This document shows positions 1-64,000 of a DNA stretch of 64,000 bases, one piece after another. Under the pieces are notes generated by a model. That model was not told the DNA's origin, did no database searches, and was given only the letters and a program-made list of their open reading frames with translations. Numbering within the stretch: position 1 is the first letter of the stretch; every line of letters starts with the position of its first letter. The DNA is from Macrophomina tecta (Eukaryota > Ascomycota > Dothideomycetes > Botryosphaeriales > Botryosphaeriaceae), in the NCBI GenBank assembly GCA_024180945.1, contig JAKSGN010000007.1:4774001-4838000 (forward strand). The letters run 5' to 3'. Both the position numbers and the translations under genes were made by a program.

Positions 1-1
1 T

Positions 2-106
2 ATTGATTGGGTCACGCTGGTGGGCTGGTACGAGAAGTTGGGGCTCAAGACGTGGAGGGAGTATCTCTCGGTGGAGTGGAGGAAGGCTGGGAGTTCGTCT
101 GATTGA
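2..106 (+). CDS. 3' end of a gene cut by the window edge, possibly a GNAT-type acetyltransferase
   Basis: The frame is open from the window edge for 34 codons and stops with TGA at 104-106. The visible tail reads WVTLVGWYEKLGLKTWREY and onward. A Trp-Tyr-Glu-Lys-x-Gly segment close to the C-terminus is common at the end of GNAT acetyltransferases, but too little is visible to be sure. The hydrophobic and aromatic composition and the lack of in-frame stops favour real coding over chance. The family assignment is tentative. Confidence 0.45.
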   Translation: MDWVTLVGWYEKLGLKTWREYLSVEWRKAGSSSD

Positions 107-433
107 ACTATGCATCTATGGGTGAGTAGAAGAACTATGGGACGGCGTCTGTGTCTGTTGTACAGGCAGAGAAAGAATGTGAAGCCATGATGGAAGTATC
201 CAGCCTTTCCCCCTTTCTGACGCAGGAGAACTTCATCCCGCTCGGTCTCTATGCAACAGCTCCGCGCCGTGTAGTCGGCCAATTGAGAATTTCGTGGAAG
301 AAGAAAAGAAAAAGGATATGTTAAGAAGAAGAAGAGCGTCTCCCGCCATCCACCGCGCCGTCCTTTCAAACTAAAGCACCGTGCTTCTCGTCGGATGTTC
401 TCGTACCGCATGGTGGGGGGTTTTTGCCGCCCC
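107..433. other. intergenic, convergent 3' ends
   Basis: The stretch lies between the 3' end of the truncated left-edge gene and the 3' end of the minus-strand hypothetical gene. It contains purine-rich AAGAAG runs near 297-335 and no coding or RNA feature I can support. Confidence 0.4.
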
Positions 434-1819
434 TCAAAACTCCGGGCTCCTGTACCTCATCCTGGCGCCACTACCACACTCCTCCCCATCAGTCACATCT
501 TCCCAGTCTCCCTCATCGTCCCCCCCACCGCCACGGCCACCGTCATCCTCGTCCGGCCCATCCTCGACCCACCCGCACTCCGGCGCAACCTCCTCCTCCG
601 TGCACACGACCCTGCCCAGCAAGCTCCTCCACTCGTCCCTCTCCCGCCAATCGCTCTCGCCCCAGCCGCCCGCCTCGCCCGCACCCCGCTCGCCCTCGGC
701 GCCGCCGCGGCGCTCCCGGATCCACACCACGAAGCCCAGCACGACGCCCCCGGCCCGGCCCTCCTCCAGCGCGACCCGCACGTCGTGGTCGCTGTCGAGC
801 AGCTGCAGCGACGCGAGCTGGTACACGTCGACGCGGCGGCGCGGCGAGCGCCGCGCGACGCCCATGCGCACGAGCGCGGCCGCCAGGTCCGCCAGCGCCC
901 AGCCGCCCGCCGCGGCTCCGCCCTGGCCGGGCTCCGGCTCGTCCAGCGGGACGGTGTAGAGCCGCGAGAGGATGGCGGCGGGGCGGCGCTGCTTCGGCGG
1001 CGGCGGTGGCGGCGGCGGCTGCGGTAGTGGTGGTTGTGGTGGTAGTGCGGGCGCCGAGTGGGGGAGGGTGGGCAGCACGAACGGTGCTGGGGCGGAGGCG
1101 GTGGAGGTTGGAGCGGCGGCCGGGTGGGAAGGCGATTTCTCCGGACAGTTGACGCGCGGGCGCGAGAGGCTGGGCGGCGGCGCGGGGCTCGGCGGGGAGG
1201 AGGTGATGGGGTCGGCGGAGGGGGGCCCGGCGGCGGCCGTGGTGGTGGTGGTGGTGGTGGTGGTGGTGGTGGTGGAAGGGGTAGTGGATGAAGGAGCGGC
1301 GTGTGTCGGAGGCGACGGCGTGTCTTCTGGCCTGGCGCGCTGTTCTTCTCGATCGCCGTCCGGGGCCTCGTCCTCGTCCACGCCGATGACGACGCGCACG
1401 TAGACGTATGGGTACCCGTTCCACTGCATCGTTGGGGTCTGTGGGCGGCGGTAGTCGGGGGCGAAGGTGTTCACGCACTCGGCGAGCTCGATTCTGCTCT
1501 GGTGCCTGGTCCAGCGCGAGGGGTGCTCGCCGAAGTAGTTCTCTTCACGCACTTCCTCGCAGTTGCCGCCGTTGGCGTCGTCGCACCAGTAGTCCTCGTA
1601 GTCTTCCTCCTCTTCACCTTCCTTCTTATCGTAGTTTCCGTAACCGCTCTCCTCACCGGGCGCGGCGTACACGTCCGGATCGTAGGCACCCGGCTCAACC
1701 TCACCGTAGCTGCCCTCGCGCAGGTTGAGCGTGTCGATGTGTTCGTCGTCATCTTCATCGAAAACGCGGAGCTTGGGCGCCGGCGGGCTCTGCAGGTGTG
1801 AGGTGTTCATGATGGGCAA
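434..1819 (-). CDS. hypothetical protein, acidic N-terminus and Pro/Thr-rich centre
   Basis: A single open frame encodes 461 residues. I do not recognise the family. Roughly the first 150 residues are acidic and Tyr-rich (DEDDDEH, EEEEDYEDYW). The middle is low complexity: a poly-Thr run of about 12 from an ACC microsatellite, then Pro/Ser-rich segments. Residues from about 285 look more globular, with a helical DLAAALVRMG stretch. The C-terminus is again acidic and Gly-rich. Third-position GC bias is stronger in this frame than in the overlapping plus-strand frames, which is why I prefer it. An intron in the repetitive part cannot be excluded. Likely a poorly conserved fungal protein. Confidence 0.5.
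   Translation of the reverse strand: MPIMNTSHLQSPPAPKLRVFDEDDDEHIDTLNLREGSYGEVEPGAYDPDVYAAPGEESGYGNYDKKEGEEEEDYEDYWCDDANGGNCEEVREENYFGEHPSRWTRHQSRIELAECVNTFAPDYRRPQTPTMQWNGYPYVYVRVVIGVDEDEAPDGDREEQRARPEDTPSPPTHAAPSSTTPSTTTTTTTTTTTTAAAGPPSADPITSSPPSPAPPPSLSRPRVNCPEKSPSHPAAAPTSTASAPAPFVLPTLPHSAPALPPQPPLPQPPPPPPPPKQRRPAAILSRLYTVPLDEPEPGQGGAAAGGWALADLAAALVRMGVARRSPRRRVDVYQLASLQLLDSDHDVRVALEEGRAGGVVLGFVVWIRERRGGAEGERGAGEAGGWGESDWRERDEWRSLLGRVVCTEEEVAPECGWVEDGPDEDDGGRGGGGDDEGDWEDVTDGEECGSGARMRYRSPEF
1239..1275. repeat. GGT/ACC trinucleotide microsatellite
   Basis: About twelve GGT units lie inside the hypothetical gene and encode its poly-Thr run on the minus strand. Such an in-frame triplet tract is likely to vary in length between strains. 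Confidence 0.85.
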
Positions 1820-2619
1820 AAGTATGCAGGAATATTGATTTTAATGAGTGCGTGGTTGTTGTCGGGAGTAGACGGAGAGCGGCAGAAAGTGCGTCGGAAT
1901 AGAGGGCGATGCAGAATAAGGCAGAGAGGCCCGTGGTCCTTCCGGTCAAAGTGTTTATTCTGGCTACTCTCTCACCTTCTTTGCCGCTGAACGCTGGACT
2001 AGTACCACTGCTTGACTCTCTACTTCCTCCCAGGAAACGGGAAGCCAGCAACCCGTAATCATTCTCCAGGAACCATCAGCGGCGATTCTGGATAATCCAC
2101 CATCACCCGTCATTGAGCGAGGCTTAATCAGGCCTGGTCCTGTCCCTGTGGACTCTGCGACGCTCGAGCTGGAGTGATTTCCGCCGTCAGTATCATGTTC
2201 GTGGCTTTTTTTTTTTTTTTTTTTTTAAGGAGCCAATCAAACCCCCGCATGCCGCAATGACCCGGCCGGAACTTCCTCTCAACTTAGCAGTCTTTCACTT
2301 CTGACACGATTCTCAATACATATAACAAGAATTGAGGCTTGTTCAAACCTATTTAACTAATTTGAGAGTATATTATTGATAAAGGAATCAGCTACAGCAT
2401 TTAGAAAATGATGACATCGGAGGAGTTGGGAGAGACGAGTCAAACAACTATCATTATACAGATAATCGAGGGCATCGCTGAAAGCACAGAAATATATGCA
2501 TGAGGAGTTGAAGCATTCGTCCGGGTGTAAACGTCTAAAGAAAGTGATGACACTTATATCCAGACAAATGGGGATAAGAAGAGACAATTCATAATACGTC
2601 TGTCATTGCTCACTAACGC
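1820..2619. other. intergenic with 21-nt poly-T tract
   Basis: This gap between the 5' end of the hypothetical gene and the 3' end of the ABC transporter gene has no convincing gene. It contains a T21 homopolymer at 2206-2226. Small minus-strand open frames at 1755-2051 and 2357-2587 lack conserved features. Confidence 0.5.
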
Positions 2620-5600
2620 CTAAACCTCCCTATCCAAACTCTGCGCCTTACACATCTCAGCATACAACCCTCCCATCGCCAACAACTCCTCATGCCTCCC
2701 GGCCTCCGCGACCTTCCCACCCAAAAACACATAAATCCTATCCGCGCCTTTGATGGTGCTCAGCCGATGCGCGACGGCGACGGTGATGCGCCCGCCCCTT
2801 GCCACGGCCGCCTCGTTTAGCGCGGCCTGGACGACGCGCTCGCTTTCCGTGTCGAGCGCCGACGTGGCCTCATCGAGCAACAGGATGCGCGGCTCGCGGA
2901 TGAGCGCGCGTGCGATGGCGATGCGCTGGCGCTGGCCGCCCGACAGCGCGACGCCGCGCGAGCCCGTGTGCGTGTCGAGGCCCTCGGGCAGGGAGGAGAC
3001 GAAGTCGTGAACGTTGGCCTGGCGGCAGGCGGCGAGGATGCGGGCGTCATCAAGGATGGTCGAGTCGTCGTCTTCGAGACCCAAAGCGATGTTCTCGCGG
3101 ATGGTGCCTTGGTAGAGCGTGGGCTCCTGCTGGACGAGGGCCATGTTGTGGCGGAAAAGGCGTGGGTTGAGCGAGTGGACAGGGGACGAGCCCAGGCGGA
3201 TCGTACCCGAGGAGGGGTCGTAGAAGCGTTCCAGCAAGCCAATCATGGTTGATTTGCCGCAGCCGCTGCCGCCGACAAAGGCCACGAAGTTACCGGGCTC
3301 GATGTCCATGGAGATACCGCGGAGGACCTTGGTGTCCGGACGGGTTGGGTAAGTGAAGCCGACATGTTCCAGGGCGAGAGCCTGGTCATCGTCTGAAGGG
3401 CCATTGTTACGATTCGTTTCTGTTTCAGCAACGATGGGCTGCAGTGACCGGAGCCATGCGATGTAGTTGCCAGCAGCAACTGCCTTGGTAATGCTGGTTG
3501 AATACGAGAAAAACTGACCCGCTGCTTGGCCCGAGAAGAATACACCAATGAACACGATATAAAACTGCTTCATGGTATACTCACCAGTTGAGAGCAACCT
3601 GCAGCCGTACCAGAAACCAAGCGCCATTACAAGGAACTCGATCGACTGCGTCAGGGCAAACCAGAACATGGTATGGACGATAGACGGAATAGAAACCTGC
3701 ACGATCTTGTCGACCTTCTCCCGGAATCGATCCAGCACCTTGCGTTCCAGAGCCAGGGAAGATACAGTGCGAATGGCACTAACAGCCTCACCAGCCAACG
3801 AGGCGCTGTCAGCAAACCGCTTCGAATTATCATTATTCATTTTGGCCTCGAGCCGCATTCGGAGGTAGCCGGCGGAAACGAGCGGAGGCAGACCCCCGAA
3901 GATGACGACGAGGCCGAGTTTCCAGCCGTAGGCCAGCCCGAGGGCGCAGCAGGAAACAAGATTGATGAAAATGACGAGAATGAGCGTCAGATTGAAACCG
4001 AAGAGCTCCTGAACTTGCTGTGGTTGCGAAGATAGACGACTTGCCAATGCGCCAGTCGTATTTTCGGAGCGGTCAAAAAATTGAATGTCCTGGCGGAGCA
4101 CAGTGTCGAAGATAATACGCCGGTAAAAGTGTGTCATGGTCTGGGCGATGATGTTCGAGACCCAACCAAGGGCGAAGTAGGCCACGAGATTGCCAAGGGC
4201 AATGACAAGGAACATGAGTGCGTAGAAGTCACCATCATCAGTGAGCTTGCTACCAGTGTATTGGAAAACATCCATGAGCTCGCTGAGTACGAGCGCTTGG
4301 CCGGGGTATGTGGCGCCTGCTTCCAATCAGCCCGTACTCTGATCATCTTGAATTAGATGAACCTACCTCCGATCATACACGCAACCACCATAACTCCAAA
4401 CAATGGCCACAGTGTTCGTTGCTCCTTCAGCATTGTCGCGACGATCCCTATCATACCTCTTTGCTTGTAGTTGTCGTAGTCCAGTGTAGCCTGACGCTCC
4501 TTTGACGAAGCGTGGACAGTGCTGGCACGCGTGAGAGTCTTGGAAATTGCTGTCTTCTGGCCCTCCACTTCTTCGTTTTCGTCCGAGTCGGTCGAGTCCT
4601 CGCTCTGTCGTTTGCCCAGATCCTGGGCCTGCACAAGACGAAAATATGCTCCGCCCTGCTCCAGGAGGGATTCATGGGTACCTTGCTCAACAATTTGCCC
4701 TTTTGACATCACCACGATATTGTCCGCATGCTTAATGGTCGCTAGCTTATGCGCGATGACAATAGTCGTTCTGTTTGCGGCCGCTTGATCCAAGGCTTGC
4801 TGGACAACACCTTCTGAATGTGGGTCGAGAGCGCTCGTGGCTTCGTCGAGGAGAAGGATTTCGGGATTGGAAATGACGGCGCGGGCGATTGCTATTCTCT
4901 GTTTCTGCCCACCTGACAAGAGCCCTGCACGTTCGCCGACAGGCGTATCGTAACCCTATGCAATCAGTCCGACTTCCGCTTCAGTACAGCATGGCAACTC
5001 TTACCTCGGGAAGCTCAGACACAAAATCGTGAGCGTTCGCAATGCGACAAGCTTCCATCACCTGCTTCATCTGCTCCTCCTTGCAAGCCTTCTCCCACTC
5101 AGTGCCCGTAAGACCGTTGCACACATTCTCGAACACAGTCCCATTGAACAGAACAGGCTCCTGTTGAACGAGGCGGACCCTAGTCCTCAGCCAATTGAGG
5201 TTCAGGTCCTCGAGTCGCCTTCCGTCAAGCTTTATTGTGCCTGTAGTAGGGTTGTACCACCGTTCTAGTAATCCGACGATCGTACTCTTTCCGGAGCCGC
5301 TTGCGCCCACAAGCGCCGTTGTCCTTCCAGCAGGGCACCGGAGCGAGAGATCAACGAGCACAGGGACGTCGGGCCTGGTTGGATATGAAAAATGGATGCC
5401 CTGCAGCTCGACCTCGCCATTGATTGTATCAGGCATTTCACCTTTGCCCTCGAGCGGATTTATCATCGAGGCGCGGTCGATCGTCTTGAAGAGCGCGGCA
5501 GCGGCAGAGGTTGCGTTGGAAAAGGCTTGGAAGTAAGGCGAGATCTGCGTGAGAGAGGTCGCGGCGACGACAACAGAGAAGAGCACACTGTGATGTCAGC

Positions 5601-6638
5601 GAAATTTACCGCAACTACCAAATGCAAGATACTCACGTGATGATTACCCCGGGGTCTTCGATTTCGCCCTCTGCATACATGTGGACGCCTCGCCAGAAAG
5701 CGAGGGCAAAGCCAGCATATATGCAGAAGAACTCAATGCAATACATAAACCCCCACAAGGGAGACTTCTTATTGCCCAACTCATGCGCCTTTTCCAGATA
5801 CACATTGTATTTCTCCACCAGCTTCGGCCGCATCCAAAAAGCGTGGACATTACGCACAGAAGAGAAAACATCCTCAGCAAGGGAGCCGGCCTGCGAGTAT
5901 ATTTCCAAGATTTTGGTCTCCAGAATTGCATCCATACCGACGGTAACGCCGATGACGATTACGATGACGGGTGCGATGGTGATAGTGATCAGAGTGAGTT
6001 TCCATTGCTTGACGAAAGCAATAACGATGGCCGAGATGAAGATGGCGATGGCTTGAATAGTGAATCCAAGCTTCTCGCAGATACCCTGCTGGACCTGATT
6101 GCCATTCGTCGTGACCTTCGCTGTGACGGAGCCACCGTCTCCACTATCGAAGTATGCAATCTCCTGGGAGAGTGTGGCCTCCAAGAACTTGTACCGGATT
6201 GTTCTCGTAATGCGTGTTCCAGAGATGGTCATGCACATCATGAAGATATAAGCCAAGCAGAACCTGGCAATGAAGATATACACAAACCATAGGGCGTATG
6301 CCGTGATATCTTCACGGAACTCGGCAGGTGTACTGATTCCGCGCTGGAAGTCGCTAGTGACGCCCACAAAGCCTCCGAAGACGAGCTGAATCAACGATAG
6401 GGCTACACCAGAGCCACATGCTGCTGCGGTGGCTATGCCATTGAGGACCCAATCGATAGGTTCTGAAAAACTGAATATTCTCTGCCGGAAGGTCAACCCA
6501 ACAAAGAATTGAACGAGAGAGAATGCGATAGCATACTAAGTATGTTGCGAGTGCACCAGGATCTTTGACAGACGTGGCAGAATCCGCTCGAGGCCTCGAA
6601 GCGCTCCTCAGCTTCTTATCACTCGCTTCTTCGCTCAT
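2620..6638 (-). CDS. ABCB/MDR-type full-length ABC exporter
   Basis: Five exons (6537-6638, 5637-6481, 5005-5587, 4367-4955, 2620-4319) join in frame to about 1272 residues, the normal size for a full transporter with order TMD1-NBD1-TMD2-NBD2. NBD1 has Walker [10 protein letters not shown] near residue 410 and signature LSGGQKQ near 520. NBD2 has Walker [10 protein letters not shown] near 1054, signature LSGGQRQR near 1164 and Walker [13 protein letters not shown]. The membrane halves are hydrophobic and interrupted as in Pmd1/leptomycin-resistance proteins. It should act in the plasma membrane, exporting lipophilic compounds or a metabolite. Intron 4 ends in a tandem AAG/CAG acceptor, so the start of exon 5 is uncertain by one codon. 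The Zn2Cys6 regulator gene lies upstream on the same strand. The substrate cannot be read from the sequence. Confidence 0.93.
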
Positions 6639-7135
6639 CGTACAAACTCGCAGTCCTGGCCGAGGTCGGAATTATTCTTTGTGGCGGTCGCAACCAGAAG
6701 CGAACTGAGTGCTTGAGAAGAGGTTTGGAGTGCACGACATGTGGCAAGTCCCTATAGAGACAGCTGTATATGTATGGGGCGTCAAGATTGGCCATCTTAA
6801 AGGCAGCAAGATGTGGTGTCGTAAAGAATGCAGCAAACGGTTAGTGTGTGGCGGAAGTAGGAGTCCACGGCGTCCGCGGGAACCGAATGCGAAAGCCCGG
6901 GGGCTAAGACGATCGGGCTTGGCCCCAGTGATAGCCGCAAGAGGATACCGCTTAGCCGCATTTGGTCGCTCAGACGCGCCGAGAATCCCAAGGCCGGGCC
7001 GGGTGAGAATGACCCTTAATGGCTCATTCGATGCCGTTCCTTGCTCATGTTCTCTTCTCACACGATTTCGTCCGGCTCCACGTCTATCTCAACGACCATG
7101 ACACCCTCCTCTGCAATCCCTCCACGTACGCCTGT
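6639..7135. other. promoter region of the ABC transporter gene
   Basis: About 500 nt separate the ABC start codon from the 3' end of the upstream Zn2Cys6 gene. No additional gene is supported and no clear TATA box was seen. Confidence 0.4.
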
Positions 7136-9500
7136 TTACAGTGGCATCTCTTGGTCTGCTGCATCGAAGTTGAGCATATCCATGACCGGCCTGTTAGCAC
7201 CCAGCCAATTGCCCAAAAACATCGACATGTCCATGCTGCTGCCGTCAAAGTTCTGGTTCGCATCCGGCCACGCTGGCCAAGCAAAGTCTTGTGTAGACGT
7301 CGGGACGTGGGGGTCCGTTACGGCAGGGAACACGAGGGACCCATCGTCGTGCTGCTGCATGCCAGTGAGCGTCTGCCGTGAAGTGATGAGTACCGACGCC
7401 GCATCAGCAAATGCTTTGCACACGTCATGCAGTCGCCGCGCGCCTTCCGATATGTGTTTTGCCTGGTCCAACGTGCCGACCGTCTCCTGGAGTAGTCCAA
7501 GGTCCTCTACTGACATAGTAGCGATCGCATGGGTAAAAACAACGACAAATGGGGTAAACGAGGGGTAGAGCAAAATCCTGCACATGGTCAACGAGGGCTA
7601 CGATGGGCAAATGCATACTCGCGTATGCTTACCAAGTCACGTAATCGATCTGTTGCATCAGAGTGCTCTTTGTAAAAGATTCGAAGCATCTTAAATGAGC
7701 TTCCAGAGCCAACCTAGCGACCTCGAAGCATTTGGAGCTAATTTCAGTTCCACTTCCTGTCGAAGTCTGGGCCCTATAAATGGTCGTCATGACAGCGTAC
7801 GCGATAAAGTCGGCTGCGTGGACCATGCTGCTGAGATGCTCTCCATACCAGGCCCGACTTGCATCAACCTGAAACTTGACATGTCAGCGACAGCTGCAAA
7901 CGCGAGCCAGGAGGTACGAGTGCATACTGCGACGAGTTCGTTACGCAAGTCAATCATCTTCTGCGCAAGTTCCTCCCCAGCTTGGAGTCTCTGTTCAGCG
8001 GGTGCCCTGGAGGCCGCAATCGAGTAGAGACGATCATAAGCTTCTCCCTGAACGGAACTAAATCGGATTGATGCGTGGGCAATCTCATCCCAAGGTGCCT
8101 GTCGGGGGTCTTCTGATATCTTGAAATAGTCGACGTCGATGTCATCATCCTGGAAGTTTGATTTTCGGCCCAAGAATAGCGATAAATTCTTATCTGCCAT
8201 GTAGTGGCTCCAAAAGGCGTGCCGCTTCATTTCCGACAGAGCGGGCGGGTCATTCTTGAGATTTGCCTCCCGATGCAGACCCAGCGTCTGGCACATGGAA
8301 TGAGCAGCCGCCACATACGTCCACACCAATTGCATGTTGGATTGTTCTTGTGCCCTGGTGGCCTACTTGCGTGTCAGAAGTGATTCAGGAGGGGGCAGGG
8401 CGGTTTTCTCACGGCGAGCAGTAGTGACTGGATGTTTTCCAACGTGGGAATGGATAAGCCTTCATACGTCTCCAAGCACTTGTAGAAGTTTTGTTCGCAG
8501 AGATCTGAGTATTGCTGCAGATCCCAGTTGGAAAGCACGTCGTCGCCCTCGTTTATATAGTCTCTCAACGAAAAGAAGAGGAGGCCGTGCATCAGCGTAA
8601 GAGAGCCCGGCGGCACAGAGTCAGACGGGAAATACACTCTCTGGCAGAGTCCTTCAAGCTGCTGAAGATATCGCCAGCAGTAGCCGACCAGTGAGAAGGG
8701 CGGGTGCACTACTGGTGTCAGTACTAGGAAACGAACCTCGCTGAAGAAATCTACCTTTGACCCGCCGCACGACAGCCACGACCAAGTCTACCGGAGGCAG
8801 ACTCAAGTCGGGAGGGCCGGGACGCGGGGCCGAGGATGAAAGATAAGCCTGGTGGACGCGGGTGGACGAGCCATGGCTCTCAAGGCTGCTCTTCAGAGAC
8901 GAGAGAGCGCTGCGCACCTCCAGGGTCGAAGCACTACCGAGAACGCGGGCGATGGTACGGTCCGCCGCTTCACCGGCTTGCAGTGTCTGGGCGCCGAAGG
9001 AAGATTCACCCTCGTAGGCGGGGACGGTGGTGGCGGGAGAATCATGCGAGGACGCGGTTCGAAGATCGTTTCCGGGGGACGAGCGGGCCGACGCCGCGGT
9101 GCCCGAGAGAGATATGTTCTTTATGCTATGCTCTATCGCGGCCAAGCGCTCCTGAATCATCCCAATCTGCTTCTCATACTGGCTCGATATGACGACTCGC
9201 GGGCGGTGCTCGGTGGTGCGGGAGGCAGCCTGGCATGCAATACCCAGCGTCCGGCAGCTGGCGCATGGAATCGACTTATCGCACTTAATCTAACGGGCGA
9301 TCAGTCTCGTTTTCCGCGGGGCGTAGGACTGGCAGCGGGGCGCAAGGGAGGGGGACCGACTTTTCTCTGGCGGCAATTCTCGCACTGTAGAACGGTAGAC
9401 TGTTAGCACGGTCTTGCGCGACAGGGAAGCGAAATAGAGGACTCCTTACGGCGCGCGAAAGAAACGAACTGCGCTGTGCGCCATTGCAATCCTCAGACAT
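7136..9500 (-). CDS. Zn2Cys6 transcription factor with fungal-specific domain
   Basis: Seven exons (9450-9500, 9361-9384, 8755-9289, 8413-8711, 7928-8362, 7633-7868, 7136-7577) give 673 residues. The binuclear zinc cluster is complete across three exons: Cys18, 21, 28, 34, 37 and 44, with the usual C-x2-C-x6-C-x5-C-x2-C-x6-C spacing. The ATG at 9500 was chosen because it puts the cluster in frame 17 residues from the start. The middle region (YVAAAHSMCQTLGLHRE, then FWSHYMADKNLSLFLGRKS and DDDIDVDYF) matches the Fungal_trans regulatory domain. It should be a nuclear DNA-binding regulator. Being next to the ABC transporter, it may control that gene, but this is inference. Intron 2 has an unusual GTCGGT donor, required to restore the sixth residue of the C-x6-C spacing. 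Confidence 0.92.
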
Positions 9501-10157
9501 CTGGGGCAGCGGGTTCACGGAAAGCTGACGATGAGGCACGAGAAGCTTGAGGAGCGCAGGGCGGAGGTGAGCGGGCGGTCGGGCGTCCGATGGGCATGTC
9601 TGCCGGGCAAATGGGTGGTGGCAGCCAGTCCCGTGCGAGGAAGCTGAGCTGGAGGCAGTGCGGGCGGGAGTCAGCGAAATAGTGGTTGCCTGGGGATCGG
9701 AGCATAATAAACGCAAGCCAACTGACACCGACCGAAGCTCAAGGCAGATCAACGCCCGGCGGACTTCCGAGCTCCGGCATTGCTCCGGCCCGCTGACTGC
9801 TGTATTGGCCCTCAGCCTTGTCCTGCCTCTGCCAATCGGGACACCTCGTACCTCTACAGACAAGCTTTTTCACATGCCGACAGCTGGCCGCATCATGCCT
9901 GTGTTCTGGGCCTCCGCGACGCCAGAAAACCCAACGAGTCATGCGTACAGTCAGTTTTTTTTTCCCAAATAGGTTGGCACATCGCGAAGCCGCAATGGGT
10001 AGTAGCCATGCACGTGAATACTATGCTGATCTATTCCTCTACTTCCTGAGCCAGACAAAAAGCGCGATGTCCCATACCGCCGCCCTCTTCACCAGCAGAG
10101 GCACGAAGCTCAGTGCTATGGCCCCTCGACGTGGCGCTCTGGCAACCCGCCAGCGCT
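9501..10157. other. intergenic, upstream of the Zn2Cys6 regulator
   Basis: About 650 nt of promoter and 5' leader for the regulator gene, adjoining the 3' end of a weak hypothetical gene. I see no further gene or RNA feature. Confidence 0.35.
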
Positions 10158-10961
10158 TCAGCCCAGCCGCAGCAAATGGCGCGGAGCGACGTATCCGCCT
10201 GCGCGCTCTAGAACCTCACCCAACCCACCATCCCGACCGCGTTCCCAGAGCCGCATCCTCTCGTCTGACCCTCCCACAACCGGTTCGTCTCCGAGCCCGC
10301 CACGAAGCGTCAGCAGCGAGTCGTCTCTCCACACTGCATCCAGATCCAGAAATGGAATCGCTTCCTCCAACCCCTCTTCGCGCCGCGCTGTTATTCGCGG
10401 GCAGCCGGTCATCATCTGTGTGGATCTTGAAGAGGGCGCCCGCGGTTCTTCGGGCAGCAGGAGCGCGAGTTGGAGCCCAAGCTGGGAGTCCGAGAGGTTT
10501 CGTAGCTCCTGTTGCGATTGTTGCCGCCTGGAGCGGGGCGAAGACGGCGCTGTCTCTCCAGGCGTCTTGACCGAGGACGCGGTCGAGCTTTGTGCTTTTT
10601 CCGTGAGGGGTGCGCATCTTTCGAGAGCGGGTAGAGATGCGTCTGTCGATCGTCGGGAGAATAGCTGACTGCATTTTCTGCAGAAGGCCTTGAAAGATAT
10701 ATTCCGCAAAGCCAAAGGTCCCACAATAGCTTTCTGTTTCGTGGCCCCTGCAAGACTCCAGTCGGAGGGAAATGGGTTTGCCATTTTCACTTCTGGCTGT
10801 TTGCCGCCGCCTCTTGCGAAACAATAGTGGTCAGTAGTATATGGGGGAATGGCGATGCTGGGCGAGGATGGGTCGGCCGGGAAGTCTGTGGTGAACCTGC
10901 GCCGGCTCAGACTGCGCAGGAGGAGGAGTAGAGTCGACAGAAGCACCTCTGCGGCGGGCAA
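10158..10961 (-). CDS. hypothetical protein, weakly supported
   Basis: An open frame of 267 codons with no family I recognise. It contains a basic Ser/Arg/Gln-rich segment (SPRSRRQQSQQ), a Leu-rich stretch (LGLQLALLLPEEP) and a C-terminal half with many acidic and Gly residues. A further exon may lie upstream at about 11036-11182, encoding MACRPRAFSLHFHIPS and onward, followed by a GTACGT donor. The joining acceptor near 10959-10962 is ambiguous, so I give only the long frame. It could be a lineage-specific protein or a chance frame. Confidence 0.3.
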   Translation of the reverse strand: MPAAEVLLSTLLLLLRSLSRRRFTTDFPADPSSPSIAIPPYTTDHYCFARGGGKQPEVKMANPFPSDWSLAGATKQKAIVGPLALRNISFKAFCRKCSQLFSRRSTDASLPALERCAPLTEKAQSSTASSVKTPGETAPSSPRSRRQQSQQELRNLSDSQLGLQLALLLPEEPRAPSSRSTQMMTGCPRITARREEGLEEAIPFLDLDAVWRDDSLLTLRGGLGDEPVVGGSDERMRLWERGRDGGLGEVLERAGGYVAPRHLLRLG

Positions 10962-11330
10962 GAGCTATATGTCATTGTTTGGTGATTCCTCTTTGGACTA
11001 GGGCAAACCGGAGCAGCTCCCGCGCAACGTACCACACTCAGAGACGGGTTGGTGAAAAGTGCCATGGGGATGACGGGTGCAGACGCAGCAGCTGCGGGGC
11101 TGACAATGTATTGTTTGACGAAGAGAAGTATGGTGCTGGGTATGTGAAAGTGTAGAGAAAAAGCCCGAGGCCTACAAGCCATGCTGCGCCCTCAACGGAC
11201 TGTCCCAGCCCTGAGATCGTACCACATCATTCAGCCATGTCATGTCAACCTCACTTAGACCATGTCGGGAGGTGCAGCTGAAACAGTGGGCCCTTGTGGT
11301 TTTTGCGCGCCCCGATAGTGGTAGACCTGC
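10962..11330. other. intergenic or possible 5' exon of the hypothetical gene
   Basis: The gap separates the weak hypothetical from the 3' end of the PC4 gene. Apart from the possible upstream exon near 11036-11182, nothing is supported. Confidence 0.3.
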
Positions 11331-11922
11331 TCAGTCACCGTCCTCGTCACTCGTCGCCTCGAAATTCTTCTTGCCCGTGTCGTCGTCTTCGCTGTCCTGG
11401 TCGTCCTTGACCGGTCCGCCCCGTGCGCCCTCAAAGTCTGGGCGCTTCACACTTTCGCCTTTCTTTGCAAGCGCGGCCTCGATCTCTGGAAGGAGCTCGA
11501 CAAGGGCATTGTATTGGTCGAGAGTGAGCGAGATACCCTGCGACAGGGCGCTTCAGTGGGCGGTATCTTGAGCAGGTTAAAGCAGACGTACCTTCTTGCC
11601 GGGCAGGTCCTTGCCATCTTTCTCGTAGTATTCGCGGATGCTAACCATCGACTTTCCCCTGAACTCCGAGACGGTGACGCGGCGTTTGGCAGAGAGCTGT
11701 GAGGGGAAAGCTGGGTCAGCGTGTAGGCATCGGGACGGGCGCAAGAGGTGGACGCACCTCCCAAAAGTCATTGCCCTCGTCATCAACGCGCTTGCCGGCA
11801 GATTGGCTCTTCTTAGTCTTCTTGGACTTGGGGGCGATATCGTCGCCGACGACGAAGCCATCATCCTCGTAGTCGTCGTTGGCGCGCTTGCGGCCGCGGA
11901 TGGCGGTTGTTTCTTTGGGCAT
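11331..11922 (-). CDS. PC4/Sub1-type RNA polymerase II coactivator
   Basis: Three exons (11758-11922, 11592-11696, 11331-11537) give 158 residues. The N-terminus is basic and Lys-rich ([15 protein letters not shown]) like a nuclear localisation signal. Residues from about 56 hold the PC4 single-stranded-DNA-binding fold: [20 protein letters not shown], then [20 protein letters not shown]. The C-terminus is acidic (SEDDDTGKK). PC4/Sub1 proteins help RNA polymerase II initiation and bind melted DNA in the nucleus. Size and domain order fit the fungal family. It is a housekeeping gene and looks unrelated to the metabolite genes. Confidence 0.9.
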
Positions 11923-12508
11923 TGCGAGAACGCCGTAATGGGGATTGGCGCTGCAACGGGTGTGGATGCGCCAGACGATTGGCGCGAGGTGAGAGGACTG
12001 CGAGCTTGCTGCAGGGCGATAGAGTGGTTGGTGTGGATGGAAGCTGCGGGCGCGAGAGCTCAGCGGGCCCGCTGGGAGCTTGGACTCGGGGCTCAGCGCG
12101 GGGCGACGCGTTTCGCGTGTGTGACGTGATGCAGCCTGCCCAATACTTACCCAGATAAATCGTGGCCGTCCTCCCGCCCATCCCCTTCCTTCTCTGCCGC
12201 TGTGACTCTGCCCTGCTCTCCTCTGCCCTCCAGTCTCGTATCTGCGGACCAAGTGAACTGGACGAGCAAATTAAATAGTTGTCTGGCTAATGCAGGGGCT
12301 ACACTGCGCCAGTCGTCCTGGCTTTATAGCACCACAAGAGCTCACTGAAGAGAGGCCGATCTTGGAGGCAGAAGAATCGTTAAAACCATATCCAGTCACA
12401 CTCGGTGACGCACAGCAGCACGCCGACTCCATCCTCGCTAATCCAACATACTCTCAATCAAGCATCGTCTTTCCGGGCATCTCTGCGCCGCTCTGTTACG
12501 AACTTGCT
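11923..12508. other. intergenic, PC4 promoter side
   Basis: This is the 5' region of the PC4 gene followed by the 3' side of the next hypothetical gene. No other feature is supported. Confidence 0.35.
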
Positions 12509-13189
12509 CTATCCGGTACGTCGTGTGCCACTGCCGGTAGGCTGAGGCGGAGGCGGAGGTGCTAGCCCTCCATAAGTTGGATCAGAGATGTGACTCCAGG
12601 TGGACGGATCCACAGCAGTACTGGTGTCGTACGATGTTTGGACCGGAGCCGAAGGCGCTCTTGTCGTACTGCGATCGCTCCTGGTGCAAGTCCGCGTTCG
12701 CGTGCTGCTCTTGCTCTTCCCTCTCCTCTGGTGTCCCTCTCTCTGCTCGGACGGGGTCGAAGTAACGCTCGCTTCGGGTGGAGGATGCTCCACCAAACCC
12801 CCGAAAGCCGCGTCAAGGGCCTGGCCCCTTTCGGACGGCTCCACGACTGAGGTAGCTGTACTGTATGTCGGAGCTCCCAGAGGCCGGGAAGAAGCTAGGT
12901 AAGTTGTCAATACCGCGTTGCAGACCACTCCTCGGACCAACATACCGCCATAGCTTCCAGATTCTGTTATCTGGACGTGGATCTCGTTGCTACCGGTTGA
13001 GACGAGTAATGCGTGAATGTCATCCACCACAGTTGCCGCGTCGACCGAAGAGGGGGTTTGTTCCATACGGACAGGCGTAGGAACTGAAAGGAACGTTGTA
13101 GGAACAGCGGCGAAGCTCTGGGTGCGGTCTAGTCCGGGCACAGAGGGACTATCGGCCTGCGCCAACAGACCGGCAGCAGCGTACGGCAT
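12509..13189 (-). CDS. hypothetical Ser/Thr/Pro-rich protein
   Basis: A single open frame encodes 226 residues with no family I can name. The composition is rich in Ser, Thr and Pro, with a basic Arg/Thr segment (RGKSKSSTRTRTCTRS) and a C-terminal proline run (GLAPPPPPQPTG). There is no clear signal peptide or membrane segment. The frame has reasonable codon bias, but no conserved motif supports it. Confidence 0.35.
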   Translation of the reverse strand: MPYAAAGLLAQADSPSVPGLDRTQSFAAVPTTFLSVPTPVRMEQTPSSVDAATVVDDIHALLVSTGSNEIHVQITESGSYGGMLVRGVVCNAVLTTYLASSRPLGAPTYSTATSVVEPSERGQALDAAFGGLVEHPPPEASVTSTPSEQREGHQRRGKSKSSTRTRTCTRSDRSTTRAPSAPVQTSYDTSTAVDPSTWSHISDPTYGGLAPPPPPQPTGSGTRRTG

Positions 13190-16100
13190 CCTTCAACGAT
13201 GAGAAAACGTATAGTCAAGTAACAAGATGCGAGCAGTCAACCGATGGGGAAATGCCTAAGGAAGCTGTTGGATATCGCAGGCGAATACCCATGGAGGTTT
13301 ATATACGGAGCAACCATACCAAATCCTCCCATTCATGATACTCTTATGGCTGGATATTATGGCTGAACAGGGTCCTGCAACAAAGAGAATAGCCCCGCTC
13401 GCACTTGAGCTAGTGTGTCGCAAGCAAGGGATACAGTCTCACGTGGGTTGGGTAGACGGGCCAGGTTATCGAATGGCGATGCGTGGTTGCCGCAACGGAG
13501 TAATCTTTAGCAATACATAGCGCCACGGACTGCTCCTGTCAGGTTGCATTGGTTGTCGTCAGTCAAGGGATGACGGGAAATGCCTAAATGAGATGCGCGT
13601 CACGTCTGAGACAGGCCTGGGCTTATTTTTGCGGCACCCAAGCTCCCTTTTCTTGCATGCCGTGCTACGGATAGGTGAACGAGAACGGCAAATTCTTCAA
13701 TCGTGGTATGTACATCGCATGCCGCACTATGACTTGATTACTCCTCGTCCAGCCACTGTAGCCTCTTCGGCTGTAACTCAAACGAAACGGGTAAGTGGAA
13801 AGGGTCCAAGAGCAGGGCGCTACCGGTTCGGGTTTCGCAAATCGATCCGGTTGTGGACTGGTCTGAGGCTGTAAATGGGGTAGCTCAGGCCAGGCCCGGC
13901 GTTGTGAGCTAAAGATATGGAAAGAAGGGCACCCTCCGCAGGCTGTTCGCAGGAGATGGGGCTGTTGTAAGAAACTTGTTCCCCCTCAAACCAAGCGCGG
14001 GCTCAGTTCTATTCCGCCAGCTCTCAGGCATCTCGCAGTCGTGTAAGTAGGCTGCAGCAGTCGCATCCGGCTGAAAAGCGGCGCGAAGTCGATGTACGCA
14101 GTCTCGATGGCGATAGCGGTTGAGCAGGATTCAAATGATTGCAAAAAGACAAGTGCACTGTGTGGTCACAGTGTTTGAAGAGAGCGACGGCAGGGCGATG
14201 AGGGGCAAGACACCGAGGATCCGCTCTGACGTGAGATCCCAAAGTAGCGCCCTACCTAGATTAGCAAATCATAAGCCTCAGAGGAGGCGGCAGTAAGCGC
14301 AAATAGTTGTGTCGAAGGGTTCTTCACATTGCTATTTTTTTTTTTTTTTAGAAAAAAAAAAAGCAAAAAGAAAAGAGAACAGAAAAGAAGAAGAGAATAT
14401 TGTGCCCGGGGCTTCCACGAGACATCCACGGGTCCGTAGAGAGAACGGAGACCGACATTGGGTTTATCGCCTTGAGAGGTAAATTTTGATATTTCGAGAG
14501 GGCGGAAGCGGCTGGAGCCGTGGAAGACAGCAACGGCTAACCACATGCACAACCGCGAAGGATCCGGGGACGCAGATCATCAGCGCCACGTATATTAGAT
14601 CGCAGAGAGCCCTCGCAACTTCTTATTCGCTTTTCTGTTGGATGCTAACACGCTGCTGGACCGCGACTCCGTGTTACCAGATTGAGAAAGGCCATTTTTC
14701 TCGACCATGTGAGCTCAACCATGGAACTATTAGCAGTCCGCTGCTTCCATCTTGCTGGCTATGCTTTCAGGAGCGGGTATGGTAAGCAACAGTTACATTT
14801 TCCCCGTGGTGCATGTCACGATGGATGCTGATGATGGAGAAAAGAAATGGACATGCTCAGCGAAATACGCACCAATAGGCAGGGGCGCGATGGTCCTCTG
14901 AGTGCCTCGCAAAACATCTACAGCAGAGGAGAGAGCGGACTACTTGGAGGCACATTCTGAGACACAAATCTTTCCTGCGCGACCGTGGGGAAGATTTTGT
15001 TGGCTGCACATCGGCCTGGGCCAGTGTGGGCGGTGAAAGAAACCAGTCAGCGGTCTCGAAGAGCAGGGAGACGGGCAGCGCACGCAGAAGCTAAGGGATG
15101 GGCGGGCATTGGCCGGCATTTCGGCGCAGAGACGAGCAGTTTCAAGGCAGGAGACTGATCTTCCACGCGAGGCTCTGTGGGGTTCCCTGCAGCACAGCCG
15201 TCTGGACTGACACGGCAGCGATCTTTGCTCCACCACCGCCGTCCGCCATTCGTCCGGCCGGAAAGGATGCGTCGGCTTGAAGCGGGTCTCTAGAAACCAC
15301 CTTCCCCCTTTCCATACACTGTCTCATTTACATCTCAACGGCCCGCTACCAAGGGAAAAAGGCGACCGCTGGACCACCAAGGCACCAATCTGCCGAGTCA
15401 GAAGCATCACGCGAAACACGGTGCCCAGGCCACCCTACGGCTGGGAAGACTCTTGGACCTCTACTAAGGCCATCATCTCTTCTGCGATTACAATCGTTGT
15501 AGGCTGCCATGTGATCTCATAGAGGACATGGACGGGCACCCATCTGACGTTCCTTCGTCATCTTCTCGGCCTTGGTTCAGATAAACGCGCAATCCAAAGG
15601 GCCGCCCAGTCTGGTAAGGATAAGCGGCTCTTTTTCCTACATTCAAGCATGCTGGTTGACGTCGTTTGCGTCGGATAGAGTCTCTTGCGTCTTCCGAGCC
15701 GTTTGGTGTTACTGGCCTTGCTCAAATGTCCCACTTTTCGCCGTTTTGAGTGCGGGGCCTGCATGATTCGGTGGCGGAGGCCCTGGACGGCATACAGTCC
15801 ATCCCGCTTCCAGCGATTAGCGGGTATAACGATGGTCCGCATTCTGGCATGCGCGCCCGCTCCCAAGTGAAATTACTGGGCACGCAACGACTCTCTTTCC
15901 AACGCCGAAATCGTTGGCTGCCCCCGCCCAAGTCTGTACTACTAATGATAAGTTGCCCTATTTCAGCTGTAGCTTAATCCCGCCCGCTATCACCGCCGTG
16001 CGATTACCGATTGTAACGAAGCCGTATACGCGGTTTCAAGCGTGCGAATCTCCCACGCCGCGCAGCTCTAGATGACGGGCCAGTTCACCAACATATTTTG

Positions 16101-17390
16101 CCGCCGTATTAGCTACTAGCCTATGATAGACTCTCTCGACTCTAATTAAAGGTGCGTAGATAGACAGGTATATAGACAGGGCGAGGTGGGCGCATGCTGT
16201 ATTAGAGCGGGTGACTTTCTAATACTTTAGCATGCGCTCTTTGAGTGGCAGCAGCGGCTCTAGTCTAAGAGGGTACCGCTTACGGGTAGTATAAGCAAGG
16301 CCGCCACCGCGAATCCCCAGAAGTAGCTCCTAGAGTACCTAGGCAAGGAGGAGCTAAAGTAAGCATTACGCTAGCTAGAAGGTTCCTAAAACGGTACGGT
16401 ATTCATCAGTAGGGACAGTACGGTGAAACCGGCTCCGCTAACGCTAGCGGTGCGGGAGAGAGGAGGTGTTACGCTCCGTACGATCTACGCTAAATATCCT
16501 GTCAACGATACGTAAAACATAGATAATAGTGGCTTATTTTACAAGAAGGTTCTAGATATCACTCTCACTACAGAGAGGCAAGCTGCAATGAAGAAAGAGA
16601 AGAGCAGAATTTACCATATTGCCGTGCGCCAGTAGAGACGGCTCTCATAAGCTAAGGATCCAAGGCGACGTGGGATATGGGCAGGCTCACCGAACACTCC
16701 CAGAACGAGATACTGAGCCAGCCGTGGGCACTGCTGAGGCCTTCTTGGGCTTCGTTCCAGAGGCGTTGATGCACGAAGACAAGGAGTCAGGGGCGGAGAC
16801 TATCATAGTAGAGGAGTTAGTAAGGATGGTAGAGGCGCTGCCTGCAGCAAGCGTGCTTAGAAGATGAGGGGAGCAGCAAAAGGGAGCGCCGTCGAACTAG
16901 ATTGTACGCCCCCCTAGAGCGTAAGCAACAGCTAACGCGGCAGAGGCTCAGTAAAAATAATTAGCGAGGGGCTCTGAATGGCTTCATTAACAGGCAGAGT
17001 ATTTAGATTAGTGATCGCTTGGACATGGCGATAATCTGGGCACAGCGATACGGGGTGTACAACCAGAGCCAATCGCTGTAAGCAGGGTTGGCCGGGGCTC
17101 AGCCCGACCTTCTTACGTTGTCGTGCAGATGCAGCATGCACCAGCGTTAGCTGCTTGCTGCAGTGGGTCTGGGCGCCTGTCCCGTATAGCCCTCAGGAAA
17201 ACCCTGTCTCGCAAAGCAACCTTGGCAGCGCTTATTTCACACCATGTTTTGCAAACTGTGCATATGAACTTTGACCCACTTACGTGGGTAATTCTACCCA
17301 GGTAGCCGATATTCGGAAACGCAGCTTTCCGTCTTCCGTGCGTGGTTCAAGCGGACTCAAGGGCTATCTATTCGGTGGGAAGAGTGGGCC
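13190..17390. other. 4.2-kb gene-free gap
   Basis: No frame in this gap shows a domain, a start with good context or a plausible exon chain. It holds an A/T homopolymer region near 14334-14380 and, at about 15960-16950, a sequence that looks like a decayed repeat. No tRNA or rRNA gene was recognised. Confidence 0.5.
15960..16950. repeat. decayed repeat, possible RIP-mutated transposon relic
   Basis: The base pattern changes here. CTA, TAG, CTAG and TAA are strongly over-represented (for example gctagctag near 16370, ctaggcaagg near 16340), while the flanks are ordinary GC-rich spacer. Translation of the plus strand gives protein-like stretches broken by TAG or TAA where Gln or Trp would fit. 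That is the signature of C-to-T and G-to-A decay by repeat-induced point mutation. I cannot name the element. No terminal repeats were identified by eye, so the ends are approximate. Confidence 0.4.
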
Positions 17391-17398
17391 TATAAAAG
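17391..17398 (+). promoter_or_regulatory. TATA box of the first P450 gene
   Basis: TATAAAAG lies 85 nt before the ATG at 17483, a suitable distance for a fungal core promoter with a short leader. Confidence 0.55.
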
Positions 17399-17482
17399 AG
17401 CACGAATATGCCCTTCGTTTGGAGGTTCTATCTTCTTAAACCATCAACTTACTTCTGTCCTCTTCCTCCATTCGACGCGACG

Positions 17483-19269
17483 ATGGAGCAACTCCCTAAG
17501 AGATCCTTTCTTGAAGTGGGAAATTTTTCTTCTCACAATGCGTCCTCCAGGCTTTTCAGCCTCGAGAATATCCAACTGCTTGCTGGAGGCGTCATTTGCC
17601 TGGTACATACCCCGCAAATCATTCGCTTGACGTACGGACGGCTAAAACAGGGCATGCATAGCTCCTCCTGAAATTTGTGGCAACAGCATTTTACAATGTC
17701 TATTTCCACCCGTTAAGCAAATGTGAGTTGTCCGATCCAGGATATCGTGGCAGTCTTGCTGACGTGCCGGACTCACCCAGACCCTGGCCCGACGTATGCC
17801 GCTATCAGTGGCTCAGTCTGGCATTTTATCACCCTCAAAGGCGACTTACCGGAATGGGTTCGCAGACAGCATGACAAACATGGCGAGGTTGTGCGTCTGG
17901 GCCCTGACAGGCTCAGCTATATTGATCCGCAAGCCTGGAAGGACATTTTCGGGCACCGCACCGGTGGACGCCAGGAGAACCCCAAGGACAAGCGCTTCTA
18001 TGGTAAGGAGTACAACGGCGAAGACACCCTCGTCACGACCGAAAGCGCAGCGGCCCATGGAAGGCTGCGCAAGGTGTTTGCGAATGCCTTTAGCGACAAG
18101 GCGTTGAAGATGCAGGAGCCTCTAATCAAGAAGTATGTTGATCAGCTCATCGACGTCATGCGCCGCTCGGTCAAAGACGACGAAGACGCCAGTCTGGACA
18201 TGGTGAAACTGTACAACTGCACTACCTTCGATATCATGGGAGATCTTACATTCGGTGAGCCGCTTGGGATGCTGGATACATCGGAATACACGCCGTGGGT
18301 CAAGGCTGTCTTCGCCAGCATCAAGACTGGAGCTCTTTACCGCATGCATCTCGAGTACCCCATCATTCGGCCTATCATCAGGTGGCTCATCCCCAAGTCG
18401 ATGCGTGATTTGGAGAGGCTGCACTTCCAGCACTCGGCCGATCGGGTAGACCGCCGTCTCGCCAGGGGCGTCACCAAGGAGAAGCCGGACATCTGGAGCC
18501 TCGTGCTGGAGAAGGGGCAAGCCGAGCTGACTATTGGCAAGATGCACGCAAACTCGTCACTCTTCATGGTAGCGGGGACGGAGACGACGGCAACGCTTCT
18601 AAGTGGCCTTACCTACCACTTCTTAAAGAACCCCGACAAGATGCAGAAGGCCGTGGACGAGGTGCGGGCGCTAGCCGAAGATGAGCTGACGCTGGAGCAG
18701 CTACCTCGCCTGCGATACCTCAACGCGTGCTTTGAGGAGGCATTGCGTGTCTACCCGCCGGTGCCCATCGGACCACCACGCACGACGCCGGAGGGGGGCA
18801 ACGCGATATGCGGCGAGTGGGTGCCAGGAAAGGTAGGTTTTAGCCATGCCTCGCGGCTCGCTTAGGTGCGCGTGCTGATGCAGTGCCATAATAGACCCGT
18901 GTTACGGTGCCGCAGTGGGCATCGTATCGGTCTGCTCTGAATTTCAAGGACCCCAACTCCTTCATCCCGGAGCGGTGGCTTCCCGGCAGCGGCTACGAAA
19001 GCGACCGGAAAGACGTGCTGCAGCCCTTCTCGTTTGGGCCGCGTAATTGCCTGGGGAAGAAGTAGGTCGGACTGTGCACGATGGTAGTGGCTCATGGCTG
19101 ACCGAGAAACTATAGCCTGGCATATCACGAGATGCGCATCATAATGGCCAAGGTGCTGTGGCACTTTGACTTGGAGCTGTGTCAGCAGAGCGAAAAGTGG
19201 GCTGAGCAGAAGGTGTGGACTCTGTGGCAGAAGCCGGAGCTCTGGTGCAGGGCCAGGCCGATCCGCTGA
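17483..19269 (+). CDS. cytochrome P450 monooxygenase (P450-1)
   Basis: Five exons (17483-17602, 17662-17722, 17781-18832, 18895-19061, 19116-19269) give 517 residues, the normal length for a microsomal P450. A hydrophobic N-terminal helix (LLAGGVICLLLLKFV) spans the first splice junction and would anchor it in the ER, followed by the Pro-rich hinge KYPGPTY. The I-helix oxygen-activation motif AGTETT lies near residue 323, the E-x-x-R motif (EEALR) near 380 and the haem loop FSFGPRNCLGK with Cys463. The overall look is that of fungal hydroxylases of the isotrichodermin C-15 hydroxylase or benzoate 4-monooxygenase type. The substrate is unknown. It stands alone on its strand between the decayed repeat and the Sir2 gene. 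Confidence 0.93.
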
Positions 19270-20051
19270 AGGAATGGACGGGACCGTGGGGCTGCCATCG
19301 CATGCCAGCGTGTTCCGCTGGGGGGTTGAAACAATGAGACTGGCGTGGGACGTATGCAGACAAACCTTGGAGAGTAAATTTGGGGAGGGGGACGGGGTTT
19401 CCTGTGGGAAAGCATGTGGGGAAGAGTGCCAGCTGGGGAAGGAACTTGCTTTCCTGCAGCGCAAGGAGTCGGGCATGAGGCGAATCGGCCGGCCGGAAGA
19501 AAGCCACCAGTTGTACTGCGAAGTCCGCTGGGCACAACCATATGCCTGGGTTGCTAGTATGCAGAAATCGGAGAGCGTGAGCCACAAGCCGAGCAGTTGC
19601 ACGGAGAAAGATGCGTTGCCTGCCAGAGAGCGGCGATTGTGCACTGCAGCGACGTCGGAAGAGGACGCGGCGCACGAGTCAGCTGCCGACAGAGCACGAG
19701 TCAGTTCTTGGCGCGGGGAAGGGGAGCTATGACGCGCCAGTTGCGCGCTGCGAAAATACCGCGACCGCCAGCTGCTCGCCCTGCGCCGTATTCCACGCCC
19801 TCGCCCTCTCCAACCCCCTCCGCTCCGCACCTGACCTGCAGCACCCGCCCTCTCTCGCGAGCCGAATTGCCGGAACATTGCCCGCGTGAGCACCTGCCTC
19901 CGCCGTGTACCGCCGTCTGCGCACCTGGCTTGCGCTCGCCACCATAGGCCGCAAGCACAAGCCGCACCGCCAGCACGCCCAGGGCCCGCCCAAGGGCAGG
20001 CACGGCAAGGACAAGAACCCGAACAGAGGCAAGGCTGGACGAGGCTGGAGG
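19270..20051. other. intergenic between P450-1 and the Sir2 gene
   Basis: The gap contains the P450 3' end and the Sir2 promoter. In-frame sequence upstream of the chosen Sir2 start (from about 19905) is basic and unlike Sir2 N-termini, so I treat it as leader. Confidence 0.4.
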
Positions 20052-21332
20052 ATGGGCCAGGACGAAAGCACCATCGTGGACGAGAGCATCCCGCCCTCGA
20101 CTCTCTCCACCCGCGACCTGGACGGCGTGGCCAAGTTCATCCGCGATGGGCGCGCAAAAAAAGTCGTCGTCATGGTACATCGCCTGCCTGCTGTCACCCT
20201 CTTATGCAGCTAATCCCGCCTGTAGACGGGCGCCGGCATCAGCACCTCGGCCGGCATCCCCGACTTCCGCAGCCCAGACACAGGCCTGTACGCCAACCTC
20301 GCTCGCCTGAACCTGCCATACGCCGAGGCCGTCTTCGACATTTCCTATTTCCGCAACAATCCTCTGCCCTTCTACACTCTTGCCCAAGAACTGTACCCGG
20401 GCAAGTATCGCCCCACCATCACGCACTCGTTCATCCGTCTGCTGTACGAGAAGGGCATCCTCCTGAAGCTGTTCACCCAGAACATTGACTGCCTCGAGCG
20501 TGAGGCTGGCGTGCCTGGTGACATGATCGTAGAAGCCCACGGCAGTTTTGCCGAGCAAGCTTGCATCGAATGCGGCGCCTCATATCCCGATGACAAAATG
20601 AAGGATCACATCCAGCGTATGGAGCCGCCGCGTTGCGAGCAGGACCACTGTGGCGGCTTGGTCAAGCCCAAGATTGTCTTCTTCGGCGAGCAGCTGCCGG
20701 CATCCTTCTTCGACAACCGCGACAAGCCTGCCGAGGCTGATCTCTGCATAGTCATGGGCACCAGCTTGACCGTACAGCCATTTGCCAGCTTGCCAAACTT
20801 CGTCCGAGACGGCTGTCCAAGGTTGCTCATCAACAAGGAACAAGTTGGCTCCATTGGCTCGCGCGGTGATGATGTCATGCTTCTGGATGACTGTGACACG
20901 GGCGTACGCAGGCTCGCTGAGGCTTGTGGCTGGCTGGAGGAGCTCGAGGCTCTGTGGGCACAAACCGCTCCCAAAGCTGCAAGCGACCTTGGCCGAGAGC
21001 CTCCAAAGTCCAAGGACGAGATCCTTGGGGATGAGGTCGAGAAGCTTAGTAAACAGGTCGACCAGACGCTCAAGCTGGCAGACAGCCAGCACAAGTGGCT
21101 GGAAGATCACGTTGATAAAAAGTCCAAGACCAAGCTCAGCCCTGATCCGCCCCAGCCAGCTAAGGAACTGTCGGCCCAACCCGACATGGGCAATGTTACA
21201 GACAGTGGCGAGAGCAGAGCAAAGTCCCCAGCCGATATCAAGCCGGACGCAACGCCCAAGATTCCCACCGACGAGCACAGCGGAAACCTTGCACATGTAT
21301 TCCCTCACATGGCAAACAAGCCGTCGTTGTAG
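20052..21332 (+). CDS. Sir2-family NAD-dependent protein deacetylase, Hst2-like
   Basis: Two exons (20052-20174 and 20226-21332) give 409 residues. The sirtuin core follows the family order. The NAD-binding GAGIS motif sits directly after the splice junction, then PDFRSPDTGLYANL, the FTQNID motif, and the catalytic His in VEAHGSF near residue 146. Two Cys pairs (CIEC and CEQDHC) bind structural zinc. GTSLTVQPFASLP and LLINKE close the Rossmann fold. The C-terminal 100 residues are charged and low complexity. Hst2-type enzymes deacetylate histones and other proteins in cytoplasm and nucleus. The ATG at 20052 was chosen because MGQDES begins a typical N-terminus just before the conserved domain. 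Confidence 0.93.
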
Positions 21333-21493
21333 CATTCATTCCCTGGATGCGATATAGATGTATGGTTGGCCTCTCATTCTTGGCCTCTGTTCTGGTGGTT
21401 GTGGATGAGCGCGGCGTTGAACTTCTTGTTTCCTTCTCCAATTCAAAGAGGCGGCACTCTCAATTCTGAATCGGTTGCCTACATCATTCGGCG

Positions 21494-23002
21494 TCAATTA
21501 TTTGTTACATTCTTCCTGCGTTGTACTTGCCAAAGACGGAACATGATGGCGGCGGCAAGAGCATATGATATGCCTGAATATATTTGCGGATACAGATACG
21601 GTCGCTCTGCGTTTGGTCGTCGGATCTTCAGCGCAATCACTTCGGAGACTAGACAGCATCAGCTACGGTTGCGTTCGCCAGATTTTCCTTCTTCAACGTA
21701 CATGTGCAAGGCAGCACAGTAGTCGCCCATGCCAAGGACAGCATCGAATTCAGATCCTTCAGTCCAGCGACTTCAACGCATAGTGGTGAGATGGTCTTAC
21801 ATAGGGTCAGCGAGGCCACGACTCTCCTGGAAACATGCCACTTACCATCCAAAGCACCCCAAGAATTGTTCCGCTGATAATCGCGAAGAAGACCAGGACT
21901 CCGTACGAACTTGAGGGAATCCAAATAGCGAAGACAATGACAGCGCAGGCTGCAGTTGACATTCCTGCCACTTCGATCCTCCCGAGACGGTCACTCGCCC
22001 AGCCCAACGTCGGACGGCCAACCGCTGTTCCCAAGTTGAGAAATGCTGTAACAGCCGATGCCTGGGAGTCACTCAACCCTAGGTAATCCTTGCCGTACGC
22101 GGACAAGCTATACAGCAGCGTCATGTATCCCAGCATGCTTGTGAAAGCCCACCCAAGCAGCAGCAACACGTTTTCTCTCCTCAGTAGCGCCACGTCGAAC
22201 CCCCGGATGGTCGCCCGCACCTCCTTGTTCCTGCTCCGGATCAGCGCCACCGCTACCAGATTCACCGCCCCGCTCACGATGCCAATCACCCGTAGCGCCC
22301 AGCTCAGTCCAGCGGAGTCAATGACCCGCTGTGTCGCAAATGCAAACGCGATGCCGCCAATGCCTGAACCAGCGGAAACGATGCCATTGGCCAGGCTGCG
22401 CTTCTTCTCGAACCACTGACTCGTCACCACGGCTGACGGCAGGTACGCCAGGCCAATACCGACACCGACAAGCGCGCCTTGGGTGAGATAGAGCTGCCAG
22501 ATGGACGAGTGTGACGCGAATGAAGCGAGGATGTAGCCCGCAGTCTGGACGACAACGCCGGAGAGCATTGGGATGTGGATTCCGAAGCGGCGAGTCAAGA
22601 TGGTGACGGGCGTGGCAAGGGAGAGCGAGCAGCCGAATTGGAGGCCACCGATGAAGGCATAGTCGAGTGCAGTTGCGGACGGAAAAGTCTGGGCAGTCAG
22701 GTAATGGGAGAGGAAAACTCCGTATGTCTGTTGACGATTTAGTAACAAGAGGTGAGAAATCGTGGAATTTGCTCAGAGGAAGGAGAATACAGGCCGGGAC
22801 AGGAATACGATTTGTATGGGCGGAACGAGAGAGGAGTGCTCACAGCAGCAATTCCCCACGTGCAGGCGTTCAGGAAGAAGACGCAAATCACACAAACCCA
22901 ACCGTATCCTCCGTCAGGTATGGCTTCCGGACCTTGGCGAACTATACCATCGGGCGTCTCCTCCGCGACTTCACGCGGCGCGCAGTCAGCGTCACTGCCC
23001 AT
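21494..23002 (-). CDS. MFS transporter, monocarboxylate (MCT/SLC16-like) type
   Basis: Four exons (22844-23002, 21846-22727, 21702-21795, 21494-21648) give 429 residues. The protein begins with a polar head and the family motif PDGGYGWVCV at the first membrane helix, then shows about twelve hydrophobic segments. WFEKKRSLANGIVSAGSGIGG is typical of the fungal MCT family. The last exons restore the family C-terminus: VAGLKDLNSMLSLAW, FSEVIAL and YLYPQIYSG. It should move a small carboxylate or metabolite across the plasma membrane. The first intron is 116 nt, longer than its neighbours. It is convergent with the Sir2 gene, with 160 nt between the stops. Confidence 0.9.
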
Positions 23003-24724
23003 TTTCCTTTTGGTGGAATTTACTGTGCTGCAGCCTCCGAGGTCCGGATGCAAATGAGGGGTTAAAATCAATGACGACTAAAGGGACGCGGTAGGCCTTA
23101 ACCCCCAGCCGAGCAACAACCGCCTTGACAGCGTATCAGATGACGGGTTTGTCGTGGTCGCAGGATCCTGAAGGGGAGAAGCAACAAAAAGCTGTCGCGA
23201 CGGACGTGATGCACGGCGCGATATAGAGTTCATGTACAATTCAGTGCACAGGCACGACATCTTGATAGTAGTTCCACGGCACCCAACCGCAGGATGGTTA
23301 GCGAAACCGGCTTCCCATGCCGGAAGCGGGGTGGGATATGTCAGCGGCTTAGCTGAGAAAGGCATGTGTTACAGGGAGGCGCCCCCCACCTTTGAGGCTG
23401 TTTGGTAGCTCGGCTATCCTCCAAACGAATCCTGCTGGAGGCTCACGGCAGGCAAAAGTTAGCTGCTAGAATGGTAGAGTCCGCCTTCCCAAAAGAGTCT
23501 TGAAGCGGTTGCTTGGACGTGGATGCAGCCGCTCGCCGTCGTCTTGCAAAAACGTACGTACGTTCAAGTGAAGACTTGAGTTCCCCACACCTCTTTCGCC
23601 GGCACTAACAAACGCCGTTCTGGCATAATGTTGCACCTGCTCAAGCGGGAGAGCAAAAGAAGAATAATGCAAAAGGCAAGAACTAGAACGCATATGGATC
23701 AAGCCTCGAATCCTCGGCCATGAGTTGAAGCAAGTCCACGTCTGGAAGAAGCGGTGGCGCGCGGCACTTGTCGGATGACATGGTGTCTCTTTCGCATCAT
23801 TGCAGGGGTGAGCGGCAGTGATCAGATAAGGACACCGTTTCGGCGCCCCGTATGGCGAAAGCGCAGTGTCGTAGACCGGGTGATCAGATTAGATCCTCGC
23901 GATGATCAAGGAGTGAAACCTTGCGCTGACGCTTGGAATGGGTGGTGAGGGTGCGATGGGAAGGTCTAATTGTGGCTTTTTTCAGGGGCTGGCTTTACCT
24001 TTCGTGTGCTCCCTTCCCCGCGTTGATTCACCGGTGGCGTTCCGCTACGATGTCGGCGCCGCCGCCATTGCCGTAACGGACCACTACCGATCCGGCTGCC
24101 GAGAGAGATGACGGGCAGCTGCGCGGCCTTGATCGGGGAGTTGTTTAGGCTTTCCGCCCGAAGCCCCTTCGGGAATCGTTCCGTTCGGCAGAGTAGAGAT
24201 GCAGAAGTGATTTTGGCTGCCAGATAAGCTTTCCGTCCCGCTGAACCTTGTGGTGTATGGGATAAGCTTGGACGAAAGAGCCGCAAGCTTTCCTCTTACT
24301 CGAACGTGGATGAAAAACAGAACATGCCCATTCATGTTGGGCACGGATTGCAATCATCCCGAGACCGGGAAGTCGTATAACCAACCATGCATATCCTGCG
24401 TGCGAAAGATGATCCAAATAAGGAGCCCAGCGTCCGGTATGAGCTGCGTAGATGGTCCGAGGCAGGCCTTGATGCGCCAATACGACCTCTAGATGTCTCA
24501 GTCTCGGCCGAGAGAACAGTTCAATCCGAGCCACTCTTCCGAACTGTGGGGTAAAGAAGTGGGCCTATAGCTTGTTAGGGTATGATTTCTGCGCGCCTTG
24601 GCCTTCCCCGTAGGAGAATTCAGATGGTCGATGATGTCGCGTGTAGGAATTCACGAAACGTATTCCGCTCGCCGTTCCGGTTCACTCAGGTAAGCCTGAG
24701 GTGGCCCGCAGTGGCCGTTACTGG
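23003..24724. other. 1.7-kb intergenic region
   Basis: This is a divergent spacer between the MCT-type transporter (minus) and P450-2 (plus). No frame shows a domain or exon chain. I see no RNA gene. Confidence 0.45.
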
Positions 24725-24732
24725 TATATAAA
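24725..24732 (+). promoter_or_regulatory. TATA box of the second P450 gene
   Basis: TATATAAA lies about 60 nt before the ATG at 24793. Confidence 0.55.
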
Positions 24733-24792
24733 CGATTTCGGCAGAGGAGATGGGCTTGAAGCCAGAGCTTCCAACTCAGCTTCTTTCACGGC

Positions 24793-26496
24793 ATGACGGA
24801 AGCCCACATTGCTGCTGCGCTACAGTCTTTGGGCGCGCATGCGCGTCCGCTCACCCTGCTGACCATTTTCATTGCCTACGTGGTCAGCGTCGTCACTTAC
24901 CGTCTCTTCTTTCATCCGCTGCGCAAAGTTCCAGGCCCATTCCTTGCCAGGTTCACGGAGTTGTGGCGCACCGGACGGTATTTCCGTGGAAGCTGGCACG
25001 ATGATATCCTTGAGCTTCACCGGAAGTATGGCCCTGTCGTCCGGCTTTCGCCAAACGAAGTGAGCTTCATCGACAAGGACGCTCTGTTAGCAGTCTACGG
25101 TCACACCAAGGGAACGAAGAAGGTTCGACATCCCCGGGCCCTGTCAAGCAATCAATCAAAAGCTCACTGAGGCTTCCTCAACAGACATCTTGGTATGACA
25201 CATGGAAGATTCCTGGAGTCACGAACTCTTTCTTCCACTCGACCGACCCTCGCGAGCACTCGTTCCTGCGCAAACGCGTGTCGGCGACTTACTCGATGAC
25301 TTCAATCCTCTCTCTGGAGCCTCGCATACAACAGGTCGCCGATACCATGTGGTCCCGGTTCGGGGACTTCGCTCGCAGCGGTGAGGCCATCGACCTGGAC
25401 AAATGGGCGTCGTTCTTCGCTTTCGACGTTGTTGGCGAACTAGCCCTTGGAGGTCCCATGGGCTTCGTCGAATCTGGTGCTGACCCCGAGGGCATCATCG
25501 CCGCAATCCACGGCTTCTTCTTCTTCGGAGCGAACATGGGCTACCTTCCCTTCCAGTCCAGAATCATCCAGAACCCGGTCACGCAGGCCATCGCCGGGAA
25601 GATTGACGCCAAGGCCACCGGGGCCAGCTACTTCAACGCCTGGCTCGCACAGCAGATCGGCCGTCGCCGCGCGCGGGGGCCGCCGAAAGCTGGCGAGAAG
25701 GCCGACATGCTCGACCACTTCATCGCGATGAAGACGCCCAGCGGCGGGCCAGCCGAGGACAAGGACGTGCTCGTCGAGATGGGCAACATCGTCGGCGCCG
25801 GCGCGGACACGACGTCCATCGGCATCCGCACCGTCCTCGGCCAGCTGCTGCTCAACCCGTCCTCGTACGCCCGCGCGCAGCAGGAGATCGACCAGGCCTA
25901 CGCCGCCCACGGCTTCTCCGACGAGCCCGGCGTCGGCAACATCACGTTCGCGGTCGCCAGCGAGCTCCCCTTCCTGGCTGCGTGCGTCAAGGAGGCGCTG
26001 CGGCTGCATCCGAGCATCCTCTGGCAGCTGCCGCGCGAGGTCCCGGCCCAGGGCCTCCACGTCAAGGGCTACTACATCCCCAGCAGTGCTACCGTGAGCA
26101 TCAGCCCCATCAGCCAGAACCGCTGTCCGGAGGTGTACGGACCGGATGCCGACGCGTGGAGGCCGGAGAGGTGGATCGTCGGAGAGGGCTCGACTGAGCA
26201 GCAGGTGAGGGAGATGACCAAGTTTGATACCACGGTGAGCCCGCTCCACCCTTTTCTTTCCACTTCTGTGCCTTGCGCTCGCTCTGACTTCGGCGCGACA
26301 GTTCGGCTACGGCTCGCGAACCTGCGTGGGCAAGCATCTGGCGCTCGTCGAAATCCACAAGTTTGTCGCGCAAATGCTCCACCAATTTGATGTGGAGCTC
26401 GTGAATAAGGAGAGGCCGTGGGTCACGCATTCCATGTGGTTCTCGTACCAGGCCGAAATGCTTGTGAAGGTGAAGGAGAGGGAACGTCGGGCGTGA
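24793..26496 (+). CDS. cytochrome P450 monooxygenase (P450-2), pisatin-demethylase-like
   Basis: Three exons (24793-25122, 25185-26234, 26302-26496) give 524 residues. An N-terminal anchor (TLLTIFIAYVVSVVTYRLFF) and hinge PGPF precede the catalytic domain. The I-helix motif GAGADTTS lies near residue 315, E-x-x-R (KEALR) near 379, the PERW motif before the last intron, and the haem loop FGYGSRTCVGKH with Cys468 at the start of exon 3. The loop and the LVEIHKFVAQMLHQFDVEL segment resemble fungal P450s of the pisatin demethylase group. The GTTCGA donor of intron 1 is unusual but needed for the frame. It is followed on the same strand by the GH43 gene. The substrate is unknown. Confidence 0.92.
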
Positions 26497-27693
26497 CGCA
26501 TCGGCGGGAGGGCGCGCACGGGTGAAATAGGCTGCCAGCATGGCCTGTAAGCTCAATGTGGTCAAGCACAAGTAAAGCAAACAGCGGGTGTTGGTGCGGG
26601 TTTCTTTTTCTTTCTTTTTCTTTTCGTTTGCCCAGCAGGCAGCGTTAAGCCTTTAAACCCCAACCCCCCCAACAAAAAAAAAAGAAAAAAAAAAAGGGGG
26701 CAACTAAAATCATCCGTCCCCGTGATTAATTCTTGACCGCACATTGAATTGCGACTTGTAAATGTGCTATGATCGTCGCCTCGCATCTCAACACTGTAAC
26801 AAGAAACCGTTATATAGTACTGAGAGTCACAAAACAGCTTGGTACTAGTGATAGGCACAGACCGCGCGAGATATGTCCATTTCCCACAGAAACCGGTCGG
26901 CAGACCACGCTGCGCTCTTTGAACACATGACCATGGGTCTGATCGCATTGCATGGATGCTGGAGGCTCTTGAGGTCAGCCTCAAACATTGCATAGAGCGA
27001 TATGCAGGACCGTTGCACAAGCAAGAGACCTTGCGACCAGGTGCGTTGGGCAGCGGACCTGATTGAATAGCTATGCCCGTGCAAGCACAGCATTGTAGTG
27101 TTGACCAGACGAAAGGTCACGCGATCATGCTGTGGCTCCGGCGATCCACATTCAATGCTTTCGCCAAGCACTAGAACCAACCGTGGTAGTTGAGACAAAA
27201 CTCCCAACCAATAGAACAGCATGGCTGCGCTTAGTGCAGCCCTCTTTGCTCACGGTAGATGCTGCTGATCTCACATCTTACCCAAGAAATTGCCTTCCCC
27301 ATCCAATGCATTTCCTTGCCGCAGGGCTGAGCGCACATTGCCACGCTAAAGGAGGCAAACCTGAATATCTAATATCTTTTGTCAAGGCGCAAACAGCCAC
27401 AAAACATGGTATGGCTGGCCTCAGAGAGGTACAGCCCACCCACCGCCGCAATGCAACATCTCCGGCCAAACAGATGCCTCATATGCTGTTGCTCGTCAGC
27501 CTCTCGCAGCCTAATTCCGTGGTAGAATCCTCCGCGAGACCCTTTTCAAGCCAGTACCATGGCGCGTCGTTATAAGTCAGGTATATCATCAAACTGGATC
27601 TATCTTGTCTCTATGTGCCGTATCAATGTCGAAAAGGCTTTTTGAGAAAGTCCACGCCGCTTCTACTTCGACTTCGTGCATCCAGCCCCAGCG
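26497..27693. other. 1.2-kb intergenic region
   Basis: Spacer between P450-2 and the GH43 gene. It contains a purine/pyrimidine-rich stretch at about 26608-26700 with A-runs and C-runs. No gene is supported. Confidence 0.4.
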
Positions 27694-28294
27694 ATGCTGT
27701 GCTACCCCTGCGCGCTGCTATCAATAGCCACGGCGGTTGCTGCCAGCTCAACCCCCAAGCTTGCGCTCAACTCGGTCATCAGGTCCGATTTTCCGGATCC
27801 CTCACTCCTCCAGGACGGTGATATGTGGTATTCTTTTGGCACCAACCAAAACCGGGATATCCATGTGCAGATCGCCACATCGCCCGACTTTGATACCTGG
27901 GCGGTGATTTCTGGCAAGGACGCACTCCCGAACTTGCCTGGATGGGTGAATCCGTCCGACCCGGCCGTATGGGCACCAGATGTAATAAAGAACGTACGCC
28001 TCCTCCGAATAACCCCGTGTGGAAACTGGTCGCTACTGACATTTCTGCCTGGAGGACGATGGCAAATACGTGCTTTACTTTAGCGCCGCCAAGATCGATG
28101 CTGCCAGGCATTGCATAGGAGTAGCGACGTCCGACAATGTTGAAGGCCCGTACACTGCTCGGGACGAGCCGTGGGTTTGTCATCTGGAGCAGGGCGGCAG
28201 TATCGATGCTTCAAGCTTTCGGGACTCTGACGGGTCTCGCTACGTCACATATAAGATCGACGTGCGTGAACGGTTTCGGGCTTTTTTCAGTCGG

Positions 28295-28327
<33 letters not shown>

Positions 28328-28849
28328 CTGACCAGATGGCAGGGAAACTCGCTCAATACCCGTGATGGCTCTTGCGGCGGGGCACGGCCATACAATCCAA
28401 CCCCGATCATGCAGCAGCAAGTTAGCGCCAATGGTATCGACAAGATTGGCGATCCGATCGTGCTTCTGGATCGTGAGGATCCTGACGGGCCCCTCATCGA
28501 AGCCCCCAGCATCGCGAAGCTCCCTGACGGGCGCTACGTCTTGTTTTTCAGCTCCAACTGCTGGCAATTTGACTACGATTTGAGTTACGCGCTTGCGGAC
28601 AGTGAGTAGCACTCCGCACATATTGGACACAAATCATGAGCTGAACTCATTGCGACAGGCGTGAGGGGTCCGTATACAAAGTTGGGGCCACTTTTCACTA
28701 GCACGGGAAGCGGTTTGGACAACCCGGGAGGTGCGAGCATAGCCGCCGATGGTACCCACCTGGTCTTTCATGCCTTCGTCGCCGAAAAGACCCGCGGCGT
28801 ATATTCTACCTTGGTTGCTTTCAATGGCGACGAGGTAACGACAGGCTAA
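27694..28849 (+). CDS. secreted glycoside hydrolase, family GH43
   Basis: Four exons (27694-27993, 28055-28261, 28343-28601, 28659-28849) give 318 residues. A short signal peptide (MLCYPCALLSIATAVAA) predicts secretion. The five-bladed propeller family is recognised by FPDPSLLQDGDMWYSFGT with the catalytic Asp near residue 35, NPSDPAVWAPDV carrying the second Asp, DGKYVLYFSA, IDASSFRD, and IEAPSIAKLPDG with the likely catalytic Glu. GH43 enzymes release arabinose or xylose from plant cell-wall polysaccharide. Intron 2 contains a T27 run. The protein is slightly shorter than many relatives. The exact substrate cannot be told. Confidence 0.87.
28297..28323. repeat. T27 homopolymer inside a GH43 intron
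   Basis: A run of 27 T lies in intron 2 of the GH43 gene, just before the branch and acceptor region. It may vary in length between isolates and be hard to sequence. Confidence 0.85.
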
Positions 28850-29434
28850 GGAGAGCGCTCATTGCGGTGTACGTTTGGTATGGGTGTGGGGTTAATTCCG
28901 CGCATAGCGCGGTTGCCGCGATTCTGAAATTGTGTGTTACATCTTCAATGTAAATACAACATTGCTCAACCTCATTTTCACGGTTCCGTTTATTGTTGGT
29001 GATTGTGCCCGAACGCAAGCAAGTACGGGGCCAAAAATATCGGGGGAACAAAAGAAAACACTTTTGACCGTCTAAAAGCCTTTGGTGGGACCACACGTAC
29101 AACTCCATGTAGGCCAGCAATATGAAGGTGGAAGGCGTTGGGTGTTGAGAAGGGTGCAGAGCCGCTGGGTGTTTGCGGCGTGCGGGGGTTCTGATTGGTC
29201 GGCGGATCGCGCTGCATCATCGCTGCCGAGGAACAGCACGATGATCCGCCTTAATTTCGTCGGCAGTCTGGATGTCATGCTGGAGCTGCCGAATTACATC
29301 CGACAGCTGCCAAGCTTTCATCGCTACCCAGTTCAGCTCGAAAGCTTGGATTACGCTTGTATACCCAGGGCCGGAGCAAAATTGTTAAATTCAAACCGCA
29401 TCATGGCGGCGCGGACCGTTCGCAAAGGCTGGAA
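28850..29434. other. intergenic, convergent GH43 and ERG4 3' ends
   Basis: A 585-nt spacer between the stop codons of convergent genes. Nothing else is supported. Confidence 0.4.
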
Positions 29435-31218
29435 TTATATGACGTACTGGGTATCGTTAGACTTCTGGTACAGCAGAAAGAACTAGGCACCACTTACCGG
29501 GATGAAGAGGTATGGGACACGCCGCTCGTACTCCTTCCAGGCCTCGCCGTACCTCTCGCGACATCTCTCGATGTCTCGCTTGGCGCGGTGGACAATCATA
29601 ACGCTGAAAAAGATGGAGTAGAACCACGGAAACGGCGAGTTGAATCCAGTAATGAGACCCCAGGAGAAAGCGAAGAACCAGTCGCAGGTGTAGTGGATCT
29701 TGCGGGCCATGCCGTCTTCAAAGTTGGCGAGTCAGTATATTTGTCGTCAGCTGGAGCAAGTGAAAAACTTACACCATCCGTCGCACATGATGTTGTCGCC
29801 AGTGCTTGTTTGAATGACCTGAGGGTTCTTGACGTACTTCCATGGAAGCTGCGGAAAAGTCTTGCGGTTCAAAGCTACGCCGCGCTCCATGGCCCTGAAC
29901 ATGTTCTTCTGGCTGTTCCCGGTATCCCAGACCCAGTAGGCAAACAAATAAGCTGCGAACCAGAAGGCCAGTATGCCGCGATTCCAGTGGTACTCGGACG
30001 GGTGGTGGTTAGCCAGGTAGATAGTGCAGTGACAGTACGTCAAGGGAACACCGGCCAAGTTCCAGAAGATGAGCATAAAGCCCCATTTCTCGTAGTAAAT
30101 GTCCCTAGGATGAGGCTTAGCAAGGAACACCTGACGGGAGAATGACTGCCCTACCAGCTCGTGATGATGAGCTCCTCGCCTTTGGCGCACGCGTTACCGT
30201 ACAGGAAATGGGCCATCAGGATAAAACAGACCTCGCCTGAAACGTAGCCAAGCTCTTCGTATTGCTTCAGAGCAGTTCCAAGGGTAAGAAGGAAGAGGAT
30301 GTACCAGGGCATTCTGACCTCAAAGAACATCTGGCCACCGATTTAGCAGAGAGGTCTTTGGCTGCTGAATGGAAGGATTCCGTTGCGTCTTACCTTGAAG
30401 TCCAGCCAGCCAAACAAGCGCGGGTTAAGCTCAGCGCCCATGAAGAAGTCATATACGTGGTTTCCCGTCATGCGATGCTGGGCGCCACGAGCCAATGCGG
30501 ACGCGTATGCAACAGCCGAGATCAGAAAACCGGACAGGATGGCCACGGACATGAGGGGGCCAAATTCGTCAACGAGGGTGTACAGCTGGAACAGGCCGGA
30601 AAAGTGCAGGCCAAGAGCCGCCGCTATGGTGATGTACCATGACCACACGGCGGAGCAATAGTAATCAAGCTGCTTTCCGAGGTGTGGGATGTATTTGCCC
30701 TTGCCGTAGACGCCGGGGAGGTACAGGTAGCCCAGTCCTTCGACGATCAGAAAGGACCAGTAAATGGCCCAAGCCTGAGCGTGGGGAAATGCATATGTAT
30801 ATGCGAGGCTAGCGATGTGCCTCGCAAATTCGGGCAAAGGCTGTCCTCTTGCAGGAAGTGGAAGGCGGCCGTTGTAGCAGACAGCGCCGACGAACATGTA
30901 CCACATGAGGAGAGGGAAGCCAATCATCATAGCAGCAACGCCCACGGGACCTCCAAACTCATATTCGGCATGAGAGTCAGTGTCGGCGACATCTTGAACA
31001 GGCTTTCCTTTTGAGGCTGCGCGGGGACGCTCTTTGCGGAGTCTTGGTTCACTGATGCGAGCATTAGCGGTGCCCCAGGTGACAATTTCCGGATCTAGGA
31101 ACGGACCTAGTGGGAGCCATAAGGAGCGAATGTCGATCTGCGGGCCACTCGAGGGCCTGAGGATGCGTGTGGCAAGTGGACAGCGGGCCAATTGGCAAAA
31201 ATCGGCGACCGCGGACAC
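29435..31218 (-). CDS. erg4: ERG4-type sterol C-24(28) reductase
   Basis: Five exons (30394-31218, 30155-30330, 29773-30104, 29498-29715, 29435-29446) give up to 520 residues. It matches the ERG4/ERG24 family of ER membrane reductases that carry out the last step of ergosterol synthesis. Visible motifs are [13 protein letters not shown], the family signature [22 protein letters not shown]-type sequence at the exon 3/4 junction, and [18 protein letters not shown] near the end. About eight to nine hydrophobic segments are present. The final exon is only 12 nt (Tyr-Val-Ile-stop) and restores the conserved C-terminus. The first 60-70 residues before AEYEFGG are not conserved, so the true start or a 5' exon is uncertain. 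Probably housekeeping. Confidence 0.9.
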
Positions 31219-31839
31219 GCTTTTAGATGACCATGCCGGAGTCCGCGCAATCCGAGGGATCCGCGGAGCATGCTCAGGAGGAGTGAGGGGCTTAAAGTGT
31301 GATTAGTTCTCGGGGAAGATGCGCTGGATAGATGCGACTCTTCGCGAGACGCTCGCAAGAGGCTGGGATGGTTTTGCTTGTGTTGTGCAGTGAAAGATGG
31401 AGAGAGAGAGAGCAGGAGGCGGGTGGAAGTGGTGGCCAGTGCACGCCCCAGGCATCAAAGCCGTCCCCAAGGCCACAACGGAACAGGTCCGACAGCCCCG
31501 CCGCGAACACCACAGGAAGACCAACCGCATCAAGATCCGCACTCTAGCTGCCACAATTGCGACCGTGGCCGCCCACCTTGAGCCTCCAAGTAGCACTTGA
31601 CAGCGTCCTTGCCACCGTGTGTTACCACCACCTCGCTGACGCGCCCGCGCACAACACCTCGGGCGAGCCCCTTCTGGGCCAGCACCTGGAGATAGATGTG
31701 CGTGTCACTGCTCTCCGGTATGCCGCCTAGGATGCTGACTCCCACTAGGCCCGCGATTCAGCCGTTGGAGAGGACAGTGGCGATGCTGAACCGTAAACCC
31801 TCTGCTTCGACACGCCCTCCGCCGTCGCTGACCCCTCAG
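31219..31839. other. intergenic upstream of ERG4
   Basis: This is the ERG4 promoter and possibly an unrecognised 5' exon. A minus-strand frame of 71 codons at 31530-31745 has no known features. Confidence 0.3.
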
Positions 31840-32588
31840 GTCAAACAAGATCGCTTGGACCTCCAGCATACCATGTGATGCCTAGTCCACAACGGCGCCC
31901 TGCACATGTCCTTCATACCGGACACGATGCAGTCGATCCTGGATGTCGGCTGTGGAACCGGTGTGTGGGCCATTCATTCGCCGAGAAGCATCCCAGTGCC
32001 CACGTCATCGGCACAGACTTTGTCTCTCGTACGGCCTGATTACGTGCTGCCGAACTGCGAGTTCCTGAGCGACAATGGAGACAGAGAATGGGCGTTCACG
32101 CGCAAGTTCGACTTCATCCACGCGCGCATGCCGCGCATGGGCATCCACGACTGGCCGCGCTTCCTTCAACAGTGCTGGGACAATGGCTTGAACTGCGCGA
32201 GATCACTTTCCCCTGGGCCTCTGCGGATAGAATAGCTATTTCTGATTCTCCTCTCCCGGATTGGTCTGAGAAAGCGCGCATAGGTGCTTCAATAGCTGGC
32301 ACTGACACAACGGCTTGCCAGCCGCCCGAGAGGCACCTTCGCGCTATTGGTTTTCCAAACCCGCGTAAAGAGACGAGTTCGTTCCCGCTGGATATCTGGC
32401 CGAGAGCTGAGAAGGCGAAGAAGCTAGCGGCGTATGCGCTCGAAAATCCGGAAAGTGGACTTTTGGCAATCTCCACAGCGGTATTCAGCCGCTCTCTGGG
32501 CATGCAGAGCAAAGGCATCGAGCTGGATGTTACGGAGTCGATAAAGCATATGCACAATCCCCGAAGTCACTACTACGCACCGTTGTAA
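31840..32588 (+). pseudogene. broken LaeA-like SAM-dependent methyltransferase
   Basis: Family landmarks appear in order but in different frames. QDRLDLQH is followed by an in-frame TGA at 31876-31878, where relatives usually have Trp. SAM motif I (ILDVGCGTGVWAI) is followed by a frame change so that FAEKHPSAHVIGTDF reads in another frame. The frame returns for PDYVLPNC and FDFIHARMP. A last shift near 32185 drops the Leu-x-Pro-Gly-Gly segment and continues with WLELREITFPW. The C-terminus after HYYAPL is missing. Three or more lesions make this a dead copy. The intact relative lies about 5 kb downstream on the opposite strand. Confidence 0.82.
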
Positions 32589-34332
32589 GTACCATCCTAC
32601 TCTTAGCCCAGGATCCCAGCGCTGAGAAATGTAAATAACTCTATGGTTCCCAAAGACCGACAGCGTCGATCTCGCCGCTTTGAGGACTCCTTCAATTACT
32701 TTTTTCCTTTCCTTCTCTCTCTTTTTTTTTTTTTTTTTAAAAAAAAAAGTTTGACTTGCCGTCATCAGCGCTTTGTATCCACACTCGCAACGATCAAACT
32801 GGTGCACGGCATGAGTCCGAAGGATCGTCCGTTACACCTTGTTTCGCATTCTAGTTCGGCAATAGTCTGACCCGCAAGTTCGCGAAGCTAACAGAAATGC
32901 CCCTTGTTGAGGCTCTAACCCTTGCCCGATAAGCCGTTAGGATTGGCAAGGGGCGGACCAATTCATCTGTGGACGCGCCTCGATGCTGCGTTTCAGAGAG
33001 AGTCGACGCATCATGTATTGCCACCTTTAAGGTCCTCCTTAATAGTGGGACCTACTTTGCCATGAGTGGGCTTGATATTTCGGTGGAGTGCACGAACGGT
33101 TCCATGCAAGTCGCCACTTCGGAATCTCATTCTGTCAGCCGGTGCTGATGATGCGAAAATGCTCCTCGCGCGCCGCGTGCCATGAAGGGCCAAAACTCTT
33201 CGACAAAAGGTTGCTTGCGCCAATGGACTTGCCATGACTGCTTTACAGAGCTTCTGACCAGATAACCACGGCCAAGCAGCTCTTGCACTAAACGGTTCCG
33301 GTCTCCCTCCTCCGACACAGGGCGTTCCTTGGGATATCCGCGCCCGGACAGAAATCCGGCCCCAGGGCAAAGCCCGACTACCGAGACACTTTGAGCGAAG
33401 CTCGAGCTTAAGTTTGCTTGGACACATGACCGGAGGCCAGACTCTGTGGTGTACACGAATGCGGAACACGACGAGGATTCAGTAGTTGAAATTGGTTCGC
33501 AATGTTGACGTCTTGTCCCAAACACCACAACAGTCTTCAAAATCATCAGCGCGGTTTTCTATAATCTTCTGTCTGTCACGCTCATCAGTGGAATGGCGAG
33601 GAGCGGAGCGCAGACGGCGCGGCGAGAGTGTCGGGTCATGCACTGCCAAGGGCGGAGTCCAAGACGGAGACCAAGACTAGTTCCAAGACACCAAGCCCGC
33701 GCCAACATGCGCACCCCTCCCCAACCGACACGCGACCCAACTGCACCCGCTGTTAGATGCTATCGGGGAAAAAGGAGATCTGCATCGCCGTTGTGTAGGG
33801 CGATGATTCTGGTGCACTGACTCTCCGCTGAGGCAGACACACCACGAGCAACACAGCAGAGACGGTGGCCATCCAATCAGCCTGTCAGCATTTCGGCCTG
33901 ACATGACTTGACCGTGCCGTGTGTGGCTTGATTTGGCTCCATCTTCAGAACCCAGAACGCACGACGCCCTCCGCGATGCTGAGCTTCCCTCCGCTGTCTT
34001 ATTCCTCTTTGGCATTTAGCCACAACTGCTCTGCCCAACAACAGGCCACCTGCCCAGACGCTAATCCCCCACAGCGGGCGGTTTCTCCAGAGTCTCCTCC
34101 GCTACCAGCCCACGCTCCCACCAAATCAACCCACTTTTGCTTGCCACAGTCGGAGCAGCAGAGTCATGCCGCGTCGTGGGGACCCCATACCCCGCATGTC
34201 GGGACATACCGTAGTTCCACAGCATCGACGCTCCACTTATTAAAGTCAAGGCACTGTCCACTGCTTATTTTGAACAGCAGCTCAGTGCAGCGAACTTGTC
34301 TCACCGCACCAGCCAGTATCCGCTTCCAGACA
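32589..34332. other. 1.7-kb intergenic region
   Basis: Spacer between the methyltransferase pseudogene and the sugar-type transporter. It contains a T-run followed directly by an A-run near 32720-32748. No gene or RNA is supported. Confidence 0.45.
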
Positions 34333-36141
34333 ATGGGGTTCAATCTCCACGCCGACAACAGCAATGACCCGCCCGAAGTACGCAACTGGCGGGTCCATCT
34401 GATGGCCTTGATTGTCAGCATGGGCGCCATAGCGAGTGAGAACAAGGCGCCCTTCTCTTGTACTCAGCTCTTCTGACCTCTGTAGTGGGTTACGACACTT
34501 CTGTCATCGGCGGCACGATGGCTTTGGATTCTTTCAAAAGGGACTTTGGCTTGTCAGACGTCTCAAGTCATGCGCGCGACACCCTCCAGGGCAATATTGT
34601 CTCCACCTTCCAGGCCGGCACTTTCTTCGGCGCACTACTGACCTTTCCCCTCGGTGAACGCTGGGGCCGCAAGAAAGCCCTCATGATAGCCGTGTGCATA
34701 TTTCTCGCTGGTGGTGCCTTGATGGTAAGTCGTTCAATTCAGCCAGTCTTTTCGGAACAAGTCGCCCCTCCGGTGCTAATGGAATCTGCAGACTGCCGCT
34801 AGTGGACGGCTGGGCATCATCTATGCTGGTCGCGCCATAGCAGGCTTTGGCATCGGCTCTGTGTCTCTCCTCGTACCCGTCTACATCGCCGAAACCGCCC
34901 CTTCGTCGATTCGTGGCCGCCTCATTGGAATCTTCGAAATCTGCTCTCAGGGAGGTGGCATGGCAGGCTTCTGGGTGAATTATATTTGCGATCGTACCAT
35001 CCCCGACATTTCAGCACAGTGGCAGGTGCCTCTTGGATTGCAGCTTCTGCCTGGCGTGCTCCTCCTCCTTGGAATCCTTTGGTGCCCGGAGACACCGCGT
35101 TGGTATGCGAAGCAGGACCGCTGGGACGAGGCTCGACGAATCCTGACGAAGATCCGTAATCTCCCTCCCGATCATCCTTTCATTCAGCAGGAGCTCCAGG
35201 ACATCCAGGACCAGATCCAGATTGCGGCACCTCCACCAGGCGAAAGCCATTCCTACAAATACTACGTCCGTCGCATGTGGCAGAAGGGTACCCGCAACAG
35301 GATCGGAATCGGTCTGCTTCTCATGGCTTTCCAAAATCTCACTGGCGTCAATATCATCACGTACTACTCCCCTCGTATCTTCGAGACCCTTGGCCTTACC
35401 GGGACGTCGACCAAGCTGTTTGCCACTGGATTCTACGGAATTGCAAAGACGCTAGGCATGATCATCTTCAGCGTATGGCTTGTTGAGAAGCTCGGCAGAC
35501 GCCAAGGCCTCATCTGGGGTGCCTTCGTTGGCAGCTTGCCTATGTGGTGTGTAAACTGCTCTTCCGCTGCCAATTCTTGACTGACAATGTGTAGGTACCT
35601 TGGAGGCTACGTGTTCAAGGCGGACCCCACTGCTGCTGCTGCACGCGGAGATTCCAGCCGGGATGGCTGGGGCTATCTCGCCATGGTCTGCGTATATCTG
35701 TACGGCTTGATTTACTGCGCCACCTGGCAGGTAAGTTTGCGGCACCCTCGGAGCGCGAAACACCGCATTGACACACTGCAGGGCATTACGTGGGTCATCT
35801 GCTCGGAGATATTCCCCATCGACATTCGTATGGTCTGCGTCGCCATCACGACAGCCGACCAGTGGCTGTGGTCATTCATCATCAGCCGCACCACGCCCTA
35901 CATGATCACCTCACTGGGCTACGGAACCTACATGTTCTTTGCCACGCTGATGGTGCTCATGGGTTTCTGGGCTTGGTTCTGCATTCCCGAGACCAAGGGC
36001 AAGTCGCTCGAGGAGATGGACGCCATCTTCGGCGCTCCGTCAGTGGTAGGCATCGGCATGGGTGCGAAGGGCGAGTTCGATACTCAAGAGGATTTGGAAA
36101 AGGCGAAGTCTGGTATGACTGCACACGTCGAGAGGGTGTAG
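34333..36141 (+). CDS. MFS sugar-porter-type transporter
   Basis: Five exons (34333-34435, 34486-34724, 34792-35546, 35595-35730, 35782-36141) give 530 residues with twelve hydrophobic segments. Sugar-porter signatures are clear: GYDTSVIGGTMAL after helix 1, GERWGRKKAL between helices 2 and 3, YIAETAPSSIRGRLIG after helix 4, FQNLTGVNIITYYSP in helix 7, EKLGRRQGL, and PETKGKSLEEMD at the end. The Met in front of GYDTS is assembled across the first intron. It should import a hexose, quinate or similar substrate by proton symport. It lies at the left border of the metabolite region, but a link is not shown. Confidence 0.92.
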
Positions 36142-37629
36142 CGTTGTGGTGGTACGTTCGTTACGACTTCATGGGTTATGAAAAGGTGGGCTTGATGCAT
36201 GATCAGTTTATTCTTTTCCAGTTTTCTTTTTTTTTCCTGGCTACTAGACCACAGCTCTCATTGAAAATACAGACTTCCCTTATGATTACAAGATCAATAC
36301 TTAGAATACGTTGGCACAATGTGGACATGACGAAACCATTTGTACAAAGCATGCGCCGTTGAGACCCAGTTGTACATAAATGGTATCGGATTAGAGGATT
36401 GATAGCGTGGTCTTTAAGATTCTGTCGGGTACTGAAATGGGATTAGAGTGTTCCGGGATACGTCTCTTACACTTGTTTCTATCTCTATCTTTTTTATAGG
36501 AGCAATCCATAATTTCCAACGTCTTCTTCTCTTTCCCCAGCCAGCCGGCCATGTCATTACCCAGCAACTTATAAATCCATCACCTGATCTGCATTTTAAC
36601 CTTCAGGATCACCTTCAAGATCAAGCACGCGGTGTGGTCCGATGCAGAAAGAGCGCCCTGCAAATCACCGTTAGCGACCGGCGCAAGCTCAAACCCGGAA
36701 GATACTATCATTGCCGGAGAGATCAGATGCGCTGCGCTGCACGGAGGTGACTGCTTGTTCCATGTTCCCGTCAGGAGCTCCGACTGCGCGGAACATCTTC
36801 GTCCACTCCATTGTCATCTGCGTGTGTGTTATCCATGGCGCGCCATCAAGTTCATCAGAGTGGAGCTGAGCGAGATTGGCAGGAAACGCAAGGCCAATAG
36901 GGTTTGATCTCCCACGCGTCGGTAGCGGGCTGTGGCGGATTGATACCAAGAGGAGTGATGGAAGGCTCATCGGATGTGGCGAATGTTTTACCAAAGGCGC
37001 CTGCGCCCGCAACAACAGCTTCAAGGGACTTGCTGGGGTGGAAGATGATTGCAGCCTTGAACGCGTCCACCTGCGACATCGACGACAAAGAGCACCTGGA
37101 GGTGTTTCAGCAGGTGAGCCCCCATTCAGCAAGGGTACATACATACCAGCCCAGCAGCAAGCATGAGCCAATCATCCAACCCAACCGACTATCGAATACG
37201 TGCACAGACGTATATGTGACGTCATTTTCAAGCATGGGGTATGGAACATCAGACCGCGGTCTTCCTCTCTTTTCTCTGAAAGAACATTCATAGTTGTCGG
37301 CGGCAATTTTGCATGGGGTGCTCTGATAGCGCGCATTAGCTCGTGTTTGAATTGCGGAAGCGGGTGGCTGTTGGAAAGATAGCCTTCGTGTCTCGACCTG
37401 AATGCCGTCTCCAGACGGGCGTCAGTGGAGGCAGTGAGCAACAGTTAGTCTCGCAGATTACCAGCCAGTAGTAACTAGATGGCGCACGTGAGCATTTTCG
37501 TAGTGCACGTGAGGGAGGGGAAGAGCGCAACCATGGACCAGCCTGCTGTATCCTGGTGATAGAGAAACAGGAGACTGTGACAAAAACACTATGTTTCTCG
37601 TTGCACGCCTTCGTGGAAGATGCCCGCTT
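36142..37629. other. 1.5-kb intergenic region with a possible coding remnant
   Basis: No complete gene is supported. A minus-strand coding-like fragment at about 36904-37070 is listed separately. Confidence 0.35.
36904..37070 (-). other. coding-like fragment of unknown origin
   Basis: The minus strand reads VDAFKAAIIFHPSKSLEAVV and on to LGINPPQPATDAWEIKP, with codons ending mostly in C or T as in the real genes here. It is preceded by a plausible CAG acceptor. The HPS segment is loosely reminiscent of dienelactone hydrolase-like proteins. The frame ends soon afterwards and neighbouring pieces continue in other frames. It may be a decayed gene or an exon of a gene I could not assemble. Confidence 0.22.
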
Positions 37630-38760
37630 TTATTCAGCCTCCGGCTTTTGAGCCCAGATGACGTGGTAATCATACAGCATATGTACGCTCTTGTCCTTCA
37701 AATTTTCCCTTGCTTTTGCTACGAAGACCCGTACTTCCTGCTCCTCCCATTTCAGGAAATCAGTGAACAATCTCATCGTGAAGCCCTCCAGTCCGTCCAG
37801 AACTTGAATGAGATTCAGCAGGCCAGCATCTTTCTTGTTCTTGTCCTTTGCCCATCCACCGATCGGCAGCTTGAACACCTCATGGTGCACGTTCACAAAG
37901 CCCGCCTCCCTCACCCACTTCTCTAAATGCTTGCCTGGGGATGGATCCCGGCCGGACGAAGTAGCAGCATCGATAAATGTGGTAATCCACTTGTGGAACT
38001 CGTGCTGTGGTTGAAACGACCCGTCTTCAGAGTACACCATGGCGTCGAAATCTTGGAATTCGACCCAGCCTCCAGGTTTTAGGTTTTCGTACGCGTTCCG
38101 GACGAGGTGTGGCCAATCGCGGATCGAGGACATCAGATAGCGCATGAAGATGTAGTCGAAATTGTCGCCATACGCCCACTCAGTCTCTATGTCGTCGACC
38201 TCGAATCTGACATTGGGCGGGACCTGTCCGGATGCGTGCGGTCAGCGGTCGGCTTTCCCCACGCACCGCGTGTAAGGGGGGCTCTTCCCCGGGCCACTCA
38301 CCCACGATGGCTGTATCGGACTCAGATCCACGCCTCGGATATCGGCGGCGGGGAACAAGTCGCCCATGCAGATCGACCAGATGCCGGTCCCACAGCCCGC
38401 ATCCAGCACCTTCCCAGAAAACTGTTCTGGCAGCGGCGCCAGAAACAGCTTGTCGCCGATCAATTTCGTCACCATCGCATGGGCCATGTCAAGGCGGTCC
38501 TGCTCTCTTTCGTCGTTGGGTAGGATGTATGCTCCATCCTTGTATGCATGATAGCGCCGCCCATGTTGCACGGGATAGTTGGTGATGCTGGAGGTAAGCG
38601 ATGCCGTGAAGGAGGATAGTTGGTCGTCTACAGAGCCGCGCGTTGAATCTGTGTCGTCGAGATACTGAGCTGGTGTTTAGCGTAGGGCTGTACGAAACGT
38701 GCTATTTGCGCGTACCGCAGGGTCGACGGCGACTGCCGAGGCTGCTGTAGGATCCGCCAT
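37630..38760 (-). CDS. LaeA-like SAM-dependent methyltransferase
   Basis: Three exons (38716-38760, 38302-38664, 37630-38223) give 333 residues. SAM-binding motif I is KVLDAGCGTGIWSI, followed by VDLSPIQPSWVPPN, FDYIFMRYL and NLKPGGWVEFQDFD, the standard order for fungal LaeA/TAM-type methyltransferases. The N-terminus is short and acidic, and NDEREQDRLDMAHAM matches the usual lead-in. Members of this family are either global regulators or small-molecule tailoring enzymes. At this position, beside the oxygenase and NRPS cluster, either is possible. The broken relative lies at 31840-32588. Confidence 0.9.
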
Positions 38761-39344
38761 TTGGGTTGAGGGAGAATTGGAAAGCGACGCTCGGGTTCAA
38801 GAGGGAGGGGAGCGGGGGACACAGTCCATGTTTAAAGTGGGCTGCATGTATGTATGACCCACTCTGAGCTGCCAAGCTCGGGTATATGGCCTTTCGGAGC
38901 AACTTTGCCGCTTTCTTCATGCGGCGCAGCACACTGATCTCCAGTTCGTCACCTGCGGAGCAAGTATTCATGTCGGGCTCTGCAGCACATTGAACTCCGA
39001 AAGAGTTCCAGAACTGCTGCTGCGGATATGGCATTTTTGTGCCCGTTACACCCCCACCGAGTTAGTCCAAGGTCGCATGAAAGCACACATGTAGAAGAAG
39101 AGCATGTATACGTCAATTAAATCGGGCAAGCGTATTTAATAAAATTGTGGGACTGATCAGTCTATTTGGCGAATACTCCAGTACAGGGATTTTCTGGAGG
39201 AGGATGGGCAGATTAAATCGCAGGTGAGACTCAACTTTTAGTTGCATTTCTTCACGTCGTATGCGTTTGAAAAGGGGTGGGGGGGGGGGGGGGGGAAATT
39301 ATGAAAACCAGCATGCTTATTCAAATTATTCGATAATTAATGGC
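38761..39344. other. intergenic with a G17 tract
   Basis: Promoter side of the methyltransferase and 3' side of the first oxygenase. A run of 17 G lies at 39279-39295. No gene is supported. Confidence 0.45.
39279..39295. repeat. G17 homopolymer
   Basis: A run of 17 G (C on the minus strand) lies 50 nt beyond the stop codon of the first oxygenase. It could form G-rich structure and is a likely sequencing weak spot. Confidence 0.8.
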
Positions 39345-40444
39345 TTAGTAGGCCGTCAATAGCCTTGTTTGTTGGTACTCGAGGGCAGTAATATCTTCTT
39401 CCTCTGCCTCCATCCCAACGACGCTGTCTGCCCTCTTCTTGAACGGCGGTAGTACGCCTACTTTCGCGTGTCGAGCAGCTTTACAAAAATACGCCATTGT
39501 GAACCTCTCGGGCACCTGCCCCTCCGTTCCCGCTGGTTTCGTCACACGGTGCAGCCCCGCTGGCAGTTCACCTCCTGTCCATCGCTGCAATGTCTCCGAC
39601 ACATTGACCAGTACTTCCCCAATCTCACCGGCCTCAACGTCCGCGAAACCGCCTTTAACGCGGTCTTCGAACTGCAGACCGCCCACGCCGCTACCGTCAG
39701 CGAACAGTAAAGTGACGACGCCGAGATCAAAATGCGGCCAGATACGCTCCACCTTTGACGACGCCAGTTCCGCGTCGGAAATGGCTGGGTAGTGGTTGAT
39801 GCGGAACTCGGAGGCATTGGGAGACAGATGCTGCACGAACGTCGTCGGCGGGAGCTCGAGTGCTTCGGCCAGTGCGGTGAGGATGTCGTGTGAAACGGCT
39901 TCGCAGCGGGTATACAAGGCTTCAAGTGAAGAACGAAAGGATGGCGAAGTACAAGGAGAAGGCCAACGGTTGGGAAACAGAGGGTCCCCCGAGGGTCCGA
40001 AGTCGAAATGCTCCTATTCACGGTTAGACGGCTGGCGATACGGAGGCGGATGAAGCATAGCTCACGCGTGCATCCGTGAGGTCGTCGGGCATCGCATATC
40101 CCATGAGCTTGCCGTACAGGGTTGATGTCTTTTCTGCGCCGAGCTTACTCCAGCCACGCTGGGGACTGGGCCCCGGTGGGTTGATGATCTTGCATTTTTC
40201 CTCCAGAGGAAGCTCGAAAAACCGTTTGCCCTGGTCTCACGTAAGGTGGAAGTCGCACGGCGGCAAAAGCCGAGGTACTTACTACTGCGAAGGCATCCTG
40301 GATGGCCTGTGTGGGAATTCCAGTGTTTTTAAGACGCACAAATCCATGTTGCTTCAAGTGGATCAACAGCTCGTGAGCGTGCTGGTTACGCAAAGCAGCT
40401 GAGCTGCTGGAGAAGCGCGAGGCATCAAGGACGGGGAATGACAT
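39345..40444 (-). CDS. isopenicillin-N-synthase-like Fe(II)/2OG oxygenase 1
   Basis: Three exons (40283-40444, 40066-40230, 39345-40013) give 331 residues. The N-terminal DIOX_N-like region holds the usual HGFVRLKNTGI and FFELPLEEK segments. The double-stranded beta-helix core has the iron triad His203, Asp205 (WPHFD) and His264 (LHRV). Arg279 (ERFTMAYF) is placed to bind 2-oxoglutarate. VSETLQRWTGG is also typical. Such enzymes hydroxylate, desaturate or cyclise small molecules in the cytosol. Exon 1 is 162 nt, as in the three related genes of this window. The palindromic ATGCATGT motif lies about 190 nt upstream. Likely a cluster tailoring enzyme. Confidence 0.92.
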
Positions 40445-42957
40445 AGTGGGGTAGGCGACCAGGCAGGAAGACTGAAGAGTGGGGGATGAGACATTCCTGA
40501 ACTTCGGTTTTAAATATGGTAAATTGATCAAAACAGAAGAAAACAGATTACCCGTAGCAGCGACGACGCGAATGGGCAGGCGAAAGCGTGTTTCGGAATA
40601 GAGTTGCTGACATGTGAGCCAAAACCACCTGACATGCATGTTAGCTGAGTAGCCGGAGCGAAGAGAAAGCGGCGAAACACCCAGAACGCATAAACTAAGG
40701 GACTGCGTTGTTGCAAAGACTCATCAGGAACGCCGCGTATCACTCACTAGAAGCTGTTCATCTGCAGCAATTTGCCTCAGCTTGACAGCGGACTAGACAT
40801 CCTCTTTCTCCATAGGTAGAGCAGCCCTCCACCTCGGCATCCCCCGAACTCCGCTTAAGCTTTCCCGTAAATCATGACCATGCGACAATCGACACTGGCT
40901 ACGGTTTCCCTGTAGCATATTCCAAAACCTTATTGCGGGTGAATTTGGCAAGCTACACCGCCATTCAGGAGGTGGATTCATTCTCAAAGCCTTTTACGTA
41001 TACAGGACTTCTTTGCTTCAACAGCGATGATTTCTCCCAGCGCCCTCGTCTTTTCCCTGGCCGGCACCTTCACCATCAGTGCAATTCATCCTCACCGTCT
41101 GCGGAGTGTGCGTAATCCCGATAGGCAGTTTCAATCAATGGTCTTACAGGGGACAGGGGGCTATTTAGCTTTCCGTTCAACCCAGGCGGATAAGGATTTT
41201 TGCAGACAATTGCATAGTGTATCATGTAGTATTAGAGATTAAAGCCTATGAGCGGCTAAAGTTAATTTGCCTTTTATATGACTCCGCGGCGTAATTTCAA
41301 TTCATACTAAACCCGACAATGAAGAAACGGACCAGCGAGGGTACTAGGTGAAAGGTCAGAATCTGGAGAGTGCAACAAGAGGGTTTGGCCGACTAGCGGC
41401 ACGAAAGGAAAATAGGGCTCTCGAAGCGATATGGGTTTGAAGTAAAAACGCAATATGCCTTGATTTACGCTGATAATGCTTAGGCCATCGGTTTTCTTTC
41501 ATATTCAATGCCATCCGGCCTGCGGAGCCAACATTACCCGCCGCAGGAACTCTCATGCTTCCTCTTCGTACCCCAGAAGCAGCCTCTCCCCGGCCAATCG
41601 TTTTGCGAATAGCAATTGCAGGGTAGGACATTATAGTTTTAATCAAACGGGCTGATCGGTCTTCTGCGCACTGCATCTGTATCTTGGGATCCCGTTGCTT
41701 CCTGGAAAGGTAAGATCAAAACCACCGACGACCTGGTACGCATACGTGTGCACCCGCAGCGTATCGGGGATGGGTAAATTGGCGGTCAGAAAAGAGAAAT
41801 TAACAGCTCGCCGGAGATCGCGCAATCAGCCCAGCGCGAACCCGTCTCCTCGTCCTTGTGGAGAGTTCCATGTATGCACGTCAAAGTTCAGATATGCAGG
41901 GTCAGCAGCAAGCCGGGGATGCCGTGCGGGATTCGGGCCGAACCGTGGGGCGAACCCCGACCACTAATCCGAGGCTCGCAATGACGCAACACGTATTCGG
42001 GTAGAGAGTTGATAAACGGGTAGTTTCATGGAATAAGACATTGGAAGGAGTGGGAGCTAGCCTAGGAGTACTAGCATGATTACGGACTGCCCGCCTTTCC
42101 ATCTGCATGTTGGTAGCAGAGTTTAAGAGTGGAAGCCTCAATTGATACCGAGTCTGGTGACTGAGGGAGAAATCGAAAGGAAGAAACAAACTCTGCAAAA
42201 GGAGAGCGCCCCTCTCAATCAATGTAATATTAGTTGCCGTGACCCATGTTGAGGCGCTGCTGGAAGTGCATAAGCCGGCTAAGAGAGACGTATGGGAATA
42301 AGACACTCATGAAAACTCCGTCTTGGTCTGCACGTCTGACCGGCTGGTGTTTAGTAGGTGGAGGCCATGTAAAACACATGGCCTTGCAACTGCACCATCG
42401 TCACCCGGACCTCTGAATATGGCATGATTGTGTCGTGAGAATGATCAGGCTCTTCAAGGAGCCGGTTGGGCTGCAGGACGGACAGCGGTATGGGCAGTGA
42501 AACACTGCGCAGTTTCTGCTTAGCATATAAGAGCACTCAAAAATGTTGAGTGATTTACGGAAAGTTGATCCGGAGCTTGTGGGGGATGAGAGGGCCCTTT
42601 ATCGACGAGCCACGAGTTTCAGAGCACTACGCTGAAGAAGTTCGACGATGGTGTTCGAGCTTCAATCAAGACCGAGCAAACTCGGTTTCTGGTCAAAGAC
42701 TAGAAGCAGGCTTTTGATGTATAATGAATGTCAATATAATAGGGGCTGTGTACGTCCGCTTGTTATCTCTATCTCATGTCCCTCTCTACCAGGCTTTTCC
42801 CAATCCCACAAACGCCAAAGCATTGTCTCCGAAGTTTTAAAGATCCCCCTCTGTCAGCCGAATGCAACTGCCGTCTTGGCCTTCCCTCTGAAGTTTTGCA
42901 ACAGTCTCAGATCTCTGCCAATTATATCCATGGCCGACTGCGTTTTAGGAGGAGGAC
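40445..42957. other. 2.5-kb intergenic region
   Basis: Promoter of oxygenase 1 followed by long non-coding spacer up to the 3' end of the LeuA-like gene. No frame has a domain or an exon chain. It contains the shared motif at 40630-40645. Confidence 0.45.
40606..40645. promoter_or_regulatory. candidate cluster control site upstream of oxygenase 1
   Basis: GCTGACATGT at 40606 is followed by TGACATGCATGTTA at 40630-40643, one base away from the perfect palindrome TGACATGCATGTCA. Its core ATGCATGT recurs upstream of three other cluster genes. The role is inferred from recurrence only. Confidence 0.45.
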
Positions 42958-44823
42958 TTACACAAGCCTGGCCATGATGTTAGCAATTTTGGGGGGGTAA
43001 TGGGGTGGACGGAGGCAGGCACTCACCAAAGCAGCAGACAAACATGCCAACAGACACCTTCGATCCTCATCCTCGGTTGCATTGGCACTCCAAGTGGATT
43101 CTTCGTGTCCCTGGTCGACGCTGCCACGGCACTCGACAATGCTAATACCCTGCAGTGCGCCACAGTCGGTCACAAGGGTGCGCTCTTGAACCGCGAATGT
43201 TAGACCGTAAATGCCGGCTTTGACGAGAGCATCGGAGACGGCCGCGGTGACGGTGTCTCCTCGGCCATGCAGACGGCAGAGACTTCCGTCGAAGAACACG
43301 GCAGCATCGACGGTGATGGACGTCCCCGCTACTCCGCAGTGAGCATCGCTGATGCGCGGGTCCTTGGACAGTGCGTAGTAAGTCTGGAAGAAGGCCGTAG
43401 TTATCTCGGCGGGTGAGAGAGTGCGGGCCTGGGCGTCCGAGAGGGCCTTGATGACTTTGGAGAAGGCAATCTGCATGCCACGCGGGATGTCGAGGCGGAT
43501 GTGGCGGCTGAGGGTCCAGGCCACGCCGCCTTTCCCGCTCTGGGAGTTGACTTGGATGAGTGACTCGTAGGAGGAGCCGATGTCGCGGGGGTCGATTGCG
43601 AGGTAAGGGACTTGCCACCGGGCGGAACGGTTGGTGCCGGCTACGATGCGGGCAAAGCCCTTGTTGATGGCATCTTGGTGGGATCCGGAATAGGCTGTGA
43701 ATACCGCATCTCCGCTGTATGGCATGCGCTCGGGCACGCGGCAACGAGTGCACTCCTCGTAGATGGCCCGAATGGAGCGCAGGTCGGACAGGTCTAGGTC
43801 TGGACTTATCCCTTGACTGTACATGTTGAGGGCCAGGGTGACTAGGTCAACATTGCCAGTGCGCTCTCCGTTGCCAAACAAGCAGCCCTCGACGCGCGTA
43901 GCCCCTGCCAGGAGGCCTAGCTCGGATGCCGCAACCGCACACCCTCGGTCGTTGTGGGGGTGTAGAGAAACGACGACTGTGTCAGGCGCCATCTTCAAAG
44001 AGCGGCAGAACAGCTCCACCTGGTCCGCAAACACATTTGGCGATGCAGTCTCGACAGTGGCTGGCAAGTTCAGCACCATCGGCTCGTCGGCCGTGGGCCC
44101 CCATGCGTGACAGACCGCTTCGCTGAGGCGCACGCTGAAGTCAACGTCTGTATCGGAGAATGCCTCGGGGCTGAAAACAAGATTCCACCGAGTACCTGCT
44201 TGAGTGGGGTCATCCTTGGTGATGGAGCGGGCGTATGTCACGCAATCGACGGCAGTGGCCACCACTTGGTCGCGAGAGAGACCAAACACCGTATCCAGGA
44301 AGTTGTCGCTAGCTCCCATGTAGAGGCTGATAATTGCCTTCTTGGCTCCGGTGACACTGTCTACCGTCCGCCGGATATGCTCCTTGCGGCACGGCGAGAG
44401 CACCTGCAGCCACACATCATCCGGCGTAGCGCCTGGCGTCTCGACCAGCCGCCGGGTGAAGTTAAACTCTGTGTCGGACGCGCTAGGAAATGACACGTCG
44501 ATTTCCTTGAATCCGATGCCGACCAGCATGTGAAAGTATTTCCACTTCTGCTCCATTGTCTGTTATGCCATTAGCCGTGCCTCTGTCGCCACGCCGGCTC
44601 GGAACTCAATACTCACCATGGGGTATGCCAGAGATTGGTTGCCGTCCCGCAGGTCCGTCGACAGCCAACGTGGCCTCTTCGTGATTGACTTTGATGGCCA
44701 CTGCCTGTCATGGATGTTGATACGCTTCGGGGGGCCATACTTTGCGGAAGGATCCTTGAGCCTGATAGCCCGTCAGCACGTGGGAAGGTTGGGAATATAC
44801 ATTCGGTTGGCGTACATGGGCAT
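42958..44823 (-). CDS. 2-isopropylmalate synthase (LeuA-like) paralogue
   Basis: Three exons (44801-44823, 44617-44761, 42958-44559) give about 589 residues, normal for LeuA. The N-terminus [12 protein letters not shown] forms across a 39-nt intron. The condensing-enzyme motif is [28 protein letters not shown], the metal-binding HPHNDRG and [21 protein letters not shown] follow, then a C-terminal leucine-regulatory domain ([20 protein letters not shown]). LeuA condenses a 2-oxoacid with acetyl-CoA, the first step of leucine synthesis. Homologues in natural-product clusters extend other 2-oxoacids. An open frame upstream (to 44985) could add a basic, mitochondrial-type leader. A further intron near the end could move the stop to about 42854. 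Its position among tailoring genes suggests a pathway-specific copy. Confidence 0.9.
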
Positions 44824-45619
44824 GATTGCTGGGTAAAGGGTCTTGAGGCTGAACTGAAAAGAATGTAGCAGAGCCGCCAGGGTAAGGGTCGAAAAGAATG
44901 TGAAGCCGGCTATGTTGGTGATGAAAGTCTCAACGGCGCTCGCATCACCCCTCTTTATAATGCGAAAATACGGCCCCCGGAGCACGAGCTGGGCATGGTG
45001 CGTGGTCTACACTACTGCACCACCAATTCCTCCGTTCTCTACACCACTGCGTCGCTGATGCTTCCTCTCGTGAGGACGGGGCTGCTCTCTCAGCGGAGTG
45101 ATAATTGCACGATCCTTTCTCTGGCCAAAGCCGCAAATCAGATTTCGCCGCAACACTCCATGATCTGCATATGCAGGGTCGGGTCCTTTCTCGATGCTCA
45201 CAGCGGTGTGTCTAGCGGACTCAACGCCGTCCGCCCTTACTTGTCACGAGCTGGCCACGTAGACCTCCAGTCGCGCATTTGCCAACCGCCCTCGGGCATT
45301 TGCCGATGACCGAAGGAGCACTGGTGGCAAATAACCTTTTCTTATGGGTCATTGGAAAGGCCACATGGACGTATACGAGTTGCCGGACACGAGTGCGCGA
45401 CGTCCATCCCAGTCTCGTAGGAGGCCTTGAGCCATGGTGTGGATAACCGGGCACAACATCACAATCACTGACGTCTGACGGCCCCGGAAGCCATGGCGTC
45501 AGACGCATGTGGCCTTTCCAGAATATGCAGATGTTCAACATTAAAAACGTGGGAGGTGCAGAGAGTGCGAAAAACTATCATTGTGACTGAAGCCATCTTC
45601 TGCTCTTTGTTGATACACA
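44824..45619. other. divergent promoter region between LeuA-like gene and oxygenase 2
   Basis: Nearly 800 nt separate the two start codons. TTTATAAT near 44953 could serve the LeuA-like gene. A bZIP-like TGACGTCTGACG element lies near 45468-45480. No gene is supported. Confidence 0.4.
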
Positions 45620-46930
45620 ATGCCTCTTCCTGTTATTGACGCACATGCCCTTCATAGCGGCACAGCTGAAGAGCTGGCAGCCTTCGACCGCGAACTTTTC
45701 TCCGCTTTCGTCCGCGACGGCGCAGTCAAGCTCAAAAACACCGCCATTTCCGATGATCAAATCGAGCGCACATTCCAGACGGTATGTGAAGACACACCTC
45801 TATTCGACAAGCGCCTTGTGGTTAATGGTCCATCCGTTTGTAGTGCAAAGACTTTTTCCGTCTTCCCGCTCATGTGAAGAACTTGGTTGCCAACGACCCG
45901 ACCCAAGCCCAGCAGCGAGGGTACAGCGTTGCTGGAGAGGAGAAGACGTGGTTCCTCGAGAGCGCCAAAGCTGGTGGTCCCGCTCCCAAACATGGCGATG
46001 CAAGGGTGAGTCCAGCACTTCAAGTCCAAGCATCACAAAGGGAAGCACATGTAGTAGGCAGCCTGAAAGTGACTCTATGGGCTTGTTCATTTGGGACTTC
46101 GTTATATCACTGTCCGGGCATGAACAGCTCAGCTCTTACAAAAGATGAGGAATCACCGAGGGGTTGTCACAAAGACCTCCGACAACTTTCGCTTTCCTTC
46201 TCCTACAACCTCACCACTTGACGTAACATGACTGACAGGGCAATAGGAGAGTATCGATATCGGCGCTGTGATAGACACGCAGTTCCCGAACAAGTGGCTG
46301 CCCGAACACGTCCTCCCCCAACACCGCGCCATCATGGAAGCGTTTTTCAGCTCGTGCGCCGACCTTTGCACATCCATCCTCACGAGCCTGGCGCGCGCCC
46401 GCCAGCTGCCGCGCGCCGACGCCTTTGCGGCCCGGTGCTCACACGCGGCGAGCACAGCGCGCAGCAACCACTATCCGGCCGTCGAGGGCGCGCTGTTGGA
46501 GGCGGGCGACGTGGGGCGGGCGTGGCCGCACCGGGACTTCGGCATCATCACGCTCGTGTTCCCCGGCACCGTGGGCGGGCTGGAGTACGAGAACCGAGAG
46601 AAGGCCGGGAGCGGCGGCGTGTCATTCGAGCCGGTGGGCTTCACGTCGCCGGCCGACATCGTAGTGCAGGCGGCCGAGACGCTGCAGCGGTGGACTAATG
46701 ACGAGGTGCGGGCCTGCCTGCACCGCGTTGCCCGCCCCGACGTGCAGGAGATGGGTGAGGATGGCTTGGCGCCTGAGCGGACGAGCTTGGTGTTCTTCTG
46801 CAAGGCGGACCGGGACGTGTCGGTGGGTCCGATGCCTGAGTTTGTGCGCGGGGGCGAGGAGCCGGTGTACGAGGAGATGACAGCGTTGGAGTATCAGGGT
46901 CAGCGCAACAAGGCCCACTACCCCGGGTAA
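45620..46930 (+). CDS. isopenicillin-N-synthase-like Fe(II)/2OG oxygenase 2
   Basis: Three exons (45620-45781, 45844-46005, 46247-46930) give 335 residues. The family fold is shown by DGAVKLKNTAIS, KDFFRLPAHVK and GYSVAGEEKTW in the N-terminal half. The iron ligands are His203, Asp205 (WPHRD) and His267 (CLHRVARP), and Arg286 is the likely 2-oxoglutarate ligand (PERTSLVFF). Exon 1 is 162 nt. The second intron is 241 nt, about four times the usual length here, and aligns with the conserved intron before the ESIDIG segment. The sequence is Ala/Arg-rich compared with its relatives. Likely a tailoring hydroxylase of the NRPS product or of a precursor amino acid. Confidence 0.9.
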
Positions 46931-47023
46931 GGGTGAGGCAACGTCTACCCCGGTAGGCACATGTGACGAGCGGGGTAAAAGCCGCGTAGGTCATTTCCGT
47001 AGGTAGGCTCGAAGATTGAGTTT

Positions 47024-47035
47024 ATGCATGTCAGC
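47024..47035. promoter_or_regulatory. candidate cluster control site upstream of P450-3
   Basis: ATGCATGTCAGC lies about 135 nt before the P450-3 start. It has the core and right half of the motif found upstream of oxygenases 1, 3 and 4. Confidence 0.45.
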
Positions 47036-47170
47036 GGAACAGTTAGAGGTGGAATTCAAAAAGCGCTGAGGGAGTCAGGGTCAAAGGGGCACGGCGCTGG
47101 AGCACGCCTCTCCGCTCATCATTCTCCCTTCCCTTCTGCTCACATTGACGACACACTCGCTCTCCTTGTC

Positions 47171-48784
47171 ATGGGCTTCATCCGGGCCAGTCTCGACCTG
47201 GAGCCAGACTGGGGGCTGACCTCCAGTCTGCTCCTACTAACTCTGGTCGTGCTTCTGGGCATTGCGAGCACCCTCCGTGACCCATTGCGTGGTATTCCTG
47301 GGCCGCGAGTCTGTACTTGGACGCCACTGTGGCTGCATTATCAGGCATGGAAAGGCACGCAATGCACTGCCATACGGGCTCTGCACGCCAAATACGGCGC
47401 CGTCGTGCGTGTTGCGCCCAACGAAGTTGACATTGCCGACGGAGCTGCGCTGTGGTCCGTCTATATGGAGCGGGGCGGCTTTGCCAAAGCAGGATGTTAC
47501 CGGACTTTCAATATCGATGGCCACGCGACGATCTTCACAACGCTGTCGCTGGACCGGCGGGCCGCACGCCTCAAGGCGGTGCAGTCAATGTTCTCCCACG
47601 CGGCTGTGGCGGGCGCAACTGGGATCATCAGGGAGTGTGCGGAGCGAATGGTAAGGCAAATGGAAGACGCTAAAAAGCGGAAAGGACCTGGGGTGCCGCT
47701 TGACGTGCTTAATCTAACTCGCGCCTATGGTAACTTCTCCACCCGAAAGTATCGACATGCGCGCTGACGTGTTGCCTCTGCTCAATTCTGCAGCGGTTGA
47801 CGCCGTATCCGCATACATTCTCGGCCGAGCCTACGGGTCGCTGAATGAAGCTGCCGATGAGCCGATATCTGTCTCACCATTTGTTGATAGCTTCGTCGCA
47901 ATGAGCCGCTTTTTCCACCTCGGGCCGGCCTTGTGGTGGGCCGCTGAGCGCGTTCAGCAGTTGCCAATACCCGGCTGGAGGCGGGAGCGCCGCATTGCGG
48001 CCGTTTCTGCTGCGGCGGTGGATGGCTTTCTCAGCCGGCTGATAGATGATACAACAGGCGGAAAACAGGAACCATCCATGCAGGCAAGCTATCCGGCGCG
48101 GCTCCTGAGCTGCGGATTACCTAGGGAGTGCATCTTGGCCGAGTGCAAGGACGTGGTCTTTGCTGGCACGGATTCAACGGGAAATAACCTGGCAACCATC
48201 ATCTGGTTCCTGGCGAGGTTCCCCGATGTGTGAGTCGAGGCGTGCCCTTCACTGAGAGCAGCGCTAATGCAAGGGCGGAGAACAGCCATGAGAAGATTCG
48301 AACAGAGGTCGAGGAGGGAAGCGGCGAGAAAGATGGATTGGACCTCGCAACGCTGCCGTACCTGTCGGGAGTGGTCAGAGAGGCGCTCCGACTGAGCATG
48401 GCCATATCATGTAGACTGCCCCGCGTGGTTCCAGAAGGTGGTTTCAGACACGGCGCGCATTGGTTTCCTGCGGGCACGATCGTAGGGGTTTCGGCGTATC
48501 AATTACACCTCGACCCAGCGGTCTTCCGAGAGCCGTTTGCCTTCAGGCCGGAGCGGTGGCTGGACGCTTCGCCGGAGATGCACCGTGACTGGCTGCCCTT
48601 TGGCAAGGGTGCGCGAGCGTGTGTCGCCAGGAATCTGGCGCTGGTGGAGCTGTACGTAGCGACTCGAGCCATCGTCAGGTCGGGCGTCCTGGATGGGGCG
48701 GCAACGGTATCATCCCGGATAGAGTCTCTGGAATGGTTCAATTCGAGGGTCAAGGGCGGGGTTATCGAGTTGGTTTGGCGGTAG
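47171..48784 (+). CDS. cytochrome P450 monooxygenase (P450-3), cluster member
   Basis: Three exons (47171-47729, 47794-48229, 48274-48784) give 501 residues. A membrane anchor (SSLLLLTLVVLLGIAS) and hinge GIPGPRV precede the catalytic domain. The I-helix motif FAGTDSTGNN lies near residue 308, E-x-x-R (REALRL) follows, then PERW and the haem loop LPFGKGARACVARNLA with Cys448. The residue two after the Cys is Ala, where Gly is usual; this variant is tolerated in some fungal P450s. It lies between oxygenase 2 and the bANK regulator on the same strand, with a shared-type motif upstream. A hydroxylase acting on the peptide or a precursor is the simplest reading. Confidence 0.9.
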
Positions 48785-49271
48785 CTTATTTGACATGGCC
48801 GGACACTTGGCCGCAGACGCTACGAACAAACACTTGGATTAGCGAATTATAGGCGGATCGAGGTTACGCGATACGACGGGAGGGGTGTGCCCAAGTTTTA
48901 AGCAGATAGCGAAACAGACTGATGCTCATTCATTGGCGAAGCGGCATTTCCGAAAGGAGGGATGCAGGAGAAGCGGGGCGAGCAGCCAATGGCAGACAAG
49001 CAAAAGATGCAGGTTGTATGTGCAGACCGCCCGACACGAAAAGCTTTGCTAGACCTCCTGACTCGGTGATTTCGAAGGCAGAGTTACAGGAGAAAAAAAA
49101 AAGTTTAGCGAGTCGCCGAAGCATGTGGCGAGGAGGAAAATGATCATCACCAGTTGTGCAGGTCGTCAAGCTATACACGCCACGCCGAGCGAGAGACCGA
49201 GAAGGTTTCTGCCTCGATATATCATTCGGAGCGCGTCCGGGAGGGGGGAACAGCAGAGGGCAAGAAGCACA
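48785..49271. other. promoter region of the bANK regulator
   Basis: Nearly 490 nt between the P450-3 stop and the bANK start. No ATGCATGT motif and no gene were seen here. Confidence 0.4.
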
Positions 49272-50268
49272 ATGCAACAGCCAGCTCAAGTAATGGTGGC
49301 GTCAGAGGAATGCAGTATGTGGGGGATGCAGTCGGCAGCGCAGCGTCGAAGATTGCAGAACCGTCTTGCGCAGAGAAATCACCGTGAGTGCTCAGCTGGG
49401 GGCATGTGACGGGGTGCGGGTGCTAATGGCGTGGGCAGGGAAGCGGATGCGAGAGCAGCAGCAGCAGCAGCAGCAGCAACAGCCACAGGAGCAGCAACAG
49501 CAGATGCCGCGACAAGAACAGGAGCAAGACCTGCACGAGGGCCCGCCGCTAGAGACGGAGCAGCAGGGGAATGGGGAGCGTCCGAACCAGGGCGAAGAGA
49601 GCGGCGGCCACGAGGCACTGGCGGAAGCAGAGCAGCTGTGCTTCGACGACTTCATCGACCTGATGCCGGAGAGCGGTGGAAGCGGGAGCGATCTGTGGTC
49701 AGCGTGCGGGACGGAAACGGGGCCGGGAGCGGGAGCAGAAACAGGCTCGCGCGCCGGCCCGCTGGAGGCGCAGAGCGGTGCTGGCGCCGGCTGGGCGGCG
49801 TCAACTGTTGCTGCGCCTGTTGTTGTTGCTGCTGCTGCTCCAGGCCTGCTGCCCTCGCCCTCGCCCTCGCCCTCGCACTCGCACTCGGCCTCGTCCTGGG
49901 GTTGCTCGCGGGCGGCGCCGCCAGCGCAGCTGCCGTTCCGAGCGCTGCAGACACAGGCGCAGGCGCGAGCAGGCACGGCCAGCCGGTGGACGACGGCGCT
50001 GCACATTGCGACGCGGTGCGGGCACGACCGGTTGGCGCGCGTGCTGCTCGAACACGGGGCGGCGGCCAACCAGCGCGACAGCAGCGGGCAGACGGCGCTC
50101 CACGTTGCGGCAAGTCACGGCCACGAGCGGCTGGCGCGCGTGCTGCTGGAGCACGGCGCCGAGGTCGATGCTGTCGACGGTGACGGCTGGACGCCGCTGC
50201 ACCGAGCGGCCGAATCGGGCGACGACTCGACTGCGCGGCTGCTGCTGGTGCGCGACATGGGCCTGTAG
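49272..50268 (+). CDS. bANK transcription factor (bZIP-type basic region plus ankyrin repeats)
   Basis: Two exons (49272-49383 and 49439-50268) give 313 residues. The first exon ends inside a bZIP-type basic region that the splice completes: QRRRLQNRLAQRNH joined to RKRMRE, at about residues 24-44. No leucine zipper follows. Instead there is a Gln-rich tract (CAG repeats), an acidic segment (CFDDFIDLMPE) that could activate transcription, a Ser/Pro/Ala-rich linker and three ankyrin repeats from about residue 221. This arrangement is the bANK type, known from TOXE of the HC-toxin cluster and Aps2 of the apicidin cluster, both pathway-specific activators of NRPS genes. The splice restores the basic motif exactly, which supports the start and intron. 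It is the likely regulator of this cluster. Confidence 0.9.
49456..49503 (+). repeat. CAG-rich microsatellite encoding poly-Gln
   Basis: A CAG/CAA-rich tract directly follows the basic region of the bANK gene and encodes two Gln runs. Its length may vary between strains. Confidence 0.75.
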
Positions 50269-50629
50269 CACGCGCAGGTGCGATGGACTGAGACGGGCGA
50301 GCGAGGACGAAGAAGCGGGGGCGTTGGCGAGCGTGTTGGTGTTGGTCTGTGTTGTTTTGTCTTTTGCTGTAACTTCTGGGGCGGCAAAAAGGGAAAGGCG
50401 TCGCATATTGTTTCTCCACTACTCCCAATCTGGCTAGCGCGCGACAATCGACTCGTCTGATCCACTCCACCATCGCTCATCCACTCTCTCACCCTCTCTG
50501 CCACCTCCTTACTCCTGCTTTGCGTCCTCTCCAAATGCCACCCGCTTGCTCTGCCGCCTCCGCACGTCAATCCAACGGCTGCTTTCCGTCGCCGCCCACC
50601 CCGTTCCGTGCCTTTCTTCACCGTATCCC
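50269..50629. other. intergenic, convergent bANK and oxygenase 3 3' ends
   Basis: A 361-nt spacer between stop codons, with no supported feature. Confidence 0.4.
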
Positions 50630-51779
50630 TCACCCGTAGATCCGCTGCAGCTTCACCTGGTTCCATTCGTATGCCGTCATGTCCGGATACTTCGGCGGTC
50701 GTTGTGCGTCGACAAACGCCGCCAGCGGTCGCAGCGACACGTCGCGCGAGAATTTGGCAAAGTAGGCCAGCGAGTACCGCGCCTGCAGCTCGCCTGATTC
50801 GCGCGTCTGCTCTGCCCGCGGCACCGTCACCCGGTGGCTCACTGATGTCAGCACGTCGTTGGTCAGCCGCTGCAGGCTGTCCCCAATGTTGACCAGCATC
50901 TCTGTCTTGCTGTCCGCCTCGACCGAGATGTACTGCCCCGGCTGGTCCTGTTGTTCCACCTCCAGCCCGCCTACCGTGTCTTGCAGCAACAACGTCACCG
51001 TCCCGAAGTCCGTGTGCTCCGAAATGCGCGTGAGCTTGCCGCTGCGCACGTCTGCAACCTGCACCGGCGGGTAGTAGTTGAGCCGCAGCTCGCTCACATT
51101 CTCGCGGCACCGCCCCACCAGGTCCACCTCGATCCCGCGGCCACGCAGCCCCTGCTCCAGTGCGTCGAGAATCCGCAGATGCACCTCCTGACATGCCTCG
51201 TAAAAGCGCTCCAGGAAATCCCGTATCCCCGGCAGCTCATGCTCTGTCGGCCACATGTTTGCGTACAGCGCATCGTCTGGCGCTCCCATGTCGAACGATT
51301 CCTGTGTTGCATTAACCTGGTGCTCCAATCACCGCGGAACTTCTACCTTGAGGTCAAACCGCTTTGCCGCTGCTTCTGTTGTTCCCTTCTCGAAATCCGT
51401 AATTGCCCACGACTTCTCTTGTCTGTGCACGCATGAGCGAGAGCGAAGAAGCCAACCGAGATGCTGGCCTTACCCCGGGCATGTCCACCCGCGGTTCGGG
51501 TTTGCTTGAGGTGGGTGCCGTATAGCTTCCTTGGCACTTCCCGGCAGCTGGAACAACCGCTTGCTCTGTGCCGTCGCATCAGACCTGCATTAGCCCGGTA
51601 CGGCCAGGGTCGCTCACCCATTGGAATGCCTGTTCGATGTCGCCGTCCGAAATCCCGTGATTCACCAGCTTCACCAAACCCTGCTGGCTGAAGCCGTCCA
51701 CCAGCGCCTCGCAAAACTCCGCTCTCTCCTGTGCCGAGCCAGAAGCGAACCTTTTCCCGTCAAGCACGCGAAACGCCAT
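50630..51779 (-). CDS. isopenicillin-N-synthase-like Fe(II)/2OG oxygenase 3
   Basis: Four exons (51618-51779, 51474-51565, 51347-51422, 50630-51301) give 333 residues. The N-terminal half holds QGLVKLVNHGIS, KRLFQLPGSAK and NPNRGWTCPGQEK. The core has His206, Asp208 (SEHTDFGTVTLL) and His266 (SHRVTVP) as iron ligands and Arg285 (RYSLAYF) for 2-oxoglutarate. Exon 1 is 162 nt. The middle coding block is split by an extra intron that its divergent neighbour, oxygenase 4, also has at almost the same place. The shared palindromic motif lies 93 nt before the start codon. A cluster tailoring enzyme is likely; which residue it modifies is unknown. Confidence 0.92.
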
Positions 51780-51871
51780 GATTGTAGCAATGCAGTCTGC
51801 CAATGCGCCCCGTGATGGAATTGAGCTGCTCTTATACTGTCGAGCGTGCTGCGCCGGGGCCAGAAGCTCGC

Positions 51872-51887
51872 TGACATGCATGTCCGC
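51872..51887. promoter_or_regulatory. candidate cluster control site upstream of oxygenase 3
   Basis: TGACATGCATGTCC at 51872-51885 differs by one base from the palindrome TGACATGCATGTCA. It lies 93 nt before the oxygenase 3 start codon. Confidence 0.5.
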
Positions 51888-52604
51888 AAAATGCTAGCTG
51901 ACTGCAACCCCGCATCGTTTCCACTGGGTCAAGCGCCCCGCGTACCTCTGGCACCACTGGCCTCGGCTTCTCATTCACGGGGACCAGAGATGCGCCATGT
52001 CCATCCCGCTCTGTTTGGATGAACCGACCATTTGACAACGCGAGGCGGGATATATTTACTCTCCAACATTGATGCTGCAGGCGCTGGTGGACACGCAGAC
52101 AATTCTGGTCACTTTGGAAATCTTGGATGCGTGTCCCAACCTCACAATCGGTCGAAGGGCCCACAATGCGGGAGGGACTGTCTGCTCATGGAAGTGAGAA
52201 TGTGCCCGGCGCCACCTGCTAGATAATGCTACGGTGAAAGTGCCTACACCTTGAGCGAATGTTCTCCCTCACATGTAGACAAACTCACGCCGGCTACTGA
52301 TGTTCTGGTCCGGCATCTTATGTGGCGCACTATACATGATCAGGATCTTCAGTGCTGAGAATGCGCCTGGCGTGTCGTCAATTCTCTACCTTCATAGTAC
52401 ACTGATATGCTGTATCGCCGTCTCAACCGGCATCTGTACCGACGCTAAAGGATGTTTGAGTATGCCGACTGCCCACAGTCTCAGCGGCATCTACGTTTCT
52501 GAGCCGGTTGCCAAAGATTCACTTTGGTTGGCTGAGCAGGAGAAGGACATTACGCCGCAGGCGGGGCGCGCGGAATGAAAGCCCTGAATTAAGAAAAGCA
52601 TTGC

Positions 52605-52616
52605 ATGCATGTCAGC
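52605..52616. promoter_or_regulatory. candidate cluster control site upstream of oxygenase 4
   Basis: ATGCATGTCAGC, preceded by another GC, lies about 70 nt before the start codon of oxygenase 4. It is identical over 12 bases to the site upstream of P450-3. Confidence 0.5.
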
Positions 52617-52684
52617 ACCCCTGACTCCGACAGTTTAAGTATCCGCTCACTGCCGGGAGGCACACCAGATCATCAGAGAGCGCA

Positions 52685-53830
52685 ATGGAACTGCCTTCGC
52701 TGGACTTTTTGGATTTCTCAACCGGCAACACCGATAAGAGGGACAATTTCTCCCAGAAACTGGCTCAGCAGCTTCAGACCTGCGGTTTTGCAGTCGTCCA
52801 TAACCATGGCGTAGACAAAGAGCTCCTCGATGAAGCTTTCCAATGGGTCCATCCTTCCTGAGTCATAGCTGATCTCTCGCAGCATCCCGCTTACGAGTCA
52901 ATCAGAGCCGCCGCTTTTTCGATCTACCTATGCGAGTCAAATTGAAATCCCTCCATCCCGCAGAGTCAAATCCGAACCGCGGGTACAGCTTCATCGGTCA
53001 AGGTAACACAATCAGGCCACCCCCTAGCGCAACCAGTAACGCAGGTTAACATATATCCAATAAAAAGAAAACCTTGCCGTCCTGACCCGTGCGGACCGGC
53101 GTGCCGAAAGGTGCGGTGAGCTGAAGGTATGCATGCAAGCTCGAACAAGGATCAGACTTCATGACACTTAGCATGCCTTCAGGAATCGTGGGATCAGGTC
53201 AACTCCAACAATCAATCTCACCCAAATCTTTGGGAGGCTGCAGAGGAGCTCCCCGGCTTCCGTGAATTCATGGAATCCTTTTTCCACACCCTGCACGACG
53301 CTGAGCTGCGACTACTCGATGCCATTGCTGCGGGACTGAACCTTCCCGCCGACATTTTTGCGCCGCTTCATACTGACGGCGTTGATGAGTTTCGGCTATT
53401 GCACTACCCGGCAGTAACGGCCGATGACATGGCGGCCAACACACGTACCTCAGAACACACCGATTTGGGAACCATCACCCTGCTGTTTCAAGACAGCACA
53501 GGTGGCCTCGAAGTCGAGGATCAGAGCACTAGTGGTGTATTCCACCCCATTTGCGCAGCCAGTCCGGCCATGATAATCAATGTGGGCGATTCACTCCAAC
53601 GTTGGACCAATGGCCTCCTCAAGTCGGCTTATCATCGCGTCACTGTGCCAAAGTCTGCTGCAAACGATGCTGTCATCCCGGCAAGGTACTCTATTGCCTT
53701 CTTCGCCAAACCGAACAGCGGAGTGCTCCTCCAACCTTTTCCACAATTTGTCAGTGAGGAGCATCCGAGTAAATACGAAAAACTGACGGTGGACGAGTAT
53801 CATCATCAGAAGCGCGCTCAGGTCTACTGA
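52685..53830 (+). CDS. isopenicillin-N-synthase-like Fe(II)/2OG oxygenase 4
   Basis: Four exons (52685-52846, 52906-53002, 53068-53126, 53183-53830) give 321 residues. CGFAVVHNHGVD, RRFFDLPMRVK and NPNRGYSFIGQEN mark the N-terminal half. His198, Asp200 (SEHTDLGTITLLFQD) and His257 (YHRVTVP) bind iron, and Arg274 (RYSIAFF) should bind 2-oxoglutarate. Exon 1 is again 162 nt. The donor of intron 1 is GTCCAT, unusual but at the conserved position. Core sequence and the extra intron are closest to oxygenase 3, which faces it across a shared promoter region, so the pair probably arose by inverted duplication. Likely a hydroxylase of the same pathway. Confidence 0.9.
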
Positions 53831-54529
53831 ACGCTTCTGATTATTCTCCTCCCATTTCTGTCGACTAGATCCAAAATAGAATGCTACAGGCCCATCTGCA
53901 GGCGTCAATCCCTCATTTTCACACTGTGATATACCAGACGACAGAGCGCTATCGTTCATTCGTTGTATTCACTTCTACTGTCGCACCGGGCATGAACGGC
54001 CTTGCAAGAGCAGACCTTTACTCATTACATGCTACGGTGAATTCAGTCCTCGACAGGTGCAAGTAACTACAGGATTTTATAGTTCTGCGAGCTATGCCAT
54101 GGGCAGCCCATGTTTCCGGCGCCAGGCCATGTCCGTCGAACAGGTCCGCCCTTTTTTTTCTTTTTTTTTTTTTTTTTTTCGGTCTTCTTGTTCGACAAGT
54201 TGACAAGATATGTAATGTCTTCCGTCCCTAAGCTGACCCGCAGTGCCCAGTCGCTGACGTGCAGCATCCCGAGCTGTGACCAAGCGCGAAGATTTAGTCT
54301 AAAGCTTATTCTGACAACTTTTGGGAGAGAACAGTAGATGTCTGGCCACCACCACTGTGTCCGTATTATGATGCTTACTTTTAATATTTGCCTGCGTTGA
54401 TCCCTATTCCTTGAGGGCAAAGGATGTAGGAAGATCTTTTTTGTCTTGATTTCTGGACTTTTTTTCCCCCTCTCATTCGTGTCCCTATTGATTAATCACA
54501 AAAGAAACGGGACGAAGAATTGCGCCAAG
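53831..54529. other. intergenic with T/C homopolymer tract
   Basis: A 700-nt spacer between oxygenase 4 and the fifth oxygenase gene, both on the plus strand. A T-run interrupted once by C lies at 54152-54179. No gene is supported. Confidence 0.4.
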
Positions 54530-55626
54530 ATGATATCTACGACAACCCAGACCATCAGTAGGCTGCCTTTTTCGCCACAACAACAGCCACAGCAGTGCAG
54601 TGAGGTTGGCGTTCACCCTCATGGCAAACTACCCACTCACCCAGCGGCTTCCTGGGAGACAGACAAGCCTGTGCCATTGACCCGCCAGTCCTTGCTGGAC
54701 CTTTTGGCTGGCAAGATACCATTAATCAAAGTTCCCGGGTTCGCTACCCGGGATGAATGTACCCAGCTTGTCACGGCCCTTTTGCCTAAACTGAGGCCTT
54801 ATGAGCACGCCACTGGCCCTGCTGTGAACAAGGTTGGGCTCGCGCAATTCGAGTTCCAGGCGCAATCAGAGGAGGACTACGAGAAACGAGATGGAAGTGG
54901 TGAGTCTGCCATTCTAGATCGCTCCCGCTGCCCTTTTTACGTATTCGGCGTCTGCATATACGAACACCACCGAATGCTAATGATACGAAAACAGAGAAAC
55001 AGCGGTATTTCGACGCAGCCGCCGAGCTCCGCAGCCTCCACGCCGACCTCGCCGCCTCATCCGGCGGCACCAACCTCTGGGCCCGCATCATCGCCGCCAT
55101 CTCAGGCCTCGTCCAGCCCGATTGGGACGCCGGCCTCGCCGCCGAACCCTCCAGCCACCAACAGAGCCAGCAGCAGCAGCAGTACTTCTCGGGCATCTTC
55201 CGCGAGATCAACAATGGCACGCCCATCCACTGCGACTGGTGCCCCTACGACTGCAACACCGAGGACTGGATTCTGTCCCGCATCACCAGCCAGGCCGTCT
55301 TCAACCTGTACCTCACCCCCGTGCGCGGCGGCGCCACCACCCTGTACGACGTGCAGTGGACGCCCGACGCGCTGCGGTTCAGGGACCGCGCGAGCTACGG
55401 ATACGACAGGAAGCTGGTCGAGGGCAAGAGGAGCTGCCGCTTCGAGCCCGAGGTGGGGGACTTGTACATCTTCAACTCGCGGAACATGCACGAGGTGAAG
55501 GAGCTGGAGCCGTGCGCTGGGTCCGCAGGGCTTGGCGATCTGGGTAGAATTGCATTGGCGAGTTTTATGGGCGTGTTGCCGGGCGAGGAGACGGGTGGTA
55601 AGCCCCGGCTCATGTTCTGGTCTTGA
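54530..55626 (+). CDS. Fe(II)/2OG oxygenase of a second subfamily (prolyl-4-hydroxylase-like fold)
   Basis: Two exons (54530-54899 and 54995-55626) give 333 residues. Unlike the four IPNS-like enzymes, the core has the metal motif HCDW with His202 and Asp204, a distal His289 (NMHEVKE) and Arg308 (GRIALASF). The surrounding sequence (FNLYLTPVRGGATTLYD and FEPEVGDLYIFNSRNMHE) is that of the prolyl-4-hydroxylase-like 2OG oxygenases. The N-terminus has a Gln-rich start and LAGKIPLIKVPGFATRDEC. A Gln-rich insert precedes the metal site. The ATG at 54530 is followed by a continuous frame into the conserved part. It is the last gene before the NRPS and convergent with it, so a role on the peptide or on an amino-acid precursor is plausible. 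Confidence 0.88.
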
Positions 55627-56227
55627 AATGAAAAGTGGCCTTAAAGTGTCGTAGGGGTCGTTTGGGACAGAGCGAGAACACTCTCCCATTTGTAGTTAGT
55701 ATGAACAAATAAGACTGGGAAATCATCATCTGTGCCCTGAGCGTAAGGCCATTTAACAAAGGCTTTTTGGAGTACTACGGCCGTAATTCATTTTCTCTCC
55801 AGGAGATTTTCAAACTTTTGCAAAAAAAAAAAAAAAAAAAAAAAAAACCAATACAGTTTGCAATCTCGTGCCGCGCAAAAAGTCTGTCGAAATTTAAGCA
55901 GCTTGTGTATCACGTATTCTATGAGTATGCTTTGCAGAGTGCATTTGGGTTGCACGCGATTTCAACGGGAAATAGAGGAAGTATCGAATTCCGCAAGCCA
56001 GCACTTGGGTGCTGGACTGAAGTTGACGGTATTAGGTCGGTCAAAAAGTGCGAGAAGCGGACAAGGTCTAAAGGCATTTAAAAGCGTCTCAAAATCTATG
56101 TCTATCCCAGTCGTGAGATGTTTGACTCGAACAACTCTAATCCGCCCAACACCAAATCCCAAAATCAGACATAGGCGAACAGTGAGAATACAAAACTCCA
56201 GAACCGCGCCAAGAGATCGTTGTTAAA
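55627..56227. other. intergenic, convergent with the NRPS 3' end
   Basis: A 600-nt spacer between the fifth oxygenase and the NRPS stop codon. An A26 run lies at 55822-55847. No gene is supported. Confidence 0.45.
55822..55847. repeat. A26 homopolymer
   Basis: A run of 26 A between two convergent genes. Length variation is likely. Confidence 0.8.
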
Positions 56228-59200
56228 CTAAGCTGCGTCCATCGAACGTAATTTCTCTAAGATCAGAGCAATCTGCGCTCTTCTTGTTGGCGCGTCCATC
56301 AAATCTTCCACCGCCAGCTCAAGTTGACCATGTGTAGCTCGGTGATACACGTCTTTCAAGTGTGCAGCTGCCAGGACAGCCTCACCCCACAGTTCGTAGA
56401 ATGCGATATCCTCCGGGCCCAGTTGGCTATCTTTGGCATGCGCAGAGGCAGGGAAGACCTCGCTCCACGCTCGTTCGACGATGGCTTGTGCCTTCTCGAA
56501 CATTGCCGGGCCTTCCTCATCCTCTGAAACGCAAACGCCATTGGCAGTTTCAGTAGCTGCGATGGGGACCGGAATAACGGGCATTCCTTCACCACCTCTG
56601 CTCAACACCAGCACCTCTTCAGCTCCCTCCGCCAAAGCCTCACCCAGGCTCTCAACATTCTTGCACAAGAGACCAAGGATCTGCTGCGCGATGGTCTCCC
56701 CCAACGTCTCCTTGCAGAAGTTGATTTCAATGCGCAAAGATCCGGCCTCAGGCACCGGCTCCGACATAATCCACACGTCGGCAACGCCGTGTGCAGGAGC
56801 GAAGCTCTCGAGCTGCCAATCCGGCGCTCCTGGCCCGCTCCGCCCGGTCGCCGCGGGGCTCGCGACCGCTCCGTCGAGCGTGACGGCGAAGTTGTTGTGC
56901 TGGACGATGGAGCTCCAGCGCGCCCACCGCGGCCAGTCCGAACACTTCTCGATGATTTGCCTGAAGCCCAGCCATTCGTGCGGCAGGCCAGCCACGTACT
57001 GGTCGTGCACGCGCCCGACGAGCTCCCGCGCCCGCGTCTGCAGCCCCACGCGGGCCCGGACGGGGAGGATGTTCATGCACGGTCCGACGGCGTCCTGGTG
57101 CAGCTGCGCGTCGCTGCGGCCGACCGTCACGGAGCCGAAGGTGATGTCCGCCTCGTCGCCGTCTGAGATTTGTGCCAGCGTCGCCGCCCATGCTGCTTTG
57201 ACCAGCGAGGCCGCGGTCACGCCGCTACGGCTCAGAGCTGCGGCGTTGGCATGCGCCAATGCGCTCTCGGAAGAGGCCATGAGGTGCTTGTACGAGGGTG
57301 CGGAGCCGCCGGCAACCACCTCCGTGATGCCGGAAGAGTCAAGCAGGAGATTGCGCCAGTATTGCTCGGCGGCGGACGAGTCCCGTTGGCGAAGAATGCG
57401 GGCGTAGTGGGAGAAGGGGGCGCCTGGCGGGCTAGAGGGTTCGTTGTTGTAAGCGGCCTTCAGATCGCGCAGCAATACGGGCAAGCTGATGCCATCATAC
57501 AGAGCATGTGCGATCCGTATGACGAGGCCGCCGGCTTTGGTGACGAAGAAGTGAACGGGAGAGCTGCTCAGGCTGCGTGGTGTTCGCATGTCTCTGTCAA
57601 TAACTGCCCTCTCGTCGCCCTCCCATATCTCCTCCACCAGTCCCAAAGTTGCACCGGTGTCAGCGCGAAGAGCTACTTGCAACAGGGCTTGCTCGTGCGG
57701 TACGAAGACGGTACGCAGGATTTGGTGGCGGCGGACAAGGGCTCGGCATGCCGCGGCCATGCGGTCTGGGGCCAGAGAATATCCCTCCTTGCCCTTGAGC
57801 GTCAAATAGTTGTTGTATCCACGGCTGCGCAGATGGGTGGCGGCCCATGTCCAGGCCTGGTAGTCCGTTGCAGTGGCCACATCCTCGATGTCTCCGTTAT
57901 CAAATCTTTGGCTGACGACCTTTGCAATAGCCTCATGCAAGGGGGCGTCTGGTGACGCGAGCGTCCCGTCCCCGTTTTGCTGCTCATCTGCGCATTCTAG
58001 AGCGTCATCCAAGGAACGAGCCGCCTTTGCCATATCCGCCAATGTTGTGTTGGTGAATATACTAGCGACGGTGAGACGTAGGCCCTCACGTTCACGGGCC
58101 AGGGTTGCCAGCCGCATTGCGGAGATGGAATCGCCGCCCAGTTGGAAGAATCCATCTTCCTTGCCAACGGCATCAGCTGGGAGCTGTAGTACCTCGACCC
58201 ACAGCGCATGCAATATCCGTTCGGCCGGTGTCGTTGGCGGGGCCCGCGGGGTGTGTGCAGCAGATGAAACTGTCAGGCAGCAATGGGCAGCTTGCTGGGC
58301 TGAGAGACCGGCAACAAGTGCGCGGAGACGCTTTCGGTCGGTCTTGCCTGCCAGCGTGAGCGGGATTTGCGTGAGTGGGACAAACATGGTGGGAACCATG
58401 TGAGCTGGGAGCTGCTTCGCGAGGCGGGCTTGAAGGCTGACGAATGCGGTGCGGATGTGTTCTGCCAGGTCAAGCACTCGAGGTTCCTCCTCTTGAGCCG
58501 CCAGTCCGAGGAATGCGGCCAGCAGTTGAGCCCCAGGCCGGCCGGGCGCTGTGATTTGGTCTACTGCTACCGCCTTTATTTCAACGCCAACTGCGCTGGT
58601 TTCCTGGCGGATGAGAGCCTCGATGGGGCCGAGCTCCATACGCTGGCCACGCAGCTTGATCATGGAGTCCTTGCGTCCGACGTAGCAGAGAGAGCCGTCA
58701 GCGTCGTAGCGGACGAGGTCGCCTGTTCTATACAGTCTCTTTCCAGCGGCTTCCGTCCAACCAGCATTCGCGACAAAAGCCTCGGCAGTCTTCTCTGGCT
58801 CGTTCAAGTACCCCTGGGCCAGTGTTTCCGCCTCGACTACAAGTTCACCAACGGCGCCCAGTGGTGCAAGAGCAAGACGATCCTGAGACTTGCCAGACTG
58901 CGGCCTGACAACCCAGCATCTCCCAGAGACAGGCCGGCCGATTCGGCTTGCATGGTCGCTTGGTCGAAGTCCGGCTGCCACGGAAGTGATAACACAATTT
59001 TCTGCGGGTCCGTAGGCATTGATCAAATGCAGCCGATCCGCCCAAGTAGCCAACGTGTCTGGTGCAGCTGCCTCTCCACCAACCACCAAGGTTCGCAACT
59101 GCCGGCAAACTCTCTCGGGGTCCAGGGTACGCGCGAAGGATGGCGTGAAGAGCGCCCAATTGGCGTTGGTCCGTGCCATTGCAGCGGTGATATCGGTGGC

Positions 59201-62200
59201 ACGTTCCTCTGGCGACGGCACACAGACGCAGCCGCCATGGGAAAGGGTGGTGAGCATTTCCATGATGCTGGCATCGAAGACGTAGGACGCAAAGTGGAGG
59301 ACGCGGGCGTCGCGGTTGATGCGCAGGGCTTGGCCGTGGTCGGTGGCTCCGCGGGAAAGCGAGGCATGGGTGGTGACGACGCCCTTGGGCCGGCCGGTGC
59401 TGCCAGAGGTGAATATGACACAGGCTGTGCTGTTTAGCTGCGCCTGCGAGCGAAAATCGCCGCTTGGGGCTGGAATGGAGTCTAAGAACGCAGCCGAGAC
59501 CTCGACAGCGCGCGCTCCCAGAGAAGCACAGAGGGCACCTCTTCCAGGAGAGGCAACAATGACCTTGGCACGTGTTTGGTCAACGACGTCTTGCAGCCAT
59601 GGCCGGGGGTAGCTGGGATCCAATGGGACGAAAGCGCCGCCGGCTTTGAGCACGGCCAGGACAGAGATGATGGCCCAGGCAGACTTGTCGAAGCAGAACG
59701 GCACCAAAGTCTCGTGCGTGACGCCCAGGGCGACCAAATGCAGTGCCAATCGATCCGAGAGCTCGTCCACCTCGAGGTAAGAGAAGTCCACCTCCCAGGA
59801 GCAGATGGCCTGCCGATCGGGTTCCGCGCGCGCCCTGGCCGACATGCGGTCCGAAACGCACATGGAATTCTCTGGGCTGGGCGCCGCCTGGAGCGACTGA
59901 GCAAGGTCGTTCCACAGATGCAGCTGATCCCAGTCCGCAGGCCCAGGAACTGCCAACTCCGCCAGCGGTTGGTTGCAATTCTCAGCCTCGGCCTCCGCCA
60001 GCAGCCTGACGAGATGCACGAATTGCCGTAGCAGCCAGGCCCCGCGATGCGGCGGTATGATGTTGTCGTCCCAGCCAAGCATGACATCGGCGCCGCTGTC
60101 GTCCAGGCTGCATTGGCAGGTCAGTGGGTAGGAGAAGAATCCTGTCTCGTTCTCTGAGTCTTGCCAATGGCCCATGACTTCGCTGTTGGTCGCGTCGCGG
60201 AGCTCCCGTGGCTGCACCACCAGCAGGTTGCCAAAGGCGCACGCAGAGCGCGCTACACCTCCCAGACGGGCCAAATTCTGCAAACCGAAGTGCTCGTGCG
60301 GCAGCGCCTCGAGCCATGCCGTCTGGACGCTGTCGAGGTACTGACCGACGCTCTGCGACTCATCAACATGCACGGCGGCTGGCAGCGCACACATGGTCGG
60401 GCCGACCACGCGCTCAATGCCAGGGAGCGACGAGCTGGACCGGCCAGAAGACACGGTGCCGAATAGAACAGCGCTGCGGCCGTTCGCATCTTCTCCGTCC
60501 GAATGCTGCTGGAGGAGCAGCGCCCATGCCGCCCGGATCAGCGTAGGGGTGGTTATGCCGGACGCCTTCTTCCGACGGATATCTACCTTCTGGCTCTCAA
60601 AGCGCGTGACCCTGGGCCGGTATTCTGGGCCTGGCGGTGGTGGGAAGGTTGTGAGCGCCTGGCCTTCAAACGCCTTTGCCCAGAAGACCCGAGACCGCTC
60701 CGCCGTAGCTTCGACGTCGGAAACAAAGCGTCGAAAAGCTGGACGCGGGGACAAGAGCGGGTGGTTGACGGTGCCGCCGCGGTAGGCGGCCTCGACCTGT
60801 TCGATGACCAGCTTCATCGACCACCCGTCGTACGTGCTGTGATGGGCCGTCCATACAAGCCAACGCTTTCCGCTGCCCGGTTCAACGACCTCGCGCCACC
60901 TGTTCAACGGGGCGCCCAGCTCCGTCTTGATGCGCCTCTCCTGCTCAATCACCTGGGCGAGACTGGCTCCTTCGTCAATCTTCCACTGCGGGGGTTCGTC
61001 CAGCACGACCTGGACGGTGGCGCCGCTGCCCTCCAGCTGCACAATGCGCGTGCGAAGTATGGCATTGTCGGCCACAATCCGCGCCCAGGCGGACCGGAAG
61101 CGCTCAGCATCGAGCCCTGCCGGCAGCTCGAAGACGTTGTGAGACACGTAGGCGCCGTGGCGCTCCAACGAGAGCGACATGAGGCCCTCCTGGAGCGGCG
61201 TGCATGGATACAGGTCTCGGATCTTGTGCGCATCCCACCCCTGAGCGCGCGCGACGACCTCGAACATGAATCGGCGCGTAAAGCCGGAGCTCCGGCGGCG
61301 ATCCATGGTCGTTGTCGATGTCGCCGCGGCCGGGTCTGCTGCTGTGAGCTCGGTAGCGCTCTGTTTGGCGAGCGCAGCAATGTCGGGCGCCTTGAAGAGG
61401 TCTGCAACGGTGAAGGAGAGCCCGTACTCGCGTGCCGTTGCGACAAGCCGCATGCCCTGGATCGAGTCGCCGCCCAGCCGCGCGAACACATCGTCTGCGT
61501 AGACCCGGTCCTCGGAGACTCCCAGCGCTCTCGCCACAAGCATGCACAGTGTCTTCTCGGGAGAAGTTGCGGGTCTGCGGCCGGCTCGTCCATCGAGGCG
61601 AGAGAAGGACGCCAACTGGTCCGGCGTCAGCGCAGCACCAAGCGCACGCAGCTGCTTCCGGTCGATCTTATTAGAAGCCGTACGGGGCATGGCATCAATC
61701 GGGACGATGACGGTCGGGATCATGTACGGCAACAGTCGGCCGGAGAGCGCAGTGGTTATGGCGGACAGGAGGCGCTGGAGCACGTCGGGCGAGGCCTTCC
61801 TCCCATCGAAGCACAGGAAAGCGGCAAGCACAGAGGCCCCGTCGGTCGGAGAAAGCTGTCCGACTGCGCTGTCGTCGTGGAAACCGGCGGCTCGCAGCGC
61901 TTCCAGCATCGCGCATTCGACCTCGGCGACTTCGACGCGCTGTCCGCGCAGCTTGATCTGCGTATCCGCTCTCTCCACGAACTCGACGGTGCCGTCAGAG
62001 GCATAGCGCACGAGGTCGCCCGTGCGAAACATGCGCTGGCTGGTGGCGATGCCGTTTCCCGGAGCCCACCGCGTGTACCTGTCGGATCCAGGCACCAGGA
62101 AGCTCTTCGCCGTGCGTTCTGCGTCGTTCAAGTACCCCCCTGCAGCATTGACAGGCCCCTCGACCACGAGCTGGCCAACCACTCCGACAGGCGCCAGGCG

Positions 62201-64000
62201 CGTGCAGTCTTCCGCATCTGCCACCCAGAGCCGGCAGCCCACCGGAAACCCGAGATTCGGCGGCTCTCGCACGCCCGGGGCGAGGGTGCCGGCGACGCAC
62301 AGCGACGATTCTGCCGGGCCGTATGCGGTTATAAGGCGCGCGCGGTGCGCCCAGCGGCGCAGTTCCGTCTGCTGCAGCATCTCGCCGCCCAGCATGAGCG
62401 TGCGCAGTCCCGGCAGCTCGTCTGGCTCCAGCTGGCGTCCCAGCGATGGCGTGACATGAACGTAGTTGGCTCGCAGACGAGCAAAGGCGCCCGCGAAGTC
62501 TCCCATGCGGTCGGCATCTGAGGGCACACAGACGCAGCCGCCTTGCATGAGCGTGGCCAAGTTGTCGCCTACGCTTGCGTCGAAAGCGTAGGCGGCAAAT
62601 TGGAAGACACGGCTGCCGGGATTCACGTTAAGGCAAGGGCCGAAGGCTTCAAAGCTCGAGGCGAGGCCGGAGTGGTTGTGCAGGATAGCCTTTGGCGTGC
62701 CCGTGCTGCCCGAGGTGAACATGACGCATGCGAAGTCGTCAGGAGTACATGTGTCGTTGGGAGGCTGGCCGGTGGGCAGCCGGTTGACGGTGCTAGGGGA
62801 CAACTGGATGATCCGGTGCACATGCCCCTCGAAAATGTTTGCATGAGCTGGACTGCAGACAACAACCTTCGCCGACACCTGTGCCGCCAGCTCTTGCACC
62901 CGAGACGCCTGGTGCTGCACAGGATCGAGCAGGGCAAAGGCGGCGCCGCTCTTCAGGACCGCCAGCATGGCCACCACTGCCCACATGGATTTCTCAAACG
63001 CAACCGGCACAATCCCCCCAGCAGAAGCGCCCAGCTCTCGAAGCTTCACGGCCACACGTCCGGCATAATCGTTGAGCTGCCTGTAAGTCAAGCTCCCGTC
63101 CCACGCACACACTGCTTCGGCGTCTGGCGCCGCAGCAACCCGCTGGCCGATGATGTCGTGGACGCGCCGTTCGATTACGGGCGGAGGGCAGCGGTTCCAC
63201 TCAGCAATTTCCGCATAGTCCTCTGGGCTCACCAGATCCAGCGCTTGGATCTGGATCGGATGCGTGTCAGCGGCAGAGGCGTGCCTCAACAGCTCGTGCG
63301 CCGTGTGAGCAAACTGGTCAACCACTCTCCGCATCTGCACGTGGTTGAGCAGCCGCGGATCGAAGCTCGCGTTGATCTTCACTCCCCCCCGGCACGGCGC
63401 GCACTCGAACATGAGAGCGTAGTTGTTGAACGTGCCGAGGCCTGCGTCGCGGTCCTTCCGCTCACCCAGCACGCCGCCGCCATCGGCGCGGTGGAGGTCT
63501 TCCTCGCCGGCCCCGGCCTGCACAACAAGCACGTTCTGGAACTTGCAGGCCTCCGCAGCCGCAGGACTGGCCCTGGCAATAGTGGGCAGCCCCACGTGCT
63601 CGTATGGTTGCATGGCGCCTGCCTGTTCCTGGACGCGCTGGAGGAAGCTGGCCGGAGGCTCCGTTCGGTCAACACGCACCCGGAAGGGAACAGTCACGAA
63701 GGTTGGGCCGAGCATCTGCTCAATCCCGGCGATCGGGGCCGTTCTCCCCGTCACTGTGGCCCCGAAGACGACGTCGTTGCGGCCAGTATGAGCCGAGACC
63801 ACCAGCGCCCAGGCAGCGCGGAGCAGGGTTGCCGTGGTGATGGCGGACGGTGCCAGCTCGACGTGGCGCTGAATGAGCGCATCAGCGGTGGGCTCGTGGC
63901 CAGCAGTAGGCAACGCAGGGAAGACGGCGGCATCACAGTCCGAGAGCTCATCCTTCCAGAACTTGACGCCTGCTTCGTCGCGTGCCTGATGCTGGAGGTA
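56228..64000 (-). CDS. non-ribosomal peptide synthetase, C-terminal 2590 residues (5' part outside the window)
   Basis: One uninterrupted frame runs from the stop at 56228 through the right edge of the window. In protein order it shows the second half of a C domain; an A domain (FTSGSTGTPKA near 62700, FRTGDLVRY); a T domain with GGDSI near 61460; a complete C domain with HHSTYDG near 60830; a second A domain (FTSGSTGRPKG near 59400, YRTGDLVRY); a second T domain with GGDSI near 58125; and a terminal C domain with AHALYDGIS near 57500. There is no thioesterase. The terminal C domain has the active-site form of fungal cyclising C domains. The last 100 residues resemble a carrier domain, but the phosphopantetheine Ser position reads WGEA. 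It should build and cyclise a peptide in the cytosol. The number of modules upstream is unknown. Confidence 0.96.
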   Translation of the reverse strand, partial: YLQHQARDEAGVKFWKDELSDCDAAVFPALPTAGHEPTADALIQRHVELAPSAITTATLLRAAWALVVSAHTGRNDVVFGATVTGRTAPIAGIEQMLGPTFVTVPFRVRVDRTEPPASFLQRVQEQAGAMQPYEHVGLPTIARASPAAAEACKFQNVLVVQAGAGEEDLHRADGGGVLGERKDRDAGLGTFNNYALMFECAPCRGGVKINASFDPRLLNHVQMRRVVDQFAHTAHELLRHASAADTHPIQIQALDLVSPEDYAEIAEWNRCPPPVIERRVHDIIGQRVAAAPDAEAVCAWDGSLTYRQLNDYAGRVAVKLRELGASAGGIVPVAFEKSMWAVVAMLAVLKSGAAFALLDPVQHQASRVQELAAQVSAKVVVCSPAHANIFEGHVHRIIQLSPSTVNRLPTGQPPNDTCTPDDFACVMFTSGSTGTPKAILHNHSGLASSFEAFGPCLNVNPGSRVFQFAAYAFDASVGDNLATLMQGGCVCVPSDADRMGDFAGAFARLRANYVHVTPSLGRQLEPDELPGLRTLMLGGEMLQQTELRRWAHRARLITAYGPAESSLCVAGTLAPGVREPPNLGFPVGCRLWVADAEDCTRLAPVGVVGQLVVEGPVNAAGGYLNDAERTAKSFLVPGSDRYTRWAPGNGIATSQRMFRTGDLVRYASDGTVEFVERADTQIKLRGQRVEVAEVECAMLEALRAAGFHDDSAVGQLSPTDGASVLAAFLCFDGRKASPDVLQRLLSAITTALSGRLLPYMIPTVIVPIDAMPRTASNKIDRKQLRALGAALTPDQLASFSRLDGRAGRRPATSPEKTLCMLVARALGVSEDRVYADDVFARLGGDSIQGMRLVATAREYGLSFTVADLFKAPDIAALAKQSATELTAADPAAATSTTTMDRRRSSGFTRRFMFEVVARAQGWDAHKIRDLYPCTPLQEGLMSLSLERHGAYVSHNVFELPAGLDAERFRSAWARIVADNAILRTRIVQLEGSGATVQVVLDEPPQWKIDEGASLAQVIEQERRIKTELGAPLNRWREVVEPGSGKRWLVWTAHHSTYDGWSMKLVIEQVEAAYRGGTVNHPLLSPRPAFRRFVSDVEATAERSRVFWAKAFEGQALTTFPPPPGPEYRPRVTRFESQKVDIRRKKASGITTPTLIRAAWALLLQQHSDGEDANGRSAVLFGTVSSGRSSSSLPGIERVVGPTMCALPAAVHVDESQSVGQYLDSVQTAWLEALPHEHFGLQNLARLGGVARSACAFGNLLVVQPRELRDATNSEVMGHWQDSENETGFFSYPLTCQCSLDDSGADVMLGWDDNIIPPHRGAWLLRQFVHLVRLLAEAEAENCNQPLAELAVPGPADWDQLHLWNDLAQSLQAAPSPENSMCVSDRMSARARAEPDRQAICSWEVDFSYLEVDELSDRLALHLVALGVTHETLVPFCFDKSAWAIISVLAVLKAGGAFVPLDPSYPRPWLQDVVDQTRAKVIVASPGRGALCASLGARAVEVSAAFLDSIPAPSGDFRSQAQLNSTACVIFTSGSTGRPKGVVTTHASLSRGATDHGQALRINRDARVLHFASYVFDASIMEMLTTLSHGGCVCVPSPEERATDITAAMARTNANWALFTPSFARTLDPERVCRQLRTLVVGGEAAAPDTLATWADRLHLINAYGPAENCVITSVAAGLRPSDHASRIGRPVSGRCWVVRPQSGKSQDRLALAPLGAVGELVVEAETLAQGYLNEPEKTAEAFVANAGWTEAAGKRLYRTGDLVRYDADGSLCYVGRKDSMIKLRGQRMELGPIEALIRQETSAVGVEIKAVAVDQITAPGRPGAQLLAAFLGLAAQEEEPRVLDLAEHIRTAFVSLQARLAKQLPAHMVPTMFVPLTQIPLTLAGKTDRKRLRALVAGLSAQQAAHCCLTVSSAAHTPRAPPTTPAERILHALWVEVLQLPADAVGKEDGFFQLGGDSISAMRLATLAREREGLRLTVASIFTNTTLADMAKAARSLDDALECADEQQNGDGTLASPDAPLHEAIAKVVSQRFDNGDIEDVATATDYQAWTWAATHLRSRGYNNYLTLKGKEGYSLAPDRMAAACRALVRRHQILRTVFVPHEQALLQVALRADTGATLGLVEEIWEGDERAVIDRDMRTPRSLSSSPVHFFVTKAGGLVIRIAHALYDGISLPVLLRDLKAAYNNEPSSPPGAPFSHYARILRQRDSSAAEQYWRNLLLDSSGITEVVAGGSAPSYKHLMASSESALAHANAAALSRSGVTAASLVKAAWAATLAQISDGDEADITFGSVTVGRSDAQLHQDAVGPCMNILPVRARVGLQTRARELVGRVHDQYVAGLPHEWLGFRQIIEKCSDWPRWARWSSIVQHNNFAVTLDGAVASPAATGRSGPGAPDWQLESFAPAHGVADVWIMSEPVPEAGSLRIEINFCKETLGETIAQQILGLLCKNVESLGEALAEGAEEVLVLSRGGEGMPVIPVPIAATETANGVCVSEDEEGPAMFEKAQAIVERAWSEVFPASAHAKDSQLGPEDIAFYELWGEAVLAAAHLKDVYHRATHGQLELAVEDLMDAPTRRAQIALILEKLRSMDAA

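Follow-up and report, generated by a model that had tools for sequence, protein, structure and literature searches.

Echinocandin and pneumocandin clusters (Ecd/Hty, Glo) combine, in the cited part of their description, an NRPS with several 2OG amino-acid hydroxylases, a homologue of 2-isopropylmalate synthase (IPMS) and a P450 (PMC7778625). The AM-toxin cluster of Alternaria and its Zymoseptoria relative are described, in the portions cited, as yielding a small cyclic NRPS product and as relying on AMT7, a homologue of IPMS, to extend chains (PMC8102738, PMC5561558). For the HC-toxin and apicidin clusters, the corresponding account lists a bANK activator, a cyclic-tetrapeptide NRPS and a promoter box (PMC4109984). 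The fg3_54 (fusaoctaxin) cluster of Fusarium encodes a bANK-like regulator, FGM4, together with a P450 and an NRPS, as far as the cited section goes (PMC6389888). In the open-access literature, within the parts cited here, fg3_54 was also the sole apparent case of a described cluster with both a bANK protein and an IPMS; we rejected it as a precedent because FGM3, once termed an IPMS, has been re-identified as a PLP-dependent lyase (PMC10967133).

Here, we analyzed a stretch of 64,000 nucleotides (the window) of the 54.1-Mb genome of the fungus Macrophomina tecta. The segment from 39.3 to 64 kb contains an NRPS and, alongside it, five Fe(II)/2OG-type oxygenases, one P450, an IPMS paralogue and a bANK regulator. 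Splice models checked by hand, which define the gene coordinates given below, together with Pfam matches placed every part named in an initial annotation where it had been reported, and the Pfam E-values of the cluster proteins exclude chance matches. The right border had been expected outside the window; upon extension, the end of an ABC transporter was located at 74,898 in window-extended coordinates (C7:4848898 on the contig), which we take as the cluster border. The region from 39.3 to 74.9 kb (window-extended) is best read as a single biosynthetic cluster for a small peptide of four residues that is most likely cyclic.

The NRPS gene occupies 56228..64000 of the window on the minus strand (splice model and Pfam; AMP-binding, 7.7e-117; Condensation, 1.4e-87) and continues to 69879, with exons at 56228-68755, 68808-69469 and 69531-69879 in extended coordinates. 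The annotated single NRPS cluster with a C-terminal C domain was thereby borne out: the complete protein of 4512 aa contains four copies each of the A and C domains, arranged as four A-T-C modules with a C domain at the terminus, an architecture that leaves no room for an epimerization domain. Since there are four modules, a cyclic tetrapeptide is the expected product size, which refines the earlier proposal of a hydroxylated cyclic peptide to four residues; cyclic release and hydroxylated residues both appear likely. The A-domain codes at nine of ten positions (A1, DTSCAGIVW; A2, DQGTVGAVS; A3, DAGHMGALC; A4, DAMLVGAVI), read out with a presumed position numbering, matched no specificity known to us, and therefore no residues were assigned. 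Using the cluster NRPS as a tblastn query (E 1e-3), no remnants were detected at positions 1-56000 of the window, and only weak matches were found at 75-124 kb: a separate NRPS at 99-106 kb (23-30% identity), a fragment at 109.3-110.8 kb (27-50%, in short pieces) and, at 113 kb, a single piece with 25%. Given these weak matches, the flanking NRPS sequence was ruled out as a duplicate of the cluster.

Oxygenases 1 to 4 belong to one family by Pfam and tree, oxygenase 2 included, with DIOX_N matches of 3e-15 to 2e-21, 2OG-FeII_Oxy matches of 8e-11 to 6e-19, and intact HxD...H and Arg motifs. Oxygenase 1 (39345..40444, minus strand; 331 aa, 3 exons; HFD...H...RFT; DIOX_N, 1.7e-21; 2OG-FeII_Oxy, 3.2e-12) has UcsF as its best solved relative (2e-75; 45% identity over 314 aligned residues). 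Oxygenase 2 (45620..46930, plus strand; 335 aa; HRD...H...RTS) lies head-to-head with the IPMS paralogue. Oxygenase 3 (50509..51779, minus strand; about 355 aa, 5 exons; HTD...H...RYS) has an uncertain C-terminal exon, and the query without this exon matched UcsF at 1.1e-53. Oxygenase 4 (52685..53830, plus strand; 321 aa, 4 exons; HTD...H...RYS; first donor site nonstandard) matched thymine dioxygenase at 6e-50 and UcsF at 1e-43. The label "IPNS-like" thus holds at the superfamily level but not beyond: in the PDB, oxygenases 1-3 lie closest to UcsF and oxygenase 4 lies closest to thymine dioxygenase, IPNS chains matched oxygenases 1, 3 and 4 only at E 8e-4 to 8e-8, and none occurred among the matches listed for oxygenase 2. 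Oxygenases 1-4 may act on free amino acids.

The fifth oxygenase (54530..55626, plus strand; 333 aa; HCD...H), a P4H/WelO5-like protein, had been annotated as P4H-like. Its assignment as an oxygenase is weak: its single Pfam match was a borderline one to WelO5 (E 2.7e-6; 27.6 bits versus a cut-off of 27), and nothing in the PDB was significant (best E 0.14-0.18, an oxidoreductase and WelO5). In halogenases, HxG replaces HxD; the metal motif here is HxD, not HxG. A single-sequence AlphaFold model of exon 2 reached a pLDDT of 34.8 and was set aside. The P450 (47171..48784, plus strand; 497 aa) was supported by its splice model and Pfam (p450, 1.9e-46) and contains ExxR and an FGKGARAC heme loop.

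The IPMS (LeuA/HtyA-type) paralogue is encoded at 42958..44823 on the minus strand (584 aa, with some uncertainty in the short first exon and at the 3' end; HMGL-like, 2.4e-69; IPMS_D2, 2.2e-28) and is distinct from the housekeeping LEU4. On the leucine-IPMS profile TIGR00970 it scored 630.5 bits, below the cut-off of 697.4, compared with 836.6 bits for LEU4. The LeuA_dimer feedback domain, present in LEU4 (6.4e-21), gave no match at E 0.05 in the main frame of the paralogue, nor in the main frames of the IPMS paralogues at C7:457 kb and on C31. Five pocket positions are known from IPMS-to-MAM evolution, according to the cited portion of PMC8490860. Only one of these is altered relative to Mtb LeuA, with Ser at the His167 position, as also seen in the C7:457-kb gene; L143, S216, N250 and P252 are kept, so that 4/5 pocket residues are as in leucine IPMS. 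These comparisons support a specialized IPMS paralogue, as the initial annotation had implied in naming a LeuA paralogue; the chain-extended residue it also suggested is an inference, given that His167 alone of the five positions is changed.

A second head-to-head IPMS/oxygenase pair was found at C7:455.5-459.1 kb, 4.36 Mb from the cluster, with an aconitase-type isomerase and a transaminase as neighbors (C7:445-459 kb). Both of its genes grouped with the cluster pair in unrooted trees built from 5 and 8 sequences (58% and 51% identity; UFBoot 100 each), the sister oxygenase (C7:455.5-456.6 kb) with oxygenase 2. Within the cluster, the chain-elongation set is represented by the IPMS paralogue only. 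An exon-wise search, whose genome counts are lower bounds, placed none of at least 19 aconitase-type (PF00330), at least 17 isopropylmalate dehydrogenase (PF00180) and at least 8 class-IV aminotransferase (PF01063) matches at C7:4.774-4.898 Mb. There was no acyl-CoA ligase among the cluster gene models, and no fatty-acid-synthase genes were recognized by eye in the gene models of 36-76 kb.

The annotated bANK regulator (49272..50268, plus strand; 313 aa) proved to be a real bANK protein. Its Pfam matches are to ankyrin families only (Ank_2, 3.7e-30), and the bZIP-type basic region (QNRLAQRNHRK within QRRRLQNRLAQRNHRK), identified by eye, is linked to the ankyrin exon over a 55-bp intron. A shared promoter box was located upstream of several cluster genes. 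Exact copies lie 136 bp upstream of the P450 ATG (ATGCATGTCAGC; 47024..47035, plus strand), 91 bp upstream of oxygenase 3 (a 12-mer inside a near-palindrome; 51870..51887) and 69 bp upstream of oxygenase 4 (52605..52616, plus strand), and the NRPS box lies 158 bp upstream of its ATG (70037-70048 in extended coordinates). The oxygenase 1 promoter carries the near-palindrome TGACATGCATGTTA (40606..40645; 184 bp upstream of the ATG, by hand; best 12-mer with one mismatch) and an additional half-site copy 162 bp upstream. All strong copies (oxygenases 1, 3 and 4, P450 and NRPS) are thus 69-184 bp upstream of start codons; a weak one with 2 mismatches precedes the fifth oxygenase by 266 bp (54253..54264, minus strand). 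The exact core of the palindromic box occurs 24 times in the genome, 4 of them in the cluster (Poisson, about 3e-9 uncorrected and 4e-5 after correction for words tried). A 10-mer shared among 4 promoters arose in 0/300 shuffled promoter sets; when segments were taken at random from the flanks, 27 of 500 sets shared some 10-mer in at least 4 of 8 segments, so that this sharing test is weak by itself. The IPMS/oxygenase-2, bANK and methyltransferase promoters had no box within 2 mismatches; consequently, the box lends no support to the suggested co-regulation of IPMS and NRPS. One further copy precedes the gene for the probable housekeeping LEU1 isomerase by 640 bp (C29:555665). The known Tox-box and Api-box were rejected as the cluster box, as neither is enriched in 36-76 kb: the Api-box had no occurrence there, and the Tox-box, searched with a presumed pattern, had two, one in an intron of oxygenase 4 and one within the fifth oxygenase.

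We favor, with a probability slightly above one-half (roughly 0.55), a cyclic-tetrapeptide cluster with hydroxylated, probably chain-extended amino acids whose elongation is finished in trans. The IPMS paralogue would lengthen, by one carbon and without leucine feedback, a 2-oxo acid larger than 2-oxoisovalerate. For the absent isomerase, dehydrogenase and transaminase steps, the pathway would draw either on housekeeping LEU enzymes or on the isomerase and transaminase encoded next to the sister IPMS (C7:445-459 kb). Oxygenase 2 would act on the extended amino acid before loading, and the remaining oxygenases would act likewise on other free amino acids. Ring closure of the tetrapeptide would fall to the terminal C domain and late steps to the P450 and the fifth oxygenase, and bANK is predicted to bind boxes of the TGACATGCATGTCA type in front of oxygenases 1, 3 and 4, the P450 and the NRPS.

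Alternatively, the IPMS paralogue might merely supply leucine: with feedback lost, leucine would be kept high for UcsF-like hydroxylases, giving a peptide that contains hydroxyleucine or residues of the methylproline type but no chain-extended ones. The four retained pocket residues, the undetectable feedback domain and the lack of a dedicated isomerase or dehydrogenase nearby are consistent with this, whereas the His167-to-Ser change is common to a paralogue whose locus has its own isomerase and transaminase, and the profile score is under the leucine-IPMS cut-off; we consider leucine supply unlikely, though worth keeping in mind. The IPMS/oxygenase-2 pair could also be a passenger from another pathway, that of the sister locus, which does not feed the NRPS. 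Its shared promoter without a box and the occurrence of such a pair elsewhere as a unit would fit, but box-carrying genes flank it on either side (oxygenase 1 and P450) and oxygenase 2 shares its family with oxygenases 1, 3 and 4, which makes a passenger quite improbable. Resistance copies of primary-metabolism genes are known from other clusters, and a primary-metabolism paralogue does sit within this one; a copy tolerating a product that inhibits leucine biosynthesis is nevertheless very hard to credit, as the altered pocket residue and the oxygenase pairing at two loci point to building-block synthesis.

Beyond the favored trans-completed tetrapeptide pathway, it is conceivable, if rather doubtful, that a portable cassette of two genes, an IPMS paralogue and a UcsF-type oxygenase in head-to-head orientation, was inserted into a bANK-controlled tetrapeptide cluster otherwise without elongation enzymes, with the rest borrowed. 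The sister cassette has its own isomerase and transaminase, and through the box upstream of LEU1 a pathway regulator may reach primary leucine biosynthesis.

bANK control is known from HDAC-inhibiting tetrapeptides; if our main reading is true, this peptide cluster would unite it with chain extension and hydroxylation of building blocks in the manner of echinocandins. One locus gathers four related oxygenases whose probable substrates are free amino acids, the promoter box is a candidate bANK binding site that is directly testable, and the cluster offers a clean case of how the remaining elongation steps are obtained with the first enzyme alone. The overall plan is familiar; the combination of parts looks new, as does a locus that has the first lengthening enzyme but none of the later ones. 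UcsF (PDB 9ktp), to which oxygenases 1-3 are closest among solved structures, belongs to a different pathway. With fg3_54, as partly described, the cluster shares a bANK-like regulator, a P450 and an NRPS, but the fg3_54 product is a linear octapeptide. An IPMS homologue beside a small NRPS recalls AM-toxin, where the cited accounts give a full set, AMT5-AMT8, and mention no 2OG oxygenase set or bANK protein; the Macrophomina cluster has both of the latter, and its IPMS paralogue stands alone. A bANK protein, a four-module NRPS ending in C and a promoter box are shared with HC-toxin and apicidin, judged by the cited description, although here the box is another one, and an E domain and recognized fatty-acid-synthase genes are absent. 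The echinocandin analogy drawn initially holds for the IPMS homologue, would hold for the several 2OG oxygenases if these act on amino acids, and, within the cited portion, extends to the NRPS and P450, but not to module number or the rest of the elongation set: echinocandin is made by a hexapeptide synthetase of six modules, whereas the Macrophomina cluster has a four-module NRPS, shows no acyl-CoA ligase in its gene models and no aconitase, IPMDH or transaminase match, and possesses a bANK regulator.

The genes between 39.3 and 74.9 kb (positions beyond 64000 being the rightward continuation of the window) are best read as a putatively bANK-controlled cyclic-tetrapeptide cluster, with hydroxylated and probably chain-extended residues whose elongation would be completed in trans. 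The analysis covered the window (C7:4774001-4838000) and the next 60 kb within a fungal genome of 54.1 Mb (37 contigs). Genes were modelled with a small splice-aware predictor that had been trained on the same DNA; the cluster models were then hand-corrected from reading frames. All parts named in the initial annotation were present, their families being confirmed by Pfam and the basic region of the bANK regulator (49272 to 50268, +) by eye.

The NRPS gene, which crosses the right edge of the window, proved complete in the extended sequence, with three exons running from 69879 down to 56228 and a product of 4512 aa. Its motifs comprised four A, four T, and a terminal C, and a genome-wide Condensation search placed four C domains inside the gene. 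The first module had no C domain, and since each internal T-to-A interval held one C domain only, there is no space for an epimerisation domain. By eye, the terminal C was followed by a degenerate fifth T-like tail. From the A-domain codes, no residue could be assigned with confidence. For fungal NRPSs, it is established that four modules closed by a terminal C domain most simply yield a cyclic tetrapeptide, which would be the simplest product here as well.

Further to the right, and divergent from the NRPS gene, lies the ABC transporter of the cluster (two ABC_tran matches and one ABC_membrane match in the main frame). To the left of oxygenase 1 are a methyltransferase (37630 to 38760) and a sugar transporter (34.3 to 36.1 kb). 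The left flank (window positions 1 to 36000) was ordinary in look, with an ABC transporter (2.6 to 6.4 kb), two P450s (17.7 and 24.6 kb), a sirtuin (20.5 kb), GH43 (27.7 kb), and an ERG4/ERG24 reductase (29.4 to 31.2 kb). To the right of the cluster, at 93.9 to 108.3 kb, we named by eye a P450, a hAT-like transposase, a two-module NRPS (99253 to 106177; two C domains in the genome-wide search), and an O-methyltransferase. At 109.3 to 110.8 kb, there was an NRPS fragment, one stretch with a stop codon and weak likeness to the tetrapeptide NRPS.

UcsF was the closest solved relative of oxygenases 1 (39345 to 40444, −; 2e-75), 2 (45620 to 46930, +; 4e-51), and 3 (50509 to 51779, −; 1.1e-53), and thymine dioxygenase that of oxygenase 4 (52685 to 53830, +; 6e-50). 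The HxD, distal His, and Arg-x-Ser/Thr motif was kept in all four. We take UcsF to be a free-amino-acid hydroxylase of UCS1025A biosynthesis. Two further relatives in the same genome are close to NRPS genes, one adjoining a 10806-aa NRPS frame (C3:189 kb) and the other near C domains (C7:3438 kb; C domains at C7:3429-3432 kb). The fifth oxygenase (54530 to 55626, +) gave WelO5 as its sole Pfam match, barely over the cut-off, and no significant PDB match. Its relative at C33:150.7-151.9 kb (29% identity over 231 aligned residues) is near the C33 IPMS copy and a gene that, by eye, is homocitrate-synthase-like.

The IPMS post-catalytic domain had five matches in the genome, and all five candidates were scored. 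The LEU4-like copy reached 836.6 bits against TIGR00970 and carried a LeuA_dimer domain; the C33 copy shared 75% identity with this one across 504 residues. The three divergent copies, namely the cluster IPMS (42958 to 44823, −; 630.5 bits) and those at C7:457 kb (599.5) and C31:695 kb (480.6), the last two scored on the main exon alone, all fell below the cut-off of 697.4, and no main frame of the three gave a LeuA_dimer match at E 0.05. According to PMC8490860, IPMS and MAM synthase are set apart by five substitutions in the pocket: L143I, H167L, S216G, N250G, and P252G. Read from an alignment to Mtb LeuA and a paralogue alignment, these positions were L, H, S, N, P in LEU4; L, S, S, N, P in both the cluster IPMS and the C7:457-kb gene; and I, M, G, G, A in the C31 gene. 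The cluster IPMS is thus altered at one of five positions, and the C31 gene at five of five.

The cluster IPMS stands head-to-head with oxygenase 2, as does an IPMS (+) with a UcsF-like oxygenase (−) at C7:455.5-459.1 kb. The proteins of the two pairs are 58% (IPMS) and 51% (oxygenase) identical, and each grouped with its counterpart at UFBoot 100 (unrooted trees with 5 and 8 sequences, respectively). At this small, separate sister locus (C7:445-459 kb), there are also a class-IV aminotransferase, split over two model pieces, and an aconitase-type isomerase that is fused (Aconitase, 1.9e-167). The locus is similar to the part of echinocandin clusters that serves homotyrosine, minus the dehydrogenase. 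An MFS transporter was seen there by eye. Of the 19 aconitase, 17 isocitrate/isopropylmalate dehydrogenase, and 8 aminotransferase matches listed for the genome (lower bounds from an exon-wise search), none fell in the window or in the 60 kb to its right. Should the cluster IPMS act in chain elongation, the partner enzymes must be encoded elsewhere.

A separate region, C31:691-755 kb, contains a bANK gene with QNRVAQRNYRK and a FAS-alpha-like gene (both by eye), P450s, an NRPS with an apparent E domain (by eye), the IPMS altered at all MAM-type pocket positions, an isopropylmalate dehydrogenase, an aconitase, and an aminotransferase. The region has the look of an HC-toxin/apicidin-type cluster that is equipped with the complete set for chain extension.

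Among eight promoters of the cluster, a word search picked out a set of overlapping 10-mers in four. The extended word, ATGCATGTCAGC, corresponds to one half of a palindrome that approximates TGACATGCATGTCA. The exact 12-mer box occurred 24 times in the genome versus 2 for the reversed control, with four copies in the cluster (47024, 51870, 52605, and 70037). Boxes lay 136, 91, 69, and 158 bp from the starts of the P450 (47171 to 48784, +), oxygenase 3, oxygenase 4, and NRPS genes, and 162 bp (half-site) or 184 bp (near-palindrome, by hand) from that of oxygenase 1. The full palindrome had no exact copy in the genome and 16 with one mismatch, 2 of them in the cluster (oxygenases 1 and 3). The Poisson probability of 4 of 24 boxes within 37.3 kb was 3e-9, or ∼4e-5 after multiplication by ∼13000 words. 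Counting against the box, some 10-mer was common to at least four random flanking segments in 27 of 500 sets, compared with 0 of 300 shuffles for four promoters, and no box within two mismatches was found in the IPMS/oxygenase-2, bANK, and methyltransferase promoters or in two sister-locus promoters tried. A 124-kb scan gave no exact box at the sugar transporter. The TGAC half-site fits a bZIP-type basic region. It also resembles the Api-box TGACGTGA (PMC4109984), and the box is a candidate bANK site.

One exact box, at C29:555665, precedes the start codon of an aconitase-family gene, probably LEU1 as judged by eye, by 640 bp, a greater distance than in the cluster. The hand-computed, post hoc chance was 0.006 (20 boxes × 1 kb × ∼15 leucine-pathway genes/54.1 Mb). 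Surroundings were viewed for 1 of the 20 non-cluster boxes. We take this as a lead only to a possible reach in trans.

The cluster has chemistry in common with echinocandin clusters (PMC7778625, PMC4977696), of which Ecd and Hty are reported to form one cluster (PMC4977696); a small NRPS with an IPMS in common with AM-toxin (PMC8102738, PMC5561558); and bANK in common with HC-toxin/apicidin (PMC4109984). None of these, as described there, has the full part set. In the open-access literature searched, none of the described clusters combined bANK and IPMS with several 2OG oxygenases, a result that does not amount to proof of absence. The general plan is known from described clusters, and within that literature the combination of parts looks new.
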